Positions 1 to 64,000 of a stretch of 64,000 nt of DNA are shown one piece after another. The DNA is from Picochlorum sp. 'celeri' (Eukaryota > Chlorophyta > Trebouxiophyceae). The stretch lies in assembly GCA_010909725.1 (NCBI GenBank), contig JAACMV010000017.1, forward strand, positions 124,001-188,000, written 5' to 3'. The notes beneath the pieces are model-generated. The model did no database searches. It saw only the letters and a program-made list of their open reading frames with translations, and was not told the DNA's origin. Made by a program: the position numbers and the translations under genes. The number at the start of each line of letters is the position of its first letter. The stretch's first letter is position 1.

Positions 1-2
1 TT

Positions 3-320
3 TCACTTGGTAAATCAGAAATGGATGCGATCAGAGACTCTGTCGAATCTTCCTACGGATCGTTTTCAGCCGAAACAAAATCTTCAAAGGCGGAAAACTC
101 GGTATACTCTGTTTTGAAGGAACCTTTGCCAGTGGAAGAGATTGAGGACATGTTCAAAAAATCTGGCCATGTAGAAAATGTGGAACTTTTTGGCTCAAAG
201 CTGGCAAAGATTCAATTCTCTGATGAACATGCTGCAAAGCATGCCATGAGAATGGCAGATGACCTTGCTGCAGTCGTCTCCATCTCCCATCTCTTGCCAG
301 AAAAGACAGCATATGAATGA
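3..320 (+). CDS. C-terminal fragment of a protein with an RRM-like fold (partial, 5' end outside window)
   Basis: The frame is open from base 3 to a TGA at 318-320, so the gene enters from the left and only its last 105 residues are visible. A Met codon lies at 21, but the open frame before it argues that it is internal. Residues VYSVLKEPLPVEEIEDMF followed by a second strand ending in AKIQFSDEHAAKHAM look like the beta-alpha-beta arrangement of an RNA-recognition motif, with a hydrophobic first strand and a valine/alanine-rich last strand. I do not recognise the family. A TGTAA pentamer at 653-657 could end its transcript, which would make 321-660 its 3' UTR. The coding call is fairly secure; the RRM call is inference from pattern. 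Confidence 0.55.
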   Translation, partial: SLGKSEMDAIRDSVESSYGSFSAETKSSKAENSVYSVLKEPLPVEEIEDMFKKSGHVENVELFGSKLAKIQFSDEHAAKHAMRMADDLAAVVSISHLLPEKTAYE

Positions 321-1110
321 ACTGCGGATGTTCAATGAATATAGAATATAGAATAGACTGGGGACACTCAAAAAGCTGCAATGCTTCATTTTGGGACCTT
401 GTATTGTATTGCTGGGTAAGCAATATCCAATTTTGGGCAAGGAGCCTGGAAGGTGTACCTAGTGCAAGAGCAGAATGATGACTCAATGAAAATGACATTT
501 GAATAAAGAAAGAGAGTATATATATGTATGTACGTATCCTCACAGGATACACCATCAGGACATGGCCTCAGATTCATCACAAGTCTCCACTGAGCAAGTG
601 GCAGCGATGTTTCAAGGGGGCCATGCTCTTCCCATATGATTATATTTGATGATGTAACATCTCAATCAAGTTCTTTCTGCTCAGAGAAACGCATCAATGC
701 TTGTGTGGTTGTTCGTCACATACCACGCATGAGTTTGGCTGCATTATTGCCGTGTTGTTGAACTCATGGAATGCATTCTTACGCTGCGAGCCCAGATGAG
801 ACATGCCTCTCCCTATGTCAACCCTCACCAGGACGAGATGATCAGGCACATGTCACGAGATTCCTCTCAAGAACCTCAGCATCCTAGATGGATCAAAGCA
901 AGCCCAGAGACAAGGACTACTGGGAGTGCCATCAAGCATGCATCGATCCCGCAGTCGGTCAACGAGGCCACTGGATAGGACTACCTCGTCATTCGGCGCT
1001 AGGACAAAATGCGGCGACTACCTACCATGAAATGGCACAATGCGGCATTCTAGTACCGCATCGTCGACCATCTCCACGCACATTTTTATTGAGAAATAAA
1101 TTAAAGTACA
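321..1110. other. Intergenic region, no convincing gene
   Basis: This 790-bp stretch separates the first fragment from plastid uS17. The left half is probably 3' UTR up to a TGTAA at 653-657. The right half contains only overlapping short open frames (for example 766-978 and one beginning at 888) without recognisable domains. A T-rich tract followed by an A-rich stretch lies immediately before the uS17 start (about 1082-1110). No tRNA-like or other RNA structure was recognised. Confidence 0.4.
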
Positions 1111-1449
1111 ATGAACCTCCAAACAAGCTCTTTCCGTGGAACGCAGATGGCAACTCGTGTGGGTGTTGCACAACCACGCGCAGCACAGTCCTTGGTTGTC
1201 CGCGCTGCACAGGTATTGCAGGGTAAAGTTGTATCAGTTAACCAGAATAAAACAACTATAGTTGCTGTTGAGAATATCACCGTGCATCCATTGTACAGCA
1301 AGCGTGTGAAGCGCACCACAAGGTACACGGCCCATGACGAGCGTGGAGAGTGTCAGATTGGAGATGTCGTGAAATTGGTTCCTTGCCGTCCATTATCAAA
1401 GAAGAAGAGATTCACAGTGGAGGATATTGTGATGAAGGGCAACAATTGA
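1111..1449 (+). CDS. RPS17: 30S ribosomal protein S17, plastid (bS17c/uS17c)
   Basis: This is a primary 16S rRNA-binding protein of the plastid small subunit. The 112-residue product starts with about 33 residues that are Ser/Arg/Gln-rich, poor in acidic residues and end near SLVVRAAQ, typical of a plastid transit peptide. The mature part has the S17 OB fold: LQGKVVSVNQNKTTIVAVE, then HPLYSKRVKRTTRYTAHDE and GDVVKLVPCRPLSKKKRF. Mature length of about 80 residues matches bacterial S17. It is intronless and convergent with the SAC phosphatase gene (87 bp between stops). A TGTAA lies 59 nt after the stop. Nuclear location of this gene is a green-lineage trait, since red-derived plastids usually keep rps17. 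The ATG at 1111 gives a complete leader; the next ATG (1147) would also leave a shorter leader. Confidence 0.95.
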   Translation: MNLQTSSFRGTQMATRVGVAQPRAAQSLVVRAAQVLQGKVVSVNQNKTTIVAVENITVHPLYSKRVKRTTRYTAHDERGECQIGDVVKLVPCRPLSKKKRFTVEDIVMKGNN

Positions 1450-1507
1450 TGCATTCCCTTTGGCGGTAGTAGTTTCATTCTTGTATAGTGTCACAGACTT
1501 TTAGCAA

Positions 1508-1512
1508 TGTAA
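1508..1512 (+). terminator. TGTAA poly(A) signal of plastid uS17
   Basis: TGTAA occurs 59 nt after the stop codon of the S17 gene. This pentamer is the characteristic poly(A) signal of green algae. The assignment rests on position only. Confidence 0.5.
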
Positions 1513-1536
1513 AACAATTCCAATGACAACATCATT

Positions 1537-3469
1537 TTACCTAGATTCCCAAGGAATGCTCAGATCTGGTCGCAGCATCGGGGAGTCCACCAAGTATTTG
1601 CCATATTTCTTCACATTGTGGACAATGGCTATTGCCAAGAAGAGAAGCAGCCAGACTTTTTGGATGGCTTCCAGCGTGAACACGTGTTGTGTTGAACCCA
1701 AGAGAACAAAATTCTTGTGCGCCAGAACCACTAGGATGGTGGCGAGGATGAGGGGAATTGCTGGGGAGATCCTGATGGAAGAAGCTGCTCTGGCACCTGC
1801 ATCAGAAGGATACTCTTTCATGTCTGTGTTTTTGCACAACATTGCCGTGTCAGATATACACATACCATCTTTATCTGGTTTGAATGTTCCTGTTACCAGA
1901 TCTAATGCATCTTGCTTCCCTCCGTCCTTGAAGTTGTTAAGGAAGTACCTTGTCATACTCTTGACACCGTCATCAAGCAGTCCTGCGAGATCTCTCTTTC
2001 CTGTTCTTGTGAATGCAGATTTCATCGCACCAGTACCTGCATACTGCCTTGAAATCTCGTCTCCATGGTCTGCCCAAATGACACGGAAGATTTTCTCCAG
2101 CTCTGGATAGGCTGTGCTGAATCCCTCCCCTTCTGCAAGGAGACCTTTTGCATGAAGGACCCCCTCCAAGGATTTACGAGCCAGCATACCCTGTACAACA
2201 TTCGTTCTATCCAACGTATCAATACAATTCGTTCGAAATACACCAGTCTGCCTGGACGTTGGCGCCTGTCCGTTCACTGTCAAACACCCAAAGTCTTTGT
2301 GCATGCCAGAAATTTGATCCCACAATTTTGACAGATTCTGGTACTTGGTAGATCCGCACTCTTTATGGAAATCAAATGGAACAAACTTGAAATTTGAGAT
2401 TTCTCTGCTCACAGCTTCTGCTGCGGATGCATACGCATCACTCAGACGTCCCTCTCTGCCAGTCAGGTTGGCCAGGTTAATTGCAGTTACTGCTCCATAA
2501 TTCTTCGACAGAGACGAGACATGGCTCTTTAGGACAGCTTCACTCCTTCCAGATGGCCCAATAGATATTGGTATTTTATATTTTAGGTTGGGAGTCTGGC
2601 TCCACATGACTGGGATTGAACCTCGCACCTGGACAAACGATGTAATGGAACCATCATGGAATTCCACAATTTGCTCACTTTCTACAAAATTTGCAACATT
2701 AGCATCAGTGTCCGCCCCTCGTCTCCACTGGCGCGTTCCAGGGCGTTTGGCGGATCTTCTCGCGATGATGGTAAGCGTGGATGACATGTCAGCCCCATTC
2801 CTCTTGAATCGTATGCCTTTGATCTGTGAGATAAATCCCTTCATGATTGTTGGCACAAACTTTTCTGCGCCCGCCTCTGCATCATGTATGAGCACACCCT
2901 CATGTAAATGATAATTACTTGTCAATCAAACCAAAGTACACAAAGAACGCACCAATCAAAGGAAGCGCAAGGACCCTATTCCATGTCAACCAAGGATCAG
3001 CCCTCTGCCATGCAGATGCCGAATCGCCTGCATCCAAGTGCTTCTGAGAACACAACGTAATATCGCCACCAGCAGATAAAAACATGCCGCCACCATACTT
3101 TGATGGATCGACAGCATCCTGCATCGTTCGAATAAGGCTCCTGTCATCTGATGATGCACTTGAACCAGACAACACTCGAGTCTTTGCTACCAAAAACACA
3201 GGAAATCCCCTCAAAATCCCCACTTCTCTTGCATCCGTTACAACAATTAACGAACTTGATTGTTTCATGCGGGAAAATCCCAGAACACCAAAAACATCAG
3301 TGTACGAGTGCGTAATATCCTCCTTGTCAACCAGCTGCAGTGTGCCAGAAGACAAGTCGCACGTAAGGGATTGACCCAAACTCTTCCCCTTCCACCATGG
3401 TTGTAAAACTACAATATCACCCAATCTTTGCATACGCAAAACTGGATAAAAATCAATCTCCCCGATCAT
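1537..3469 (-). CDS. SAC1-type phosphoinositide phosphatase, ER membrane
   Basis: It hydrolyses phosphates from phosphoinositides, mainly PtdIns4P in SAC1 homologues, at ER/Golgi membranes. Reconstructed as two exons, 3469-2953 and 2876-1537, giving 618 residues. The intron (2877-2952, 76 nt) starts GTGCGT, ends GATGCAG and joins in phase 1 to give WNRVLALPLI followed by EAGAEKFVPTIMKGFI, which matches the SAC family in length and sequence. The catalytic CX5R(T/S) motif is present as RTNCIDTLDRTN. Two hydrophobic segments near the C terminus (around ISPAIPLILATILVVLA and VWLLLFLAIAIV) give the SAC1 hairpin anchor. The N-terminal SAC domain is near complete from the ATG at 3469, which supports that start even though it overlaps the stop of the upstream small ORF by four bases (ATGA). 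An alternative splice joining GGT at 2898 is possible but fits the family less well. Confidence 0.85.
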
Positions 3470-3723
3470 CGTGAACCCGAATCTTGCTTCCTTTCTTCTA
3501 GGGAATCCGACTTCTTTTCACCCTTCCAAATGCTGGCTGTCGTATTGGATCGCGTCTCTTGATCCAAAAGTCTCACTTGTTTTTCAATTTCCGATTCCGT
3601 TTGGCCCAGGATGGAATCAGTCTGTTTATTCTGTCGCAGAGAATACCAGCAAATCGAAGCAACGCCAATTCCTGCACCAAGTTGAGTCAGGATTTGTCCT
3701 ATACTTGTTTTCGCGTGAGCCAT
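3466..3723 (-). CDS. Small single-pass membrane protein upstream of the SAC phosphatase; function unknown
   Basis: An 85-residue ORF begins MAHAKTSIGQILTQLGAGIG and has one short hydrophobic stretch (about residues 8-27), followed by a charged, Glu/Lys/Gln-rich tail that probably forms a helix (SEIEKQVRLLDQETRSN). The frame is open further upstream, but the first 63 extra residues look like untranslated leader, so I prefer the Met at 3723. Its TGA overlaps the ATG of the SAC phosphatase in the sequence ATGA. Nothing that looks like a separate promoter or a poly(A) signal lies between the two, so both may be read from one mRNA. Size and layout resemble small mitochondrial assembly proteins, but I see no diagnostic motif and name no family. 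Confidence 0.55.
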   Translation of the reverse strand: MAHAKTSIGQILTQLGAGIGVASICWYSLRQNKQTDSILGQTESEIEKQVRLLDQETRSNTTASIWKGEKKSDSLEERKQDSGSR

Positions 3724-3956
3724 GTACCTATTACTGACAAATAATTCGCCAGGCAGTCGGTCAGGAGGCTCCATTTGGTCTCTGTAAAGCATCTTCTCTC
3801 CATGACAAACGAGCCCCATCAAAGCAAATCGTTGAAAGGCATATATGTTTCTATATAGAAATACACATCCATTGCCTTTTGATTTGTAAAGGACCCTGAT
3901 TTCTGTCATCAATCACCGGAGAAAAGATTTCAGATTTCAGTCTTTTGTATATTGCG

Positions 3957-4556
3957 ATGCCGCTGTCTCCTGTAGACACCTGGTCGATTCAAGACGTTCA
4001 GGTCTACCTCGATGAGTTAGGATTGGGTAATCTGAAAGCCATCTTTCTAAAGAATGGCGGTGGGTTATTTGCCTTGGTTATGTATTTCTCCACATTAAAT
4101 TGATTGGGATTTTCGATATGTCACAATACTCGTGCAGTTGATGGAAAAGATTTGTCGTCTTTCACTAAGTCAGACTTGACTCAGGAGTTGGGTGCAACAG
4201 AGTTGCAGGCTCGCAAGATTTTGAATGACATTGAATCTCGCAGAAATACACCAGCTACTCAGAGTGCCATGGGATATCCAGCTCAAAGTACAGCACCAGT
4301 GCAGCAGCAGAATGTACCAGTGGTTACAACTCACATGGTGACACCAGCACCAGTTGTTGCCACACAGGGACCTTATCAGTATCATTATTACCAGAGGGAG
4401 CGATATGTGGGTGGAATCACATGGGTGATTGCCATTTTATTCTGCTTTCCGTGTATATTTTGTTGTCCTGTCGATGAACGGCAGCCTGTGGCACAGATGA
4501 CTGTTGTCACAACCCAGCCAACACATCCTCCGCAAGGACAGCATGTGACGCGGTGA
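3957..4556 (+). CDS. SAM-domain protein with C-terminal hydrophobic segment
   Basis: Two exons (3957-4059 and 4138-4556) are separated by a 78-nt intron, GTGGGT...GTGCAG, phase 1, giving 173 residues. Residues 1 to about 68 form a sterile alpha motif: DTWSIQDVQVYLDELGLG, then NGVDGKDLSSFTKSDLTQELG and ATELQARKILNDIE. The splice is well supported because the domain only becomes continuous after intron removal. A Pro/Gln/Val-rich, low-complexity linker follows, then a tyrosine-rich patch (YQYHYYQRERY), a hydrophobic Cys-rich segment (GGITWVIAILFCFPCIFCCP) that could be a membrane anchor or palmitoylated hairpin, and a short Pro/Thr-rich tail. SAM domains mediate protein-protein association; a membrane-tethered oligomerising adaptor is inferred. 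It is divergent from the small-protein/SAC pair (about 230 bp shared upstream) and convergent with PurL. Confidence 0.75.
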
Positions 4557-4638
4557 TCCCAGCATGTGAATGGATGAGTTTTTTTTTTTGAAGCAATAAA
4601 AATAATGGGCGTGATACATACAATCCAGTCGACCTAAA

Positions 4639-4643
4639 TTACA
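4639..4643 (-). terminator. TGTAA poly(A) signal of PurL
   Basis: On the minus strand TGTAA lies 54 nt beyond the PurL stop codon, inside the short convergent interval shared with the SAM-domain gene. Confidence 0.5.
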
Positions 4644-4697
4644 AATTTATCATCTTTTGATCTTGCATGTAAGGAATGGAACTCTGTCATTATGGAC

Positions 4698-7600
4698 TCA
4701 GTGTTTCTCACACCATACTCTTGCGTTTTGGAACATCTTCAGCCAAGGGCCGGGCTGTTTTGCATCGAGTCCGAGGTCGCTTGGATACCAAGGATTCTGC
4801 CACATCAAGAATGCTCTTTCTGGATGAGGCATCATGGCCAAGTGACGACCATCTTTCGAGCAAAGTGCAGCAACGCCATCGGGAGATCCGTTGGGATTGA
4901 ATGGATACGTTTCTGTTGGGTTTCCAGCTGGATCGCAGTAGCGTATTGGTGCAAGGTTGCCCTCATCGACGCTTGCTCTCACTGATGCATCAGGGAAGAT
5001 GACTTTTCCTTCACCATGAGCACACCAGACACCAAGGGTTGTACCTTCCATGCCTTCCAACATGACTGCTGGGGATTTTTGAATTTGGACACTGCTCCAT
5101 CGACTCTCGAATCTACCTGATGAGTTGTGAATGAACCTTGGCTGCTCAGCATCATCCAAGACACCATTTGTGGCTGGAACCCATCCTAATAGGGCCATTA
5201 ATTGGCATCCATTGCATATTCCAAGAGAGAATGTATCTGGTCTCGAGTAGAAAGCATCAAACTGAGCTCTAAGGGACTCGTTAAATCGAATAGTTCCTGC
5301 CCATCCCTTTGCAGAGTCCATGACATCAGCATATGAAAATCCTCCAACAAATACGACTCCTTGGAAGTTCTCCAGAGAAGCTCTTCCTTGCAATAAGTCT
5401 TGCATAGTGACATCCCAAGGCTCCATACCAGCGTGTGAGATTGCGGCTGCCATTTCTCTGTCACCATTGCTTCCCTCTTCCCTCAAAATAGCAACTTGTG
5501 GCTTGTTCTTCTTCTCTAATATTGCCTTGTCTGTCCACTGTGGTACAAATGGAACTTTCCATACAGGTGCTTCCCTCGTCATCTGAACCGACTCTTCTGA
5601 TGCAACACACTCTGAGGCACACTGCAGTTTTTCCAATTTGAAGGCTGTGCTCTCCCAAACAGCACGGGATGTTGCCAAATCTTCACTCACAACCTGTTCT
5701 CCATCAACTGTAATTGATACGTGTTTATTACTTGTGGTCGATCCAATTGCAATTGCAGGTACACCTGCAGAAGCGTAGGAGCTGATGATGTTATCTGCAT
5801 CGTTCTTGCTCACTTCTAGTACCAATCCAAGTTCCTCTGCAAAAAGGGTGGCAAATTTACCCATAGCATCCTTGGTAGGTGACTCTAAAGTAAGATTTAT
5901 TCCTCTGTTTCCTGAGTAAGCCATCTCCAAAGCAGCAACTGCCAATCCTCCGTCAGATATGTCATGACCTGTGAGGAGCTTGCCTTCTTTCAAGAGCGCC
6001 TGAGTGACCTTGTATGCACTAGCCAGAGTGGATATCTTGACATCAGGAGAAGAATCTCCAACTTGAGAAAATACCTGAGCCAAAGCAGAACCTCCGAGTC
6101 GTCTGTGGCCTTCGGCAATGTCAACATGAATCAAGACGGAATCGTCGCTCTTCAGGTCTGGTGTCACAACCTGAGTGATGTCAGGGCAGGTCACATATGC
6201 AGAGACCACCAAATTTCCTGGTGCCATCACAGTCTCACCTGCAGCTGATGCCGCCATTGAGAGAGAATCTTTTCCTCCATCTACGGCGATACCCATCTCA
6301 ACCATTGCATCTCGAAGTGCTGTTGCGGCATCATACATGATAGCTCCTTCAGAAGCCATTTTTGCAGCATACATCCAATTCACAGACGCTTTGATATCCT
6401 CCAGTGATGTTGATGCAGCCCATACAATATTTGTAACAGCTTCTCCCAAAGCCATCCGAGACATTGCACTTGGGTTAATGAAACCCTTGAGAGGTTGCTC
6501 ACCAATAGAGGTAGCAGCTCCAGTGTACCCAGTGTGGCTCTGAGCCATTACGGCAACATCAGAAACAGGGAGCTGTAATGGCCCACAGCACTGCTGCTGT
6601 GCGACAAGACCTGTGACTGATCTATCAACTTTGGTTGTCAAAAAGCGCTTGGAGCAGACTGATGGGAGTTTCAGCACTCTCTCCAGTGCTGAACTGATCG
6701 TTGTTCCATCTGGAATTGTGAGAGGAACGAGAGGTTCGTCCCGCCTTGAAAATTTGTACGTCTTGTTTGGCATATCTCCAAGAACCTTCTCCAGGTCCAA
6801 ATCTACTGGATTCTGTGTGCCTTCTGGGGCTTCCTTGTCAACAAGGACAACCTTTCCACTTCCATCGATTGACCCAATAATTTGGATGTTGCACCGCTCT
6901 CGAGTGCAAATACTCTCAAGCAGCTCCCTCTTGTCTGGCTTAATGAGCAAACAATCATTCTCTTGATATTCTGCACCCCAGATCTCAAGCACACTCATGG
7001 TCTTGTCTCCTAGCTTGATTGCCCGGACATCGATCTCGGCTCCAAGAGGATAAATTATTTCCTTCACCACATTGCAATTTCCACCAGCACCTTGGTCATG
7101 AATCTGTTCAATTGGGTTATTTTCTCCTAGCTCAACACAAGCGCGCACAACTCTCCACAATTTTTGGGCTACTTCGGCATCACCTCTTTGAACAGCATTA
7201 AAATCGAGATCAGCTGACAGGGATCCTGATGGAACAGATGATGCAGCTCCACCACCCATACCAATGCGATATGCGGGGCCACCAATCTTCACAATCAACA
7301 TTCCAAGCTCTGGATCGTTCTTTTCCAGGTGGTGGTGATCAATTTGCCCGAGTCCAGCACTGAACATGATTGGCTTGATCCACTCTCGCCTCTCACCATT
7401 TGGAAGACGTTGCCCAAACGTTCTCGTGTATCCAGCAATCATTGGCTCTCCGAATTTATTACCGTAGTCTGATGCACCATTAGATGCATCAATAAGTATT
7501 TGCAATGGAGAAGCCAACGTCGATGGGTACTCAAAGCTCTGATCCTCCCACTCCATCTGATATCCATCAATGTTGAGATTTCCCACACAATATCCAGATG

Positions 7601-8795
7601 TTGATGCTCCCATGATTGATCCAATTCCAGTTGCATGTGTATCACGGATACGTCCACCAGCACCAGTTTCAGCTCCAGGATATGGAGCTACAGCACAAGG
7701 GAAGTTGTGTGTCTCAGCAGTCAACAAGATGTCCCAATCTCTCTTTGCTCGCGCCAACGGAGATGGCTGCCCAGGAACCGAAGGCAGCAATGGCTCCACT
7801 GGTCCACCTCGGATGGCAGATGAATTATCTTTGAAACCTATGACAGAGTTACGACGGTTCTTATTCCACGTGTCCTTCACAATACCAAACAAATCCTCAG
7901 GCATCTTCTCATCGTCAATGTAAATATCAGCCTTGAAAAACCAATGGCGAGAATGTTCTGAATTACTCTGTGCAATATCGAAAAGTTCAACGTTTGTTGG
8001 ATCTCTCTTTAACTCGTCCCTGAACATTTGTGTATAGTAGTCCAAATCCCATTCATCAAAAGCAAAACCCATTTCATCATTGACTTTCTCCAACGCAGCC
8101 CTGCCTTCCTTCATCAAAGGTATGGTCTCCACAGCAGCTGGTACGGTGTCAGTCGCAAAACTCTTCAAAGGCTCCAAGTACCTCTGCTCTGTCATTCGAT
8201 CATGCACAAGTGCTGCAAATGCTTCACAATCAGCCTCTGACAGTGGAGACGATGAGCGAACAAGATACCTCCTAGACAACTCAATTCTTTCAATCGAATC
8301 AAGTCCACATGACTGACAAATAGAAATAGCATTCGCAGCCCAAGCTGTACTAAAACTCATCCGGGGACCAACCTCAATCACCACTTCTGTTGAGTCAGAT
8401 GCACCCAACACTGTCTCAGATGTGAGATTTTCTGGCTCAAAGGTCTCCTTCAACAACCATCCAAGAGTCTTTGCTGAATCTGACGTCAAACCATTATCAT
8501 CGATCGATATATTAAAGCAGAGCTCTCCCACGACATCAACGATCGCAGGATTCACCTTGTTCTTTGCATTCTCTACCAGAGTTGTTCGCTGAGACTCTGA
8601 CAGCCCAGGAGTCCTAAATACCTGCACAACACCCCCAGACACACGTGCCATCTTCTCTTCAGGAGATGCTCGTGCCATGCTCTGGACAATCATCCTACGA
8701 TGCAATCCAGCACCGACTCTCCCAGCAGGTCGTACGCCCCCAGCAGAAGAACACAGCCGAGCCTCTTCTTGCGGAGCGATAGGACGACCCGACAT
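4698..8795 (-). CDS. PURL: Phosphoribosylformylglycinamidine synthase (FGAM synthase, large single-chain form)
   Basis: It catalyses the ATP- and glutamine-dependent conversion of FGAR to FGAM, the fourth step of purine synthesis. The intronless 1365-residue product has the full single-chain architecture: N-terminal PurS-like region (about 60-230), linker, two AIRS-type halves (ETHNFPCAVAPYPGAETGAG near 350; DGGKDSLSMAA and TGHDISDGGLAVAALEMA further on), and a C-terminal class I glutaminase domain. The glutaminase nucleophile is the first Cys of GICNGCQ, with the His/Glu pair in MMPHPERAF. The first 40 or so residues are Ala/Arg/Gly-rich beyond the conserved core and could be an organelle targeting leader, as for plant purine enzymes; this is inference. 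Length and domain order agree with eukaryotic and gamma-proteobacterial PurL. Confidence 0.96.
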   Translation of the reverse strand: MSGRPIAPQEEARLCSSAGGVRPAGRVGAGLHRRMIVQSMARASPEEKMARVSGGVVQVFRTPGLSESQRTTLVENAKNKVNPAIVDVVGELCFNISIDDNGLTSDSAKTLGWLLKETFEPENLTSETVLGASDSTEVVIEVGPRMSFSTAWAANAISICQSCGLDSIERIELSRRYLVRSSSPLSEADCEAFAALVHDRMTEQRYLEPLKSFATDTVPAAVETIPLMKEGRAALEKVNDEMGFAFDEWDLDYYTQMFRDELKRDPTNVELFDIAQSNSEHSRHWFFKADIYIDDEKMPEDLFGIVKDTWNKNRRNSVIGFKDNSSAIRGGPVEPLLPSVPGQPSPLARAKRDWDILLTAETHNFPCAVAPYPGAETGAGGRIRDTHATGIGSIMGASTSGYCVGNLNIDGYQMEWEDQSFEYPSTLASPLQILIDASNGASDYGNKFGEPMIAGYTRTFGQRLPNGERREWIKPIMFSAGLGQIDHHHLEKNDPELGMLIVKIGGPAYRIGMGGGAASSVPSGSLSADLDFNAVQRGDAEVAQKLWRVVRACVELGENNPIEQIHDQGAGGNCNVVKEIIYPLGAEIDVRAIKLGDKTMSVLEIWGAEYQENDCLLIKPDKRELLESICTRERCNIQIIGSIDGSGKVVLVDKEAPEGTQNPVDLDLEKVLGDMPNKTYKFSRRDEPLVPLTIPDGTTISSALERVLKLPSVCSKRFLTTKVDRSVTGLVAQQQCCGPLQLPVSDVAVMAQSHTGYTGAATSIGEQPLKGFINPSAMSRMALGEAVTNIVWAASTSLEDIKASVNWMYAAKMASEGAIMYDAATALRDAMVEMGIAVDGGKDSLSMAASAAGETVMAPGNLVVSAYVTCPDITQVVTPDLKSDDSVLIHVDIAEGHRRLGGSALAQVFSQVGDSSPDVKISTLASAYKVTQALLKEGKLLTGHDISDGGLAVAALEMAYSGNRGINLTLESPTKDAMGKFATLFAEELGLVLEVSKNDADNIISSYASAGVPAIAIGSTTSNKHVSITVDGEQVVSEDLATSRAVWESTAFKLEKLQCASECVASEESVQMTREAPVWKVPFVPQWTDKAILEKKNKPQVAILREEGSNGDREMAAAISHAGMEPWDVTMQDLLQGRASLENFQGVVFVGGFSYADVMDSAKGWAGTIRFNESLRAQFDAFYSRPDTFSLGICNGCQLMALLGWVPATNGVLDDAEQPRFIHNSSGRFESRWSSVQIQKSPAVMLEGMEGTTLGVWCAHGEGKVIFPDASVRASVDEGNLAPIRYCDPAGNPTETYPFNPNGSPDGVAALCSKDGRHLAMMPHPERAFLMWQNPWYPSDLGLDAKQPGPWLKMFQNARVWCEKH

Positions 8796-9219
8796 CTCAG
8801 ATGCCCCTTGAAAATACTTTAAACCATATTTCCTGCGCCATCGTCACAATATATGCGTGATGAGACATATTCTCACGAGTCGCAGAAATGAGAGTTCAAA
8901 CTGAGATAGGCCACCATCGGGCAACCTACTCCGAATTCAGATATAAAATTATGTATGGAAGATAAATCACGCACCTGCTTTGCATGCGAACCCCTCCACA
9001 GAGGATATTCCTCTGTGCATGACAGCACGAAGGATGCCGCTGCTGCATAATTCAATTTGTTCACTGTCTGTGTACAACAACGATATGGTATACCATTAAT
9101 TAGTTTAATATGACTCTCTTGAGTGCGACTAGTTGCCTTTCATCGTCAAATTCCCCCGAGATTGTCTGACATTCAGCATCTCATCTCATTTCTGTAGCAT
9201 TGGTCCAGTTCTTAAAAAG
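8796..9219. other. Divergent intergenic region between PurL and the small two-exon gene
   Basis: This 424-bp interval lies between two divergently oriented genes and presumably carries both promoters. It contains a perfect 12-bp palindrome ATGGTATACCAT at 9085-9096, followed by an AT-rich tract. No coding frame with recognisable content was seen on either strand. Confidence 0.4.
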
Positions 9220-9477
9220 ATGCCTCATCAGGATGACTCATTGAATCCCCCAACGACGCCTGATCCACCCACTGATGACCCATGGTTGTCGATTGAGCGC
9301 TCCAGGGTGATTAGGTCCGACAATCTGCTCGGTACCTGAATGACCTATATAACCTGTTGTGATTGTAGGACAGTGTTGGTGGATGAAACCTTTAATTCTG
9401 CATATTCGCCTGGGATAGCACAGAACTGGGTACATTTTATTGTAAATCAAGGTATATCAGAAGTAAGTGGAGGATGA
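9220..9477 (+). CDS. Small two-exon gene overlapping the start of the DUF3411 gene; function unknown
   Basis: Exon 1 (9220-9331) encodes an acidic, Pro-rich start (MPHQDDSLNPPTTPDPPTDD) and then PWLSIERSRVIRSDNLL. A 42-nt intron (9332-9373, GTACCT...GGACAG) joins in phase 1 to exon 2 (9374-9477), which continues LVDETFNSAYSPGIAQNWVH and ends IVNQGISEVSGG, total 71 residues. Both halves look like folded protein rather than leader. The TGA at 9475-9477 overlaps the ATG of the next gene at 9474 (ATGA). A consensus donor GAA|GTAAGT sits at 9463; if it is used with an acceptor near 9530, the protein would gain a different short tail and the downstream ATG would be spliced out. The family was not recognised. 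The gene model is plausible but unproven. Confidence 0.4.
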
Positions 9478-10628
9478 TGACTGTTGTCGGGCAAGGAATA
9501 AGGGCAACGATCAGATGCCCTAGGGGTGGTAGGAAATCTCTGGACCCAATAGCGATGAATGTCCATTCTCAGTCACTGATGGGTCATATGCCCTTAATTA
9601 GTGGTCAATGTGGTGGGAAAGGGTTGTTTGGATCCAAGGTGGCGCCATTGACGCGTTGCTACAGCGCGGCAGCGGACCAGCCAGACGACCTAGGGGTTGC
9701 GCTGGGAGGTAGTCCACCACCGCCCAACGAGAATGACAACGGGGATGATGATGGAAATGGAGGACACGGAGGTGCTGCTTTGGTGTTGGCAGCAGGGAGG
9801 ACGCTTGAGTCGTTGCCTCTTGATATTGGGCAAGCTGTCCAAAAGGGGACGATTCCAGCAGATATGTTGAAGCGGTATTTGGATATGAGCTCGAGCCCTA
9901 TCATCGCCTGGTTGATGCAGTTTGGTGGGTTTAGGGAACGTTTATTGGCAGATCCAGGATTTTTGGTGAAAGTTGCCATAGAGGTAGGGATTGGAATTTG
10001 CACAAAGACTACTGCAGAGTATGCCAAGCGGGGGGAGCAGTTTGAAAGCCAGTTGGACTTTGTATTCGCCAATATATGCATGGCATTGATTGCTGATTTT
10101 ATGTTGGTGTGGTTGCCTGCTCCGACGTACGCAGCGAATAAAAGCGTGGCATCCAAGGCTCCAGGTATGCTTTCCAACATCTTTGCAGGCTGTCCAGACA
10201 ATGCATTCCAAAAGGTTCCACCTGGATACGAGCCTTTCACGTTCGTCCAGCGCTGCGGCTCTGTCGTGCGAAATGGAGCTAAATTGTTTGGTGTTGGCTT
10301 CTTTGCAAGTCTTCTGGGGGTTGGCATGACGAACGGCCTTGTTGCGATTCGCGAAATGTTGGATCCATCCTTTGTCCCACTGAATGCGCCGCAAGATGTG
10401 GCAGTCATGTCTGGGGCATATGGGTTGTACATGGCATCGAGTTCGAACTTGAGGTATCAAATTTTGGCTGGTATTGTCGAGGAGCGAGGTATTGAAGTTT
10501 TGTTCAAGAACAACCCTGCTATCTGCGCAGCCTTGTCCTTTGCTGTCAGAACGGGCAACACATTCCTTGGGTCCCTGCTGTGGGTTGACTTTTTGAGTAT
10601 TCTCGGATTGCAAAAGATAGGACATTAA
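9474..10628 (+). CDS. RETICULATA/DUF3411-family plastid envelope protein
   Basis: This intronless 384-residue product begins with an Arg/Ser/Gly-rich leader of about 65 residues (transit-peptide-like, ending near RCYSAAA), followed by a Gly/Asp/Asn-rich linker. From about residue 100 it matches the RETICULATA-RELATED (DUF3411) pattern: SLPLDIGQAVQKGTIPADML, then LADPGFLVKVAIEVGIGI, FANICMALIADFMLVWLPAP, and GAYGLYMASSSNLRYQILAG toward the end, with several hydrophobic segments. Plant members lie in the chloroplast envelope and affect leaf mesophyll development and amino-acid balance; the biochemical role is unknown. The ATG at 9474 overlaps the stop of the small upstream gene; another Met (MNVHSQSLMG, at 9555) could start a shorter leader. 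A TGTAA lies 71 nt after the stop. Confidence 0.88.
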   Translation: MMTVVGQGIRATIRCPRGGRKSLDPIAMNVHSQSLMGHMPLISGQCGGKGLFGSKVAPLTRCYSAAADQPDDLGVALGGSPPPPNENDNGDDDGNGGHGGAALVLAAGRTLESLPLDIGQAVQKGTIPADMLKRYLDMSSSPIIAWLMQFGGFRERLLADPGFLVKVAIEVGIGICTKTTAEYAKRGEQFESQLDFVFANICMALIADFMLVWLPAPTYAANKSVASKAPGMLSNIFAGCPDNAFQKVPPGYEPFTFVQRCGSVVRNGAKLFGVGFFASLLGVGMTNGLVAIREMLDPSFVPLNAPQDVAVMSGAYGLYMASSSNLRYQILAGIVEERGIEVLFKNNPAICAALSFAVRTGNTFLGSLLWVDFLSILGLQKIGH

Positions 10629-10698
10629 TGTTGTGATCGTCTCATGATTTTCCAATACGCTAGTTTTCTTTGCACTGCATTTGTGTTTCCCAACTTGA

Positions 10699-10703
10699 TG
10701 TAA
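10699..10703 (+). terminator. TGTAA poly(A) signal of the DUF3411 gene
   Basis: TGTAA occurs 71 nt after the DUF3411 stop, in the convergent interval shared with the epimerase gene. Confidence 0.5.
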
Positions 10704-10723
10704 CAACAATTGACTATTCATTC

Positions 10724-10728
10724 TTACA
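10724..10728 (-). terminator. TGTAA poly(A) signal of the epimerase gene
   Basis: On the minus strand TGTAA lies 66 nt beyond the epimerase stop. It sits 20 bp from the oppositely oriented signal of the DUF3411 gene, so the two 3' ends interleave. Confidence 0.5.
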
Positions 10729-10794
10729 AAAGTTTGTCCTACAACTCATCATTTCAAAATACTACTTGTGCGTCGAGCGTCCCTGGGGAAATCT

Positions 10795-11962
10795 TCAGAG
10801 ATCGACAATCTTCATCTCAGTTTCTGCTCTCCATGATTCTCCAGGCTTCAAAACAATTGGCTCGGAGAACTGCGCATTTTCTACACAAACAAACTCCTTG
10901 TAGCAATCTGGCATGGCTGTCCAAGGAGACCAGACAACTGTATCCGACCAATTCTTCGAATCGATGGAAATTGCAGCACCAGTACCCACATCCAACTCTA
11001 CGTGACCCGCGGATTTAAGGTATACAGAATCTACGGGACCAGTAAAGGCAATAGAGTCTCTATCTTCTTCCTTCTTGGGAGGGTTGTTGGCATCCTCCGT
11101 CTTGTCCAGGTACTCCTACAAGTAAAAAACACTCTCCCATCAGGTAACTCTTTGTAAAAAGACACGGTTTCGTGCTACAACGTACCAATCCTTTGAGACC
11201 ATTAACCTTTGCATTCTCGACACCAGCAACCTCAAAGTATGAGTGGAGAGCTGCTGTGAAATCAAATGCTTCGCTTCCCTTGTTCAACACACGCATATCT
11301 GTCTTCAAAGTCTCCCCATGCAAACTAATAGAATAGGCAACCATAAAATCATGTGGCCACATCTTCTTGGTGTACTCATTATCAATCAATGCAATTTCAA
11401 TCTCGGGGTCGCGATCGTCTGGCTGAGGATCTGCTGAAGATCCCACAACTTCCCAGTCAAGATTGCGAGCAAATCCATGCTGCTGCATCTCTCCAGGCCC
11501 AAACTGGGGGAAGCAGTGTGGAATACCTCCAGAAATTGGCTTTGACTTGTCGAACACTGCATCTGGGCGAATATAAAGCACTTCATCTCCAGATGCCTGC
11601 TTCCATGACGTCACACAACCCCCGAAAAGGGTGACTTCTGCACTGCTCCCACACGCATGCTTCAGCACCACTGTCGGCAAACCACCTCTACCCTCCTTAA
11701 ACTCCACATGGCCAGGAATCTCAAATTTAGATGCAAGATCCTTCACCAATTCAGCGGAAGAAGCGGAGGCTATGATCGCTTTCGAGCGCTCTGCTCTATC
11801 CACACGTCGAGAACTAAACCGACTTCCAAAGGTGGCACTCCTGCGTCGTTTTATATCATCTGAGCTACCTACAACATTAGATTGGACGATCGCAACGATT
11901 CTCGCACCTGTTGGTACTGGACTGCCTGAAACCATGGGATTTGGTTGGGTACCCAACCGCAA
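10795..11962 (-). CDS. Glucose-6-phosphate 1-epimerase (aldose-1-epimerase family)
   Basis: It interconverts the alpha and beta anomers of glucose 6-phosphate. Two exons, 11962-11186 and 11115-10795, are separated by a 70-nt intron (GTACGT...TTGTAG, phase 0), giving 365 residues. The protein shows the family features: VTLFGGCVTSWKQASGDEVL, the GGIPHCFPQFGPG motif, then PHDFMVAYSISLHGETL, LHSYFEV with the catalytic His, and WSPWTAMPDCYKEFVCVENA near the end. The first 70 or so residues are basic and Ser-rich and read like an organelle leader (KRRRSATFGSRFSSRR), suggesting a plastid protein. It is divergent from VPS18, with 219 bp between start codons. Confidence 0.92.
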
Positions 11963-12181
11963 TTTTTGGCGAACAAGCTCTCTGCATCGTGAGTGTATGA
12001 TTTATGTATGATTAATCGAAAATATCAAATGGAAGATCGGTTGAGAGGGGCAGGTGTCGTGCTCAGATCGCTATTCTCCTTGAATAGATAGTATAAACAC
12101 GTTTAGCCATGCGATGTACATGTACATTCATGCCCCGCCTTGGTATCAATCGTATGCTATAGAAAATAATATGTTATAAAC

Positions 12182-15100
12182 ATGGCGTTGCTGGATGAAT
12201 GGAATCAAGAGATTAGTGGAATCGTTGCAGAGTCAAACGTTTCAGGTTCGAAAAACGGTGCAGAAGCAACAGGTTCACTATTTAGTCTCGATATACGACT
12301 CGATTTTGCCTCTCAGTGCGTTATTTGTATTGCTTCTTAGGTTTACCCGCTGATGTGTCGGACAGTGCTCGGACAACCATAAAGTGCCACTGTCTCATAA
12401 CTCTCTTTGTGTTTTCAGGGGCCGTGGGCATGCGGTGGGACTGGCGTGTTCTTCTAGTAAGATTTTCTTAGCAACCTCGAAGAATTTTCTCATTCGGCAT
12501 GACGAGAATACGGGAAGCATCAGCGAAGTGATGCTGTCAAAGTCTCATGAGTGCAAGATACGCAGGTTGTTTGTGGATCCATGTGGGCATCATATTCTGG
12601 TGCTGATTCAGCAGGGATTATACCTGGAGACGTATTACATAGGGAGTGATTTTTCAAAGCCAGTGCCTTTGAAGGATCTTAAGGGAATCAACGTGACGAG
12701 TGTGGCATGGGGTATGCAGACAGCATTGACGAGGGGTGCTGGATACAGCAGTGCAGTTCTTGGCACGGATACCGGGGAAGTGTATGGGGTCTCAAATATA
12801 ATGGTAAAGAAAATAATAGTAGAGAGGTTATTGGAAATACCTAGAAAGGGGAAATCTCCGATTTCTGGCATGGTTGCTATTCCTTTGGGTGGATCGACAA
12901 CCGAAGCGCAAAGGCATCTCTTGTTGGTATTGTGTGGCACACATCTTCACATGTTCTTGGGAAGGGGTGAAACAGTGGTTTCGATGCTACAGAAGGCAGG
13001 TCGAGGCGACGTGATAACCAAGTTATTTGATCTCCCAATCGAGAGAGATGCTGCTCAGATACAACTTTTCAGGCCCCCTACTATTTCTTCTCGGGAAGCA
13101 GTGCTGGCGGATCCGACGAGTTTTGCAGTACTATCTACATCTGGAATATACTATGGGGGAGTGAATTTGCGGCAACAGACGGATGACCCAATGGACTATC
13201 TGACCTCACACAAACTTTTGCCCTGTGGGGTATTCAACAGGCAGGGTGTCGAACAGCCAATCTCACTGGCAATGACCCAGTATCACATCGTTTTGTTGTA
13301 TCCCTCTAAACTTCAGTTTATAAATATAGAAAGTAGAGCGACAATTCAGGAGATCCTTGTGGAGTCGTTTGCTTCACCTATGAGAGGGGCAGCAGCTTTG
13401 CCACTGGGCTTGTGCAGGGATGCTGTTGATGGTCAGCTATTGGTTCTGGCTGGAGATGACGTGTATGAGATTGACCATTCCAATGAAGATAGAGATATGT
13501 GGAAAATATTTTTATCAAGGGGCGACTACAAATCTGCTCTACCATTTTGCAGGACAGCATCCCAGAGGAATGCAGCATATTTGCAAGAAGCTGAGCGTTT
13601 GTTTGCCGAGCAAGACTACAAGCAGGCGGCGACGTTGTTTGGTAAGTGCACTTCCCATGTACCAACATTTGATGAAATATCTCTGCGACTCATGGGGCTG
13701 GGGGATGGAGCGGCCATGCGTGCTTTCCTTGAAGCTCGATTGAGCACCTTGGGCAAGAATGACAGAGTCCAGAGCACGATGGTTTCTACATGGCTTCTTG
13801 AACTGTTGCTTGATAATGCAAACAAAAATGCGCTTTTGAAGAATACAGGCGGTGTTTCTGATCAGGAAGAGAATTCGGAGGACGAGGTTAAGGCTTTCCT
13901 ATGGAAGTTTGTGCGAATACTAGATTCAAAGACGACAATATCAATCTTAGAGGATTATGGACGGCATGATGATCTCATTGAGTATGCTAGGGCTAGAGGA
14001 GATGACGAAGCAGAAGTTGAACTCTTAATGCGCAAAGGGGATGCAGAGCGAGTATTCGAAATTTTACGGAAACCATCTGTTAATCGAGAGCTGGTTTACA
14101 AATATGCCGGCAATCTCCTGGCATTGGCTCCCTCGCAGACAGTATTTTCCTGGATGGATGCGTCTCCTCCTTTAGATCCTCTTCGTCTGCTGCCGTCGAT
14201 ATTGCCTTATGCTGATCAGAGATCCTCTCAGAGTGCTAGGTTTGAAGTAGCCCGATACCTTAAATTTTGCGTGGAGGTTAGAGGAGTAGTCGAGCCAGCG
14301 ATTCACGATTTTTATATCAGTATTCTATGCATCGATGAAAAGAATAGTGCAGAGCTTCTTCAGTTCATCAAGCAGTCCAAGAATCCATTTGGTGCTCCAT
14401 TATATGATCCAGTGAGGGCCCTGAGGTTATGTTCTCTCTGGCAAAGAAAAGATGCCATTGTCTTGTTGTTATCAGAAGTAGGTATGTGGAATGAAGCAAT
14501 TGATCAAGCTCTAAGTATAAGCATTGAATACGCGAAAGAAATAGCATCAGAATATCAAGGAGATGATGATGATCTCCGTAAAGGCATATGGCTAAAGATT
14601 GTCAAACATTTGATTTCTCAAGAGGGCTCAGAGCAAGGACATTGGACGGTACGTTTCTTGGAGAAAACAAGACCTGTTGGACTCTGTTTTTTTAAATATA
14701 CAATATTTATCACGCAGCGAGACCTGGTGGAAAGCATCGGGGGCATTATGGAGGACTCCAATGAGTCAGTTTTGATTGATGATGTTCTGGACTTGTTCCC
14801 TAGTTTGGAGAAAATGGGGATGTTCAAAAGCCTAATCTGCCAAAATTTAAACAAATATAGTCAAAGCATTGATCAAAAGAAGAGTGAGATGCGGATTGCA
14901 TCTGAGTCAAACAGAAAACTTCGAATGGCAGTTTCACACCTGGGGAAAGCCAAGGTTAGAGCCAGTCCCAAGTCGTCATGCATCAGTTGCGCCAGATTGC
15001 TTACAGAGAGACCACCTACTACAGCTGGTCCAACAGGGGGCTCCTTACCAAGCATATACACTTTTCCAACTGGGAATATGTATCACGGGGCTTGTTTGTG

Positions 15101-15338
15101 CTTTGAAGCAGCCAAACTGGGGACAGAACAGTCAGCAGCAATTATTAAGAAGCTTTCAAAGCAATTGGCTTTGGCAAAAACGACTGAGGTTGATACAATA
15201 GATCGCCTGGAGGCTGAATTAGAGAAAGAAATTGCCGTGCAAGATCCTTTCTGTAGTGAAAACCTTGCAATGTTAGTGACAAAGCCCTTCACTGATGACT
15301 CGTGCAGCGAAAGAGCCACCTCGTGGTCTATAAAATAA
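12182..15338 (+). CDS. VPS18: VPS18, HOPS/CORVET core subunit
   Basis: This is a tethering-complex subunit for late endosome and vacuole fusion (class C Vps core). Exons are 12182-12315, 12419-14648 and 14718-15338, giving 994 residues. Intron 1 (103 nt, GTGCGT...TTTCAG) connects SLFSLDIRLDFASQ to GRGHAVGLACSS. Intron 2 (14649-14717, 69 nt, GTACGT...CACGCAG) is a multiple of three with no stop, so simple ORF calling leaves it in; removing it restores the helix between EQGHWT and RDLVESIGGIM. The N-terminal half is the Pep3/Vps18 beta-propeller region, the middle is clathrin-repeat-like alpha-solenoid, and the C terminus has a RING-like Cys/His cluster (SSCISCARLL ... MYHGACLCFEA). Length matches the usual 970-1000 residues. 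It is convergent with the PKS gene (267 bp between stops). Confidence 0.92.
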
Positions 15339-15567
15339 AGATAGGAGGCCAGTTGTTTGCAAATGATTGTTTGTTATTCTTTAAAATGGTTTTAGTGTGA
15401 AGAATACACCATATAGTAGCCCACGAATCGCCAAGTTGTTGAAACGACCCATGCTAACTTGAATGTGGCCAGAACCATGACTAATCGCCAGGGTCTGTGC
15501 CATCCTCATGCCACTACGCACTATTCGAGTAAGAGATATATTCTGCAATATGTTTGAATTGATTGTG

Positions 15568-15572
15568 TTACA
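15568..15572 (-). terminator. TGTAA poly(A) signal of the giant PKS gene
   Basis: On the minus strand TGTAA lies 33 nt beyond the PKS stop codon, which supports 15606 as the true 3' end of the coding region. Confidence 0.5.
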
Positions 15573-15605
15573 TTAATTTACCAAAGTCTACTTCATAAGA
15601 AATAA

Positions 15606-18600
15606 TTAGTGTGCCGGATGAGAAACTTTTAGAATGTTTAGCCAGAAAAGCCATACGAGCATAAAGACTATGAATTCGCAGATTACAATCCAAGCAAGCC
15701 TTATCCGCGATCTATCCCGATGGTATTGGGTTTCGGACATCGTTCTCTTCTCTTGGGTCACGGATTCGGCCTCTGCTCCGATCCAAGAATGACGAGATGA
15801 CAAAATCGGGTTCTCATGTTCCAAGGCCTCCAGACAAGCTGCAGCGGCCTTTGAAGCAACCTGCAAATACTCTGATGCAACAAAATAGTGATTTGAGTCA
15901 ATCACAATGCGTTCAAATGAAGATTGGGTGTGTCGTGTCCACCCCTTCATGTAGCCTTTCGGAATGGTGTTGTCCTTGGCCCCGTCAAATGCCAAAATAG
16001 GACAGGAGAGCGGCGTATTCTCAACTGAGTACTCGTACTGTACAGCCATCATTATATCATTAATTGCCATCGGTGCGACGAGATCATATAAATCCTTGGA
16101 TTGCTTCATTTCCTCAATTCCAGCAAAATGTCCAGCCTCAAATGCATGCAAGACACTTTCTTTTGGGAGTGACCTCCAGTCACGTAGATGCGCGACGACT
16201 TCTTCTTTGATGACCCTAAAATTACCAAAAAGATAATTTCTCTTTGGATTGTAGATTTGCATGATAACGGATGCATATTTATCCGGGGGAGAAACTGCTG
16301 CTGGTATGAAAAGAAGCGGCATTTTTCTTCCGCATTTCTGCAGCCTTTGAATCATATCGTAACCAATAATAGCTCCAAGGCACGTTCCAAAAATTGCATA
16401 AGGCATCTCATCAAGAGGAAGTGTCTCAATTAGATGCTCAGACAAAGCTGGCAATGAATCTATGTGTTCTTCGTTCGATCGCCTTCCGCGGCCAGGGATC
16501 TGAACAGGATACACATCTATGCATGATGGGAAAATTTGGTTCCAGTGAGCAAACAGATTTTCGGCAACTCCGCCTGCCCAAGGTAGACAAAATAGCCTCA
16601 TTTTTGCCCGAGAAGCTGCCGCAGGCGCGTTTACTGCATTTTTTCCAGACTCAGCCAAAGTGTTGTGGACTCTGCCTCCATGATGAAGCAGCAAATCCAT
16701 CAGAGAAGCAGGAGTATGCGTGATCAACTCGTATGACTCGACTGTCGCAGTCCCCATCAAGTCATCAATCTTTGCTTTCAGGTCTAGCGATGATAGAGAT
16801 TCCAGACCTTGTTCACCCAGGGGCGTTGACGGGTCAGGGCGGTCGACTTGCAGAACAGATTGGAGAATGCGATCTATGGAACCTTGGTCAACTGATTTCC
16901 CTCTCAATGCATTGCTCTTGGCTTTTGATCCGATTTCTTCCAGGTTTGGCTCATATTCTATAACCGGAGTAATTGTTTGCAGTTCCTCGTAAATATCTTC
17001 TAGTTGATTAGATAAATTGGATCCAATGAGCATCTTGATATTTTTCCAATATGACTGTGTTGCAACCATGTGCACTGAAGCATTACCGAATCCGATCACC
17101 CACTGCAAGGCCGAGAGCCCATGGCCAACACTAAGCATACCCAGAGATTTGACTTCTTCATCCGATGCAGCAAATTTAGCAGCCATTCCTGCGATGAAAC
17201 AATTTTTTCTCGTTATTTGTGAAATTCAGTCTCAGCAATTTCCACATAGCACGTACCGATTGATCCCCATGCTCCCCATTGTGTTGATGTACATGGAAGA
17301 CCCTCGACTCGGAGCCTAATCGCGATATTGTCCATGGCGCTGTTCGCGGCGGAGTACGATGCATGATTCTTATTTCCTAATAAAGCGGATATCGAGGAGA
17401 AGAAGTTTGCACAAAGCGTTGGTCTTGTTCCACGAAACAGTTTCTCTATTGGCTCGAATTTGCCCGAATGCACCCGCCTGCTGATATTCGGTGCAGTGTG
17501 CGGCATGGTGGCAGCTTGTTGGCTACCCGACGTGTGCAGAAACACCATTGAGATTGGCATGTCCCTCCTGTAATTATCATGGTAGATGTCAGCGTCCGAT
17601 GATATTGAACCATCAATCTTTTCAATGCGAGTGAATCCTGTTCTGGTCAGCGCATCTCGTGCATGTCCATTGCTAACTCCACTCCTACTGAAGAGATAAA
17701 CATGGTTGGCAAATAAAGCCCTCCCCCAAGTTGCAGTCGCCATTCCCAGTGCCCCAGTTCCTCCTGATACTACCAAAGATGCATTGAAAAGTTGTATCTT
17801 GTCTTTTCTATTTGTTTGTACTGTCCTTTTCACCTTTTTCACGACAGGCAATGTCGAATCGGAAAGCATTTCTCTCTTGTTCTTCTCTGAACTCTGAATG
17901 AGGACATTGCTGCTGAATTTCTGAATCGAAACTGTTCCCATCTCCAGATAAACGTTATTCAAATACCCACTGACTATGCCATATTCTTTACCCAACCTTT
18001 TAGACAGTAGGGGCGTCACTGTATTGAAGTTACTCTCATTAACAATGTTTGAGATGATGAGGGATGATTTGGTTTTCGCTGATGCGATCGCTGAGAGTGC
18101 TTCTGCAAGAAGTTGCTCAATGTTTAAGACTGGCATTTGGAAGTTTGGCTTAAATGTTTTAGAGTTTCTCGGAATCTCATTGGCTGCATGGCTTGCACTG
18201 TTAACATAGGCCTCGTAGCAGTACAGGTTCTCAGGATGGTGCATCCCAGTCATTCGATGCATCAGTCCTTCAATTCGAGTCAATCTGCCTCGATCTTCAT
18301 CAAGAATAATTGAAGTTTTGGACGCCCTACAGAATTTGCCGTTGCGATCTTGGGGTAAATGTAGAGAAGCGACTCGAGCAGCGCAGTTATCCCCATTTCT
18401 TGACAATGTGCAGACTCCAAGCAGAGAGTACATCAACTAATAAGTCTGACTGAGAGCTAGACGTAGCAACCTGTGCACATGAGGTGTCTTCTTCAATCCA
18501 TAGGCTTACTAGAGTATTTGATCTATTAATATGCTGTTTTCTTTCAGAATTTCTCTGAACAATCCCAGGGGCCACTGTAGCTTCTGCTAGTGTTGCCTGC

Positions 18601-20450
18601 TCATTCACAAGCGAGCAAATTCCGTCCTGTGGGACAAACCGGGCTTTGAACGACCCTTTAAGACTCAATTTTATATTAAACGCGTTTATGTTGTGCAACA
18701 CAATATCGTGTTGATCGCTCCCTTTGTCCCCCCGCTCAGAAGAATAAAGTGATAATGCTACCGAAACCGCTGATTCAATGACGAATAAGATCCCACCATT
18801 CAATTGGGCCAATAAAGATCTCATTTCAACTGATTTTAGTTCACGCATTTCGTACAGAATTCCCTCTGTGTGAGTAATAGAGCTAACCTTCATCAAAACT
18901 AATGGTAAATGTTTGGCTTCAATCCTGTTGAAGAATTCCCAGACCTGAAAACAAGGAAAGTAAAAATATGTGATTTCTCAAGCATTTAGACACGAAAAAG
19001 TTAGAGAACATATACATCCTATATGTGGAACCTACATGGTGTATGTTGAGCCCGCGTTTTTGGTCAACTCTGAATTTGTGTATATGAGAGAACATTGCAT
19101 GAGCATTTATGCCGCTCATACCAAATGAACTAGTTCCAACCACTCCTGGATCCATTGATACTGCTGAATTTTCTCTGTTGATATGATGAGAACCGTCCGC
19201 TTCTGCCATAGATTGCGATATAAATGGATTCAATCCCCGGAGGTGCTGAACAGGTGGCTTGGTGAGGCATCCAAGTAGTGACAAACCACACAAAACTCCA
19301 TTCAGGCCAGCGTTGCCTTCAGCATGGCCAAGGAATGATTTACTAGCCAACATGCTCAATACAGAAGTCTTCGAAAAAACTCGTAGTAATGCGCTAACCT
19401 CGATGGGATCCCCTAAGGCAGTACCTGTCCCATGGGTAGAAACAGCAGTCACCTCGCTTGTGCTGATAGCTGCTTGATCGCAGGCTGATCTCAAAAGCTG
19501 GACTTGGGCAGAGCCGTTGGGCGATGTCAAACTGCTACTTCTTCCATCTTGATTCATGCAAATTGAGTCGACGTCTGCCACAATGGGTTTCTCGTCGATT
19601 GCGCCTCTCTCAATCAACTCCATCAGCAAAACAGTTGAGCCTTCGGCTCGGCCATAGCCATCAGCTTCTTGACTGAATGTTTGGCATCTACCCGTGAATG
19701 AAAGAGCTTTGAGATGACAAATAGCACTGAAAGTATCTGAATTGAGAATTAGGTTTACACCAGATGCGAAATTGGTACCAGAGCCTTGCGTCATTAAGGA
19801 GTTGCCAGACAAATGGCATGCGACAAGCGAAGAAGAGCACGCAGTGTCACTACAAATGGAAGGGCCTGCATGTCATAATAACAGAACAAATATATTTGAA
19901 TATGTTTTAATGTCCAGATTTAGAATTGCTGTGGAGAAAATATATGGCACAACTCACCATTGAGTCCAAACGTGTAAGACACCCGTCCTGCCATGTACGA
20001 AGACCCATTGCCAATTATCGCATGAGGTGGAGGTTTGGCGCCTCTCTGGGGCAAACTAGTGAGATATTCATGATACATACAACCTATATAGACACCGGTA
20101 GCGATAGAGGTGTCAGTCGCAAGTATCAAAGTGGCGTGCTCTTCCAAGAGAATTCTCACTTGAGGATCCAACCAACAAGCTTCCTGATGAGTTATTCGAA
20201 AGATCTCATGATCAAATTTGAAGACATCCTTGCAAAATGCGGCAAATCGTGTGTATGATAACCCGGAAGCAGTGGTAATCGGATCAAAACAACTCTCAAT
20301 GTCCCATCGCTCATACGGCACCTGTGCAATGGCATCCTTCTCGGGAAAAATGCTTCTTTTAGGATCTAAGCAATATCCTTCAGCCTCAGGGAGTTTCCCA
20401 GCAATTGACCTGATAACGATCGATTTCTCCCATAATGAGGGTGTTTCACG
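15606..20450 (-). other. PKS module 9 and release: KS9 - degenerate region - KR - ACP9 - thioesterase - TM anchor
   Basis: KS9 has its active Cys near 19,842, HGTGT and KSFLGHAEG. The following region, which carries the frame break, has no DH motif. KR has GGTGALG near 17,760 and ASYSAAN. ACP9 reads EQGLESLSSLDL near 16,798, with Glu for the usual Asp before the phosphopantetheine Ser. The thioesterase resembles stand-alone type II enzymes (LFCLPWAGGVAENLF, VQIPGRGRR), with a GTCLG nucleophile elbow at 16374-16388, Asp in FDGAKDN and His in SNHYFV. The last 30 residues include a hydrophobic helix (IRLAWIVICEFIVFMLVWLF). Confidence 0.75.
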
Positions 20451-23400
20451 TAAGTTCAAGGTCTTCGGGTCCATGATGGCTCCGTGCTCATTCAAAATGT
20501 GAGTGCTGATTGCTGAAATAGAGGGATGATCAAAGGCTACTGTTGGATTGACATCGATACATAGAGTCCGTGAAAGAGCATTCGCAAGCTCCATACTTCC
20601 TGTAAAAGTATTATAAATTATATCAAAAGTAAGGATAAACGTTTCTTCAAACGCATCGCAATTTTTTCTTTCAACGCACCAATAGAGTCCAATCCAGCCT
20701 CCATGAAACCCTGATCATCCTCTATTTTTTGGCCTAATATCCCTGCAACCACTCCTCTAACAGATTCCAGAATGAAAGAATATGAAAATTTATTCATTAC
20801 CGTTTTCGTCGATACGCGAACAGTGGGCGCCTCGACTGGACTATCGCGATCCAGATGAATTTCAGTAGGTTGCTGAACCAACGCCCCTACAACTGCATTG
20901 TTGAGACAGGCTTGAGAACCCATGATCGCCATTAGAATTTCAAGGCCCATTTGAGGATATATTATATCCATTCCTTGTTTCCTCATTGCATCTAAATGGC
21001 GTTTAGCCATGCCCACACTCCAGGGGCCCCACTCAACAGCCAAAAAGTCCAGTCCTTTATACCTGTTTTCCTCGCAAACTTCATTCAGGCACGCGTTCGC
21101 TGCACTGTAGTTTGTCTGGCCAATGTTGACAAATGAAGCAGCAATAGATGAAAATATAATTGTAGATTTCTGTGGAAGCATTCCATAAGCCTCGGTAAGG
21201 AATCGGAGACCATTTGATTTTGGTGCCACTACACTTCTCACGTGAAACGGTGCCAATCTGGACAATAGGGAATCATGAACGACTCCAGAGGAAAAAATGA
21301 CTGCCTTTGGTGCAGCATAATTTTGCTCAGATTCCTCGTGATTAGTCTGGTCTCTCTTCGATATTGAGTAGAACTCCAGTGATGAATGCTCTCCTCCGGC
21401 ATAACCACTCCGTCCGAACATGTGTATGCGCTTGAAGCATCCGCGGCCATTTTCAGAGATCCAAATACTGATTAGGGACCCTAATGCACCAGTGCCGCCG
21501 ACTATGTCCCATTCTATCGCAATCGTATTGGGCCTGGCTGCAGTTTCTATGAGCACTTCCTCTTTAAGGCGAGCTACACATCGAGCCATACCGATTTGCA
21601 CGTTGTCATGATCATCTTGGATCATGGAACGATTTAAATCCATGGGTTTCTTTGCAAAATCCTTCTGGTGATTGAAAAATGCGTTCACTCCTATTTCAGC
21701 GGCTGCAGACTTGATTAAGCTAATCTCAGGCAACGTTGAAGTTTGCGAGTTATAATGAGAAGATAAATTTCGAGATACTCTCCCCATTAATATGCACTCG
21801 TAGTTCTTCTCTTCCTTCATGATCTGCACTAAAGTCAATAGATCTGAAATTTCAGAAGAGCTTGATCTATCCAAGGAGTACTTTCGGCATATATCCTTTT
21901 TGCTCTGGAATACAACAGCCAAATCCTTGATGAAATCATCGCTTAACAGCCTACTACATGATTCTTTAACAGTGTACTCGATTTGGTAGAACTTTTTATC
22001 TGGCTCCGTGCACCTGTTGGAGTCGTTAGGTAAGCTTGATGGCCGGAACTGCATCCTCTGGATTTTGAATGGGTCTTGCCCTGTCGAAGTTGCCCTGTAG
22101 TCGCAGTGTACTGGATCCGATGCTTCCATGAAGTTTTGCGCATCTACAGCTCCGTGCACCCACTCAATACTGTTTAAATGTTTTGATACTAGACTAGCCT
22201 CTAATGCTGTGGGATATCGCAGAACTCCCGGTGACTTGGAAAACCCAGTGCATACCTGCAGAGAGCAGTCAATTTGCGGAGGCATGGACGCAAATCCTCC
22301 ATCTGTTATCTGTTGTGGAGCAATATATCCTATGCAAGATCTTGTAGTATAGTTGGGTTTGAATTCCGCTATTTGACGAGCAGCCAAGTTGACTTGTCTC
22401 CAGGGTTTGATGCGTGAGTTGTAGCCATATGAAATGGTGCATGAAAACGCTTTCTGGACCCCACCATTCTGTTTCGTTCGGATGGCAAGCGTTCCATCGT
22501 TGCTTATTTCAACAAATAATTGATTTTCAGTCAGTGGGCTCAAAATCGTGAACTGATGTGCGAGTGCATTCGTGATCCTAGCACTCTTCTCCTGGTACAG
22601 GAAAGCATAACAGTCGACTGATGCAACAAACAGTGACGCGAAGGGAAGAATAATTTCTGCATTGATCTGGTGTTGAGAGTGCATGCTCAAGGCATTGTCA
22701 GATATGCTGATCTGTATCTCTGTTCCTGCCGAACAGGACAAGGATTTGTAATGCTCGCTAACATGGGCAGGCAGGACCCACAGGCTAATGCGTTTGTAAA
22801 TGACTTGGCTCCGCAATTCTCTTTCCATCTTTCTACTCTGAATATTTGCAGATATAATTATGTTTGCATTTGTTCCCTGAAATGCAAATGCACTCACGCA
22901 TGCCGCAATATTCTGGCCTGTAATTGGATTTCCAGATCTCTCCCTGGTGACAAAAGGTGCAAGTCTGGAACCCAGGGAAACGTGGGGATTCAAGCTTTTC
23001 AAATACTGAATAGGTAAATTTTCAATTTTTGAAGATATATACTCAGCAGCAAGACAACCAATATGGCCTGATGCTGGCTCTGCGTGCCCAAAGTTCGTCT
23101 TCGATGCTGATATTGTCGGCAAGGAATATTTCTCAAACACACGTTGGAGAGCACCGATTTCAATTGGGTCCCCCAATGCTGTCCCGGTACCATGGAGGGT
23201 AGCATTGGATAAACCAGAGGGGCTCAATCCTGAATTTATGACGTTCGTGCGTATCAGGCTATGCTGAGCGGTGCCATTTGGCGCAGTCAAGGACGATGAT
23301 CTGCCATCCTGGTTTATGTTGATTGCAAGTATCACCGAGCAATTGGAACTGTGAGCAGTGCTCAGAACTGAAGCAATGCAAGCTTCAGATCTTCCATACC

Positions 23401-26400
23401 CATCAGCGCTTGAATCTAAAGCTTTGCATCTGCCATCCATTGCCAACATTCCGGATTTCTGAAGTGCCACTGTAGTGTCGCAAGATAATATCATGCTCAC
23501 AGAATCAGCGACAGATGCGACATTCTTTGTCTTGACATAGTCTACACATAGTGAAATTGCCACCAATGCTGACGAGCATGCCGTGTCAACACTCATGGAT
23601 GGTCCAGTGCACCCGAACATGTACGAAAGCCTTCCAGAAGCTACGCTTAGACTAGTACCAGTACTAGCATAGGAATTGCCTGCTCCATTCATATATCGCA
23701 TTATCAGTTGCTTATATTCCATATGCTGAATACCAACGTAGAATCCAGATTGTAAATTTGTATTGAATTGAGGCATGGACTGGATGCATCTGTAAGTGAT
23801 CTCTAGTAAGCGCCTGTGCTGAGGGTCCATGCACTGTCCCTCCATGGCAGACACCCTGAATAGCTCCGCATCAAATTGGTCAACGTGATTTAGCCATCCA
23901 GAGAACCGCACTAGCCCTCCCTGAAACAAATTTTAAACCCATAATCGAGCAGATGAAAATAGATTTCAATCATACATACATGGTATCGTACCTCGTATAC
24001 TTCTGAATCCCATCTGTTTGGGGGGACAATTTGTGCATAGTCACTGAAGATTGGATGTGGCTTGGGAGTATCGGCTTCATGAATCATACTCAACGAGCCG
24101 GGGCTAGGGTCTGCAATCATATCTAGTTGCTCCTTTTGGGGAATGATATGATCAGCATTAGGCGTTTGGCAAATGAAATTTACTATGGCATCCACAGATG
24201 GGTAGTCATATATTAATGTTGCTTCCAGCTGCATTCCTGTTTTGGAAGAAAGACTACGGGAAATTTCAACCGCAGTCAATGAGTCGATATCCTGAAAATT
24301 AATTTCTGGATCTTCGTTTTCTAAGGACGAAAGGATGACGTCACGGACTAATTCCTTCACCAGGGCTGGGGACTTTTGAACATATTCTACGGGTTCATAT
24401 CTCTCCTCATGCTGAGATGTAGCTCTGGTGCCGGAGCCATGGTCGAATTCATCCATTAGTCTCCATTGTCCTCTAAGCGAAAATGCCGACTTCAATAAAT
24501 TGAGATCGAATCTTAAATGCCCTGTAATGGGCGCGCATGACGCAAGGTATAGCCTCCAAATCTCCATGGAAGCAAATGGGCTGATCCCCATTGTCGCAAA
24601 GTGGTTTGCGTAATCCTTGGCAAGGCCTTCACTCAAAAATGGTCCCAATCGAAGGCTATAAGATTTCAGACCAAAATCATACCTGATACGAGATAAATGA
24701 TCAAGCATAGAGTTGGCACAGGAATAATATGCACCACCTATTTGACTCCAGATCGATGAAATAGAAGAAAGATATACTTCCGAACATGTCTGACGCCTCA
24801 GAGAGAAATCCACAGAGTTCACCTGCGGTTATTTTGAGATCCAGAAATATATTATCAGAATAACCATCCCTTTGACCATCAGGTGGGCGCATTACGTACC
24901 TTGTGCGAGACTATTTTCCGAAACGTGGTGGTATCCAGTCCACCAATGAGATCGTTTGCACTTATTCCAGTCGCGAAAACTCGCTGCTCAAAGTGAGGAA
25001 ATTCCTCCCTTAATTGTTCCTCCAGGCTGCCATTATCTATATGTAATGTAGAATCCGACAGAATAATCGATACAATAGAATTAACTTTGCGGAAAGCATG
25101 CACCCTATTTTCTGGCAGGTATCCTTTGCTTGAGGTCACCAACGTGTGCTGACATTCTAGCGACAGTACAGTGCTTTTGATATACTCAAATCCAATACCC
25201 TGAATTGTGTATAATATAAAATGAGAGATTATCTAGAATTCAGGAAAATAGAATCATATCATAGCACACAGTCCTTACCTTCGTTCCACCATACACTAGA
25301 ATGGATGTGGGAACTTTCGGAGCATGCCGAGGCTTGTGTCGTCCATTTTGTATCCTAAGTACATAGCACCTCTGGCCCTTCAGGAGGAATTCGTACTCTC
25401 CTGTGCATGTCAACAGATGTCTCAATGTTTCCAGTCCAAGTGCATGTGTGAGCCCTTCCGAGTTGACCAGCTTGATCGAAGGGGCAAACAGTTGTCTTGA
25501 CTCAAGGAATATTGTCTTTGATAGAGATAATGTCGCCTCATACTGTTTTATAGTCCTCTGATGCGGTTCATGGGGATGGCTTGGGATGATGGAGAGAGGT
25601 GAGACTGTCAGGCTCCTGTTCCAGTTTATTGACGTCATCATATCATATATTGATATCAGAACATCAGTATCCTGATCGCACTTCACACGTTTGCAAGAAA
25701 AGTCATTTGTCAGCAATAAATGCGCGATGTCGGAATGCATAAGGGCGCAAATCAGATGCTCAATACTGCTCAGCGACACGTCAAATAAATGAGCCTCGCT
25801 GGGTGCTACCCTTCCGATTCTAAGGCAATCGTTAAATGCTTCGACTTGGCATTTGGCACCTGCTAGAGCTTCAAGCATGAAGAGGCCGATCTTCCCTGAC
25901 TCATTATCACGCCGTTCCGCTTCAGTGACATTTTTTGGCTTCCATAGCTGAGTCATCAATTCATTTTTTATTTTACTGCCCGGTGCCTTATTGGAGGACT
26001 GACATGAAATACCAAGATTGATAGCGGTGTCAAGAGTTCTGCCTCCGGAATGGTGGCAGACACAACCCTCATGCATCGGTCTATCCCAATCCTCATTCCG
26101 GGCACCTTGAACTGATAAATGAGTGAATTCAGTGTCCTCGTGATTTGAAACTAGTAGTCTAAGTTCAATCAGAGACTGTATCGCAGTAGAATTGAGATTA
26201 GATCGATTGTGCTGAATAGTCGCAGTGCAGATATAATTCCTTTGAAAATTTGGGAAGTCAAAAACCTTCTTCCTGGGTTCCTTGAGAATATCCATAGAAT
26301 TTTGGGCCATTGCAATTGTGAACTCGAACGACTTTTGTGTTGATGAAGAAAAGGTCAATAAACCATCTGACATCGACAATGATACGCAGATCCTCGGCCA

Positions 26401-29400
26401 ACTAAATGAGAAGGCTTGATTCTGGCACTGCAGCATGATATGATTGAGGTCGCTGCCTACAGTACTAACAACCCTAGACTCGCAGACCAGTTCAGCCAGA
26501 GAAAAGCACAAACCTAGCATACTGGAGATCTTAACGTTTTCAATTTGAGTTAGCAGCGTGTCTGCTCGTCTTAGATCGAACTCAAATGTCACACTGGGCC
26601 GCAGTTGTCTGACTTTGCCACAATAGTGTTTCGGAATCGCAGCTGGCCAAAGACTGCTGCTTCTGAAGTGGAGACCTTTTATTTCAAGTTTACGATCATT
26701 ATTATTGGCACCTTCTGTCTTTTCGATGATCGATGATGCATTTGTACCACTCATACCGAAAGAACTGGTTTGACCGAGGGAAGCTGCCGCCATACATGTG
26801 CCTTCCCTTGGTATGAACACGGGGCCAAATTTCGTATTATCCTCAAGGGTTTGCACTACAAAAGTATTGGGTGTGACCAGGTGATTTATCAAAGGCACGT
26901 AAGAATCCCGGACAGACACCAAAATCTGTAGGAGGCCGGATAGTCCAGCGGCGCCTTCAGTGTGCCCCGTGATAGATTTGAATGCCGCGATGGACAGACC
27001 ATCTTTGTGGTGGCCACTGAAGGCGTTCATTAGTGCATTCACTTCTATTGGATCTCCCAAGGAAGTCCCTGTTCCATGGAGAGAATATGTCGTTATACTT
27101 GATAAAGGCAGCATTCCTTGCTCTGCAGCCCTCAAAATGAGCCTCGACTGGGATGGACCACATGGCGATGTTAAACTGGAGCTCTGTCCATCTTGATTCA
27201 CGTACGATGAGACGATTGCTATACTTGGGCTACCGATTGTATCTTCACTAGACAATATCGTCAGGAGCACTGCCTCGGACCTTCCGTAACCATTTGCCAG
27301 AGAATCCAAAGTTTTGCATCTACCCTCGAGGCTCAGAGCATTGAGCCGGCAGAGAGCCATAGTGACTGCTGGGCTAAGCATGAGATTGACGCCTCCAGCG
27401 ATGCTATCCTTTACTTCTCCTTGCAATATGATTTTACTGGATAAATGGACTGCGACCAATGAAGATGAGCACGCAGTGTCGATTGACGCTGCCGGTCCAG
27501 TGAGTGCAAAGTGATAGGAGAGCCTGCCTACCATGAAGTTTCCAGAAGTGCCCGTCGCAGAATAGCTGGACATAGAATTTTCTGCTGTCGATAGGACATG
27601 AGAGTAATCGAAGTTCATGCAACCGATGAAATTACCTGCATTCGCTGGAAATCTGGTGTGATTATTAATTTTCTGCAAGCAAAGGCATTCATGCAACCTA
27701 CCCAAATCATTCGAGGTCAGAACTTCTCTACATTGGTTGATTGCCTTATATGCGGCATGCAGCAATAGTCTTTGCTGTGGATCTGTGTATGTGGCTTGTA
27801 ACACGCTGATTCCAAAGAGCTCGTTATCGAAATAGGATACAGAGCTCAGGAAGGCTCCAAATCGAGCATATATCCCTGCCGCTGAGCTAGTCGAAAAAGA
27901 AGAGTCTGCGTCCCACCGCTCAAATGGAGTCACTGATTGACATTCCGAGCGGCCTTGCAAAATCTTGAAGGTATCATAATTTCCACGCTCATCGAATGGA
28001 AACCTTGAGTCGACACTGGAAATCCGAATTGACTTGTTCACCTCCAGATCAACTTTCACACGATTGATGGTTTCGGGATGTGTTTTCTCCTCGGATCCGA
28101 TTGACAAAATGTAATTCGTGATTGCTTCTATTGTGGGATGATCGAAAACCAGAGTATTTGGTAAAGTAATGTGGAATGCGTCTGCTAAAGTGTCTTGAAG
28201 TTCAATGGCTGTCAGTGAATCCAAGCCAGCATTCATTAAGGGTTCTCGTATTGCGATATCTTTTCCCAGAAGACCTGTTACAATTTGCAGCACCCCTCTG
28301 GCGACGCTTTCTCTACGAATCTCGTGTGAATGGTGCACAATAGTCCCTGTTTCAGATGTTAGATTCCTCTCATGATTCTCAAGCAGAGTATTGTCCCGCC
28401 AAAAATCCCCATCGAAGTTGAAAGGGCTTGCAATGACTACTTTGCTCATTTTGCCTGATTGCATCAAGTGAGCCAATGAAGCCAAGCCTGATATAGGGCT
28501 CACAGTGCCTAAGCCATACGCCGATGTCCTCTTCAAAATGTCACCCCTAAATTTTGCCATTCCAATACCGGACCAGGCACCCCAGGCAATACTTGTGACG
28601 TTACAACCCGAGTTTTGGAGATTTAGCCCGTGCCCTTCAAGATAGTAATTAGCACTTGCGTAGTTTGATTGCCCAGGGGAGCCAATCAAAGGTGAAATCG
28701 AGGAAAAGAAATACGAGTCGGACGAAGGTGTGAGCTTGAAGATCCCGGATAGACTGTTCAAACTTGCAGACTTGGGCGCAAATACTCGCCTGATTCTGTA
28801 TGGATTCTGGCCACCGATTGCCTTATCATCATTTAATCCACCCGAATGAAAGATGGAGTAGAAGACCTCGCGTCTCCTGACGATTTCCTCCAAATCCCCA
28901 GTAAAACTCATATCCGACTTAAGCAGCGTCCCATCACTCACGGAGCCTGAAGTTCTCAAGCGGCCGGATCTTCCTGTGGCGAGAGTGAGGGAGGAGCCTA
29001 CCCGAATAGATTGGTATCTCAAGGTCAACAGGCCAATGCCATCTGTACCGCCTAAAATAATGCTCGTCTGTTTAGCTTGACTCCTGGGTTTAGTAATAAT
29101 ATTGGTCAATTTGGAAACAGCAAGTTGTGGGCGGAAGATTGCGCCCGCATTGAGCGCGCAGCCGTCAGTGCCAACTACTTTTCCCATTGTCTTTGGCGCA
29201 TGCTTTGAAGCATGATCTAGTTGTACACTGGTTAAATTAAGCCTTTGACGAGACTCTGACTTCAGAACTCGATATAGTCCCCATAACGATCGCTCCTGTA
29301 GGTTTAATGCTCCCTGAATTTTTGGTGTGATCTGGAAAGAGTTGCGTGCATGCAGTTCTAGATGCACAGCTCGTGTGGGTACCTGGGCTGCCAAAGTGGT

Positions 29401-32400
29401 GTGATTAATGCATGCCTCCGGTGGGAAAACTTTTGATTCCATCCTCACATTCACATTTCCAAATCCAATATATGTGTATCCAAGGATCTTAGCCCTATGA
29501 TCTGCTGGCAGGTCATCTGCATGGTACTCAACAGAGTAGAGCTGGTCCTTTTCCATCTGCCCTGTTGATTCAGAGGCATTTCTGATAAATATCGGAGACT
29601 TTGTCTTGATTATTGAGCGTGATAGTCGTGTAGATCTTAGACCCTTCGTTATGACAGCATGACCTTGTGATAATGATGCTCCAACAATGCTTGAAATCGT
29701 TACTGGACCTGATGTCTCCACACAAGCAGATATGCTTGGACTTCTCTCAGTTGTGTCGCTAGAGTTTGAACTCACTGCAATACAAAAATCTAGCTGGGTT
29801 GGAATTGATGCAACAGATTCTTTTGAGAGTGCTGCAAGAAGATGAAAATGGGTATCTAACTCAGCAGGGTGGATAGTGTGACCATCGGCCATACAAGGCT
29901 TTACCGAAGCATTGGCTTTTGGAGACTCGAGAGCTGAGAGGACGCTCGAAATCTTCACCCTTCTCTTCGTTTGCATTTTTTTGCCTGTTCGAATACCAGC
30001 AGGACTGTAAGCAGCCTCAAAGTATACGCGATCTGTTTTTTTTGTCTCATTCAGAGTGATTTCTCCAGAGCTCAATTCAATATTTGCCGCGAGGACAACT
30101 GCCAAGTCTTTATCCGATAGTATATGAGGTGCTCTGAAAATTGATTTTTGCAGGCCCGAGTGGCCAGCCGTTTTAATCATATTGATCATTGCGAAGCAGC
30201 AAAGTCCTATGTCAATCCAGAGTGCACCTGGGACGAGAGATCGTCCCTGAACATTGTGGTCGACCAGGTATGAGGCTTGAGGCTTCAAAATCACCAAGGA
30301 AAACTTTACTCCTTCTGGCGATCTCTTGTAAAATCTCATATGGAGGCTTGAAGGAAACAGAGGCCAATACTTCCGTTGCGATAGAAGGATATTGAAGTCA
30401 CTCTTCTTGCTCAAATATTCACCCACCTGATTATGGTGGGAAATGCTTGCATGCGCATTGGTTCCACCCATTCCAAATGAGCTCGTTCCAAAGATCTCGT
30501 CATGTCGCCCTTCCATTCGAAGCGTCAACTCTCTTGAAACCTGGAGACATTCCGATAGCTCGGCAGAATTGAGTGTACTGCTAACATAAGGATTGATTTT
30601 TCGGAGATTTGCTACCGCAGAACTGTTCCTTGAGACTAGGGACTTCGCACAAAGCAAGAGCCCTGTGAGCCCTGCTGCGCCTTCGGTGTGCCCTAAAATT
30701 GACTTAGACGATGATATAGTCAATTTTAGTGTTTTAGAGTAGGCAATACTGGTAATGGCTTTGACCATTGCACTTACTTCGATCGGATCTCCCAACTCCG
30801 TGCCAGTGCCGTGGCATGAGTGCAGCGAATAATCCCCATCACCGGCTCTCTCCAAACTTCTCATAATCAAATCGGACTGCGAGTTACCGTTAGGGGCGGT
30901 TATTCCATTGCTACGTCCATCCTGATTGATTAGTGAGCCACGTAACAAGGCAACGCTTTGATGTTTCGCGTCGAACTCTGCCAGAAGCATGGACACAATT
31001 CCTTCACCTCTGCCATATCCATCAGCAGTCGAGTCAAACGTTTTGCACCTCGCTGAATCAGAAAGTGCGCCCATCTGACATATGCTAATTGTTGTAGACT
31101 GTAAAATTATGCTATTGACACCTGAAACGACTGAGTTTTGCAGTGCATCGTGCTGGATACAACGAGCGCCCTCATGGAGCGATACCAATGAAGAAGAGCA
31201 GGCTGTATCTGCACCAAGACTCGGCCCTTTGAAGTTGAAAGTATAAGATATTCGAGCTGGTAGGTAGCTCAGTCCATTTCCAGTTATTAGGGATGCTGTT
31301 ATGTTGGACCCGTGCGAGTATTGTAACTGAAGGTACTCTTGGTACATACATCCTACAAACACACCCGTGTTGAGGGCGATTTTTGATTGACTGGCAAATG
31401 TTTTCCTTTGCAGGAACAAAACCTCTTCCATAAGAAGTCTCTGTTGTGGATCTATGTTTCCAGCTTCATGATCGGAAATGGAAAATAGCTCAGCGTCGAA
31501 TAAGTCTATGGTTTTGAGGAACTTTCCAATCGCAACATAGGAGCATCTGGGTCCGCATTCGTTTCTAGGGGCGTAAATTGCATCATTATCCCATCTCTGC
31601 AGATGACATATATAGTAAAAAGATATTCAGTGGTATAAAACATTCAAAAAGCTCTCCTGGGATGACAATTTAGTGCACACACCTGGTGAGGGACTGCAGA
31701 GCAGCCTTCATTGCTCAAGATGAAAGGATCACCCTCGCTGAAATCGCTTCCATCCCCAGCGTATCTGAAACAATAGCCTGTTATTTCAACGGTCGATTTA
31801 CTGTCGACCTCATGACTTCGCGAGACTAGAATATTGGGTTTAATATCTGGAGCATCTTGAGTTTGTGTTAAGTCTGTAGTGGGAAGGGTTTCAGTGATCA
31901 ACGCAGCGATGGCGTCGATAGTTGGCGCATCATAGAGCAAAGTTGCAGGTAGATTCAGTCCAAAGCGAGCATTTATCTGGTCAACAATGTCCAAAGATAC
32001 AAGCGAATCAACACCGGCCTCGAACAAAGGTAGATTATTAGGTACCTCCGCTCCAAGAATATTCTTCACCGTAGCAGAAACAGTTATCACAATCTCAAGT
32101 CTGCCTTGGTCGATCCCATGTGGCGTGCGGCTTATAGAAAGAGATTTACTTTTGCTTTGCAGAGTATCGATCTGCTTGAGAGGCTTAACAACAAAATTTG
32201 ACATGAGCAGGAATACAACTTTTTCCTGTCCCTCCAGTCTCATGTCCGATGAAATTTCCTCTTCTGAATACGCTGACTCGCTGCAGCATGTCAAGACGTC
32301 TTCGGAGACTCTATCCTGACGCTGATATTTCGCAGATTCGAGCATCGTAGGAAGAAAAAGGGAATCATTTGGCTTCATTCCTCCAGCCAGAACATGTGAA

Positions 32401-35400
32401 GCGGCATCGAGTACATTGGGACCGATTTCTTCTGGTGTCGTCGACTTTTGAATACATCCTATGGGCATTAGGGTTCGGCGATCTGATAAAGCCGATAAAA
32501 ACATAACCCCCAGTGATCTCCCCGCGCCTCTGATGAAATGAGCGTACAACCTGTCCTTAACTGACATCTTTTTCTTGCTCAAACTGTTCTGCTCAAGATG
32601 CGAAGCAACAGTGGCTTCGGAAATGTTTGCTCCCTTGCCAATAAGCAACACTTGATTCTGTTTCACAACTATATCCAGCAGATTATGGGGCGAGCTTGAA
32701 CCAATGGTCATCGCCCTGTGGATCGCAAGATTTTGGATCACAAGGGAGAAGTTGCTGTTGTTGGAGACCGCGTCAATTGCTGCAAAAGAAGCCATGATCA
32801 TGGCAGCAGCAGGGAAGACTATCTTGTCTCGCACAAAATGTTCCAATATATAGGAAAATTTTGCTGTCAAGGCACAGGTGAAAGTCGCTGTGTCGCTTTC
32901 ATTAGTTGCACAGACGCTTAAGAGTCTGTTACTTGCAACAGCATACCAGAATCTTGATTTCCTCCATTGAAACATGTATTCAGATTTCCGACAGTATCCC
33001 TTAGACGTCGATATAATGATGTGCGAGTTGGTTCCTTGGAAAGCAAAAGCGCTCACTCCTTGGTAAGCATCAGTAGCGCTGGTTAGAAGGATTGCTGATT
33101 GTCGTTGTATCTTTGGTAACGACTTATCAACGGACTTATCCTTTGCGATATATCGATTTAGACTCTTTAGGTGCTGTACTGGGGAGGCTTGCTCAAACTT
33201 AAGTTGAATTGCGGCATGGTACAAACCAACAAAGCCTGATGCAGGCTCTAAGTGCCCATGAATAGATTTTGCTGCGGAAGCCGTTTTATTCGACATGGCC
33301 TCTTTAAACACGTTCTGCAGTGCTCTCATCTCAATTGGATCTCCCAACGCAGTACCTGTTCCATGCAGCTGCAAGGCCTTAATGCAGCTATGGCTTGCTG
33401 TGCCTGCGGCAAGTGCCCCGAGGATAACTCTTTGCTGGCTTGGTCCGTTCGGAGCAGTGAGCGTATTTGTTCTACCATCCTGGTTCACAAAAGAAGAAAT
33501 CATTAAAAACTTGTCACCGAAGCAAAGTGAGATCTCATCATTGACTATCTTGGACCTTTCCATCGCCAGCACCGCGACACCTTCGGCTCGAACATATCCG
33601 TCAGCAGAGGAGTCAAAGGTTTTGCAACGACCATCTTTAGAGAGCATACCGGAAACATGGGTACTTCGAGTGGTGTCGGATGAAAGCATCATATTCACAG
33701 TCGAGGAAATTGCGCCCGAACTTCGTGCATTCAGGATGTCTTGTCGCCCAAGATGTGCTGCACAAAGAGCAGAAGAGCATGCAGTGTCCACGCTCATTGA
33801 TGGGCCCTTCAATGAGAATGTGTACGATATTCTCCCAGCAGCAACACTGAAAGCACTGCTTGTTGCTGAAAAAGCACTTATCTCTCTATTGTGTAGAGCA
33901 TATAGATGAATGTATTCAGCGTGTTGCATGCCGACATACACGCTAGTATTAGTTGCTTCGTTGAAGTCTCGTTCGCCGCAGGCTTCAAAAACTAGTTCTA
34001 ACATCGCTCGATGCTGTGGATCCAGTACACGTGCTTCGTTGGTGGACATTGAGAATGCTAGGTTATCGAAGTACTCTATGGAGTCGAGCCAAGATCCGAA
34101 GGGAATAGAGGAGCCCTCATCAAATGCGAAGGCACATCTATACACAGGGCCGCAGGTCACAGCATCATTGTTGACTGTCTGGGGAAGACGAGCGTACAGC
34201 GAGGCAATGACCAAGTTCTTCTCCGTGTCGACCTCTGTAGCAATTCCAACGGTCTCCTCATTGAAAGATGTGCGCTGTGAGCCAAACTGTCGATCTAGAT
34301 AGTCTACAAGGGCTGTGAATGTAGGGTAATCGTACAATAGAGTGGCCGGAAGAGCGACACCCATCAGCTCGGACAATTGATTTGATACCTCGACCACGGT
34401 CAATGAATCGAGGCCTCCTAACTCCGCACTCTCCCCAGATTCTCCTATTGTTCCATGCAATGCACTATTTACCACCTCGATGATAGAGGCCCTGGTCATT
34501 CTCTCGACCCCTTCCAACTCAGCACAGGTTCTTTGCTGATCTGGATGTCTCTCTGACACCCTTCTTTCTGCTGCCACATCATCTGGAACCTCCGCGGGGA
34601 GCATATCGAGCAATCCAATGCTACCTCTATGCGTTAAGTGGTTCACAAGATGCCTCTCGCTAATTTTGGCATAGACAATGGTGGCACACGCACCGCAAGC
34701 CTGAAAACCTCTAATCAGTGCACTAGGACGCAGAGCGCCCAGGCCCAATAATCTCATCTCACCGCTGCAGTTGCAAGTCAGGGTCATAAATTAAGGAATT
34801 AACTACCTAGAGATAGCTCATATCGATTCATCCGTACCTATAATCTGCAGCCATTCCAATTTCAGCGAAGGGGCCAAACGCCACCGCCTTAACATTTCGC
34901 CCGACCGATGTGTGCCACTCTGCAGTCTTTAACTGGAAAACTGAGGCTGCTGCATAATGAGAGCCACCACTCTGTGACCAAATGCCAGAAATAGAGGATA
35001 TTATCATTGTTTTAATCACAGGGAATTCCATCGAGCAAGTCAAACTGTGTACTTTACAGGATGTTGTCTCATTGAAACAATGTTCATCCATATCTACAAT
35101 ATAGCGTGGCACCATCATTCCAGCAGCATGGACCACAATATGAACAGGTGGCATATTCTCTGCAATCCATAAAAAGAGCTGATTAACTGAGTCTAGTACA
35201 GACCAGTCACAAATTCGAACTATTACTGAGTGAGCTTTTTTATTTAGTTCTAACAATGCATCTTTTTCAATCACTCCTGTCAAAGAAGTCAGCAAAAGCA
35301 CGCATTCTTTCTGTGCAAATTGCTTTGCAGCAAAGAGTCCCAATCCGCGGGTGCCTCCAGATATGACTATACATCGGGTTGTACTGCTGAGTGCGGGACG

Positions 35401-38400
35401 AGATCGCTCAGATCTTCTTGGCTGCGTCGATCGCACCAGGCGGTCCGTGGATATGCAGTTCTCATGAACATCGATTGAAAACTCCGAGGATATACTTAGA
35501 GCTGCCTTTATCATTGTTGTCGAGATACAATTCGATCGTATATTTATCATTGGTTGATGAAAATCTCGTCTGCACTCCAACATAGCAGTCATTGAGACGC
35601 CTTGGGCAAGAGCCTCACATGGCAAATGACTGGTTCGGTTGTCCACCTCTGGAAGAGATACAAGGCTGTGCTTTACTTGGATATCAAGTAAACCAAACAA
35701 CTCATAAAACCAAATCATGCTTGACTTATATGGGCTGAGAATATTCTTGTCTTCATCCACTAGGCCAAACACGTGCGTCGAATCGGATAAAGAGCAAACA
35801 GCCATCATCTGATCCAAGCTAGACACCGCGATCTCTGGTACATCTGTGAAAGATGCCTTAAGCTCGCAGGAAACACCGATTTTTAAATGTTTTAAATCTC
35901 CTGATGTTGGAGTGGGCTCAAGAGGATCCCCCAAACTTCGATGTCCCTGCTGCTCGAAGGACAGGATCTTAAGGATTCCTTCTGTACTTGCTGGCCTCAT
36001 CCTGATATGTCTGGAGACATACTCTGCCTCTGAGACATGGTTATTTGTAGCCCCTGCCAAGTGAATACTAAATGTTTCTGCTCTTATCGTTTGGATATCG
36101 TGTCCAAAACTTTTTGCGATGTGTGAACAGGCAATCGCACAATAATCGAAGGGAATAGAAAGTTGTGTTCCAAGAGGTATTCTGCTGCTGCAATTTTCAT
36201 AGAAATAGAGTGCAGACGATGCCTCCAAGACATTTAAAGATTTTTCAGTGCCAATAACATGGCACATATCTGCAATGAGAGGCCTGCCGGAGTCTAATAC
36301 GTCGATACTCAGCTTCCAGCCAAGCGCTTTATTCTCAGGCATAGTTTGATTTTGTGACCCGGCAAGAGAATGCAAGCACTGTAACTTATTCTGCAGCAAA
36401 TGTTCCCCTAATCTGACTTCGCATACACCGTATATATCAAAGCAAATGCTATTCACATGATCTTCAGTATCCTGCACTGTTCTGCGGCCCACATTCCTGC
36501 AGAAAACCAATTTTGCCGAGGCAGAAAATTCTTGGAATGTCTCTGAAATCATGGCAAAGGCTGTCATTTCTGGCACCTGAAGACAGTTAATCGGATACAA
36601 AAAATTCATCGCAGTATAGTGGACCGAGGTTTTGCGTATGGAGAGGACTTTATAGACGTTAGCCATGGGAGGTATTGTGGAAAGTACTGCCTTCTTCCAT
36701 GCGGTATCATCCAGTTTCCGAGCCATTTGACCAAAAGAACTTCCTTGGCATACAGTATGAGCATTTGTACCCTATATAGTAATAATAATTATCATTAATT
36801 AATTTTCGTAATAGGCTCATATAGCATTTTGGACAAGCATGGTAATATTTTATGGCGCACCTGGAACGCGAAGGAACTAGCCCCCAGAAGACGTTGGTCA
36901 CAATGCCTAGCAATTGGGGCATCTTGTCTGGCCTGGAATACGTTTGATCCTTGATTTTCCAGCATACGATCGATGTAACTATTTATGAACCTTAAATGAC
37001 GGATTTGCTGAACAGAATTTCTGCGCGGCTGCTGTACAACATTTACCACTGACAAGAGCCCAGCCGCTGTTTCACAGTGGCCATAATCTGTTTTCGACGC
37101 CGAAAAGGTTATATACTTGCTGGGAGAGGTTTGAAGAATTGATCCATATTCGATTGGGTCCCCTAACTCTGTGCCAGTCCCATGCATTTCGATATGGAAC
37201 TCCACCGCCGATATTTTTGAGTTCTCCAAAGCAGAGAGGATCACTCTTTGCTGGGCGGGACCGTTTGGTGCTGTCAAACTGCCGCTCTTCCCATCTTGCC
37301 CCACGGAGGTTCCGAATACTGCGCCTAAATTTTCCTCCTGCCTATAGGTCAGCAGCATGGAGGTACATGATTCCGAGCGTACGTATCCATTTGCCTCAGC
37401 ATCTAGAGTTTTGCACCTCCCGTCAAGTGACAACATCCCTGACAGAGAGAAAAGCATTGTCTTTGTGGGAGTCAATATTGCATTCACCCCTGAAGCAATA
37501 CCTTCCTGGTATCTAGACCATTTCATTTCATTGCATGCATAATGCAGTGCCACCATGGAGGAAGAGCATGCTGTATCAATACTTGCGCAAGGACCATTCA
37601 GATCAAACAAGTATGATATTCGGCCGGAAGCAACACTATTTGCGCAACCTGAGGCGGAGTATACGTTCGCATCGATCCAAGTGACATGATATTGGTAGTC
37701 TGGGGCGCCGATGCCTACCATGACTGAACAACTTTTCGAAACGGCGACAGATTGTGATATTTCAAGAGAATTCTCCAATAAAAGTCTTTGTTGTGGATCG
37801 ATACTAAGAGCCTCGGTCAGTGATAATTTGAACAGAAGATGGTCAAATGCAAACAAATCTCTCAAAAACACTCCAAACCTTACTATGATCTTATGGTTGA
37901 CGACTGAGTCATCGTTGGTGTTCCATCGGCAAATCGGTGTGCCAATAACTTTATCTGTATTTTCTGTGACTGATTTGTTTATGGTGGCCTTTTGTGCAAT
38001 GTACCGTATAAAGACAGGCTTTGACGTATCATTAAGGTCATTCTGCATTGATGTTCGAATCTTGTTTTGTTCGTTTCCAGTTTTATTGCCTTCGAAATTT
38101 AAGAGAACATGACCACTCAAAGCTCGGACTGTTGGATAGTTTAGAATGTCAGTTGCATCTATATTGTAAGGATAAACCTTATTGAGGGAATTCTGCAGTT
38201 CGACCAGACCCAAAGAATCCACACCAACATCCATGAATGGATCGTCCAACCCTATGGGTGCACCTGTGATTCCTTCTGCAATCTTTTGAATAGACATTTG
38301 AATGCTATCGATATCCTCATACTTTGGGATATCTGAACGGGATCGAATGGCATTATTATTGGCTGCGAGGACTCCAGCAGTTTCTTCACGGATCTCAGCC

Positions 38401-41400
38401 AGGAAGTATGGAACAGAACCCACAAGTCTAAAGGTTCTCTTCCATTCCATTTTGAAAATAGGAACCGATGATATATATAAAATGTTCGCGTTCAGAAGCA
38501 CGGATTTTAAACAATCTACAGCTTCCGAAGGCTCAAGAAATACAACCCCAGACCTGCTGGCTGCCTTACGCACAGCCTGCGTAGATGCCATTCCTTGTGA
38601 CCAGGCGCCCCATTGAATCGACAAAGCGAGAATGCCTGTGGATCGGCATTCGCTCGAAAAGGCATCTAGAGCTCCATTAGCTGCACAATAATTGAGCTGA
38701 CCCGCGGATCCGATCAAGGAGGCAATCGAAGAGAACAAGATGCATTTTTGCAACGGCAGGATACCTGTAGCACCTCGAAGGGATACCTTTGGTGCTAGAA
38801 CTTGGCGTATGCTCGACATATCTTGTGATTCAATAGCAGAATCTTTGGTTATACCTGCAGAATGAACTACACCAGTGATTGTCCTTCCATAGGAGTTTTC
38901 AATAATCAGATCCCAGTCCTCTCTAAATGTCAAATCACATCCCAGGTGGGTAACTTCGCTTGAAGTTTCTGACAAATGCCCAAGTCTTTTAGGCTTTCTA
39001 TTTATCAACTTTATCGTTTTCATCCCATACGAGATCAGAAAATCTGTTGCTACGACTCCAAGGTCGCCTGCTCCCCCTGTAATCAGCCAGGGGTTGGCTG
39101 ATTCTTCCCTCAGGGGTTTGGCATTTTTAATCATCAATTTCCCTACATGATTCGTATTGGAATATGCTTTCATCGCTGTTTTCACTGAAGAAATATAATA
39201 CTGGGTGTAATGCGGAGGTCGAACTCGCTGTTTTGCGAACAAAGTCCCTACTTCCTTGAGCAGGTTATGAATCGTGCCCGGGCTTGCGTAATCAAGCGCC
39301 ACTGTGTGCATCAAGACATCTGGCCTTTCTTGTGACATTCGGTGGCAACTCCAGATATTTCTTTTCCCCACTTCCAGAAAGGAGCCTGAGAAAGCCATGA
39401 CAGCGGCTGACGCAGCAACCATTCCAGGGGACGTCAAGGAATTTATGACTCTGTCTACTTCTGATACTGATAAGGATACATCATCCACGAAAGTGGTCTT
39501 TCTCGAGTCTCCCAGCGAGCGGCATCGGTAATTTTTCCTGACTACATGCCTCTTGTGACATGAACTTGCAGTAACAAACGGAGTACAATTTGCTGACTGC
39601 GCCACTTCCAATAGAGCCATTCCAAGAGCCCCCGACCCTGCGTGTACCAAGATGCGGTCTCCTCTTTTAACACCCTGAATGCACATCAAAGCCGTGCAAT
39701 AGACCGTTGGCAGAGTGCATGCCTCGTCCAGTGACAGGGACCCAGGTACTTTGAGCAACATCTCTGGATGGCTTATGCCAACATGTCCACCCAAGCAGCC
39801 AGGTACAAATCCAAACACTCTGTCTCCTTGCTTCAGACCTGATTTTGAGCCAGACATAATCACACCTGAACAGTCAGATGCAATAGGCTGTGGATTTCCT
39901 GGATATAGGCCCATAGCATTTAATACATCTCGAAAATTCAAGCCAACAGCATGAACACGCAGCGTTAAATCGGTATCACTCTTGTCTGAAGAGGGGTAGA
40001 AGTGCATATCAGTACTGGATCTTTGCAAAGTGAAAGACGATGGGATACTATCGTCCAAACTTTTTTCTAGCCTCGAATCAATTATGACAGAAGCAGATAT
40101 ATGCCTTCCAAATTGACCAAACCGCTTTGAATCCTCACTATGGACTTTATGCGTAGATGTATCGCTCGTAAACGTCATACACACATCTATTTCTCTCTCA
40201 GTTGCAACCGCCTTTAGCATACCATGCAGAGCTCCACTCTTCAAGTTGATTTCATTAGCTCTATACGGATACTCCATTGCCATTGAGTGCTTCACTTCGC
40301 TGAAATAAAAACCCTTTCCTAACTGTAGTATTGATTTAATCTGCTGCAGTTTTGCCCCCAGATATTCAGGTATGCTGCGTGTCGCATCACTAGCCAGGCT
40401 GACTGCTCCTGTGCGGTCACCACCGACAGGGGCGGAAACCTCTTCCTTAACGCAGTAATTGAAATTATGTTCTTGGAGACCCGCAGAAGGGTCGTATCTG
40501 CGATAAAACGGTTTTAGCGTCACTTCATTCATTGTCAACTGACTAATCAATTCAGCTTTTAACTTCATGCTCGAAGCTGAAGCCAAGGCGTGCATCTCGC
40601 GACAGTTTGATGGACGTCGCCTGGCATGGACGCCCATGAAAGAAGTTAGTACCGCAAGATTTGTTTCTCCAAACCTGAAAATAGACAATGCTGATGCGGT
40701 ATGCATGGCGCTATCTGCATAGAAGGGATCTATAGAGTGCGATTGCCTAGCTGAGTTGGCGGACGATATTCTGGCAATATTTGCGGTGGCAATTTCTTCT
40801 TTCTTCATGTCATAGATGCAAGAGACGAATATCAATGAACAAAAATTCATATGCTGTCGTTTTGTAGGATATCGAGACATCCGCAGCGGTAGAACCTCGG
40901 AGGTGTCGGAGGAACAGCGCTGTCCTGTTCCTGAAAACATATTTAATCGTCCCTGCACTAGACTGAAGGAACATTGGATGTCCAAGTCAGCCACAGAGCT
41001 CAAAAGAAGCGGTGACGTAATAACGGCTGATATTGCAGACTTTCTTTGCTTGTTATCCTCTAGACCCAAGTCAATGCAGCTAGAGCAAATATCCAGAAAC
41101 CCTGTCCCAGGAAATATTGGCTGTCCTCGCACTGTATGCTGGTATAAATCGGGTACTTTTGAAAGCGAGATTTGGAACACGACAACATCGGTAGATATCG
41201 ACAATACTTTTCTTGTTAATGTTCTGTGGATCGCCGGAAGCCAGTATTGGTCTCTAACAAAAGGAAGACGCCTAGAATTAAAGGGTCCGCCTCTACCTGC
41301 CTGGCAAGAGAACACAGCGTGTGCGTTGACGCCGCTCATTCCGAAAGAGCTCGTGGAGGCAAAGCCAGTCTCAGTTGCAATGCTACCAGAAAGTTCCCTT

Positions 41401-44400
41401 GGGAACGACTGCGACCCAGCACTGTCATTTCCCCCTTCATTCTTTAACAGTTTTGAGATGTGAGGGTTTAGGCCGATTAAATGTGTTATGGGTGCAACGG
41501 ACATTCCTTTCAAGTGGGACAACGCCAGTATACCTCCAGCAAGTCCTGCGCTCCCCTCAGTATGCCCAACCATCGACTTGGAGGACAGAATATATTTTGG
41601 AGGAGTGTGTTCAACCCCATAGCCCTTCATGATTGCGCCAACTTCAATGGGGTCTCCCAAAGATGTCCCAGTTCCATGAGATGAGATGGATGAAATATCA
41701 CCTCCTTGAAGTGATGCTTCGCGAAGAGTTTGTCTAATAAGAGCCGCCTGCGAAAGGCCATTTGGAGCAGTTAATCCACTTGATCTACCCGAGTGATTGA
41801 ATGAAGTTCCACGAATAATGCCTATGCTGCTATTGCTTGGTTTCTTGTCTCTGCCAAGAGCCATTGTAGTAACCCCTTCACCTCTACCGTAGCCATTGGC
41901 TACGGAAGAGAAGGCTTTGCACCTTCCATCTGGGGAAAGCGCATTGAGTTGACCTATTGCATTCATTGTATCCGAGAATGTTATCGTAAAAACCCCTGCA
42001 ACCACTGAGCTCTGACAGTCCTGATCCTGAAGTGCTCTCCTCCCCAAGTGCATTGCGACAAGCGATGAAGAGCAAGCAGTATGCGTCGACACACAGGGTC
42101 CAACAAGGGAGAAAGAGTACGAAATCCTCCCTATGAGAAAGTCCATTCCATTTCCTGTTGTTATTGATGGCTGGATTGGAACTCCCTCTCGGGAAAGATA
42201 CTGTATGTATTCCATGTGCATGACACCAACGAACCTGCAAGGCAATACATCGAGACTCAATCGCAACACCAGATGAACGCCAATCATCAATATCACTCTC
42301 TTACAATCCTGTGGAATTTCTCGAGGATGAATTCCAGTCAGTTTCGACCAGGACGCCCAAGGTCTCTTCGAGCAAAAGCCTCCCCTGGGGATCTAGTCCT
42401 TTGGCTTCGGAAGGTGCAATTTTGAACATCTCTGGATCGAATGCTTCCAGATTTTCAAAGTACCGTCCCATATAGTACGAATTGCCACCTAAATAGGGAG
42501 ATGCACTTAGTTGATTGATACACGCTGTCTTCGAAGGTGATACAAGAGAGTATGCACATACCTTCAAAAAGGTGCATCCTTTGTTCCATGTCCCACCGGT
42601 TCAGCGGGACAGTCCTCACATTATCAACTTCTGATGGTGAGGCACAAGCAAATTTGTACAAAGTTCGCATCGCATTGTTAGGGAAAGAGTATGATACAGA
42701 GAGTATTTCGGTGTTCACCATGTCCTCCAAGCTTTCCCCAGGAACCAATGGAATTATGCCAACACCATTAGGTTCCGGAGCGAAACTAGATGCAATTCCA
42801 TCTGCTAAAGCACGTGCATCTGCATAGTCAAAAAATTGTGATACAGGTATATCAAAATCAAACCTTGCACGAATCTTTTCAGACAATGCCTGTAAACTCA
42901 TCGAGTCCAGTCCGGCCGAGAACATAGGTTGATCTGGGGCGATGCTCAATCCCAAGGACTCTATGATGTCTTGTAGCTCTTGTAGAACTTCAAACGCTGT
43001 CATCACTTTTTTTCTGGGTTTGGGTACACCATCATGGATGGGCTGTTTCTCAATCACAATTCTCAAGATGTCTGGGATTGTCTGCATCGAACTACCAATC
43101 TTTATCCAATCAAAAGTGTTGATCATCAATGTTGAGGCCCTCGGGCCTTCTTTGATATCATTTGCTATTGCAAGTAAGAGATTGTTCATCTCATCAAGCG
43201 CATTGTCGGGCTGTATCAGGGCTAGCCCCATCTGAGACATTTTCTGTACGAACCCCTTGTCCTCAGCTGCCATACCCCTTCCTCCCCAATTGCCCCACTG
43301 AACAGCAATGCTTGGGATTCCGATCATACTTCCATAATCTCCCCATTCATCTAGTGCCCCATTGGCGGCAGCATATACTGACTGTCCGTGCACACCACTG
43401 AAAGCAGCGATGGACGAGAACATCTGCAACGCATCAATTGGCAGAGCAGTGGACAATCCATAGATTATGCTAGCTCCCGTCACTTTACCTGCAAAAACAT
43501 TTCGAATACTTTGAACAGTTATATTTGGAATTAATTTGGAGTCTAACTGCCCTCCAGCATGCATTACACCTGTCACTGGGCTATCCCTGGAAGCATAAAA
43601 AACCCCAGCAAGATCTTCTCTCTTGGACGAATCGGCCATTGACAAAACGATTCTAGAACAGAACAGTTCGTGCATGAAATTAAACTTTTCGGAAGGCTTA
43701 AATTTTCCAGTTCTTCCTAGGAAAACTCCTGAACTAAGGTTGAAGACGGCTATCCATAGGGAGATCAGACTTCCTATGGCTCCCATTCCACCGGTTACCA
43801 CAAGTTCTTGACGAGGCCTCAGAAACTCTTTGGCTCGATGTGAATAGAACATATCAGTGTTTGGGACCAGTACAGGGTGCTTGATACAATTCCCTTCGAT
43901 CCAAGACTCGAATTTAGTCCCGTTTGCATTATGCTGGTATCCTTTTTGACTTTTGGCTTGGCCTATCTGAGATGAAATGTACCCTGCTGTATCGGGAGCC
44001 TCATTGCGCAGCACGCGTAGGAAAGACTGGAACTCTCTCGACGGTCCGATCATTTTAAATCCATGTAGATAAAACGAACATGCGTTGGCCTGTGCGAAAA
44101 TAGGCAGGGAAAAGGACAAGCCTTCCAATTTTTTGCCAGTTTTCTGCCAAGCCACCTGGAGAGCTTCGCTTAACCAGGAAGTTGCGCTCTGCTCTGACTC
44201 AGGACGCCTCTTGATCTGAAATCCTGTCTCAAACTGTAAAGTCAAATTCTGGAATCTATGACTACCAACTTTTTGATGACTATCGGGTAGTTCTGTCTGA
44301 TATGATATGGAGTAGCGGTCTGTCAACCGACCTTCGATTTGCCTCTCCTGCACCAATTCTTTGGACTCTAAATCCGATATTTTGTGGTCTAACATATTTT

Positions 44401-47400
44401 TTGAGTTTTGTTTTATTCCCCAGTGATCTGTGTGGATTATGTGTTTGCCAAACGTCTTGAATACAGATGCATACATTGCTTGAGATTTTGGTTCGTCATT
44501 GAGCATCAACCTCTTCACTGATACAACAGCTCTTGGCCTCTGAGTAGCTCCTTTGGTATATGATGTGGCTGGTCCTAGATGAATTGAGCAGTCTAAAGAT
44601 GCAGGATAACGCTCAGAGTTTTCACAGATGATTTGTCCGAAGCTAGCTCTGTGGGGTTGCAACCATGCATCTCTGATTTGTAGAGCGCTCTCAATTTTTG
44701 AAAGTCTGCCTTCTTCTGGCCTTTGCTCTCGAATTATTGCGTTCACTTTAGATGAATAGTGGTTGATTCTCTGGATTTGGTTCAGAGAGGAGAGATGGAC
44801 CAATCCGGACGATACATTAATTTCAAACCTCAACAACAGAAAGGCCTCCAGCAGCACTGGATTCATAATCACGGCATCCCCAAGCACAAGGCGGGAACTG
44901 GCAGCACTTAAAATAGATGCAATAAAATCTTTGGATAGAGAAAACATTCCTGAACCTGGCATTATAGAGCGTGATCCGACAACATGGTCCCACATGTACG
45001 AGTCCTCAGGCCTTAACATGCTTTCCACTACCGTCGTGGATCGCTGAGGGGTATATCCTCCAAAAACGAAGCGATTGGTTAGTACCACGGGCCAATTGAT
45101 TTTTCTATAAAGTAAAGTATCGGTACCCGGAAGCATACTCTCCTCTATGCCTTCCAGTGCGATGCAGGTATTGGTTCCACTCATTCCGTAGGAACTCACA
45201 GTGCTGATGTTGACATTTCTGCAAAGACTGCCTCCAGATTGTCTTTGAGGCAGAAATTTCTTCCCTCGATGGTTGAAAATATTTTGAATAAATGGGTTCA
45301 AATGCCTCAATGAGTGGAATCGAAGATTGCGGAGTTGCAAAATTGATGAGAGTGCCCCCGCGATTCCATGAGCACCAGCAGTTCCCTCCGTATGTCCAAT
45401 TGCAGATTTCAGCGAGACTACACATCAGGAAGAATTCAACGAAGTTGACTAACATGTATACATATATTCAGCACATATGACATACCCAGATATTTGACTG
45501 AGGCTATCGAGTCGTACACCGTGTCAAGTGCCCCGATCTCAATTGGGTCACCTAAGGCAGTCCCGGTTCCATGCAGGTTGATGGACAAAATATCGTCTCT
45601 AGCCACCATCGACTCTTGTAAAATCTTGAATATCAATGAAGCTTGAGAAGGTCCATTGGGGGCGGTAAGAGAACTGCTTCTTCCGTCTTGATTGCACTCG
45701 CATCCTTTGATATACCCAATAATGTCCGATGGGTGACTCTCTGCATTTCCGACCACGATGGCAACACAGCCCTCCCCTCTGCCGTAACCATCAGCCGTGG
45801 AGTCTAAAGTCTTGCATCTTCCGCTCACAGAAAGTGAGCCTAAGACCGCCAGATTTAGCGTCGTCGTGGGAAGAAGCATGAGATTTGTTCCTCCGGACAC
45901 GCCATGCCCAATCGTCCCACGACGCAATCCATTGATTGCCAGGTATACTGCAACAAGCGACGAAGAACAGGCTGTGTCGATCCCAATACATGGTCCCTTG
46001 AAGTTAAATGTGTAAGGAATTATTCCGGATGCGAAGTTCAATCCACTGCCTGTTAGATGAGCCAGGTCTGGTGCAAGAACAGTATTTCTCAGAAACCCGG
46101 GAAACTCATTCCAGACACAGCCGACATATGTTCCAACAGAAGAGATAGATGAATTTAGCGAAATAGTCCTTTTGATTGCAAGTAAGGTTGATTCGAGCAT
46201 TAATTTTGACTGAGGGTCAAGCCACAGTGAGTCCCGTGCAGAGATCTTCAGGCTTTCACTGTCAAAGCAATCAATGTGCTGTATCCAGCAGCCATGGGTC
46301 AGCAGGCTTTCACTATTCGCTATTTTTGACACATGCTCCTCAGAAATATGAAATCTGTCTACCGGAGCTCTGTTCGTATGCTCTTTATCATCCGCAAGGA
46401 ACGCGAGTATACCCGGCTCGAGAAGAGGTCCAGGGCTCCTCGAGTAACCACCAGACGTACCCTCAACGCTTAATATTGTAAAACCTGAGGATGAGGCAGC
46501 TGGATGAATTAATAGACTTTTATCATTCGTAAACGTGCCAATTTGTCTTAACTTTTGGACTATAAATCCAGTGAGCGAAGCCACATCAGCGTAATCAAAT
46601 GCTATTGTGTCTGGCAGTTGCAGGCTGAAAGCATCCTGCAGTGCCTGCTTGAGCTCGATTGACGTAATCGAGTCCAGACCAATGTCAGCAAAGTAGAGGT
46701 CTGATATATTACCATCAACTTCCAGAACGTTATGAATTGTCTTCTCCACAATATTTTGTACCTCTTCGTCACTGAAAGCAACATTGTCATTGTGCTCAAA
46801 ATTCTGATCATACACATCAGATTCCTTCACGTGCGATGCTATACGTCCGCTTTCAAGATATTGTATGCTGTGAATAGATGTTCCAAATCCCAAGTAAAGG
46901 TCTTTCTTCGTGCGGGAGCATGTGGTTCTCCTCATGGGGGCGGCTGCATCTGAATGGTTCAGCATATCTGATAACAGCGTCCTGGTTGCATCAACCGATG
47001 CAGACAAACCCCTCGATTGGAGTGAGACTTCAGAAAAGAGTTCTTTCCACATGTCCGAGCCAATACATATGCCTATTGGATCCAAATCGAGGAGATCTGG
47101 GCGAGAAAAGTTTTTTGATGGAATCATCAATCCTTGCCATCTATCGTGGCACTCACACCTGCTGCTGCTCTGTGTCAAATGTTTCCCAATACATCCAGCA
47201 GCCACAACTTCCGCATTTACTAGGCTGTCTGATTTAGTCTCCATTAAAAACGATGGATGTATACAGCTGAACTTGGCGCAGATTTCAGTGTTCAACGCGC
47301 CTGATACACTGCCTAGAACAAGGTCCAACAGAGAGGTTTTGATCTGCAGAGCGTGGGTGCAGATCTTGGAGGCAAGGCATGCGAGTAAGACAGAAGGCAA

Positions 47401-49117
47401 CGTGGGCGTGCTATGAATCGATTGACTCAGAATCCAAGATGAATTTGAATCGATTCTTCCAATGAAAGCCAGATTTCCATTTCCTGTTGTTGGCTGCATG
47501 GAAACGCGCGCAAATATGCTGATGTGCAATGCCATCCACCAGCATGGCTCCATTTTCCAAGCGGGGCCAATGCCCTTTCGTTGTTCCCCGTCTAAGCTTT
47601 CATGAATTCTTTCCACAATAATATGGGAATTTGTTCCCTGAAACGCGAATGAACTGATAGATGCTGCCGAAACGCTGTTGTGCACAGCAGAAAAGCAGCC
47701 TGGGCTTCTGAGAAAGCCAAAGACAGCCTTTTGATTCGGTCTCGCTTCCAGCACCCTGATCACATACGGGTTTATCTGAACAAGATTCTTGAAGTCAAGT
47801 CCAATATTAAACTGCAACCGCTCCATTGCATGGAACAGCCCGACCGCACCAGCTGCAGGCTCGGCGTGCAGTACGGTGGCCTTTGCTGCCTGTACTTCAA
47901 GGGTCATGTCCTTGGCAAAAACGGAGGTCGCAGCACCAATTTCGATAGGATCACCTAGTGCAGTTCCTGTACCATGCATTTCAAGAATTTCAATTCCCTC
48001 AGGCATAACTTTCCCAGCAATTAGGGCGCCCCTAATGACTTCTTGCTGCGCTGGGCCATTTGGAGCAGTGAGACTTGAACTTCTACCATCTTGCCCAACA
48101 GCAGTTCCTGAGATATATACACTTGAACTGCTGCCCTTAGTATCTCTCTTTTTCATCAAGTGCACAATGCAGCTCTCAGCTCTACCATATCCATCTGCTC
48201 TGCCATCCAAAGTCTTACATCTTCCATCAGCTGAGAGCATGCTGGCTGCTTTCAGAACCCACGAAGTCTCGTGACTGATAAGTAGATTTACCCCAGAAGC
48301 AATTGAGAAATTCCAACCTCGAGACATTGAGCTAGTGATAGACAAGTGTATTCCAACCAATGATGAGGAACACGCTGTATCAATGCTTGAGGATGGTCCT
48401 CTCAAATTGAATGTGTAGGACACCCTCCCAGACAAGACACTGAGCGTTCCGGATGTCGCCATAAGGGCATTCTTCTCCAGATGTAGCAGATTCAAGAAAT
48501 ATTCATTATATGACACGCCCACTGTTATCGAACAGGATGAAGGGTCGAGTAGACCCTGGGCATCGTGCAGGCATGCTCCAACTGACTGCAGCAATAATCT
48601 TTGTTGTGGATCCATATACGAAGCCTCTTTCCTGCTAATACCGAACGCATCTTTATCAAACAAATAAATATCGCTAATAAACGCTCCAAAGCGCTGTGGC
48701 ATGGTGTTTCCTGATATGCGTTCAGCAAACGCAATATCCCATCGTTGGAGTGGTACCTGAACACTCATCACCCAGTCCATTAACATATTCGTGGATGCAA
48801 ACAACCAAACCATCACCGTACCATATTGCAAAAGTCACCATCTATGGAAAAGGGTTTTTGCCACTCAGATGATAGAATCTCGGCCTTGATATGCGAATCA
48901 TGGGAAGGTATATTTGGAGACATGCAAATCGGCATCTGCAGGAATGGTACGTTGATCAATACACGATCATACAACAAAGAAACATCATGGGACATACATC
49001 ATACAAGGACTCATCATCAGACGAATAGATTTCTGCGTATTCTTCCGGCAAAAGGCGAAAACCGACCGCTTTTGAAGTGCCCGACTCCCCGTGAATGTCC
49101 AGCTCGCGGTTTTCCAT
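15606..49117 (-). CDS. Giant nine-module AT-less (trans-AT) type I polyketide synthase
   Basis: This is a single minus-strand gene reconstructed in 17 exons: 49117-48998, 48935-48822, 48756-45486, 45417-42562, 42488-42305, 42234-36861, 36771-34838, 34764-31683, 31596-27702, 27635-25279, 25199-24900, 24822-23992, 23920-20680, 20599-19958, 19865-19036, 18944-17257, 17188-15606. All phases agree, and the total is a multiple of three once one extra base at 18391-18394 is discounted, giving about 10,770 residues (over 1 MDa). It carries nine KS domains with intact Cys (TACSS), HGTGT and second-His motifs, seven KRs, three clear DHs, one ER and nine ACPs, then a thioesterase and a C-terminal transmembrane segment. 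No AT domain (GHSxG with flanking motifs) was found between any KS and the next domain, so extender units must be supplied in trans. It could be split into several genes, but every internal boundary is an ordinary 62-92 nt intron in mid-domain. Product unknown. Confidence 0.9.
20450..24150 (-). other. PKS module 8: KS8 - atypical DH - KR - ACP8
   Basis: KS8 reads TACSSA (near 23,583) with HGTGT and KTNFGHAEP. The DH-like stretch keeps His but has Ala for the motif Gly (HQINAEIILP), and a second-motif Asp is present (PPQIDCSLQV). KR has GGTGALG near 21,494 and TNYSAAN. ACP8 (GLDSIG joined to SMELAN across the intron at 20600-20679) is intact. Confidence 0.7.
24150..28080 (-). other. PKS module 7: KS7 - degenerate region - KR - ACP7
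   Basis: KS7 (active Cys near 27,475) contains a 66-nt in-frame intron at 27636-27701; its removal joins REVLTSNDLG to NFIGCMNFDYS. No DH motif is recognisable in the long region after KS7. The KR spans introns at 25200-25278 and 24823-24899: GGTKGIG, then LSSISSIW and YYSCAN. ACP7 is unusual, reading FQDIDSLTAVEI near 24,280, with Ile in place of the Leu/Val before DSL, but the Ser is kept. Confidence 0.7.
28080..31850 (-). other. PKS module 6: KS6 - DH - KR - ACP6
   Basis: KS6 has its active Cys near 31,205, HGTGTELGDP and KSILGHTEG. DH is well conserved: HNVQGRSLVPG near 30,244 and HPAELDTHFH as second motif. KR has GGTDGIG near 29,045 and SNYASAN. ACP6 has GLDSLTAIEL near 28,217. Expected outcome: alpha,beta-double bond. 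Confidence 0.75.
31850..34230 (-). other. PKS module 5: KS5 - atypical DH - ACP5 (no KR)
   Basis: KS5 reads TACSSA at its active site (near 33,783) with HGTGT and KSIHGHLEP. The DH-like stretch keeps the His but has Asp in place of the motif Gly (HFVRDKIVFP). No Rossmann GGxGxxG follows before ACP5 (GVDSLVSLDI near 32,000). This makes module 5 short, like module 1. Expected outcome is an unreduced keto group, unless the DH-like domain acts on a previously formed substrate. Confidence 0.7.
34230..38050 (-). other. PKS module 4: KS4 - degenerate region - KR - ACP4
   Basis: KS4 has its active Cys near 37,570, HGTGT and KTDYGHCET, and ends across the intron at 36772-36860 (SSFAFQ joined to GTNAHT). 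The DH position lacks a recognisable HxxxGxxxxP. KR has GGTRGLG near 35,353; the Tyr motif reads HYAAAS, with Ser replacing the usual Asn. ACP4 has GLDSLTVVEV near 34,405. Expected outcome: beta-hydroxyl. Confidence 0.7.
38050..42720 (-). other. PKS module 3: KS3 - DH - ER - KR - ACP3 (fully reducing)
   Basis: KS3 is assembled across two introns (42489-42561 and 42235-42304); its active Cys is near 42,075 and the preceding residues read STHTACSSS, with His in place of the usual Asp. DH has HTVRGQPIFPG near 41,123. The ER is the medium-chain-reductase type: VGLNFRDVLNAMGLYPG near 39,930 and a cofactor loop around HAGSGALGMAL. KR has GGAGDLG near 39,070 with SS...NYCAAN. ACP3 has GVDSLGLVEL near 38,215. 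This is the only module with the full reductive set. Confidence 0.75.
42720..46500 (-). other. PKS module 2: KS2 - DH - KR - ACP2
   Basis: KS2 (active Cys near 45,970) spans the intron at 45418-45485, joining KYL to VSLKSAIGHTEG. DH has HVVGSRSIMPG at about 44,975 plus a second-motif Asp (YPASLDCSIHL). KR has GGMGAIG near 43,787 and the Ser/Tyr/Asn triad (FSSIAAF, VYAAAN). ACP2 has GLDSMSLQAL near 42,905. The expected outcome is an alpha,beta-double bond. Boundaries are approximate. Confidence 0.75.
46500..49117 (-). other. PKS module 1: KS1 - degenerate DH-like region - ACP1
   Basis: The protein starts only about 78 residues before the KS1 motif VPLQRWD, with no adenylating or ACP loading domain. 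KS1 is intact (active Cys near 48,370; HGTGT; second His in VLHAEPAAG). A dehydratase-like region follows in which the HxxxGxxxxP motif is not recognisable. There is no KR. ACP1 has GLDSITSIEL near 46,675, with the phosphopantetheine Ser present. Boundaries are approximate. This module probably accepts or decarboxylates the starter. Confidence 0.7.
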
Positions 49118-49489
49118 CTTGGATAGCAAAAGACCTGTCACGGATATAAAGTTTTCTACTTGATTAATATTGCAGTAAGAGATATATCACGGAACTCGTT
49201 GTTCCTCAGATGTATCACGGGCTTTCTGTGGACACGTGCCCAGTCCAGGGTACTTGTCACTGTGGGTTCAACGAACAAACTTCCTTGCAAAACTGGGAAA
49301 AGGAAATATTTCCTTGTAAAACAAGAATATTTCTTAAACTATTCTGTCTAACATCGCTGCGAATGTCGCTACACGGTGTGGACCGAGATTCCCGTACCAA
49401 GTCAACAATAGTTGACCGGGCCAGGGCATTGGTCACATCAAGTACAAGTTGACAGGTTACACCATGCGATTCACTTTATACATACTATA
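49118..49489. promoter_or_regulatory. Interval upstream of the PKS start with palindrome and direct repeat
   Basis: This 372-bp stretch lies between the uL2m stop and the PKS start. It contains a perfect 16-bp palindrome AAGGAAATATTTCCTT (49300-49315). Overlapping it is a direct repeat, TTCCTTGCAAAAC (49281-49293) and TTCCTTGTAAAAC (49310-49322), 12 of 13 identical. A TATA-like TTTATATCC on the minus strand lies at 49150-49142, about 30 bp before the PKS ATG. The left part includes the uL2m TGTAA. Regulatory meaning is inferred from symmetry and position. Confidence 0.4.
49457..49461 (-). terminator. TGTAA poly(A) signal of uL2m
   Basis: On the minus strand TGTAA lies 28 nt past the uL2m stop and before the PKS promoter interval. 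Confidence 0.5.
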
Positions 49490-50581
49490 TTATTTCTTAT
49501 GACGAGATACACGAATAGTCCAATCTGTTCGAGGATTGTTTCTAGTTCTGTATCCTTTGGTTGGTTTTCCCCAAGGAGTTTGAGAAATCCTACCCTTTGA
49601 TTTACCTCTACCACCGCCATGAGGGTGATCGACGCAATTCATTGCTACTCCTCGAACCTTGGGTCTCCTTCCTAACCAACGCGATGCCCCAGCTTTGCCT
49701 AACTTGCGATTCTTGTGCTGAGGATTCGACAACACGCCTATTGTTGCCATGCAATCCAGCAGCACCAACTTTTGCTCACCTGATGGCAGCTTCACAACCG
49801 CATACCCATCCGTTCCTTTTTTGACCAACGTACACGCTGTTCCAGCAGATCGACCGAGCTGACCGCCTCTACCAGGCTGCATCTCTACATTATGGACTTG
49901 CATCCCAATAGGAATTTCCCTCAGAGGCAGTGCATTCCCTGTCTTGATCGCCGCATCATGTCCTGAACTTAATGTATCCCCGGGTGACACATTTTGCGGA
50001 GCTAAAACATACGAATATGATTTACTAACGGGCGTTCCTTCCGGCAAAGACTGGTGATGAAGCAATGCAATCCTAGCTGATCTATTCGGGTCATACTCTA
50101 TGCGCTGAACAATACCATCGACAGTCGTCTCAGGATACCTCGCAAAGTCGATTTTTCTATAAACACGCTTATGACCACCACCACGATGTCTAGACGTAAT
50201 GCGACCGTGGTTATTTCTTCCTCCGCTACGAGTAAGCCCCTCAGTTAAAGGCTTGAACGGCCCTCCCTTCCATAAACCTTTCCTGCTGGTAATTATCCGA
50301 CCCCTCATACCAGGAGTCATAGGTTTATACTTTTTCAAGCCAGAATCGAGCAACGATGACGCATATCGAACAAAATCCCTCTGAAACAAGGACTGTGTGG
50401 ACTCCCCAACACTCTGACGCACGCAGGATACTCCCTCAGCCGCAGCTGATATGCTCTATAGACACATATTCACAGTAAATAGGTAACTAATGAACAAAGA
50501 TGGGCTGATTCTTGTCGCAGGTCATACCTTGTCAGATGACAGCACTCGACGAGCTGCCGACAACAGAGCGCTCCTAAACAT
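49490..50581 (-). CDS. Mitochondrial ribosomal protein L2 (uL2m)
   Basis: This is a 23S/peptidyl-transferase-centre protein of the large mitoribosomal subunit. Two exons, 50581-50528 and 50455-49490, are separated by a 72-nt intron (GTATGA...TCTATAG, phase 0), giving 339 residues. The first exon encodes MFRSALLSAARRVLSSDK, an Arg/Ala/Ser amphipathic presequence typical of mitochondrial import. The body shows all L2 landmarks: GRITSRHRGGGHKRVYRKID, VQRIEYDPNRSARIALL, GGQLGRSAGTACTLVKK and the C-terminal PKVRGVAMNCVDHPHGGG with the conserved His of the peptidyl-transferase region. Its ATG is only 44 bp after the SBDS stop on the same strand. Confidence 0.93.
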
Positions 50582-50617
50582 TCTATTCTACTCGAGTATC
50601 TATCTCAATAATTGATA

Positions 50618-50622
50618 TTACA
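50618..50622 (-). terminator. TGTAA poly(A) signal of SBDS
   Basis: On the minus strand TGTAA lies 3 nt past the SBDS stop. It leaves fewer than 40 bp before the uL2m ATG, so the end of one transcript and start of the next must nearly coincide. Confidence 0.45.
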
Positions 50623-50625
50623 AAA

Positions 50626-52004
50626 TCATGCTTTTTTATGGTATGCAAGAGCCATCCGCCGAGCGACAGCATATGATCCAACTTTTTCCCCAGAAGGAGA
50701 GAAAAACACTGCATCCACCACAGAACCATTGCCCTTTTGTTTCAACTGCACCGTCCATCCAGGCTGAAGTTCATCAATTTCAGAGAATCTATCCCGACGG
50801 GATGCGAATTCATCAGGAATATCCGCGATCAGGCCTCTCTGAAATACAACTGTTTGCTCTGATGCGCTCAACGTCTGTACAGGGGCAACAATCCTTGGTC
50901 GCTCTGGTTCTGATGGCACAGCAGCTTCAGCAGGCAAGGAGAGGTTTTCCAGCGACTCGACGACGTCCTCCGCGCTATCATCATGTGGTCCTTCTACAAA
51001 TGCATTCAATGATACGACTTCCAAGCGACCATGCTGCCCTTCATCTTGAACAAAACCATGGATTTTCCTGTATGCCCCAGGATCTATGCAGCACTCTAAG
51101 ACCACCCCATCATCTTCTATGTTTTGCTCCATCACCGCCGCATGATGTTCTTTCAGGATCTTTTCTAGATCTTGAAATGATGATACAGGAATAGTTATCT
51201 TCAGCTGCATCTGTGCCCGCTCAATGGGGAAGACAGCCTTGAGCAAGGGGAGCGCCTGGAGACGAAAAAAAAATACACCTTGGCACACGCAAGACTTTGG
51301 GACACCAACAAGAAAACACACGCACCTCCACCGCCTGAAGTTTTGCTGGCTTTTTCGGATCTACTGAGAAATGGATATCTTTCAACGCTCTCTCCAGCAC
51401 GCCTATGGTATATGGCTTTTTTGACTTTGGATTGACACACTTTTCACTGAGTATTGCTGCCACATCACGAAATAACGTGTCCAATTCAACCTTTCGCTCC
51501 TTATCGGAAACCTGCATCTCTCCATCCGCTAAAATCTTGATGCATATCGTATGCTCATCGTCTGTACCGAAAACCTGAATTAAATCCTCCCTCTTGGCCA
51601 ACACACCTTTTGACACATTACTAAACACTGTCGTTGTTTGCAACACTTCATCCAAATCTTTCTCTCTGCACAGAAGAAACATGTGAAATTGATCACATCA
51701 GACATCCTGCCTCACAAACAACACCAGCAACAAACGCACATGCCATTCCTCCAGTTCAAAATCTTATTCTTGTAACACGCAATTTCAAACCGTTTACCAA
51801 ACTTTTTATACCTCACAACAGCCACGTTTGTCAACCGCTTTTGCCCTGAAACACATCATTATAAAACATTGTAGTTACATATATAGGGTTTCCGTGCATG
51901 TCGCCATCATATATACACGCGACAGTACTTGAGAAGTGAAACACAATTCCACATGGCATGCAGACATGTGACATACCGATTGGTTGAAATACAGACTGAG
52001 ACAT
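50626..52004 (-). CDS. SBDS: Ribosome maturation protein SBDS
   Basis: With EFL1 it removes eIF6 from pre-60S subunits. Four exons (52004-51977, 51845-51740, 51665-51326, 51255-50626) give 367 residues. The introns are 131, 74, 70 nt with donors GTATGT, GTGCGT and GTGCGT. The start [10 protein letters not shown] joins [10 protein letters not shown], closely following the family N terminus. The FYSH domain includes [20 protein letters not shown] and [19 protein letters not shown]. Then come the central helical domain ([34 protein letters not shown]) and the C-terminal ferredoxin-like domain. The C-terminal part is extended by over 100 residues beyond the usual 250, ending in an extra beta-rich stretch ([20 protein letters not shown]). 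It is divergent from P5C reductase (203 bp between starts). Confidence 0.93.
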
Positions 52005-52207
52005 TGCAATATATTCTCTGACGTGGTATATCAAAATTTCATACTGATTGCTGTTGTATCTATTACCAATCCATGAACCATGGCTGATCAGCCATCGTAT
52101 AAGATGATGACTAGGAAATCTGAGACTCTTCTTCTTCCCAGCCTTGCAGGGAGATTATTATTCAAATCTCTCATTGAGATCCATTGGCATTTATATTTGG
52201 ATTTAAA

Positions 52208-53251
52208 ATGATTGGTAAAATAATTATGAATGTGAGATTGAGTCGACGGTGTTATTTGCATACATTATACTCAGACTGTTGTTGCCATGTGAACAGACCA
52301 TTCCAACGTGACCGATACGGCGTATTCCATGTGGGCAGATCGACTCTTGCACCAGATCAGAAGAATCTATATCATACGAATTTGACATGTGCTGCGGGTG
52401 AGGGTTCTTCCGTGTCGTTGGAGAGTGCAAAACTTGGTGTGATTGGATTTGGGCAGATGGGTGGAGCCTTGGTCCGGGGGTTTATCAATTCCGGGATTAT
52501 CGATCCGAGTGATGTGGGTGCGTCGGTCAAGTCCCCAGAGAGGAAGCAGTCTTTGTTGGATATGGGGGTGGAGCATGTGTTTGGGGATGCGACGCATGGA
52601 GGGGCTGAGGATATTGCAAAGTTCAGTGACATTGTGCTGGTTGGGGTGAAGCCACAGGTGATCAAGCCAGTCTTGCAGTCGCTGTCTCCGTTCCTAGAGC
52701 CGAGGCATTTAGTTGTTAGTATTGCTGCTGGTATCAAGCTGAATGAGTTGGAAAGTCATTTGGGAAAGGGAGTGAGGGTGATTCGAGTGATGCCGAATAC
52801 TCCAGCTTTGGCACAGCAAGGTGCATCGGCGTATGCATTGGGTTCGTATGCAGGGGATAAAGACGCCGAGGTTGTTCATACATTGTTATCCAAAGTAGGG
52901 CTGGCTATTAGAGTTCAGGAAAAGATGATGGATGGTGTGACGGGTGTGAGCGGGAGTGGGCCTGCGTATGTCTATATGATGATTGAGGCTATGGCTGATG
53001 GAGGTGTGGCAGCAGGATTGCCGCGAGAAACGGCTCTTGCTTTGGCAGCGCAGACGGTGAAAGGGGCGGCAGAGATGGTGTTGCATGGAGATGGAGATAC
53101 TTTAACGCATCCTGGAGTTTTGAAAGATAGAGTCGCGAGTCCTGCTGGCACAACAATTGCGGCAATAGCAGAGTTGGAGAATGCTGGGGTTAGGAATGCG
53201 TTTATTCGCGCAGTGTTGGCCTCTGCATCTCGTTCAGAGGAACTCGGGTAA
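52208..53251 (+). CDS. Pyrroline-5-carboxylate reductase (proline biosynthesis)
   Basis: It reduces P5C to proline with NAD(P)H. The intronless ORF from the ATG at 52208 gives 347 residues; the open frame reaches slightly further upstream but without an ATG. About 75 leader residues are Arg/Ser/Cys-rich and precede the Rossmann motif LGVIGFGQMGGALVRGF. Other landmarks are the core strand VLVGVKPQV, RVMPNTPALAQQGASAYALG, and the C-terminal dimer domain GVTGVSGSGPAYVYMMIEAM ... LKDRVASPAGTTIAAIAELE. Core length matches bacterial ProC. The leader suggests organelle targeting (plastid or mitochondrial), which is inference. It is convergent with the FtsY gene, 33 bp between stops. Confidence 0.95.
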   Translation: MIGKIIMNVRLSRRCYLHTLYSDCCCHVNRPFQRDRYGVFHVGRSTLAPDQKNLYHTNLTCAAGEGSSVSLESAKLGVIGFGQMGGALVRGFINSGIIDPSDVGASVKSPERKQSLLDMGVEHVFGDATHGGAEDIAKFSDIVLVGVKPQVIKPVLQSLSPFLEPRHLVVSIAAGIKLNELESHLGKGVRVIRVMPNTPALAQQGASAYALGSYAGDKDAEVVHTLLSKVGLAIRVQEKMMDGVTGVSGSGPAYVYMMIEAMADGGVAAGLPRETALALAAQTVKGAAEMVLHGDGDTLTHPGVLKDRVASPAGTTIAAIAELENAGVRNAFIRAVLASASRSEELG

Positions 53252-53284
53252 AAAAAATAAAGAATCGCATCTTGATTATTATTA

Positions 53285-54493
53285 CTATGTTTCTGTATTG
53301 GGAAATAATGCATCGACAAAAGAAACTGGATCAAATGGCTGCAAGTCCTCTACTGATTCTCCTACCCCAACCATTTTGATTGGCAAACCAAGGCTATCGA
53401 CAACACTGACCACAGCACCTCCCCGTGATGTTCCGTCCAATTTGGTCAGGATAATTCCTGATAGTTGAACGGACTCGTTGAATTCTTTTGCCTGGTTGAG
53501 CATGTTCATCCCCGTTGTCCCATCCAGTACAAGCAAGGTTTCATGTGGTGCTCCATCCAATCTCTTGCCAATGCTTTTTTTGCATTTGGCAAGCTCTTCC
53601 ATCAGACTCCAATTTGTATGCAGTCTTCCACTTGTATCACACAGAACTAAATCGATTCCCTTCTCCATAGCTGAGCCGACTGCCTTGTATAACACAGTAT
53701 CTGGTCTAGTTTTCTCATTTTCTGCCATGACTATTTCTGCTGAACTCCTTTGTGCCCACTGCTCTAATTGCTCTCCAGCAGCAGCCCTGAACGTATCACC
53801 CGCGGCGAGCATGACGGACGCCCCTTCTTGGGAAAATTTATATGCTAATTTACCAATTGTTGTCGTCTTACCTCCACCATTGACTCCTACAATGAGCAGA
53901 ACAGATGGTTTCTCGTTGCTGAGGTTGAGCTCGCTCCCATTCCCACGATTTGACAAGATATCGACGATCAATCCTTTCATCGCATCTCGTATTTCCCCAC
54001 CAGTTTTTAATTCCCCGGCCTGGACTCTTTCTCGGATTTGATCGACGATCTTGAACGCAGTCGTGGGGCCGAAATCAGCCATCTACAATGTCAGATACAC
54101 TTCATGAGTTATTGAATACGTCACTGTGCAAAAATATTCCAATGTAAACGCACAATTAATGCATCTTCGAGCTCTTCTAATTCATCATCTGCATCTTCTA
54201 GGTTCCAATATGTAAATAGCTCTTCGAGAACACCCAACTTTGCCCTCGTCTTCTCTGTCCCTTTGACAATCCTGTCAAAATCTTGCGAGGCCTTTTCCTT
54301 GACAACTCTAGCCATTTTCTGAAGTACATTGGGACTTGAATGGACCTAAAATATATAAAGAATGGCATATAAGAGACAAAACATCACTGAAAGGGCCAAG
54401 ATGAATCGTAAGACGCACAATGTGGGTTGTTCTACTGCTTCTCCGACAGTGATACAAAGGTCTTCCTGAGGTAGCTGCGGATTTTGACCACAT
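53285..54493 (-). CDS. FTSY: Chloroplast SRP receptor FtsY-like GTPase (cpFtsY)
   Basis: This SRP-family GTPase docks the chloroplast SRP54-cargo complex at the thylakoid for light-harvesting protein insertion. Exons 54493-54419, 54345-54154 and 54082-53285 give 354 residues; introns are 73 and 71 nt, both with GTGCGT donors. Exon 1 (MWSKSAATSGRPLYHCRRSS) is a Ser/Arg-rich leader. The N domain follows (KLGVLEELFTYWNLEDADDE, then ALI joined to MADFGPTTA). The G domain shows GVNGGGKTTTIGKLA (P loop), DTFRAAAGEQLEQW, DTSGRLHTN (G3), TKLDGTSRGG (G4 region) and GVGESVEDLQPFDP. Lack of a long acidic A domain and the presence of a leader point to the plastid rather than bacterial or ER form. Confidence 0.92.
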
Positions 54494-54815
54494 TTTGCTT
54501 TGAATATATCTATAAATGAATAAAATTCAATTTCGACTGCCCTTGCTTGACTCTGGGTAGTGACCAGTGTCCACAGTACATTTCCTTATCCAGATGACGG
54601 ATCCGTCATCTCTTTGGAGGATTGCGGAGACACATGTGCAGATCTAGGGACCAGTCCCAGGAGACAAGTCTCGGATGCGCTGGTATCAGGTCTAGATTGA
54701 ATTCCACAGTCTTACATATGTATTGGTTTGTCAGGTCATGACACGAGATGGCAGTAATTGCCACATTGTACAAAATAGGGACAGAAACATGTCTCTGTGT
54801 TGGCATTTTCTTGCC
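54494..54815. other. Tandem intergenic region between the CDPK-related kinase and cpFtsY
   Basis: This 322-bp stretch holds the 3' UTR of the kinase and the promoter of cpFtsY, both on the minus strand. I see no coding frame of note, no TGTAA close to the kinase stop and no RNA structure. Confidence 0.4.
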
Positions 54816-56443
54816 CTAGGAAGAAGGAATCTGGAATCCTGAAATTTCCTTGATGGCCCTTTTATTCTTATCCATCCAGCAATTGATTGCGTCAATGTCA
54901 GATGCAGGTACCGCTGTATCATTGGCAGGGTCCAATTTCCCAAGAACAGACACAACCTTTTCAAAACGTTGGTATGGCAGCCGTGCATCAAAATGTCTAT
55001 ACAGCATTTGCAGGAACTCGTCTCTTTTAGTTTCCGACCGGGCAAGAGCAGCACAAATGCACTCTTCTGGTGATAATGCACGGATTTTCGCCTGGGAGAA
55101 TTTGCTCAGATGCTCTTTAACTTTGGTAGATACTGTCATGTTATTCTTCGCCATCAATGTCCCAACGTCCTCGGCAGTCAACAGATGTCCCGTGTTTTTG
55201 ACCTCTTGCACTACCAAATCACACATCTCAGTGGTTGCACCTGCTTCCATTGCTTGCCTTGAGGTGAACATTGCCTCACGATGCACCCTTGTGTTGCTTG
55301 CAAATCTGCGTAAATTTTGCAGTACTGATGGATCCAAAGGATGATGAGGAGCCGCCTCATTAAGCCATCGGTGTCGGAGAATATACTGAGTATCTGGCCT
55401 TCTGTCGGGATTCTTTTGAAGCAAATGCTTTATCAAGTCCTTGGCTGGCTTCGAAATAGATGGCCATGGGGTGGCACTGAAATCTGGCTCTGAATACAAA
55501 ATCTTGTCAAATGTGCTCCCACCATCCCGCTCATCAAAAGGAGGGTACCCAGCAAGCATGACATATAAACATACTCCGAGACTCCATACATCCGCTTTAG
55601 GACCATAGTTTCTGTTTAATACCTCTGGTGCCACGTAATATTCAGACCCGACAACTGATTTGAAGTTTTTCCCAGTTGTGAAAAACTGGGAGAGTCCAAA
55701 ATCTGCCGCTTTTACTTTTGCATTCTTCTCCTTTGAAGAGAATAAAAAGTTTTCAGGCTTAATGTCGCGATGTGCGATGCCCAGTGTATGGCAATGATGA
55801 ACCAGTTCAACCATTTGTCTAAACACCCTGGATATGTAATGCTCAGTCACACTCCCCATATCAATGAATCTATCAAAAATCTGCCCTCCGTCGCACAACT
55901 CAAGGATCAAATATACTGCCTCATCGTCCTCATAGACTTTGCATAGAGCAGCCACGGACGGGTGAGAACTCAGTAACTGCATTCAAATGGACCTAGGAGA
56001 TGAGCTTTCGTTCTACACAAATTGCATGCCAGAAAGATATACACAGCGCATACCATGAGAATTTGAACCTCCCGTCGGATGTCTTCAACATCCGCCTTTC
56101 GCTTCATTTGACCCTTCTCAATCTTTTTGCACGCGAATACTTCTCCAGTAGCCCTATTTCTACAACGTGTCACAACACCAAAGGCTCCCTCACCAAGCAA
56201 CTCTCCAATCTCATAATCGTTATGCACATCTCTCATCCCAAATCCCAAAATATTATTCAACTTGAGCTCTTTCTTCTTTTCTGGTGGGTCATCTGCTGCA
56301 AGGAAGCCGTTCTCGGCTGTGCTCACCAGAGGTTCGTGAAGACCTTGGTTCTCGACAACCCTTTCATAGTTTGAGTCGTCGAATGCGTCTTCAAGCGCTC
56401 CACAACAACAAATGAACCTCATCACTGGATTTTGGACACCCAT
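54816..56443 (-). CDS. CDPK-related Ser/Thr protein kinase (CRK-like, EF hands degenerate)
   Basis: Two exons (56443-56054 and 55976-54816) flank a 77-nt intron (GTATGC...ATGCAG, phase 0). They join REVQILM to LLSSHPSVAALCKVYED and give 516 residues. Kinase motifs are complete: GEGAFGVV (Gly loop), the Lys in FACKKIE, HRDIKPENF, AADFGLS, and VAPEVL. The subfamily features (a GSEYYVAPEVL activation segment, an HRWLNEAAPHHPLD end and a following Arg-rich junction region) are those of CDPK/CRK. The C-terminal region has helical EF-lobe character (CDLVVQEVKNTGHLLTAEDV) but no complete DxDxDG calcium loop. The N terminus is MG followed by CCC (RFICCCGAL), suggesting myristoylation and palmitoylation. 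The membrane-bound, calcium-independent or calmodulin-regulated role is inference. Confidence 0.88.
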
Positions 56444-56806
56444 CAGATCGAATGCTGTACCTGAGGGTGTCGTTAGCGTTTTCCGTGGTTACAATCGTCG
56501 GACTCACCCACATTCAAGTACGGTTTGCCACCGATACTGCCAGATTTCCGTACAGTAATTTTCAAAAATCTAAAAACTATCAATTTAATGGCATATTTGA
56601 TAACAATTCAACTCTGGAGACTCAATCGGCCATGTGCATGGCTACAATCCTGCGCAAGCTTCGTACAAGTGCAATGCATACGTACAGTATTCATCATCAA
56701 CAGCCGTGGCTCCTCGTGAGATGACATTATTTCTATGAAAGAGTGCATCTTAATCTCGTTACACTGTCAATACAAAGCATGAGATGATGTATTCTTTCAC
56801 TGAAGG
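56444..56806. other. Tandem intergenic region between serine acetyltransferase and the kinase
   Basis: This 363-bp stretch carries the SAT 3' end (TGTAA at 56759-56763, minus strand) and the kinase promoter. No convincing coding frame was seen, and no notable repeats. Confidence 0.4.
56759..56763 (-). terminator. TGTAA poly(A) signal of serine acetyltransferase
   Basis: On the minus strand TGTAA lies 43 nt beyond the SAT stop codon. Confidence 0.5.
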
Positions 56807-58438
56807 CTAGATAACATAATCCATACCCCCATCTTCTGGGTCATGAGATTTGGAGAGTGATACACTCTCATCTTCTAAAGACTTTGTCCGCCCACTACTG
56901 GATGCCTTACTACTGTCTTTGGTTGCTTCCTTTATCAATGTAGGGGCAACATGCTGTTCATGCGCTGCATCACCTCCATTACTCTCTACATGCATTGCTT
57001 GATGCTGTATGGAGGATTCTTTCTTTCCAGACTTGACAACCTTTTGCAAGAATGGATCGAAAATATCTCCATTACTCGTGCCTATCTTTGCAGCAGAGGA
57101 CTCTTGTGAAATGCTCCATTGCTCCATATTCAGGGCAGGATTGCCCTGCACTTTTCCAACCACTTTTGCAGGAGACCCAGCTACCATGGCTTTGGGAGGA
57201 ACAGGTTTCAAAACAAGTGATCCTGCAGCTACCTGGGAACCTTTACCTATATCTATATTGCCTAAAATCGTGGCTGAGGCCCCGATGAGAACATTATCCG
57301 ATACTTTGGGATGACGATCCCCATGTTGCTTTCCAGTCCCACCAAGAGTCACATTCTGCAGAATCGACACATTGTTACCAATGACAGCCGTCTCACCAAT
57401 GACAACACCAGTTCCGTGATCAAGTAAGACTCCCTTTCCTATCTGTGCTGCTGGATGGATGTCCACGGCAAAAACCTCAGATGAGCGACTCTGCAATGCT
57501 TCAGCCATGACCCTCCTTCCTTGCTTCCAAAGAGCATGTGCAATCCGCTGAACTTGAATCGCATGGAACCCTTTAAAATATAGTAACGCTTGGGAATAGC
57601 TCCGACATGCTGGATCCTACACACATGATACAATACAGTCAGTTGGCATCACCTCCCAATGCTGATGGCAACAACAAACATGTGACTGAAAAAACCAAGA
57701 CGCACCCTCTCCCTCATGGCACACAGGTCAGCTTCAGATGCTACTCGAATCTTCTCATCCCGCATGAGCACGACATAAAACAATTCAAACAACTCGGTCG
57801 GCAAGAGAGTCGTATTCGATAGCCTATTTGCCAAAATGAAAGCCAAAGACCTCTCAAAAGAATCATGAGATAGTATACTTGCATACAGAAAACTGCTCAA
57901 CAATGGCTCATCTTCTGCATCTCTTTCAGCCTCTTTACGAATACTCTTCCACAATGTGTTGCTTTTCACGAAATTTTCTTGACCCTGAATCGTCGTGTGA
58001 CGTTTCTTGGCATCCTCCCAGAGCTCACAGAAATTCGAAGACTCTACGCTCTCCTGCATATATTGAGGAAACGCAGCTTCCTTCCAAATTCTACTATCCA
58101 TAGACTCTTCATTTGATTGCGAAGAAGACCCATTCTCGTGCCGAGATTTCTTGCCATGTTTCGTTCCTGCAAATACAACACAGTTGTGTCAGTTCCGTTG
58201 CCATATAGTCCACCTGTTCCATGACATTTGACCTACCATTGTTATGATGATCTCTATTGCGTGAAGAATGCACCACAGTTCTATGTGAGCGTTGTTGGGT
58301 ACCTGTCCAATGCAGAACACTCGTATCAACAAGCGCCAACACAGCCATGTGTGGCTTACTGAATACAACCATCTTGTTGTTGAGATTTATATCAATTTTT
58401 CTGCAAGAGAATTGATCATCATCTATTCGATGGCCCAT
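56807..58438 (-). CDS. SAT: Serine O-acetyltransferase (cysteine synthase complex)
   Basis: It makes O-acetylserine from serine and acetyl-CoA, the committed step of cysteine synthesis. Exons 58438-58237, 58166-57706 and 57616-56807 give 490 residues; introns are 70 and 89 nt. The CysE N-terminal helical domain starts at IWKEAAFPQYM and runs through LSNTTLLPTELFELF to RDPACRSYSQALLYFKGFHA. The left-handed beta-helix then shows DIHPAAQIGKGVLLDHGTG, VIGETAVIGNNVSILQNVTL and GKQHGDRHPKV, with the catalytic His of LDHGTG and of GDRHP. After the hexapeptide core there is a polar, Ser/Glu/Lys-rich stretch of roughly 90 residues before the final DYVI, the tail that binds the O-acetylserine(thiol)lyase active site in plants. 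The first 70 residues are a possible plastid leader. Confidence 0.93.
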
Positions 58439-58602
58439 CAATGACGACCCCACACTGTGACAGGGAGATCTCTAGTACATTGAACTAAACTTGTGGGAGA
58501 TTGTCCCCACATATTAGTGACCCACACACGTGTGCATATGAGGCATTATATCACTGAATTAGTACTTTATGGATTGCAACGTGTATCCCATGCGCCTTCA
58601 GT

Positions 58603-59497
58603 ATGGATAATGGTGTCAGAAGGACAGTTTCACAAGGACCTGGGTATGTGAACCCAAACCTTCGTTATAGCATCCAAGCACGTCAAAAGGTATTGTGATA
58701 TATCGTAAATAGTTTTCATGCTTAAATGAATCAGGAATACGGGAACCAGTTTCTCATCGAAACGAGGACAAGTCGTGTCGAGTTTTTTTGTTGTTGTTGG
58801 GATGGTTCATCTTTGATACGCCGTATTTCTATTGCAGAAAGCCCGACAAACAACATATGAGTTGAAAAGGAAAGAATGGGATGATTGGGAAGCTCAAGCA
58901 GAGCGTGAGGAGGAAGCCTATCGTGCTACAAGGCAGTTGAGCAGGCTTCAGGCTGCGCCTCCTGGGACTCAACCAGATGGCAACCGTGCACGCCGCGTGG
59001 TGAGAAGCGACTATACAGGTAATGGTACACCTGATCGTATCAATAGAAATGTTGGACGGAGAGGTCAGGTAGGGTTTCCATCCCGAGTGAGTGGAAGAGA
59101 TGCTCCTCCTCCACAACCTGGCACTCGGCCAACCAGACAAGAGGAAAGAGAAACGCCTTCTTCGTCGCCGATGGAGGATACCAAGAAGAAATTTGTTCAG
59201 CAAAGGCTTATGCAGAAGGTTATGGGATTTTCCAGAGTTGTGGAAGATATTCAAACATCTCAGAGGAGTAGGATGGCTGGGGATGGGATTGAGAGCAGCA
59301 GGCAGAAGAAGAATGCGAGCACTGTCACCAGAAATGTGAGGAGGGCTCCTCGCCAAACGATGAGTGAGATTGGTAGTAGTCCTAGTATGAATCTGGATCG
59401 ACGAAAGAACAAGAAAAGAGGCGAGGCTCCTCCCCTTGCAGAAACGGTGGGATCTGATGCCTGGGCAGAGTCGTCCAGCGATTTGTTGGATTGGTAA
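58603..59497 (+). CDS. Unrecognised charged, largely disordered protein
   Basis: Two exons: 58603-58689 encodes MDNGVRRTVSQGPGYVNPNL and continues to ARQK; a 148-nt intron (GTATTG...TTGCAG, phase 0) follows; exon 2 (58838-59497) starts KARQTTYELKRKEWDDWEAQ. Total 248 residues. A short charged helix (about residues 30-70, rich in Glu, Lys, Arg, Trp) precedes a Pro/Gly/Arg/Ser-rich region and a second helix (KKKFVQQRLMQKVMGFSRVV). The C terminus is Ser/Asp-rich and ends SDLLDW. No known domain was recognised. The intron is longer than its neighbours but the splice is phase-compatible. The gene is divergent from SAT (164 bp between starts) and 85 bp upstream of the kelch gene on the same strand. 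Confidence 0.6.
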
Positions 59498-59582
59498 AAT
59501 GCTCTGCTGTGCATTCCATGCCTGCTAAAAAAAATAAAATATTTATATGTATACGTATATCATGGTAATTTAGTCTGTTGAT

Positions 59583-61554
59583 ATGGCATCCACGGTGCAA
59601 ACCGGGGAAGAACTGTTGGACAATGTTGCGAGTTGTTTACAGCGCCGAGGGAGTGCTAGCTGTGCCGTTGGGGACGACTATATATTGATTTTTGGAGGAG
59701 AAAATGGTGAGAAATGTTTCAGGGATTGTTGGAAGTTTCATGTGTCAGAAAAGCGATTTGAATTTGTTGGGGAAGCACCAGAGACATGTTCACCAAGGTC
59801 TTTTCATACCGCTACTCTTATCGGAGGGGTTGTCTGGTTGATTGGTGGGGGGAACATGTTTGCAAAGAAGAGACAAGTTGTGGACGATGTTTGGTATTTT
59901 GATATCACGGCGCAAAGCTGGCATCATGTTGCCGTTGAGTGCGTTGATTGTTGTTTTCGAGTCTGGATGTAGCATGCTGGCTGATACTCAATTGTGTGAC
60001 CGCTGTAGGGGTGAGGCGGAAGCTTTGTCGCGAACTGGACATGGTGCATGTATAAAACCGAATGAGAGCAACGTCATTGTGATCTTTGGGGGCTATAGTG
60101 TCTTGCCTGGCCGGCAGAGAGGTGGTACCTGGAGAAATGATATTGTTGAATTTGATGTCTATACAAAGACGTGCAGGATCGTCGATGCAAGGAATCCTCC
60201 ATCTCCAAGGGCACATATGTCATTTCATCGGGTTGGCAACTATTGTATATCTCTGTTTGGTCGATCAGGGGCTAAGACGTTGATATCTAAACACAAATGT
60301 CTGGCTGTCTACGATCCATCCACCATGACATGGTTAAATGAGACATCTGGGAAAGGAGAAGTGCCATCTGCACGGTATAGTCATGTATCGTCGGTGTGGA
60401 GATCTAATGTGATTGTTTTCGGGGGTGTCTTGGACAAGGCTGATTCTTCTGGAGGGGGTACAGTGTCAGTGTTGCATTTCGATCAGAAGAAGAATGCCTT
60501 TATTTGGCTCAAGGGCGGGTCAAAAAAACCGGGATTAATTCAGCATAGAGTAGGGCATGTTCAAAGCATTATTGATGATACATTGTACATTATGGGTGGT
60601 TTTTACCAGCACTCGTATCATGTTGATGTGAACATTCTGAAATTCTTCATTGGAGAGACATCTTTCAACTGTGTGATGTGTGATTCGGGCATTTCAATTT
60701 CAGAATCTGCGATTTCCGAAACTGAGGACCCTATATCATGCAGTAGAAGTATGACAAAGCGGCAGAGACGCACATTAGATGCGTTACATGGGGAGCTCAA
60801 TGGCCTTTCCTCCCTGAGACCAGACAAGGCACCAAAAGGATCTGTTGCATACTTGGAGAAGGAGTTGGCAATTTCAGATCTCAAATGGAAAGAGGCGAAA
60901 GAAGAGTCGCTAAATTGGAAAAAGTTGGCAGAGGAAGAGCGCGAGAAATCAGATAGATTTGCAGAGAAACTTGTTCAGGCTGAACACAAATATTTCACAC
61001 TGTCAAAATCTCTCTCCATGCTTGCGGAATTTTTCCGATTAGGAGATCTAGATTCATGCTATGATAGTATCGGAGGATATATAACTCAACAAATTGCCGA
61101 ATATGAGCGCATACAAAAGGAGAGCAGGGGAAAGTTGGCAGTCTTGCATGAGCAAGTGCACAAGTATCAACAGAACCAAGAGCAACTAGAAAGCACTCTC
61201 GCGCAGTGTAGGAAAGATTCTGAGAATCTGGAGAGTACCTACAAAAATTTACTGGAGAAATCTGCAAATGACATGAAATTGCTGATGTCTCGATATAACC
61301 AAGATACATCAAAGAGCAAAGCAGAATTGAATAATCTCCGCAATCAAGTTGACGTTCTCAATACTGACTTGGACATGAGAGCATCGTATTGTGCAGATTT
61401 GGAGAAAAGCTGTACAGAATTGAGGACCAAATGCACTGATTTAGAATCTGCATTACGCGATATAAAAGAACAAATGTGTGCGAAAGAGGAAGAGAACGAA
61501 AAGTTGCAGAAAAAATTGTCCGTCATCAAACAGGCAATTGGGGAGAATGTTTGA
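59583..61554 (+). CDS. Kelch-repeat beta-propeller with C-terminal coiled coil
   Basis: Exons 59583-59938 and 60009-61554 flank a 70-nt intron (GTGCGT...GCTGTAG) that joins SWHHVAVE to GEAEALSRTG; 633 residues. Six kelch blades are visible: YILIFGGENGEKCFRDCW, VVWLIGGGNMFAKKRQVVDD, NVIVIFGGYSVLPGRQRGG, NYCISLFGRSGAKTL, NVIVFGGVLDKADSSGGG, and TLYIMGGFYQHSYHVDV. From about residue 350 a long, Glu/Lys/Leu-rich heptad pattern runs to the end (for example LEKELAISDLKWKEAKEESL and YCADLEKSCTELRTKCTDLE). A propeller plus long coiled coil suggests a scaffold or motor/vesicle-associated adaptor; the specific role is unknown. The stop is 36 bp from the stop of the convergent TTL-like gene. Confidence 0.85.
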
Positions 61555-61579
61555 TTGCAGTCGATTTCGTGAATATGTA

Positions 61580-61584
61580 TTACA
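61580..61584 (-). terminator. TGTAA poly(A) signal of the TTL-like gene
   Basis: On the minus strand TGTAA lies 6 nt beyond the TTL-like stop and 25 bp from the stop of the convergent kelch gene, so the two mature 3' ends very probably overlap. Confidence 0.45.
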
Positions 61585-61590
61585 GTATTG

Positions 61591-63468
61591 CTACAACTCA
61601 GATTTGATATTTTTTCTTTTAAGGTCTACATCAATGCTGCACATTTTTTCCAACAGCCTCTTAGCGCTCATGCTACTGCGCAGGTTCTCCTTTTCTCTCA
61701 GGAGAGCATACAAGATTTCATCAATGTGGCTAGGCTCAAATGGCTGCTCCTCCACCGCATCTTTCGGGCGAAATGTGGTATGTGAACTGCACGGCACCGT
61801 AGGTAATCGTCTAATTCCATCTTGGATCCACGATATAGCACGAAGGACCAAGTCGCGTGCAGCGGTCACCTTTTGTGTCTTGAGGGAATATCCAGTTTCC
61901 AGACATGTCTCTGCATTTGCAGCACCGAGGCAATGCAGTGACTCATAAATTTCCTCAGTCAAAGGCGAAAATCCCTTTTCAATTGCATTTCTTCTCTCTA
62001 AAAGCATATCAAGTGTTTTAGCTAAAACATCCACGCCAATGTGGCACTCTGGATTTCTAGACCCTGCAACTGCGGATTCTGCCTCCTGTCGATGAGCCTT
62101 CATAGCGGCATGCCTTTTCGACAAGATATACAACAGACCGTCTATAAAATACTCCTTCTGCCTATCGAATATACTCTCACCGCACACAACTTTAGAACGT
62201 GGAACCTTCTCTCCACGATCCACCTTGTATTTTGGCACACAACCCACCACTTTTCTTGCCATGGATGGCAGATAATTTACCTCAATTAACCAAGGCTTCA
62301 TATCCGAGTCTAGCACAAAATCAACGCCCAAGAACTCAAAATTACCTTCTTGGTAGTACGGTAATCGTCTAACTTCCTTCCGAATCCCAGGAATAGCTGC
62401 AGCCAAAGTCCTCGCTGTGCTCTGTTTTACCGTGGACCAAATCCTATCAAATGCATCATCACCACCCGTCTTTTCCAATAAATACTGCTTCAATTCCGTC
62501 ATCGACCAAGGATCCTTTGCCTTGGTCCGATTCTGTAGAAACAGGTTGACGATTAAATCATTCGCTTGCTCCAACGTGTCTCTATCATGCTCTGGGAAGA
62601 ATTCCTTGTCTCCGAATGGGATGATGCTCCCATCAAACACATACCCACGAATGGAATCAAGCCCACCGGAAATAACTGTCCATATCCTGAACGTAAAAGG
62701 AATATTTTCGATCAACATCTGATTTCCGATAAACTTCTGCGCAAGAATATACCCATACGGACTAGACGTCTTTGTTTTCTTCCGCTTGATCTCTACATAT
62801 TTTGTCATCAGTTTCCCCATGATATCTTTAAGTTTCACTGGCGTCACACCCTGCCCTCTGTGTTTATTTTCTTTCAATACCCACACGGATTCTTCATCCT
62901 CCGCACGAGCATGTTTGACATACTCTTGCAATTTCTTCATCCCATCAGGCAGCGCAAAAGACAGAGGCATCACCCCAACCATCCCTCCATACCCAGACCA
63001 GAGTGTCCTCACAATACCACTCTTCTGCGAAATCACACTCAGCCCAGGTGTCACAGAAATCACCTGTGTATCCTTCAAAGGCATCGTCTTGAATATCTTC
63101 TTCCCTTGCGCTCTATTTGTGAGCAAATAATCCCAAGAGGTGCATCCACCTTTGCATGCCTTGCCCTTATCAGATGCATTTGAGGAAACTCCTGCAAGTG
63201 CATAGGACGCACTATGCTGCTCTATTATATCCTTCATGATATCTGTTTCTCCTTTACGGAACACATACTGCATGGAGCATGGAGACACTCGTGTGATGGT
63301 TTTGCCCTGGATCAATACACTCTAGAAAAACCAACCAATTCACACATCAGGCCAACGTACATCTTCCAACCACAGCCGAAACCGGCCCTCTGAGACCTCA
63401 GCAGGCTGTGCTCTTGTGCAAAGGCACCATTGAAGAGCAAGCGTGATCAAAATCCCAATCCCAAACAT
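61591..63468 (-). CDS. Tubulin-tyrosine-ligase-like ATP-grasp protein with predicted signal peptide
   Basis: The TTL family ligates amino acids (Tyr, Glu, Gly) to carboxyl groups, usually of tubulin. Exons 63468-63361 and 63321-61591 are joined across a 39-nt intron (GTACGT...TTCTAG, phase 0), giving 612 residues. Exon 1 encodes MFGIGILITLALQWCLCTRA, which reads as a secretory signal peptide. ATP-grasp landmarks are VWVLKENKHRGQGV (nucleotide-binding Lys and loop), GYILAQKFIGNQMLI, FTFRIWTVI, and FLGVDFVLDSDMKPWLIEVN with the metal-binding acidic and Asn residues. The C-terminal 170 residues are helical and unassigned. A signal peptide is unexpected for a tubulin-modifying enzyme. If exon 1 is wrong, the protein may start near the Met in CSMQYVFRKG (63270). 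Confidence 0.78.
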
Positions 63469-63879
63469 CAGTCCACAGCAGTACTGGGTCCCCCTAGACA
63501 CAGTACTCTCGTCTCAACCACGATTGATTCGGATGGGCAGCCACCTACTCGCCATACTAGTATATTTTTATATGAGTGCAATGAATATAATCCATGCAAG
63601 GGAGAATCCCGCCATAGAGGTCATGAACCAGTGCCTTTGTAGTAATAGAGAAGCAGTCCACTGTGGATGGGCTGCCCCGACCGAAGGCGAGCCTTCGGGA
63701 CAGACGGCATGTCGAAGCCACGGATGTGGATGACGCCTGGCGTGTGCCAGGCACGTGCGCTCCACAGTCCAGCAGACGACCATGTCCATTCACCAAATCC
63801 TCGCCTACATCTATTGATCTAGCATATAAAAATATAGTAGTAGTCATTTATCGGTATTTATATCGTAGATAGACGCATC
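63469..63879. promoter_or_regulatory. Divergent promoter region with mirrored TATA elements
   Basis: The 411-bp interval separates two divergent genes whose products both begin with signal peptides. An 18-bp element CATATAAAAATATACTAG is read toward the TTL-like gene at 63574-63557, and CATATAAAAATATAGTAG is read toward the right-hand gene at 63823-63840; they match at 17 of 18 bases. They lie 106 and 57 bp before the respective ATGs. The region between the two elements holds the stem set described separately. Confidence 0.5.
63660..63768. other. Cloverleaf-like set of perfect inverted repeats (structured element or ncRNA candidate)
   Basis: ACTGTGGA at 63660-63667 pairs with TCCACAGT at 63761-63768. 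Within this 109-bp span are two further perfect stems: CCGAAGG/CCTTCGG (63681-63687 with 63692-63698, four-base loop) and GCCTGGC/GCCAGGC (63735-63741 with 63746-63752, four-base loop). The span is also visibly more GC-rich than the flanks. I do not recognise a known RNA family; tRNA, U snRNA and SRP signatures were considered and not seen. Confidence 0.45.
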
Positions 63880-64000
63880 ATGGCATCGAATTGGAGGGAG
63901 ACCACCGTGGTGGTGTGTTGCCTTGTTCTCGCTCAGGTGTACCTCTTTTCTCCACCTGTGGTTGAGGGGCAGTATGCGGCCCAGATCGGTTGCCTGAATG
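63880..64000 (+). CDS. N-terminal fragment of a secreted protein (partial, continues past window)
   Basis: The ATG at 63880 opens a frame that runs to the window edge: MASNWRETTVVVCCLVLAQV, then YLFSPPVVEGQYAAQIGCLN. A hydrophobic core after a short Arg-containing start and a small-residue cleavage region near VEG-QYA indicate a signal peptide. The TATA-like element at 63823-63840 is suitably placed upstream. Only 40 residues are visible, so no family can be assigned. Confidence 0.55.
   Translation, partial: MASNWRETTVVVCCLVLAQVYLFSPPVVEGQYAAQIGCLN

Follow-up and report, generated by a model that had tools for sequence, protein, structure and literature searches.

Multimodular type I polyketide synthases (PKSs) of green algae are reportedly encoded by nuclear genes, with many modules and no in-line AT, and the trans-AT-type algal enzymes share these three features with a PKS encoded in a 64,000-nucleotide stretch of Picochlorum sp. 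'celeri' DNA (contig C17, positions 124001-188000; hereafter the window) within an assembly of 27.4 Mb and 30 contigs. We know of no thioesterase (TE) with a Cys nucleophile, no tail helix and no KS gate-loop classes among those algal systems. Bacterial trans-AT PKSs likewise share with the window PKS a relationship in KS sequence, the lack of an in-line AT and the possession of stand-alone AT genes, but differ in that the algal KSs stand apart from 28 bacterial KSs (of unchecked type) and that one AT candidate of the alga carries ankyrin repeats. As a giant modular PKS specified by a single gene, the window PKS is also like PKZILLA and other giant algal PKSs. An AT-less multimodular algal PKS is of a known kind, and several details of this one look new. 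What makes it interesting is not that an AT is missing, but the small number of loaders and assembly lines, the KS classes, the tail and, in a paralogue on contig C1, a Nup98-type domain. As an explanation of the locus as a whole, we think it very likely that this is a nuclear-encoded, AT-less nine-module type I PKS, and we propose that it is loaded in trans and releases its product at a membrane by means of a TE and a terminal helix.

The gene and its nine modules

The coordinates in Table 1 follow a model consistent with contig C8, which is taken to carry the second haplotype, and the locus would be expected to act as one gene giving one transcript. Nine KS, nine ACP, seven KR and one ER domains were recognized (locally built HMMs; Pfam). 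As in other modular type I PKSs, the KSs and ACPs lie in one spliced frame, which is unbroken in C8; the initial annotation had counted the same nine KSs and nine ACPs in one 33.5-kb coding unit, and the HMM counts agree with it, as does the frame of 10,793 aa open in C8. Modules 1-5 have the order KS-ACP, KS-DH-KR-ACP, KS-DH-ER-KR-ACP, KS-KR-ACP and KS-DH-ACP, and modules 6-9 the order KS-DH-KR-ACP, KS-KR-ACP, KS-DH-KR-ACP and KS-KR-ACP-TE-helix. The order that had been read for modules 1-3 is therefore correct, with DH calls that are weaker than was claimed. A local DH profile recovered three of the five DHs, and those weakly, so the DH His motif was used instead: it occurs in modules 2, 3, 5, 6 and 8 and is missing from 1, 4, 7 and 9. 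With Pfam, only the DH of module 5 exceeded the cut-off (PKS_DH_N, 29.0 bits vs 27), modules 2, 3 and 6 reaching 18.0, 22.7 and 19.3 bits, and the DH-like region of module 8 is recognized solely by its His motif.

The catalytic Cys, the His of HGTGT and the second His are present in all nine KSs, and among PDB matches to KS5 (E<=1e-30) bacterial PKS chains lead, including PksL and three entries named 'AT-less polyketide synthase'. KR domains are missing from modules 1 and 5; the KR Tyr was found by eye in seven of seven, the KR of module 4 having Ser at the usual Asn position. ACP9 scores 17.9 bits against a Pfam cut-off of 20.8, and has ESL in place of DSL. Identity with a PUFA synthase is not indicated by the PfaA model, which gave 125 and 141 bits on two exons (cut-off 1010); nor was the in-line AT of such a synthase found in the 13 exons searched for it (see below).

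The matched KS1 core is preceded by 78 residues. Upstream on this strand, the next frame terminates at about 49490, and the PKS has its ATG at 49117, which leaves no space for a loading domain before KS1. All 10 neighbouring frames assigned with Pfam belong to housekeeping or general cellular families (SacI-type phosphatase, FGAR amidotransferase, RETICULATA-related, aldose epimerase, Vps18, SBDS, P5C reductase, protein kinase, kelch and tubulin-tyrosine ligase), so that over these 10 frames a biosynthetic gene cluster is not indicated; a RETICULATA-related protein is consistent with the plant lineage. PADLOC, run on one PKS exon, returned nothing.

Table 1. Positions of the PKS gene, its exons and domains, and of two features on other contigs (window numbering unless a contig is named)
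Feature	Position	Strand	Remarks
AT-less nine-module type I PKS gene	49117-15606	minus	spliced frame, one coding unit
PKS exons 1-6 of 16	49117-48998, 48935-48822, 48756-45486, 45417-42562, 42488-42305, 42234-36861	minus	C8-consistent model
PKS exons 7-11 of 16	36771-34838, 34764-31683, 31596-25279, 25199-24900, 24822-23980	minus	C8-consistent model
PKS exons 12-16 of 16	23920-20680, 20599-19958, 19865-19036, 18944-17257, 17188-15606	minus	C8-consistent model
Module 1	46546-48756	minus	KS1 core 47485-48756, ACP1 46546-46764; without KR, without DH His
Module 2	42779-46368	minus	KS2 45029-46368, DH His motif 44957-44986, KR 43280-43810, ACP2 42779-42991
Module 3	38091-42610	minus	KS3 41184-42610, DH His motif 41109-41138, ER 39114-39977, KR 38595-39095, ACP3 38091-38306
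Module 4	34281-37940	minus	KS4 36622-37940, region without DH His, KR 34861-35376, ACP4 34281-34499
Module 5	31881-34151	minus	KS5 32886-34151, DH His motif 32811-32840, ACP5 31881-32096; without KR
Module 6	28093-31694	minus	KS6 30316-31694, DH His motif 30229-30258, KR 28567-29070, ACP6 28093-28308
Module 7	24157-27930	minus	KS7 26593-27930, without DH His, KR 24631-25308, ACP7 24157-24375
Module 8	20484-24027	minus	KS8 22718-24027, DH-like His motif 22643-22672, KR 21014-21517, ACP8 20484-20773
Module 9	16740-20321	minus	KS9 18870-20321, without DH His, KR 17261-17782, ACP9 16740-16889
Thioesterase, RifR-like	15867-16622	minus	GTCLG, Cys codon 16380-16382
Hydrophobic 23-residue stretch, candidate tail anchor	15630-15698	minus	hydropathy
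Doubtful 'intron 15' (18509-18437), with the length difference of 2 nt between haplotypes beside it (18430/18429)	18429-18509	minus	
Ankyrin-AT fusion, candidate loader for the genome's AT-less PKSs	C3:1172746-1174365		
End of the C1 PKS with Nup98-type autopeptidase S59 domain	C1:103213-104532, also on C21		Pfam Nucleoporin2, 71.9 bits; same open frame as last KR and ACP

Proposed loading in trans and release of the product

How might such a PKS be loaded? Of the 17 PKS exons, 13 were searched with Acyl_transf_1 (PF00698), namely all but the short exons 1, 2, 5 and 10 of <=100 codons each, and none gave a match at E<=5; a six-frame search of the whole genome gave no AT match at the window PKS, its allele or any other PKS locus. 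The PKS_AT match that had been set beforehand as the result refuting an AT-less PKS was thus sought at both levels and was absent. In all five DH modules, moreover, the DH His stands 59-64 residues past the KS end motif, leaving no room there for an in-line AT, which would occupy several hundred residues. Across the genome, Acyl_transf_1 matched two genes only, each on two contigs taken as haplotypes. One (C7/C24) is spliced and was read by eye as FabD-like; the other (C3/C23) specifies about 539 residues, with ankyrin repeats in its N-terminal part and an AT in its C-terminal part (E 7.6e-25). PPTase-family matches were found at C4/C30 and, weakly, at C20. For the stand-alone AT encoded elsewhere that had been postulated there are two candidates, and the suggested search for a PPTase also yielded matches. 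Given the lack of an AT in the ORF, the two stand-alone AT genes, the PPTase-family matches and a dN/dS of 0.35 between haplotypes (see below), the sequence data support well the idea that the nine-module PKS is served in trans; either the ankyrin-AT or the FabD-like protein may be the one that serves it. There is, for one alga, a countable set of four AT-less multimodular PKS loci per haplotype, with two candidate loading genes found, and with so small an inventory the assignment of AT to assembly line becomes testable by gene removal.

In the biosynthesis that we propose, a stand-alone malonyl transferase (the ankyrin-AT of C3/C23 or the FabD-like protein of C7/C24) would charge the ACPs in trans, and KS1 would accept a reduced acyl starter supplied from outside, as suggested by the lack of a loading domain before KS1 and by the class of KS1, which in C17 and C1 follows reduced-carbon modules. 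Nine condensations would add about 18 carbons, the beta positions predicted from modules 1-9 being keto, alkene, methylene, hydroxyl, keto (DH without KR), alkene, hydroxyl, alkene and hydroxyl. The TE, with its Cys nucleophile, would then free the chain at whatever membrane holds the C-terminal helix.

The best PDB match of the TE is RifR, and, as in RifR-type thioesterase II, the alignment covers the nucleophile elbow as well as the regions of the Asp and the His. It differs from such enzymes in being fused to the C-terminus of a PKS, in having Cys for Ser at the elbow (GTCLG vs GHSMG in RifR) and in the hydrophobic helix that comes after it. Cys thioesterases are known in some beta-lactone-forming systems; ObiF1 was the weakest of the 14 PDB matches to the TE. 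The hydrophobic stretch (residues 10764-10786 of 10793, with seven residues after it) contains the 19-residue window with the highest hydropathy anywhere in the protein and has the character of a tail anchor, a single terminal helix, whereas in the PKS proteins of C1, C4 and C3 the top hydropathy window is not at the C-terminus. The helix is accordingly described here as tail-anchor-like and as a candidate membrane anchor. Tail and Cys thioesterase together suggest where and how the product leaves.

Ketosynthase classes and the other PKS loci

In a tree of 26 KSs (one haplotype set, comprising KSs that cover >330 of 424 positions, fragments being dropped), one branch with support 100/99 parts a class A of nine from a class B of 17; good support is limited to four of the 23 inner branches, and long end branches are numerous. 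In C17 and C1 the classes can be told apart, with no exceptions, at nine alignment columns, the gate loop included (a count with no chance control). The gate loops there are FGM[SGT]G in class A (with one YGMSG) and FA[FS]QG in class B; the final KS of C3 and that of C4, both of class B, have FGAQG in place of FA[FS]QG. When the 28 bacterial KSs (cis-AT or trans-AT type unchecked; hand-picked from 80 fetched loci) were added, and one of the near-identical C3/C4 KSs was omitted, the bacterial sequences formed their own clade apart from the algal ones, class A had support 99 and class B 89, and class B was drawn apart from class A. None of the 28 carries either loop.

In bacterial trans-AT PKSs, the type of a KS tracks the incoming chain. 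The rule examined for the alga places class A after modules that leave a keto or alkene, and class B after those that leave a hydroxyl or a saturated carbon. It was devised while viewing C17, on a tree that already displayed C1, C3 and C4, and with this history 13 of 13 internal KSs in C17 and C1 fit it (Fisher p 0.0008), against five of nine in C4 and C3 (p 1.0); for all 22 KSs pooled, p is 0.0075. The nearest thing to independent support is C1, where five of five fit, and the C4/C3 result speaks against generality. In this scoring, KR-less modules counted as keto and only KSs with a preceding module were included; three DH motifs that escaped the pattern (C1 module 6; C4 modules 3 and 6) were read by eye; the module preceding the first main-frame KS of C4 was assessed through C3, using the KS there of 98.8% identity and the module that belongs to it; and two KSs without HGTGT, both misfits, were retained among the nine of C4 and C3. 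We offer only tentatively, and with the odds somewhat against it, the idea that the gate loop is a readable code (FGM[SGT]G of class A for a keto or alkene beta carbon, FA[FS]QG of class B for a reduced one), coupled with release of the product at a membrane by a tail-anchored Cys TE. If the code were true, the products of eukaryotic trans-AT lines, and the feeding of one protein by another, could be read from KS sequence; the two KS classes in any case give a falsifiable prediction of chain structure.

Such feeding bears on the paralogue at C1/C21, modelled (at penalty -18) as 13 exons and 7,854 aa, weaker penalties giving 17 and 28 exons that extend into the upstream gene. The protein has an N-terminal ACP and six KSs, and its last exon, from which a TE is absent, ends in KR, ACP and a Nup98-type domain. 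Might the window PKS be the second half of a two-protein line, with the C1/C21 PKS passing its chain to KS1? The ends are complementary (an ACP start and no TE in the one, a KS start and a TE end in the other), and both genes are intron-rich, but they lie on different contigs, and the last module of C1 has a KR and a DH (the latter by eye; 13 bits with the local profile, which is weak), predicting a class-A acceptor where KS1 is class B. Because of the class of KS1, a plain hand-off from C1 to C17 is downgraded to an unlikely arrangement, and we prefer a nine-module line that starts from an externally supplied acyl group.

The Nup98-type domain of the C1 PKS, which is found on both C1 and C21, might be a docking domain. 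Its aligned position for what we take to be the catalytic His is occupied by Cys, and the chain stops three residues past what is presumably the usual cleavage point; the ordinary Nup98 is taken to be a stronger Nucleoporin2 match elsewhere in the genome (156.6 bits). A non-LTR retrotransposon-like frame (C1:131656-135459, by eye from the translation) is situated upstream of the C1 PKS.

At C4:312171-343499, an uninterrupted frame of 10,443 codons contains a PKS piece with seven KSs and DH-ER-KR modules, a tandem ACP pair at its start and another inside, and three thioesterase stretches near its end. Near-identical PKS pieces occur at C4:349464-356126 and C3:967007-980956, with KS pairs 98.8% and 77.8% identical, pointing to exchange or duplication between the contigs. 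The last KSs of C4 (main frame residues 8638-9067) and of C3 (3188-3613) lack HGTGT and have the gate loop SSFGAQGTN; they are perhaps not ordinary condensing KSs. Read-through of the in-frame TAGs in C3 and C4 KSs was considered and rejected: the frames hold about 23 extra codons (by eye), as a short intron would.

Haplotypes and the frame of module 9

The C8 stretch is 99.1% identical to the window over 50 kb. An earlier 17-exon model of the PKS gene was reproduced, with 16 GT-AG introns of 59-92 nt, no internal stops and a product of 10,768 aa (CDS of 32,307 nt including the stop). When the introns and codons of this same gene were used to train a splice-aware model, the exons came out identical at penalty -12, and at -18 the two small ones at the start of the gene were lost; a run with an overly permissive intron penalty (71 exons) was rejected, as were subsequent ones that omitted part of KS9. 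The initial annotation had splice phases compatible at all 16 introns, a claim that fails at intron 15. With leave-one-out splice profiles, in which intron 15 was always outside the training set, its score of -0.7 bits (acceptor -3.5 bits) was the last of 28, the next lowest being 5.0; the 28 were introns of the window PKS and the C1 paralogue, those of C1 being predictions of a model that had learned from the C17 introns, intron 15 among them. With the intron left unspliced, C8 has an open frame all the way from 18944 to 17257. Directly after it, the haplotypes differ by 2 nt in length, which shifts the frame of the window copy and is the sole exonic length difference between them. The 25 codons removed by the intron show, in C8, exon-like usage (LLR 2.75; median 3.19 for exon windows, and 0.37 for out-of-frame open windows, with a 95th percentile of 3.81), which favours, without proving, their coding status. 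From the lowest splice score, the open C8 frame and the way in which the 2-nt difference is hidden, intron 15 is very probably an artefact. Most probably, then, 15 introns divide the gene into 16 exons, the C8 frame runs for 10,793 aa with no internal stop, and module 9 of the window copy contains, ahead of KR9-ACP9-TE, either a true frame shift or a mistake of assembly. The case illustrates how a gene model made by eye can mask a frame shift with an invented intron.

If the frame shift were real, the window haplotype would lose KR9, ACP9, the TE and the helix, and the gene might be decaying, its function on the way to being lost. Such decay seems to us improbable. In its favour are the broken frame of the window haplotype and the distribution of changes, with 41.5 nonsynonymous and 31.5 synonymous (dN/dS 0.39) after codon 7500, about the last 30% of the protein, and 17 and 18 (0.29) before it. 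Against this, C8 is open over 10,793 codons, the KS catalytic residues are intact in nine of nine, and no second length difference has arisen in the exons. The haplotypes differ at 108 of 32,380 exonic and 14 of 1,132 intronic sites, and 58.5 nonsynonymous against 49.5 synonymous changes in about 10,790 codons give an overall dN/dS of 0.35, which speaks for constraint on the PKS protein.

Still less probable is a real intron 15, with the window haplotype intact and C8 the shifted copy: it has GT..AG ends and a compatible phase, and 25 stop-free codons could occur by chance with a probability that we estimate at about 0.3, so that the open C8 frame alone is no proof, but the poor acceptor, the last place in splice score and the exon-like codons all oppose it. 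The reading that we retain is of a constrained gene, its frame intact in C8; a dN/dS of 0.84 obtained from an earlier allele protein was discarded, that protein having been scrambled by the frame shift.
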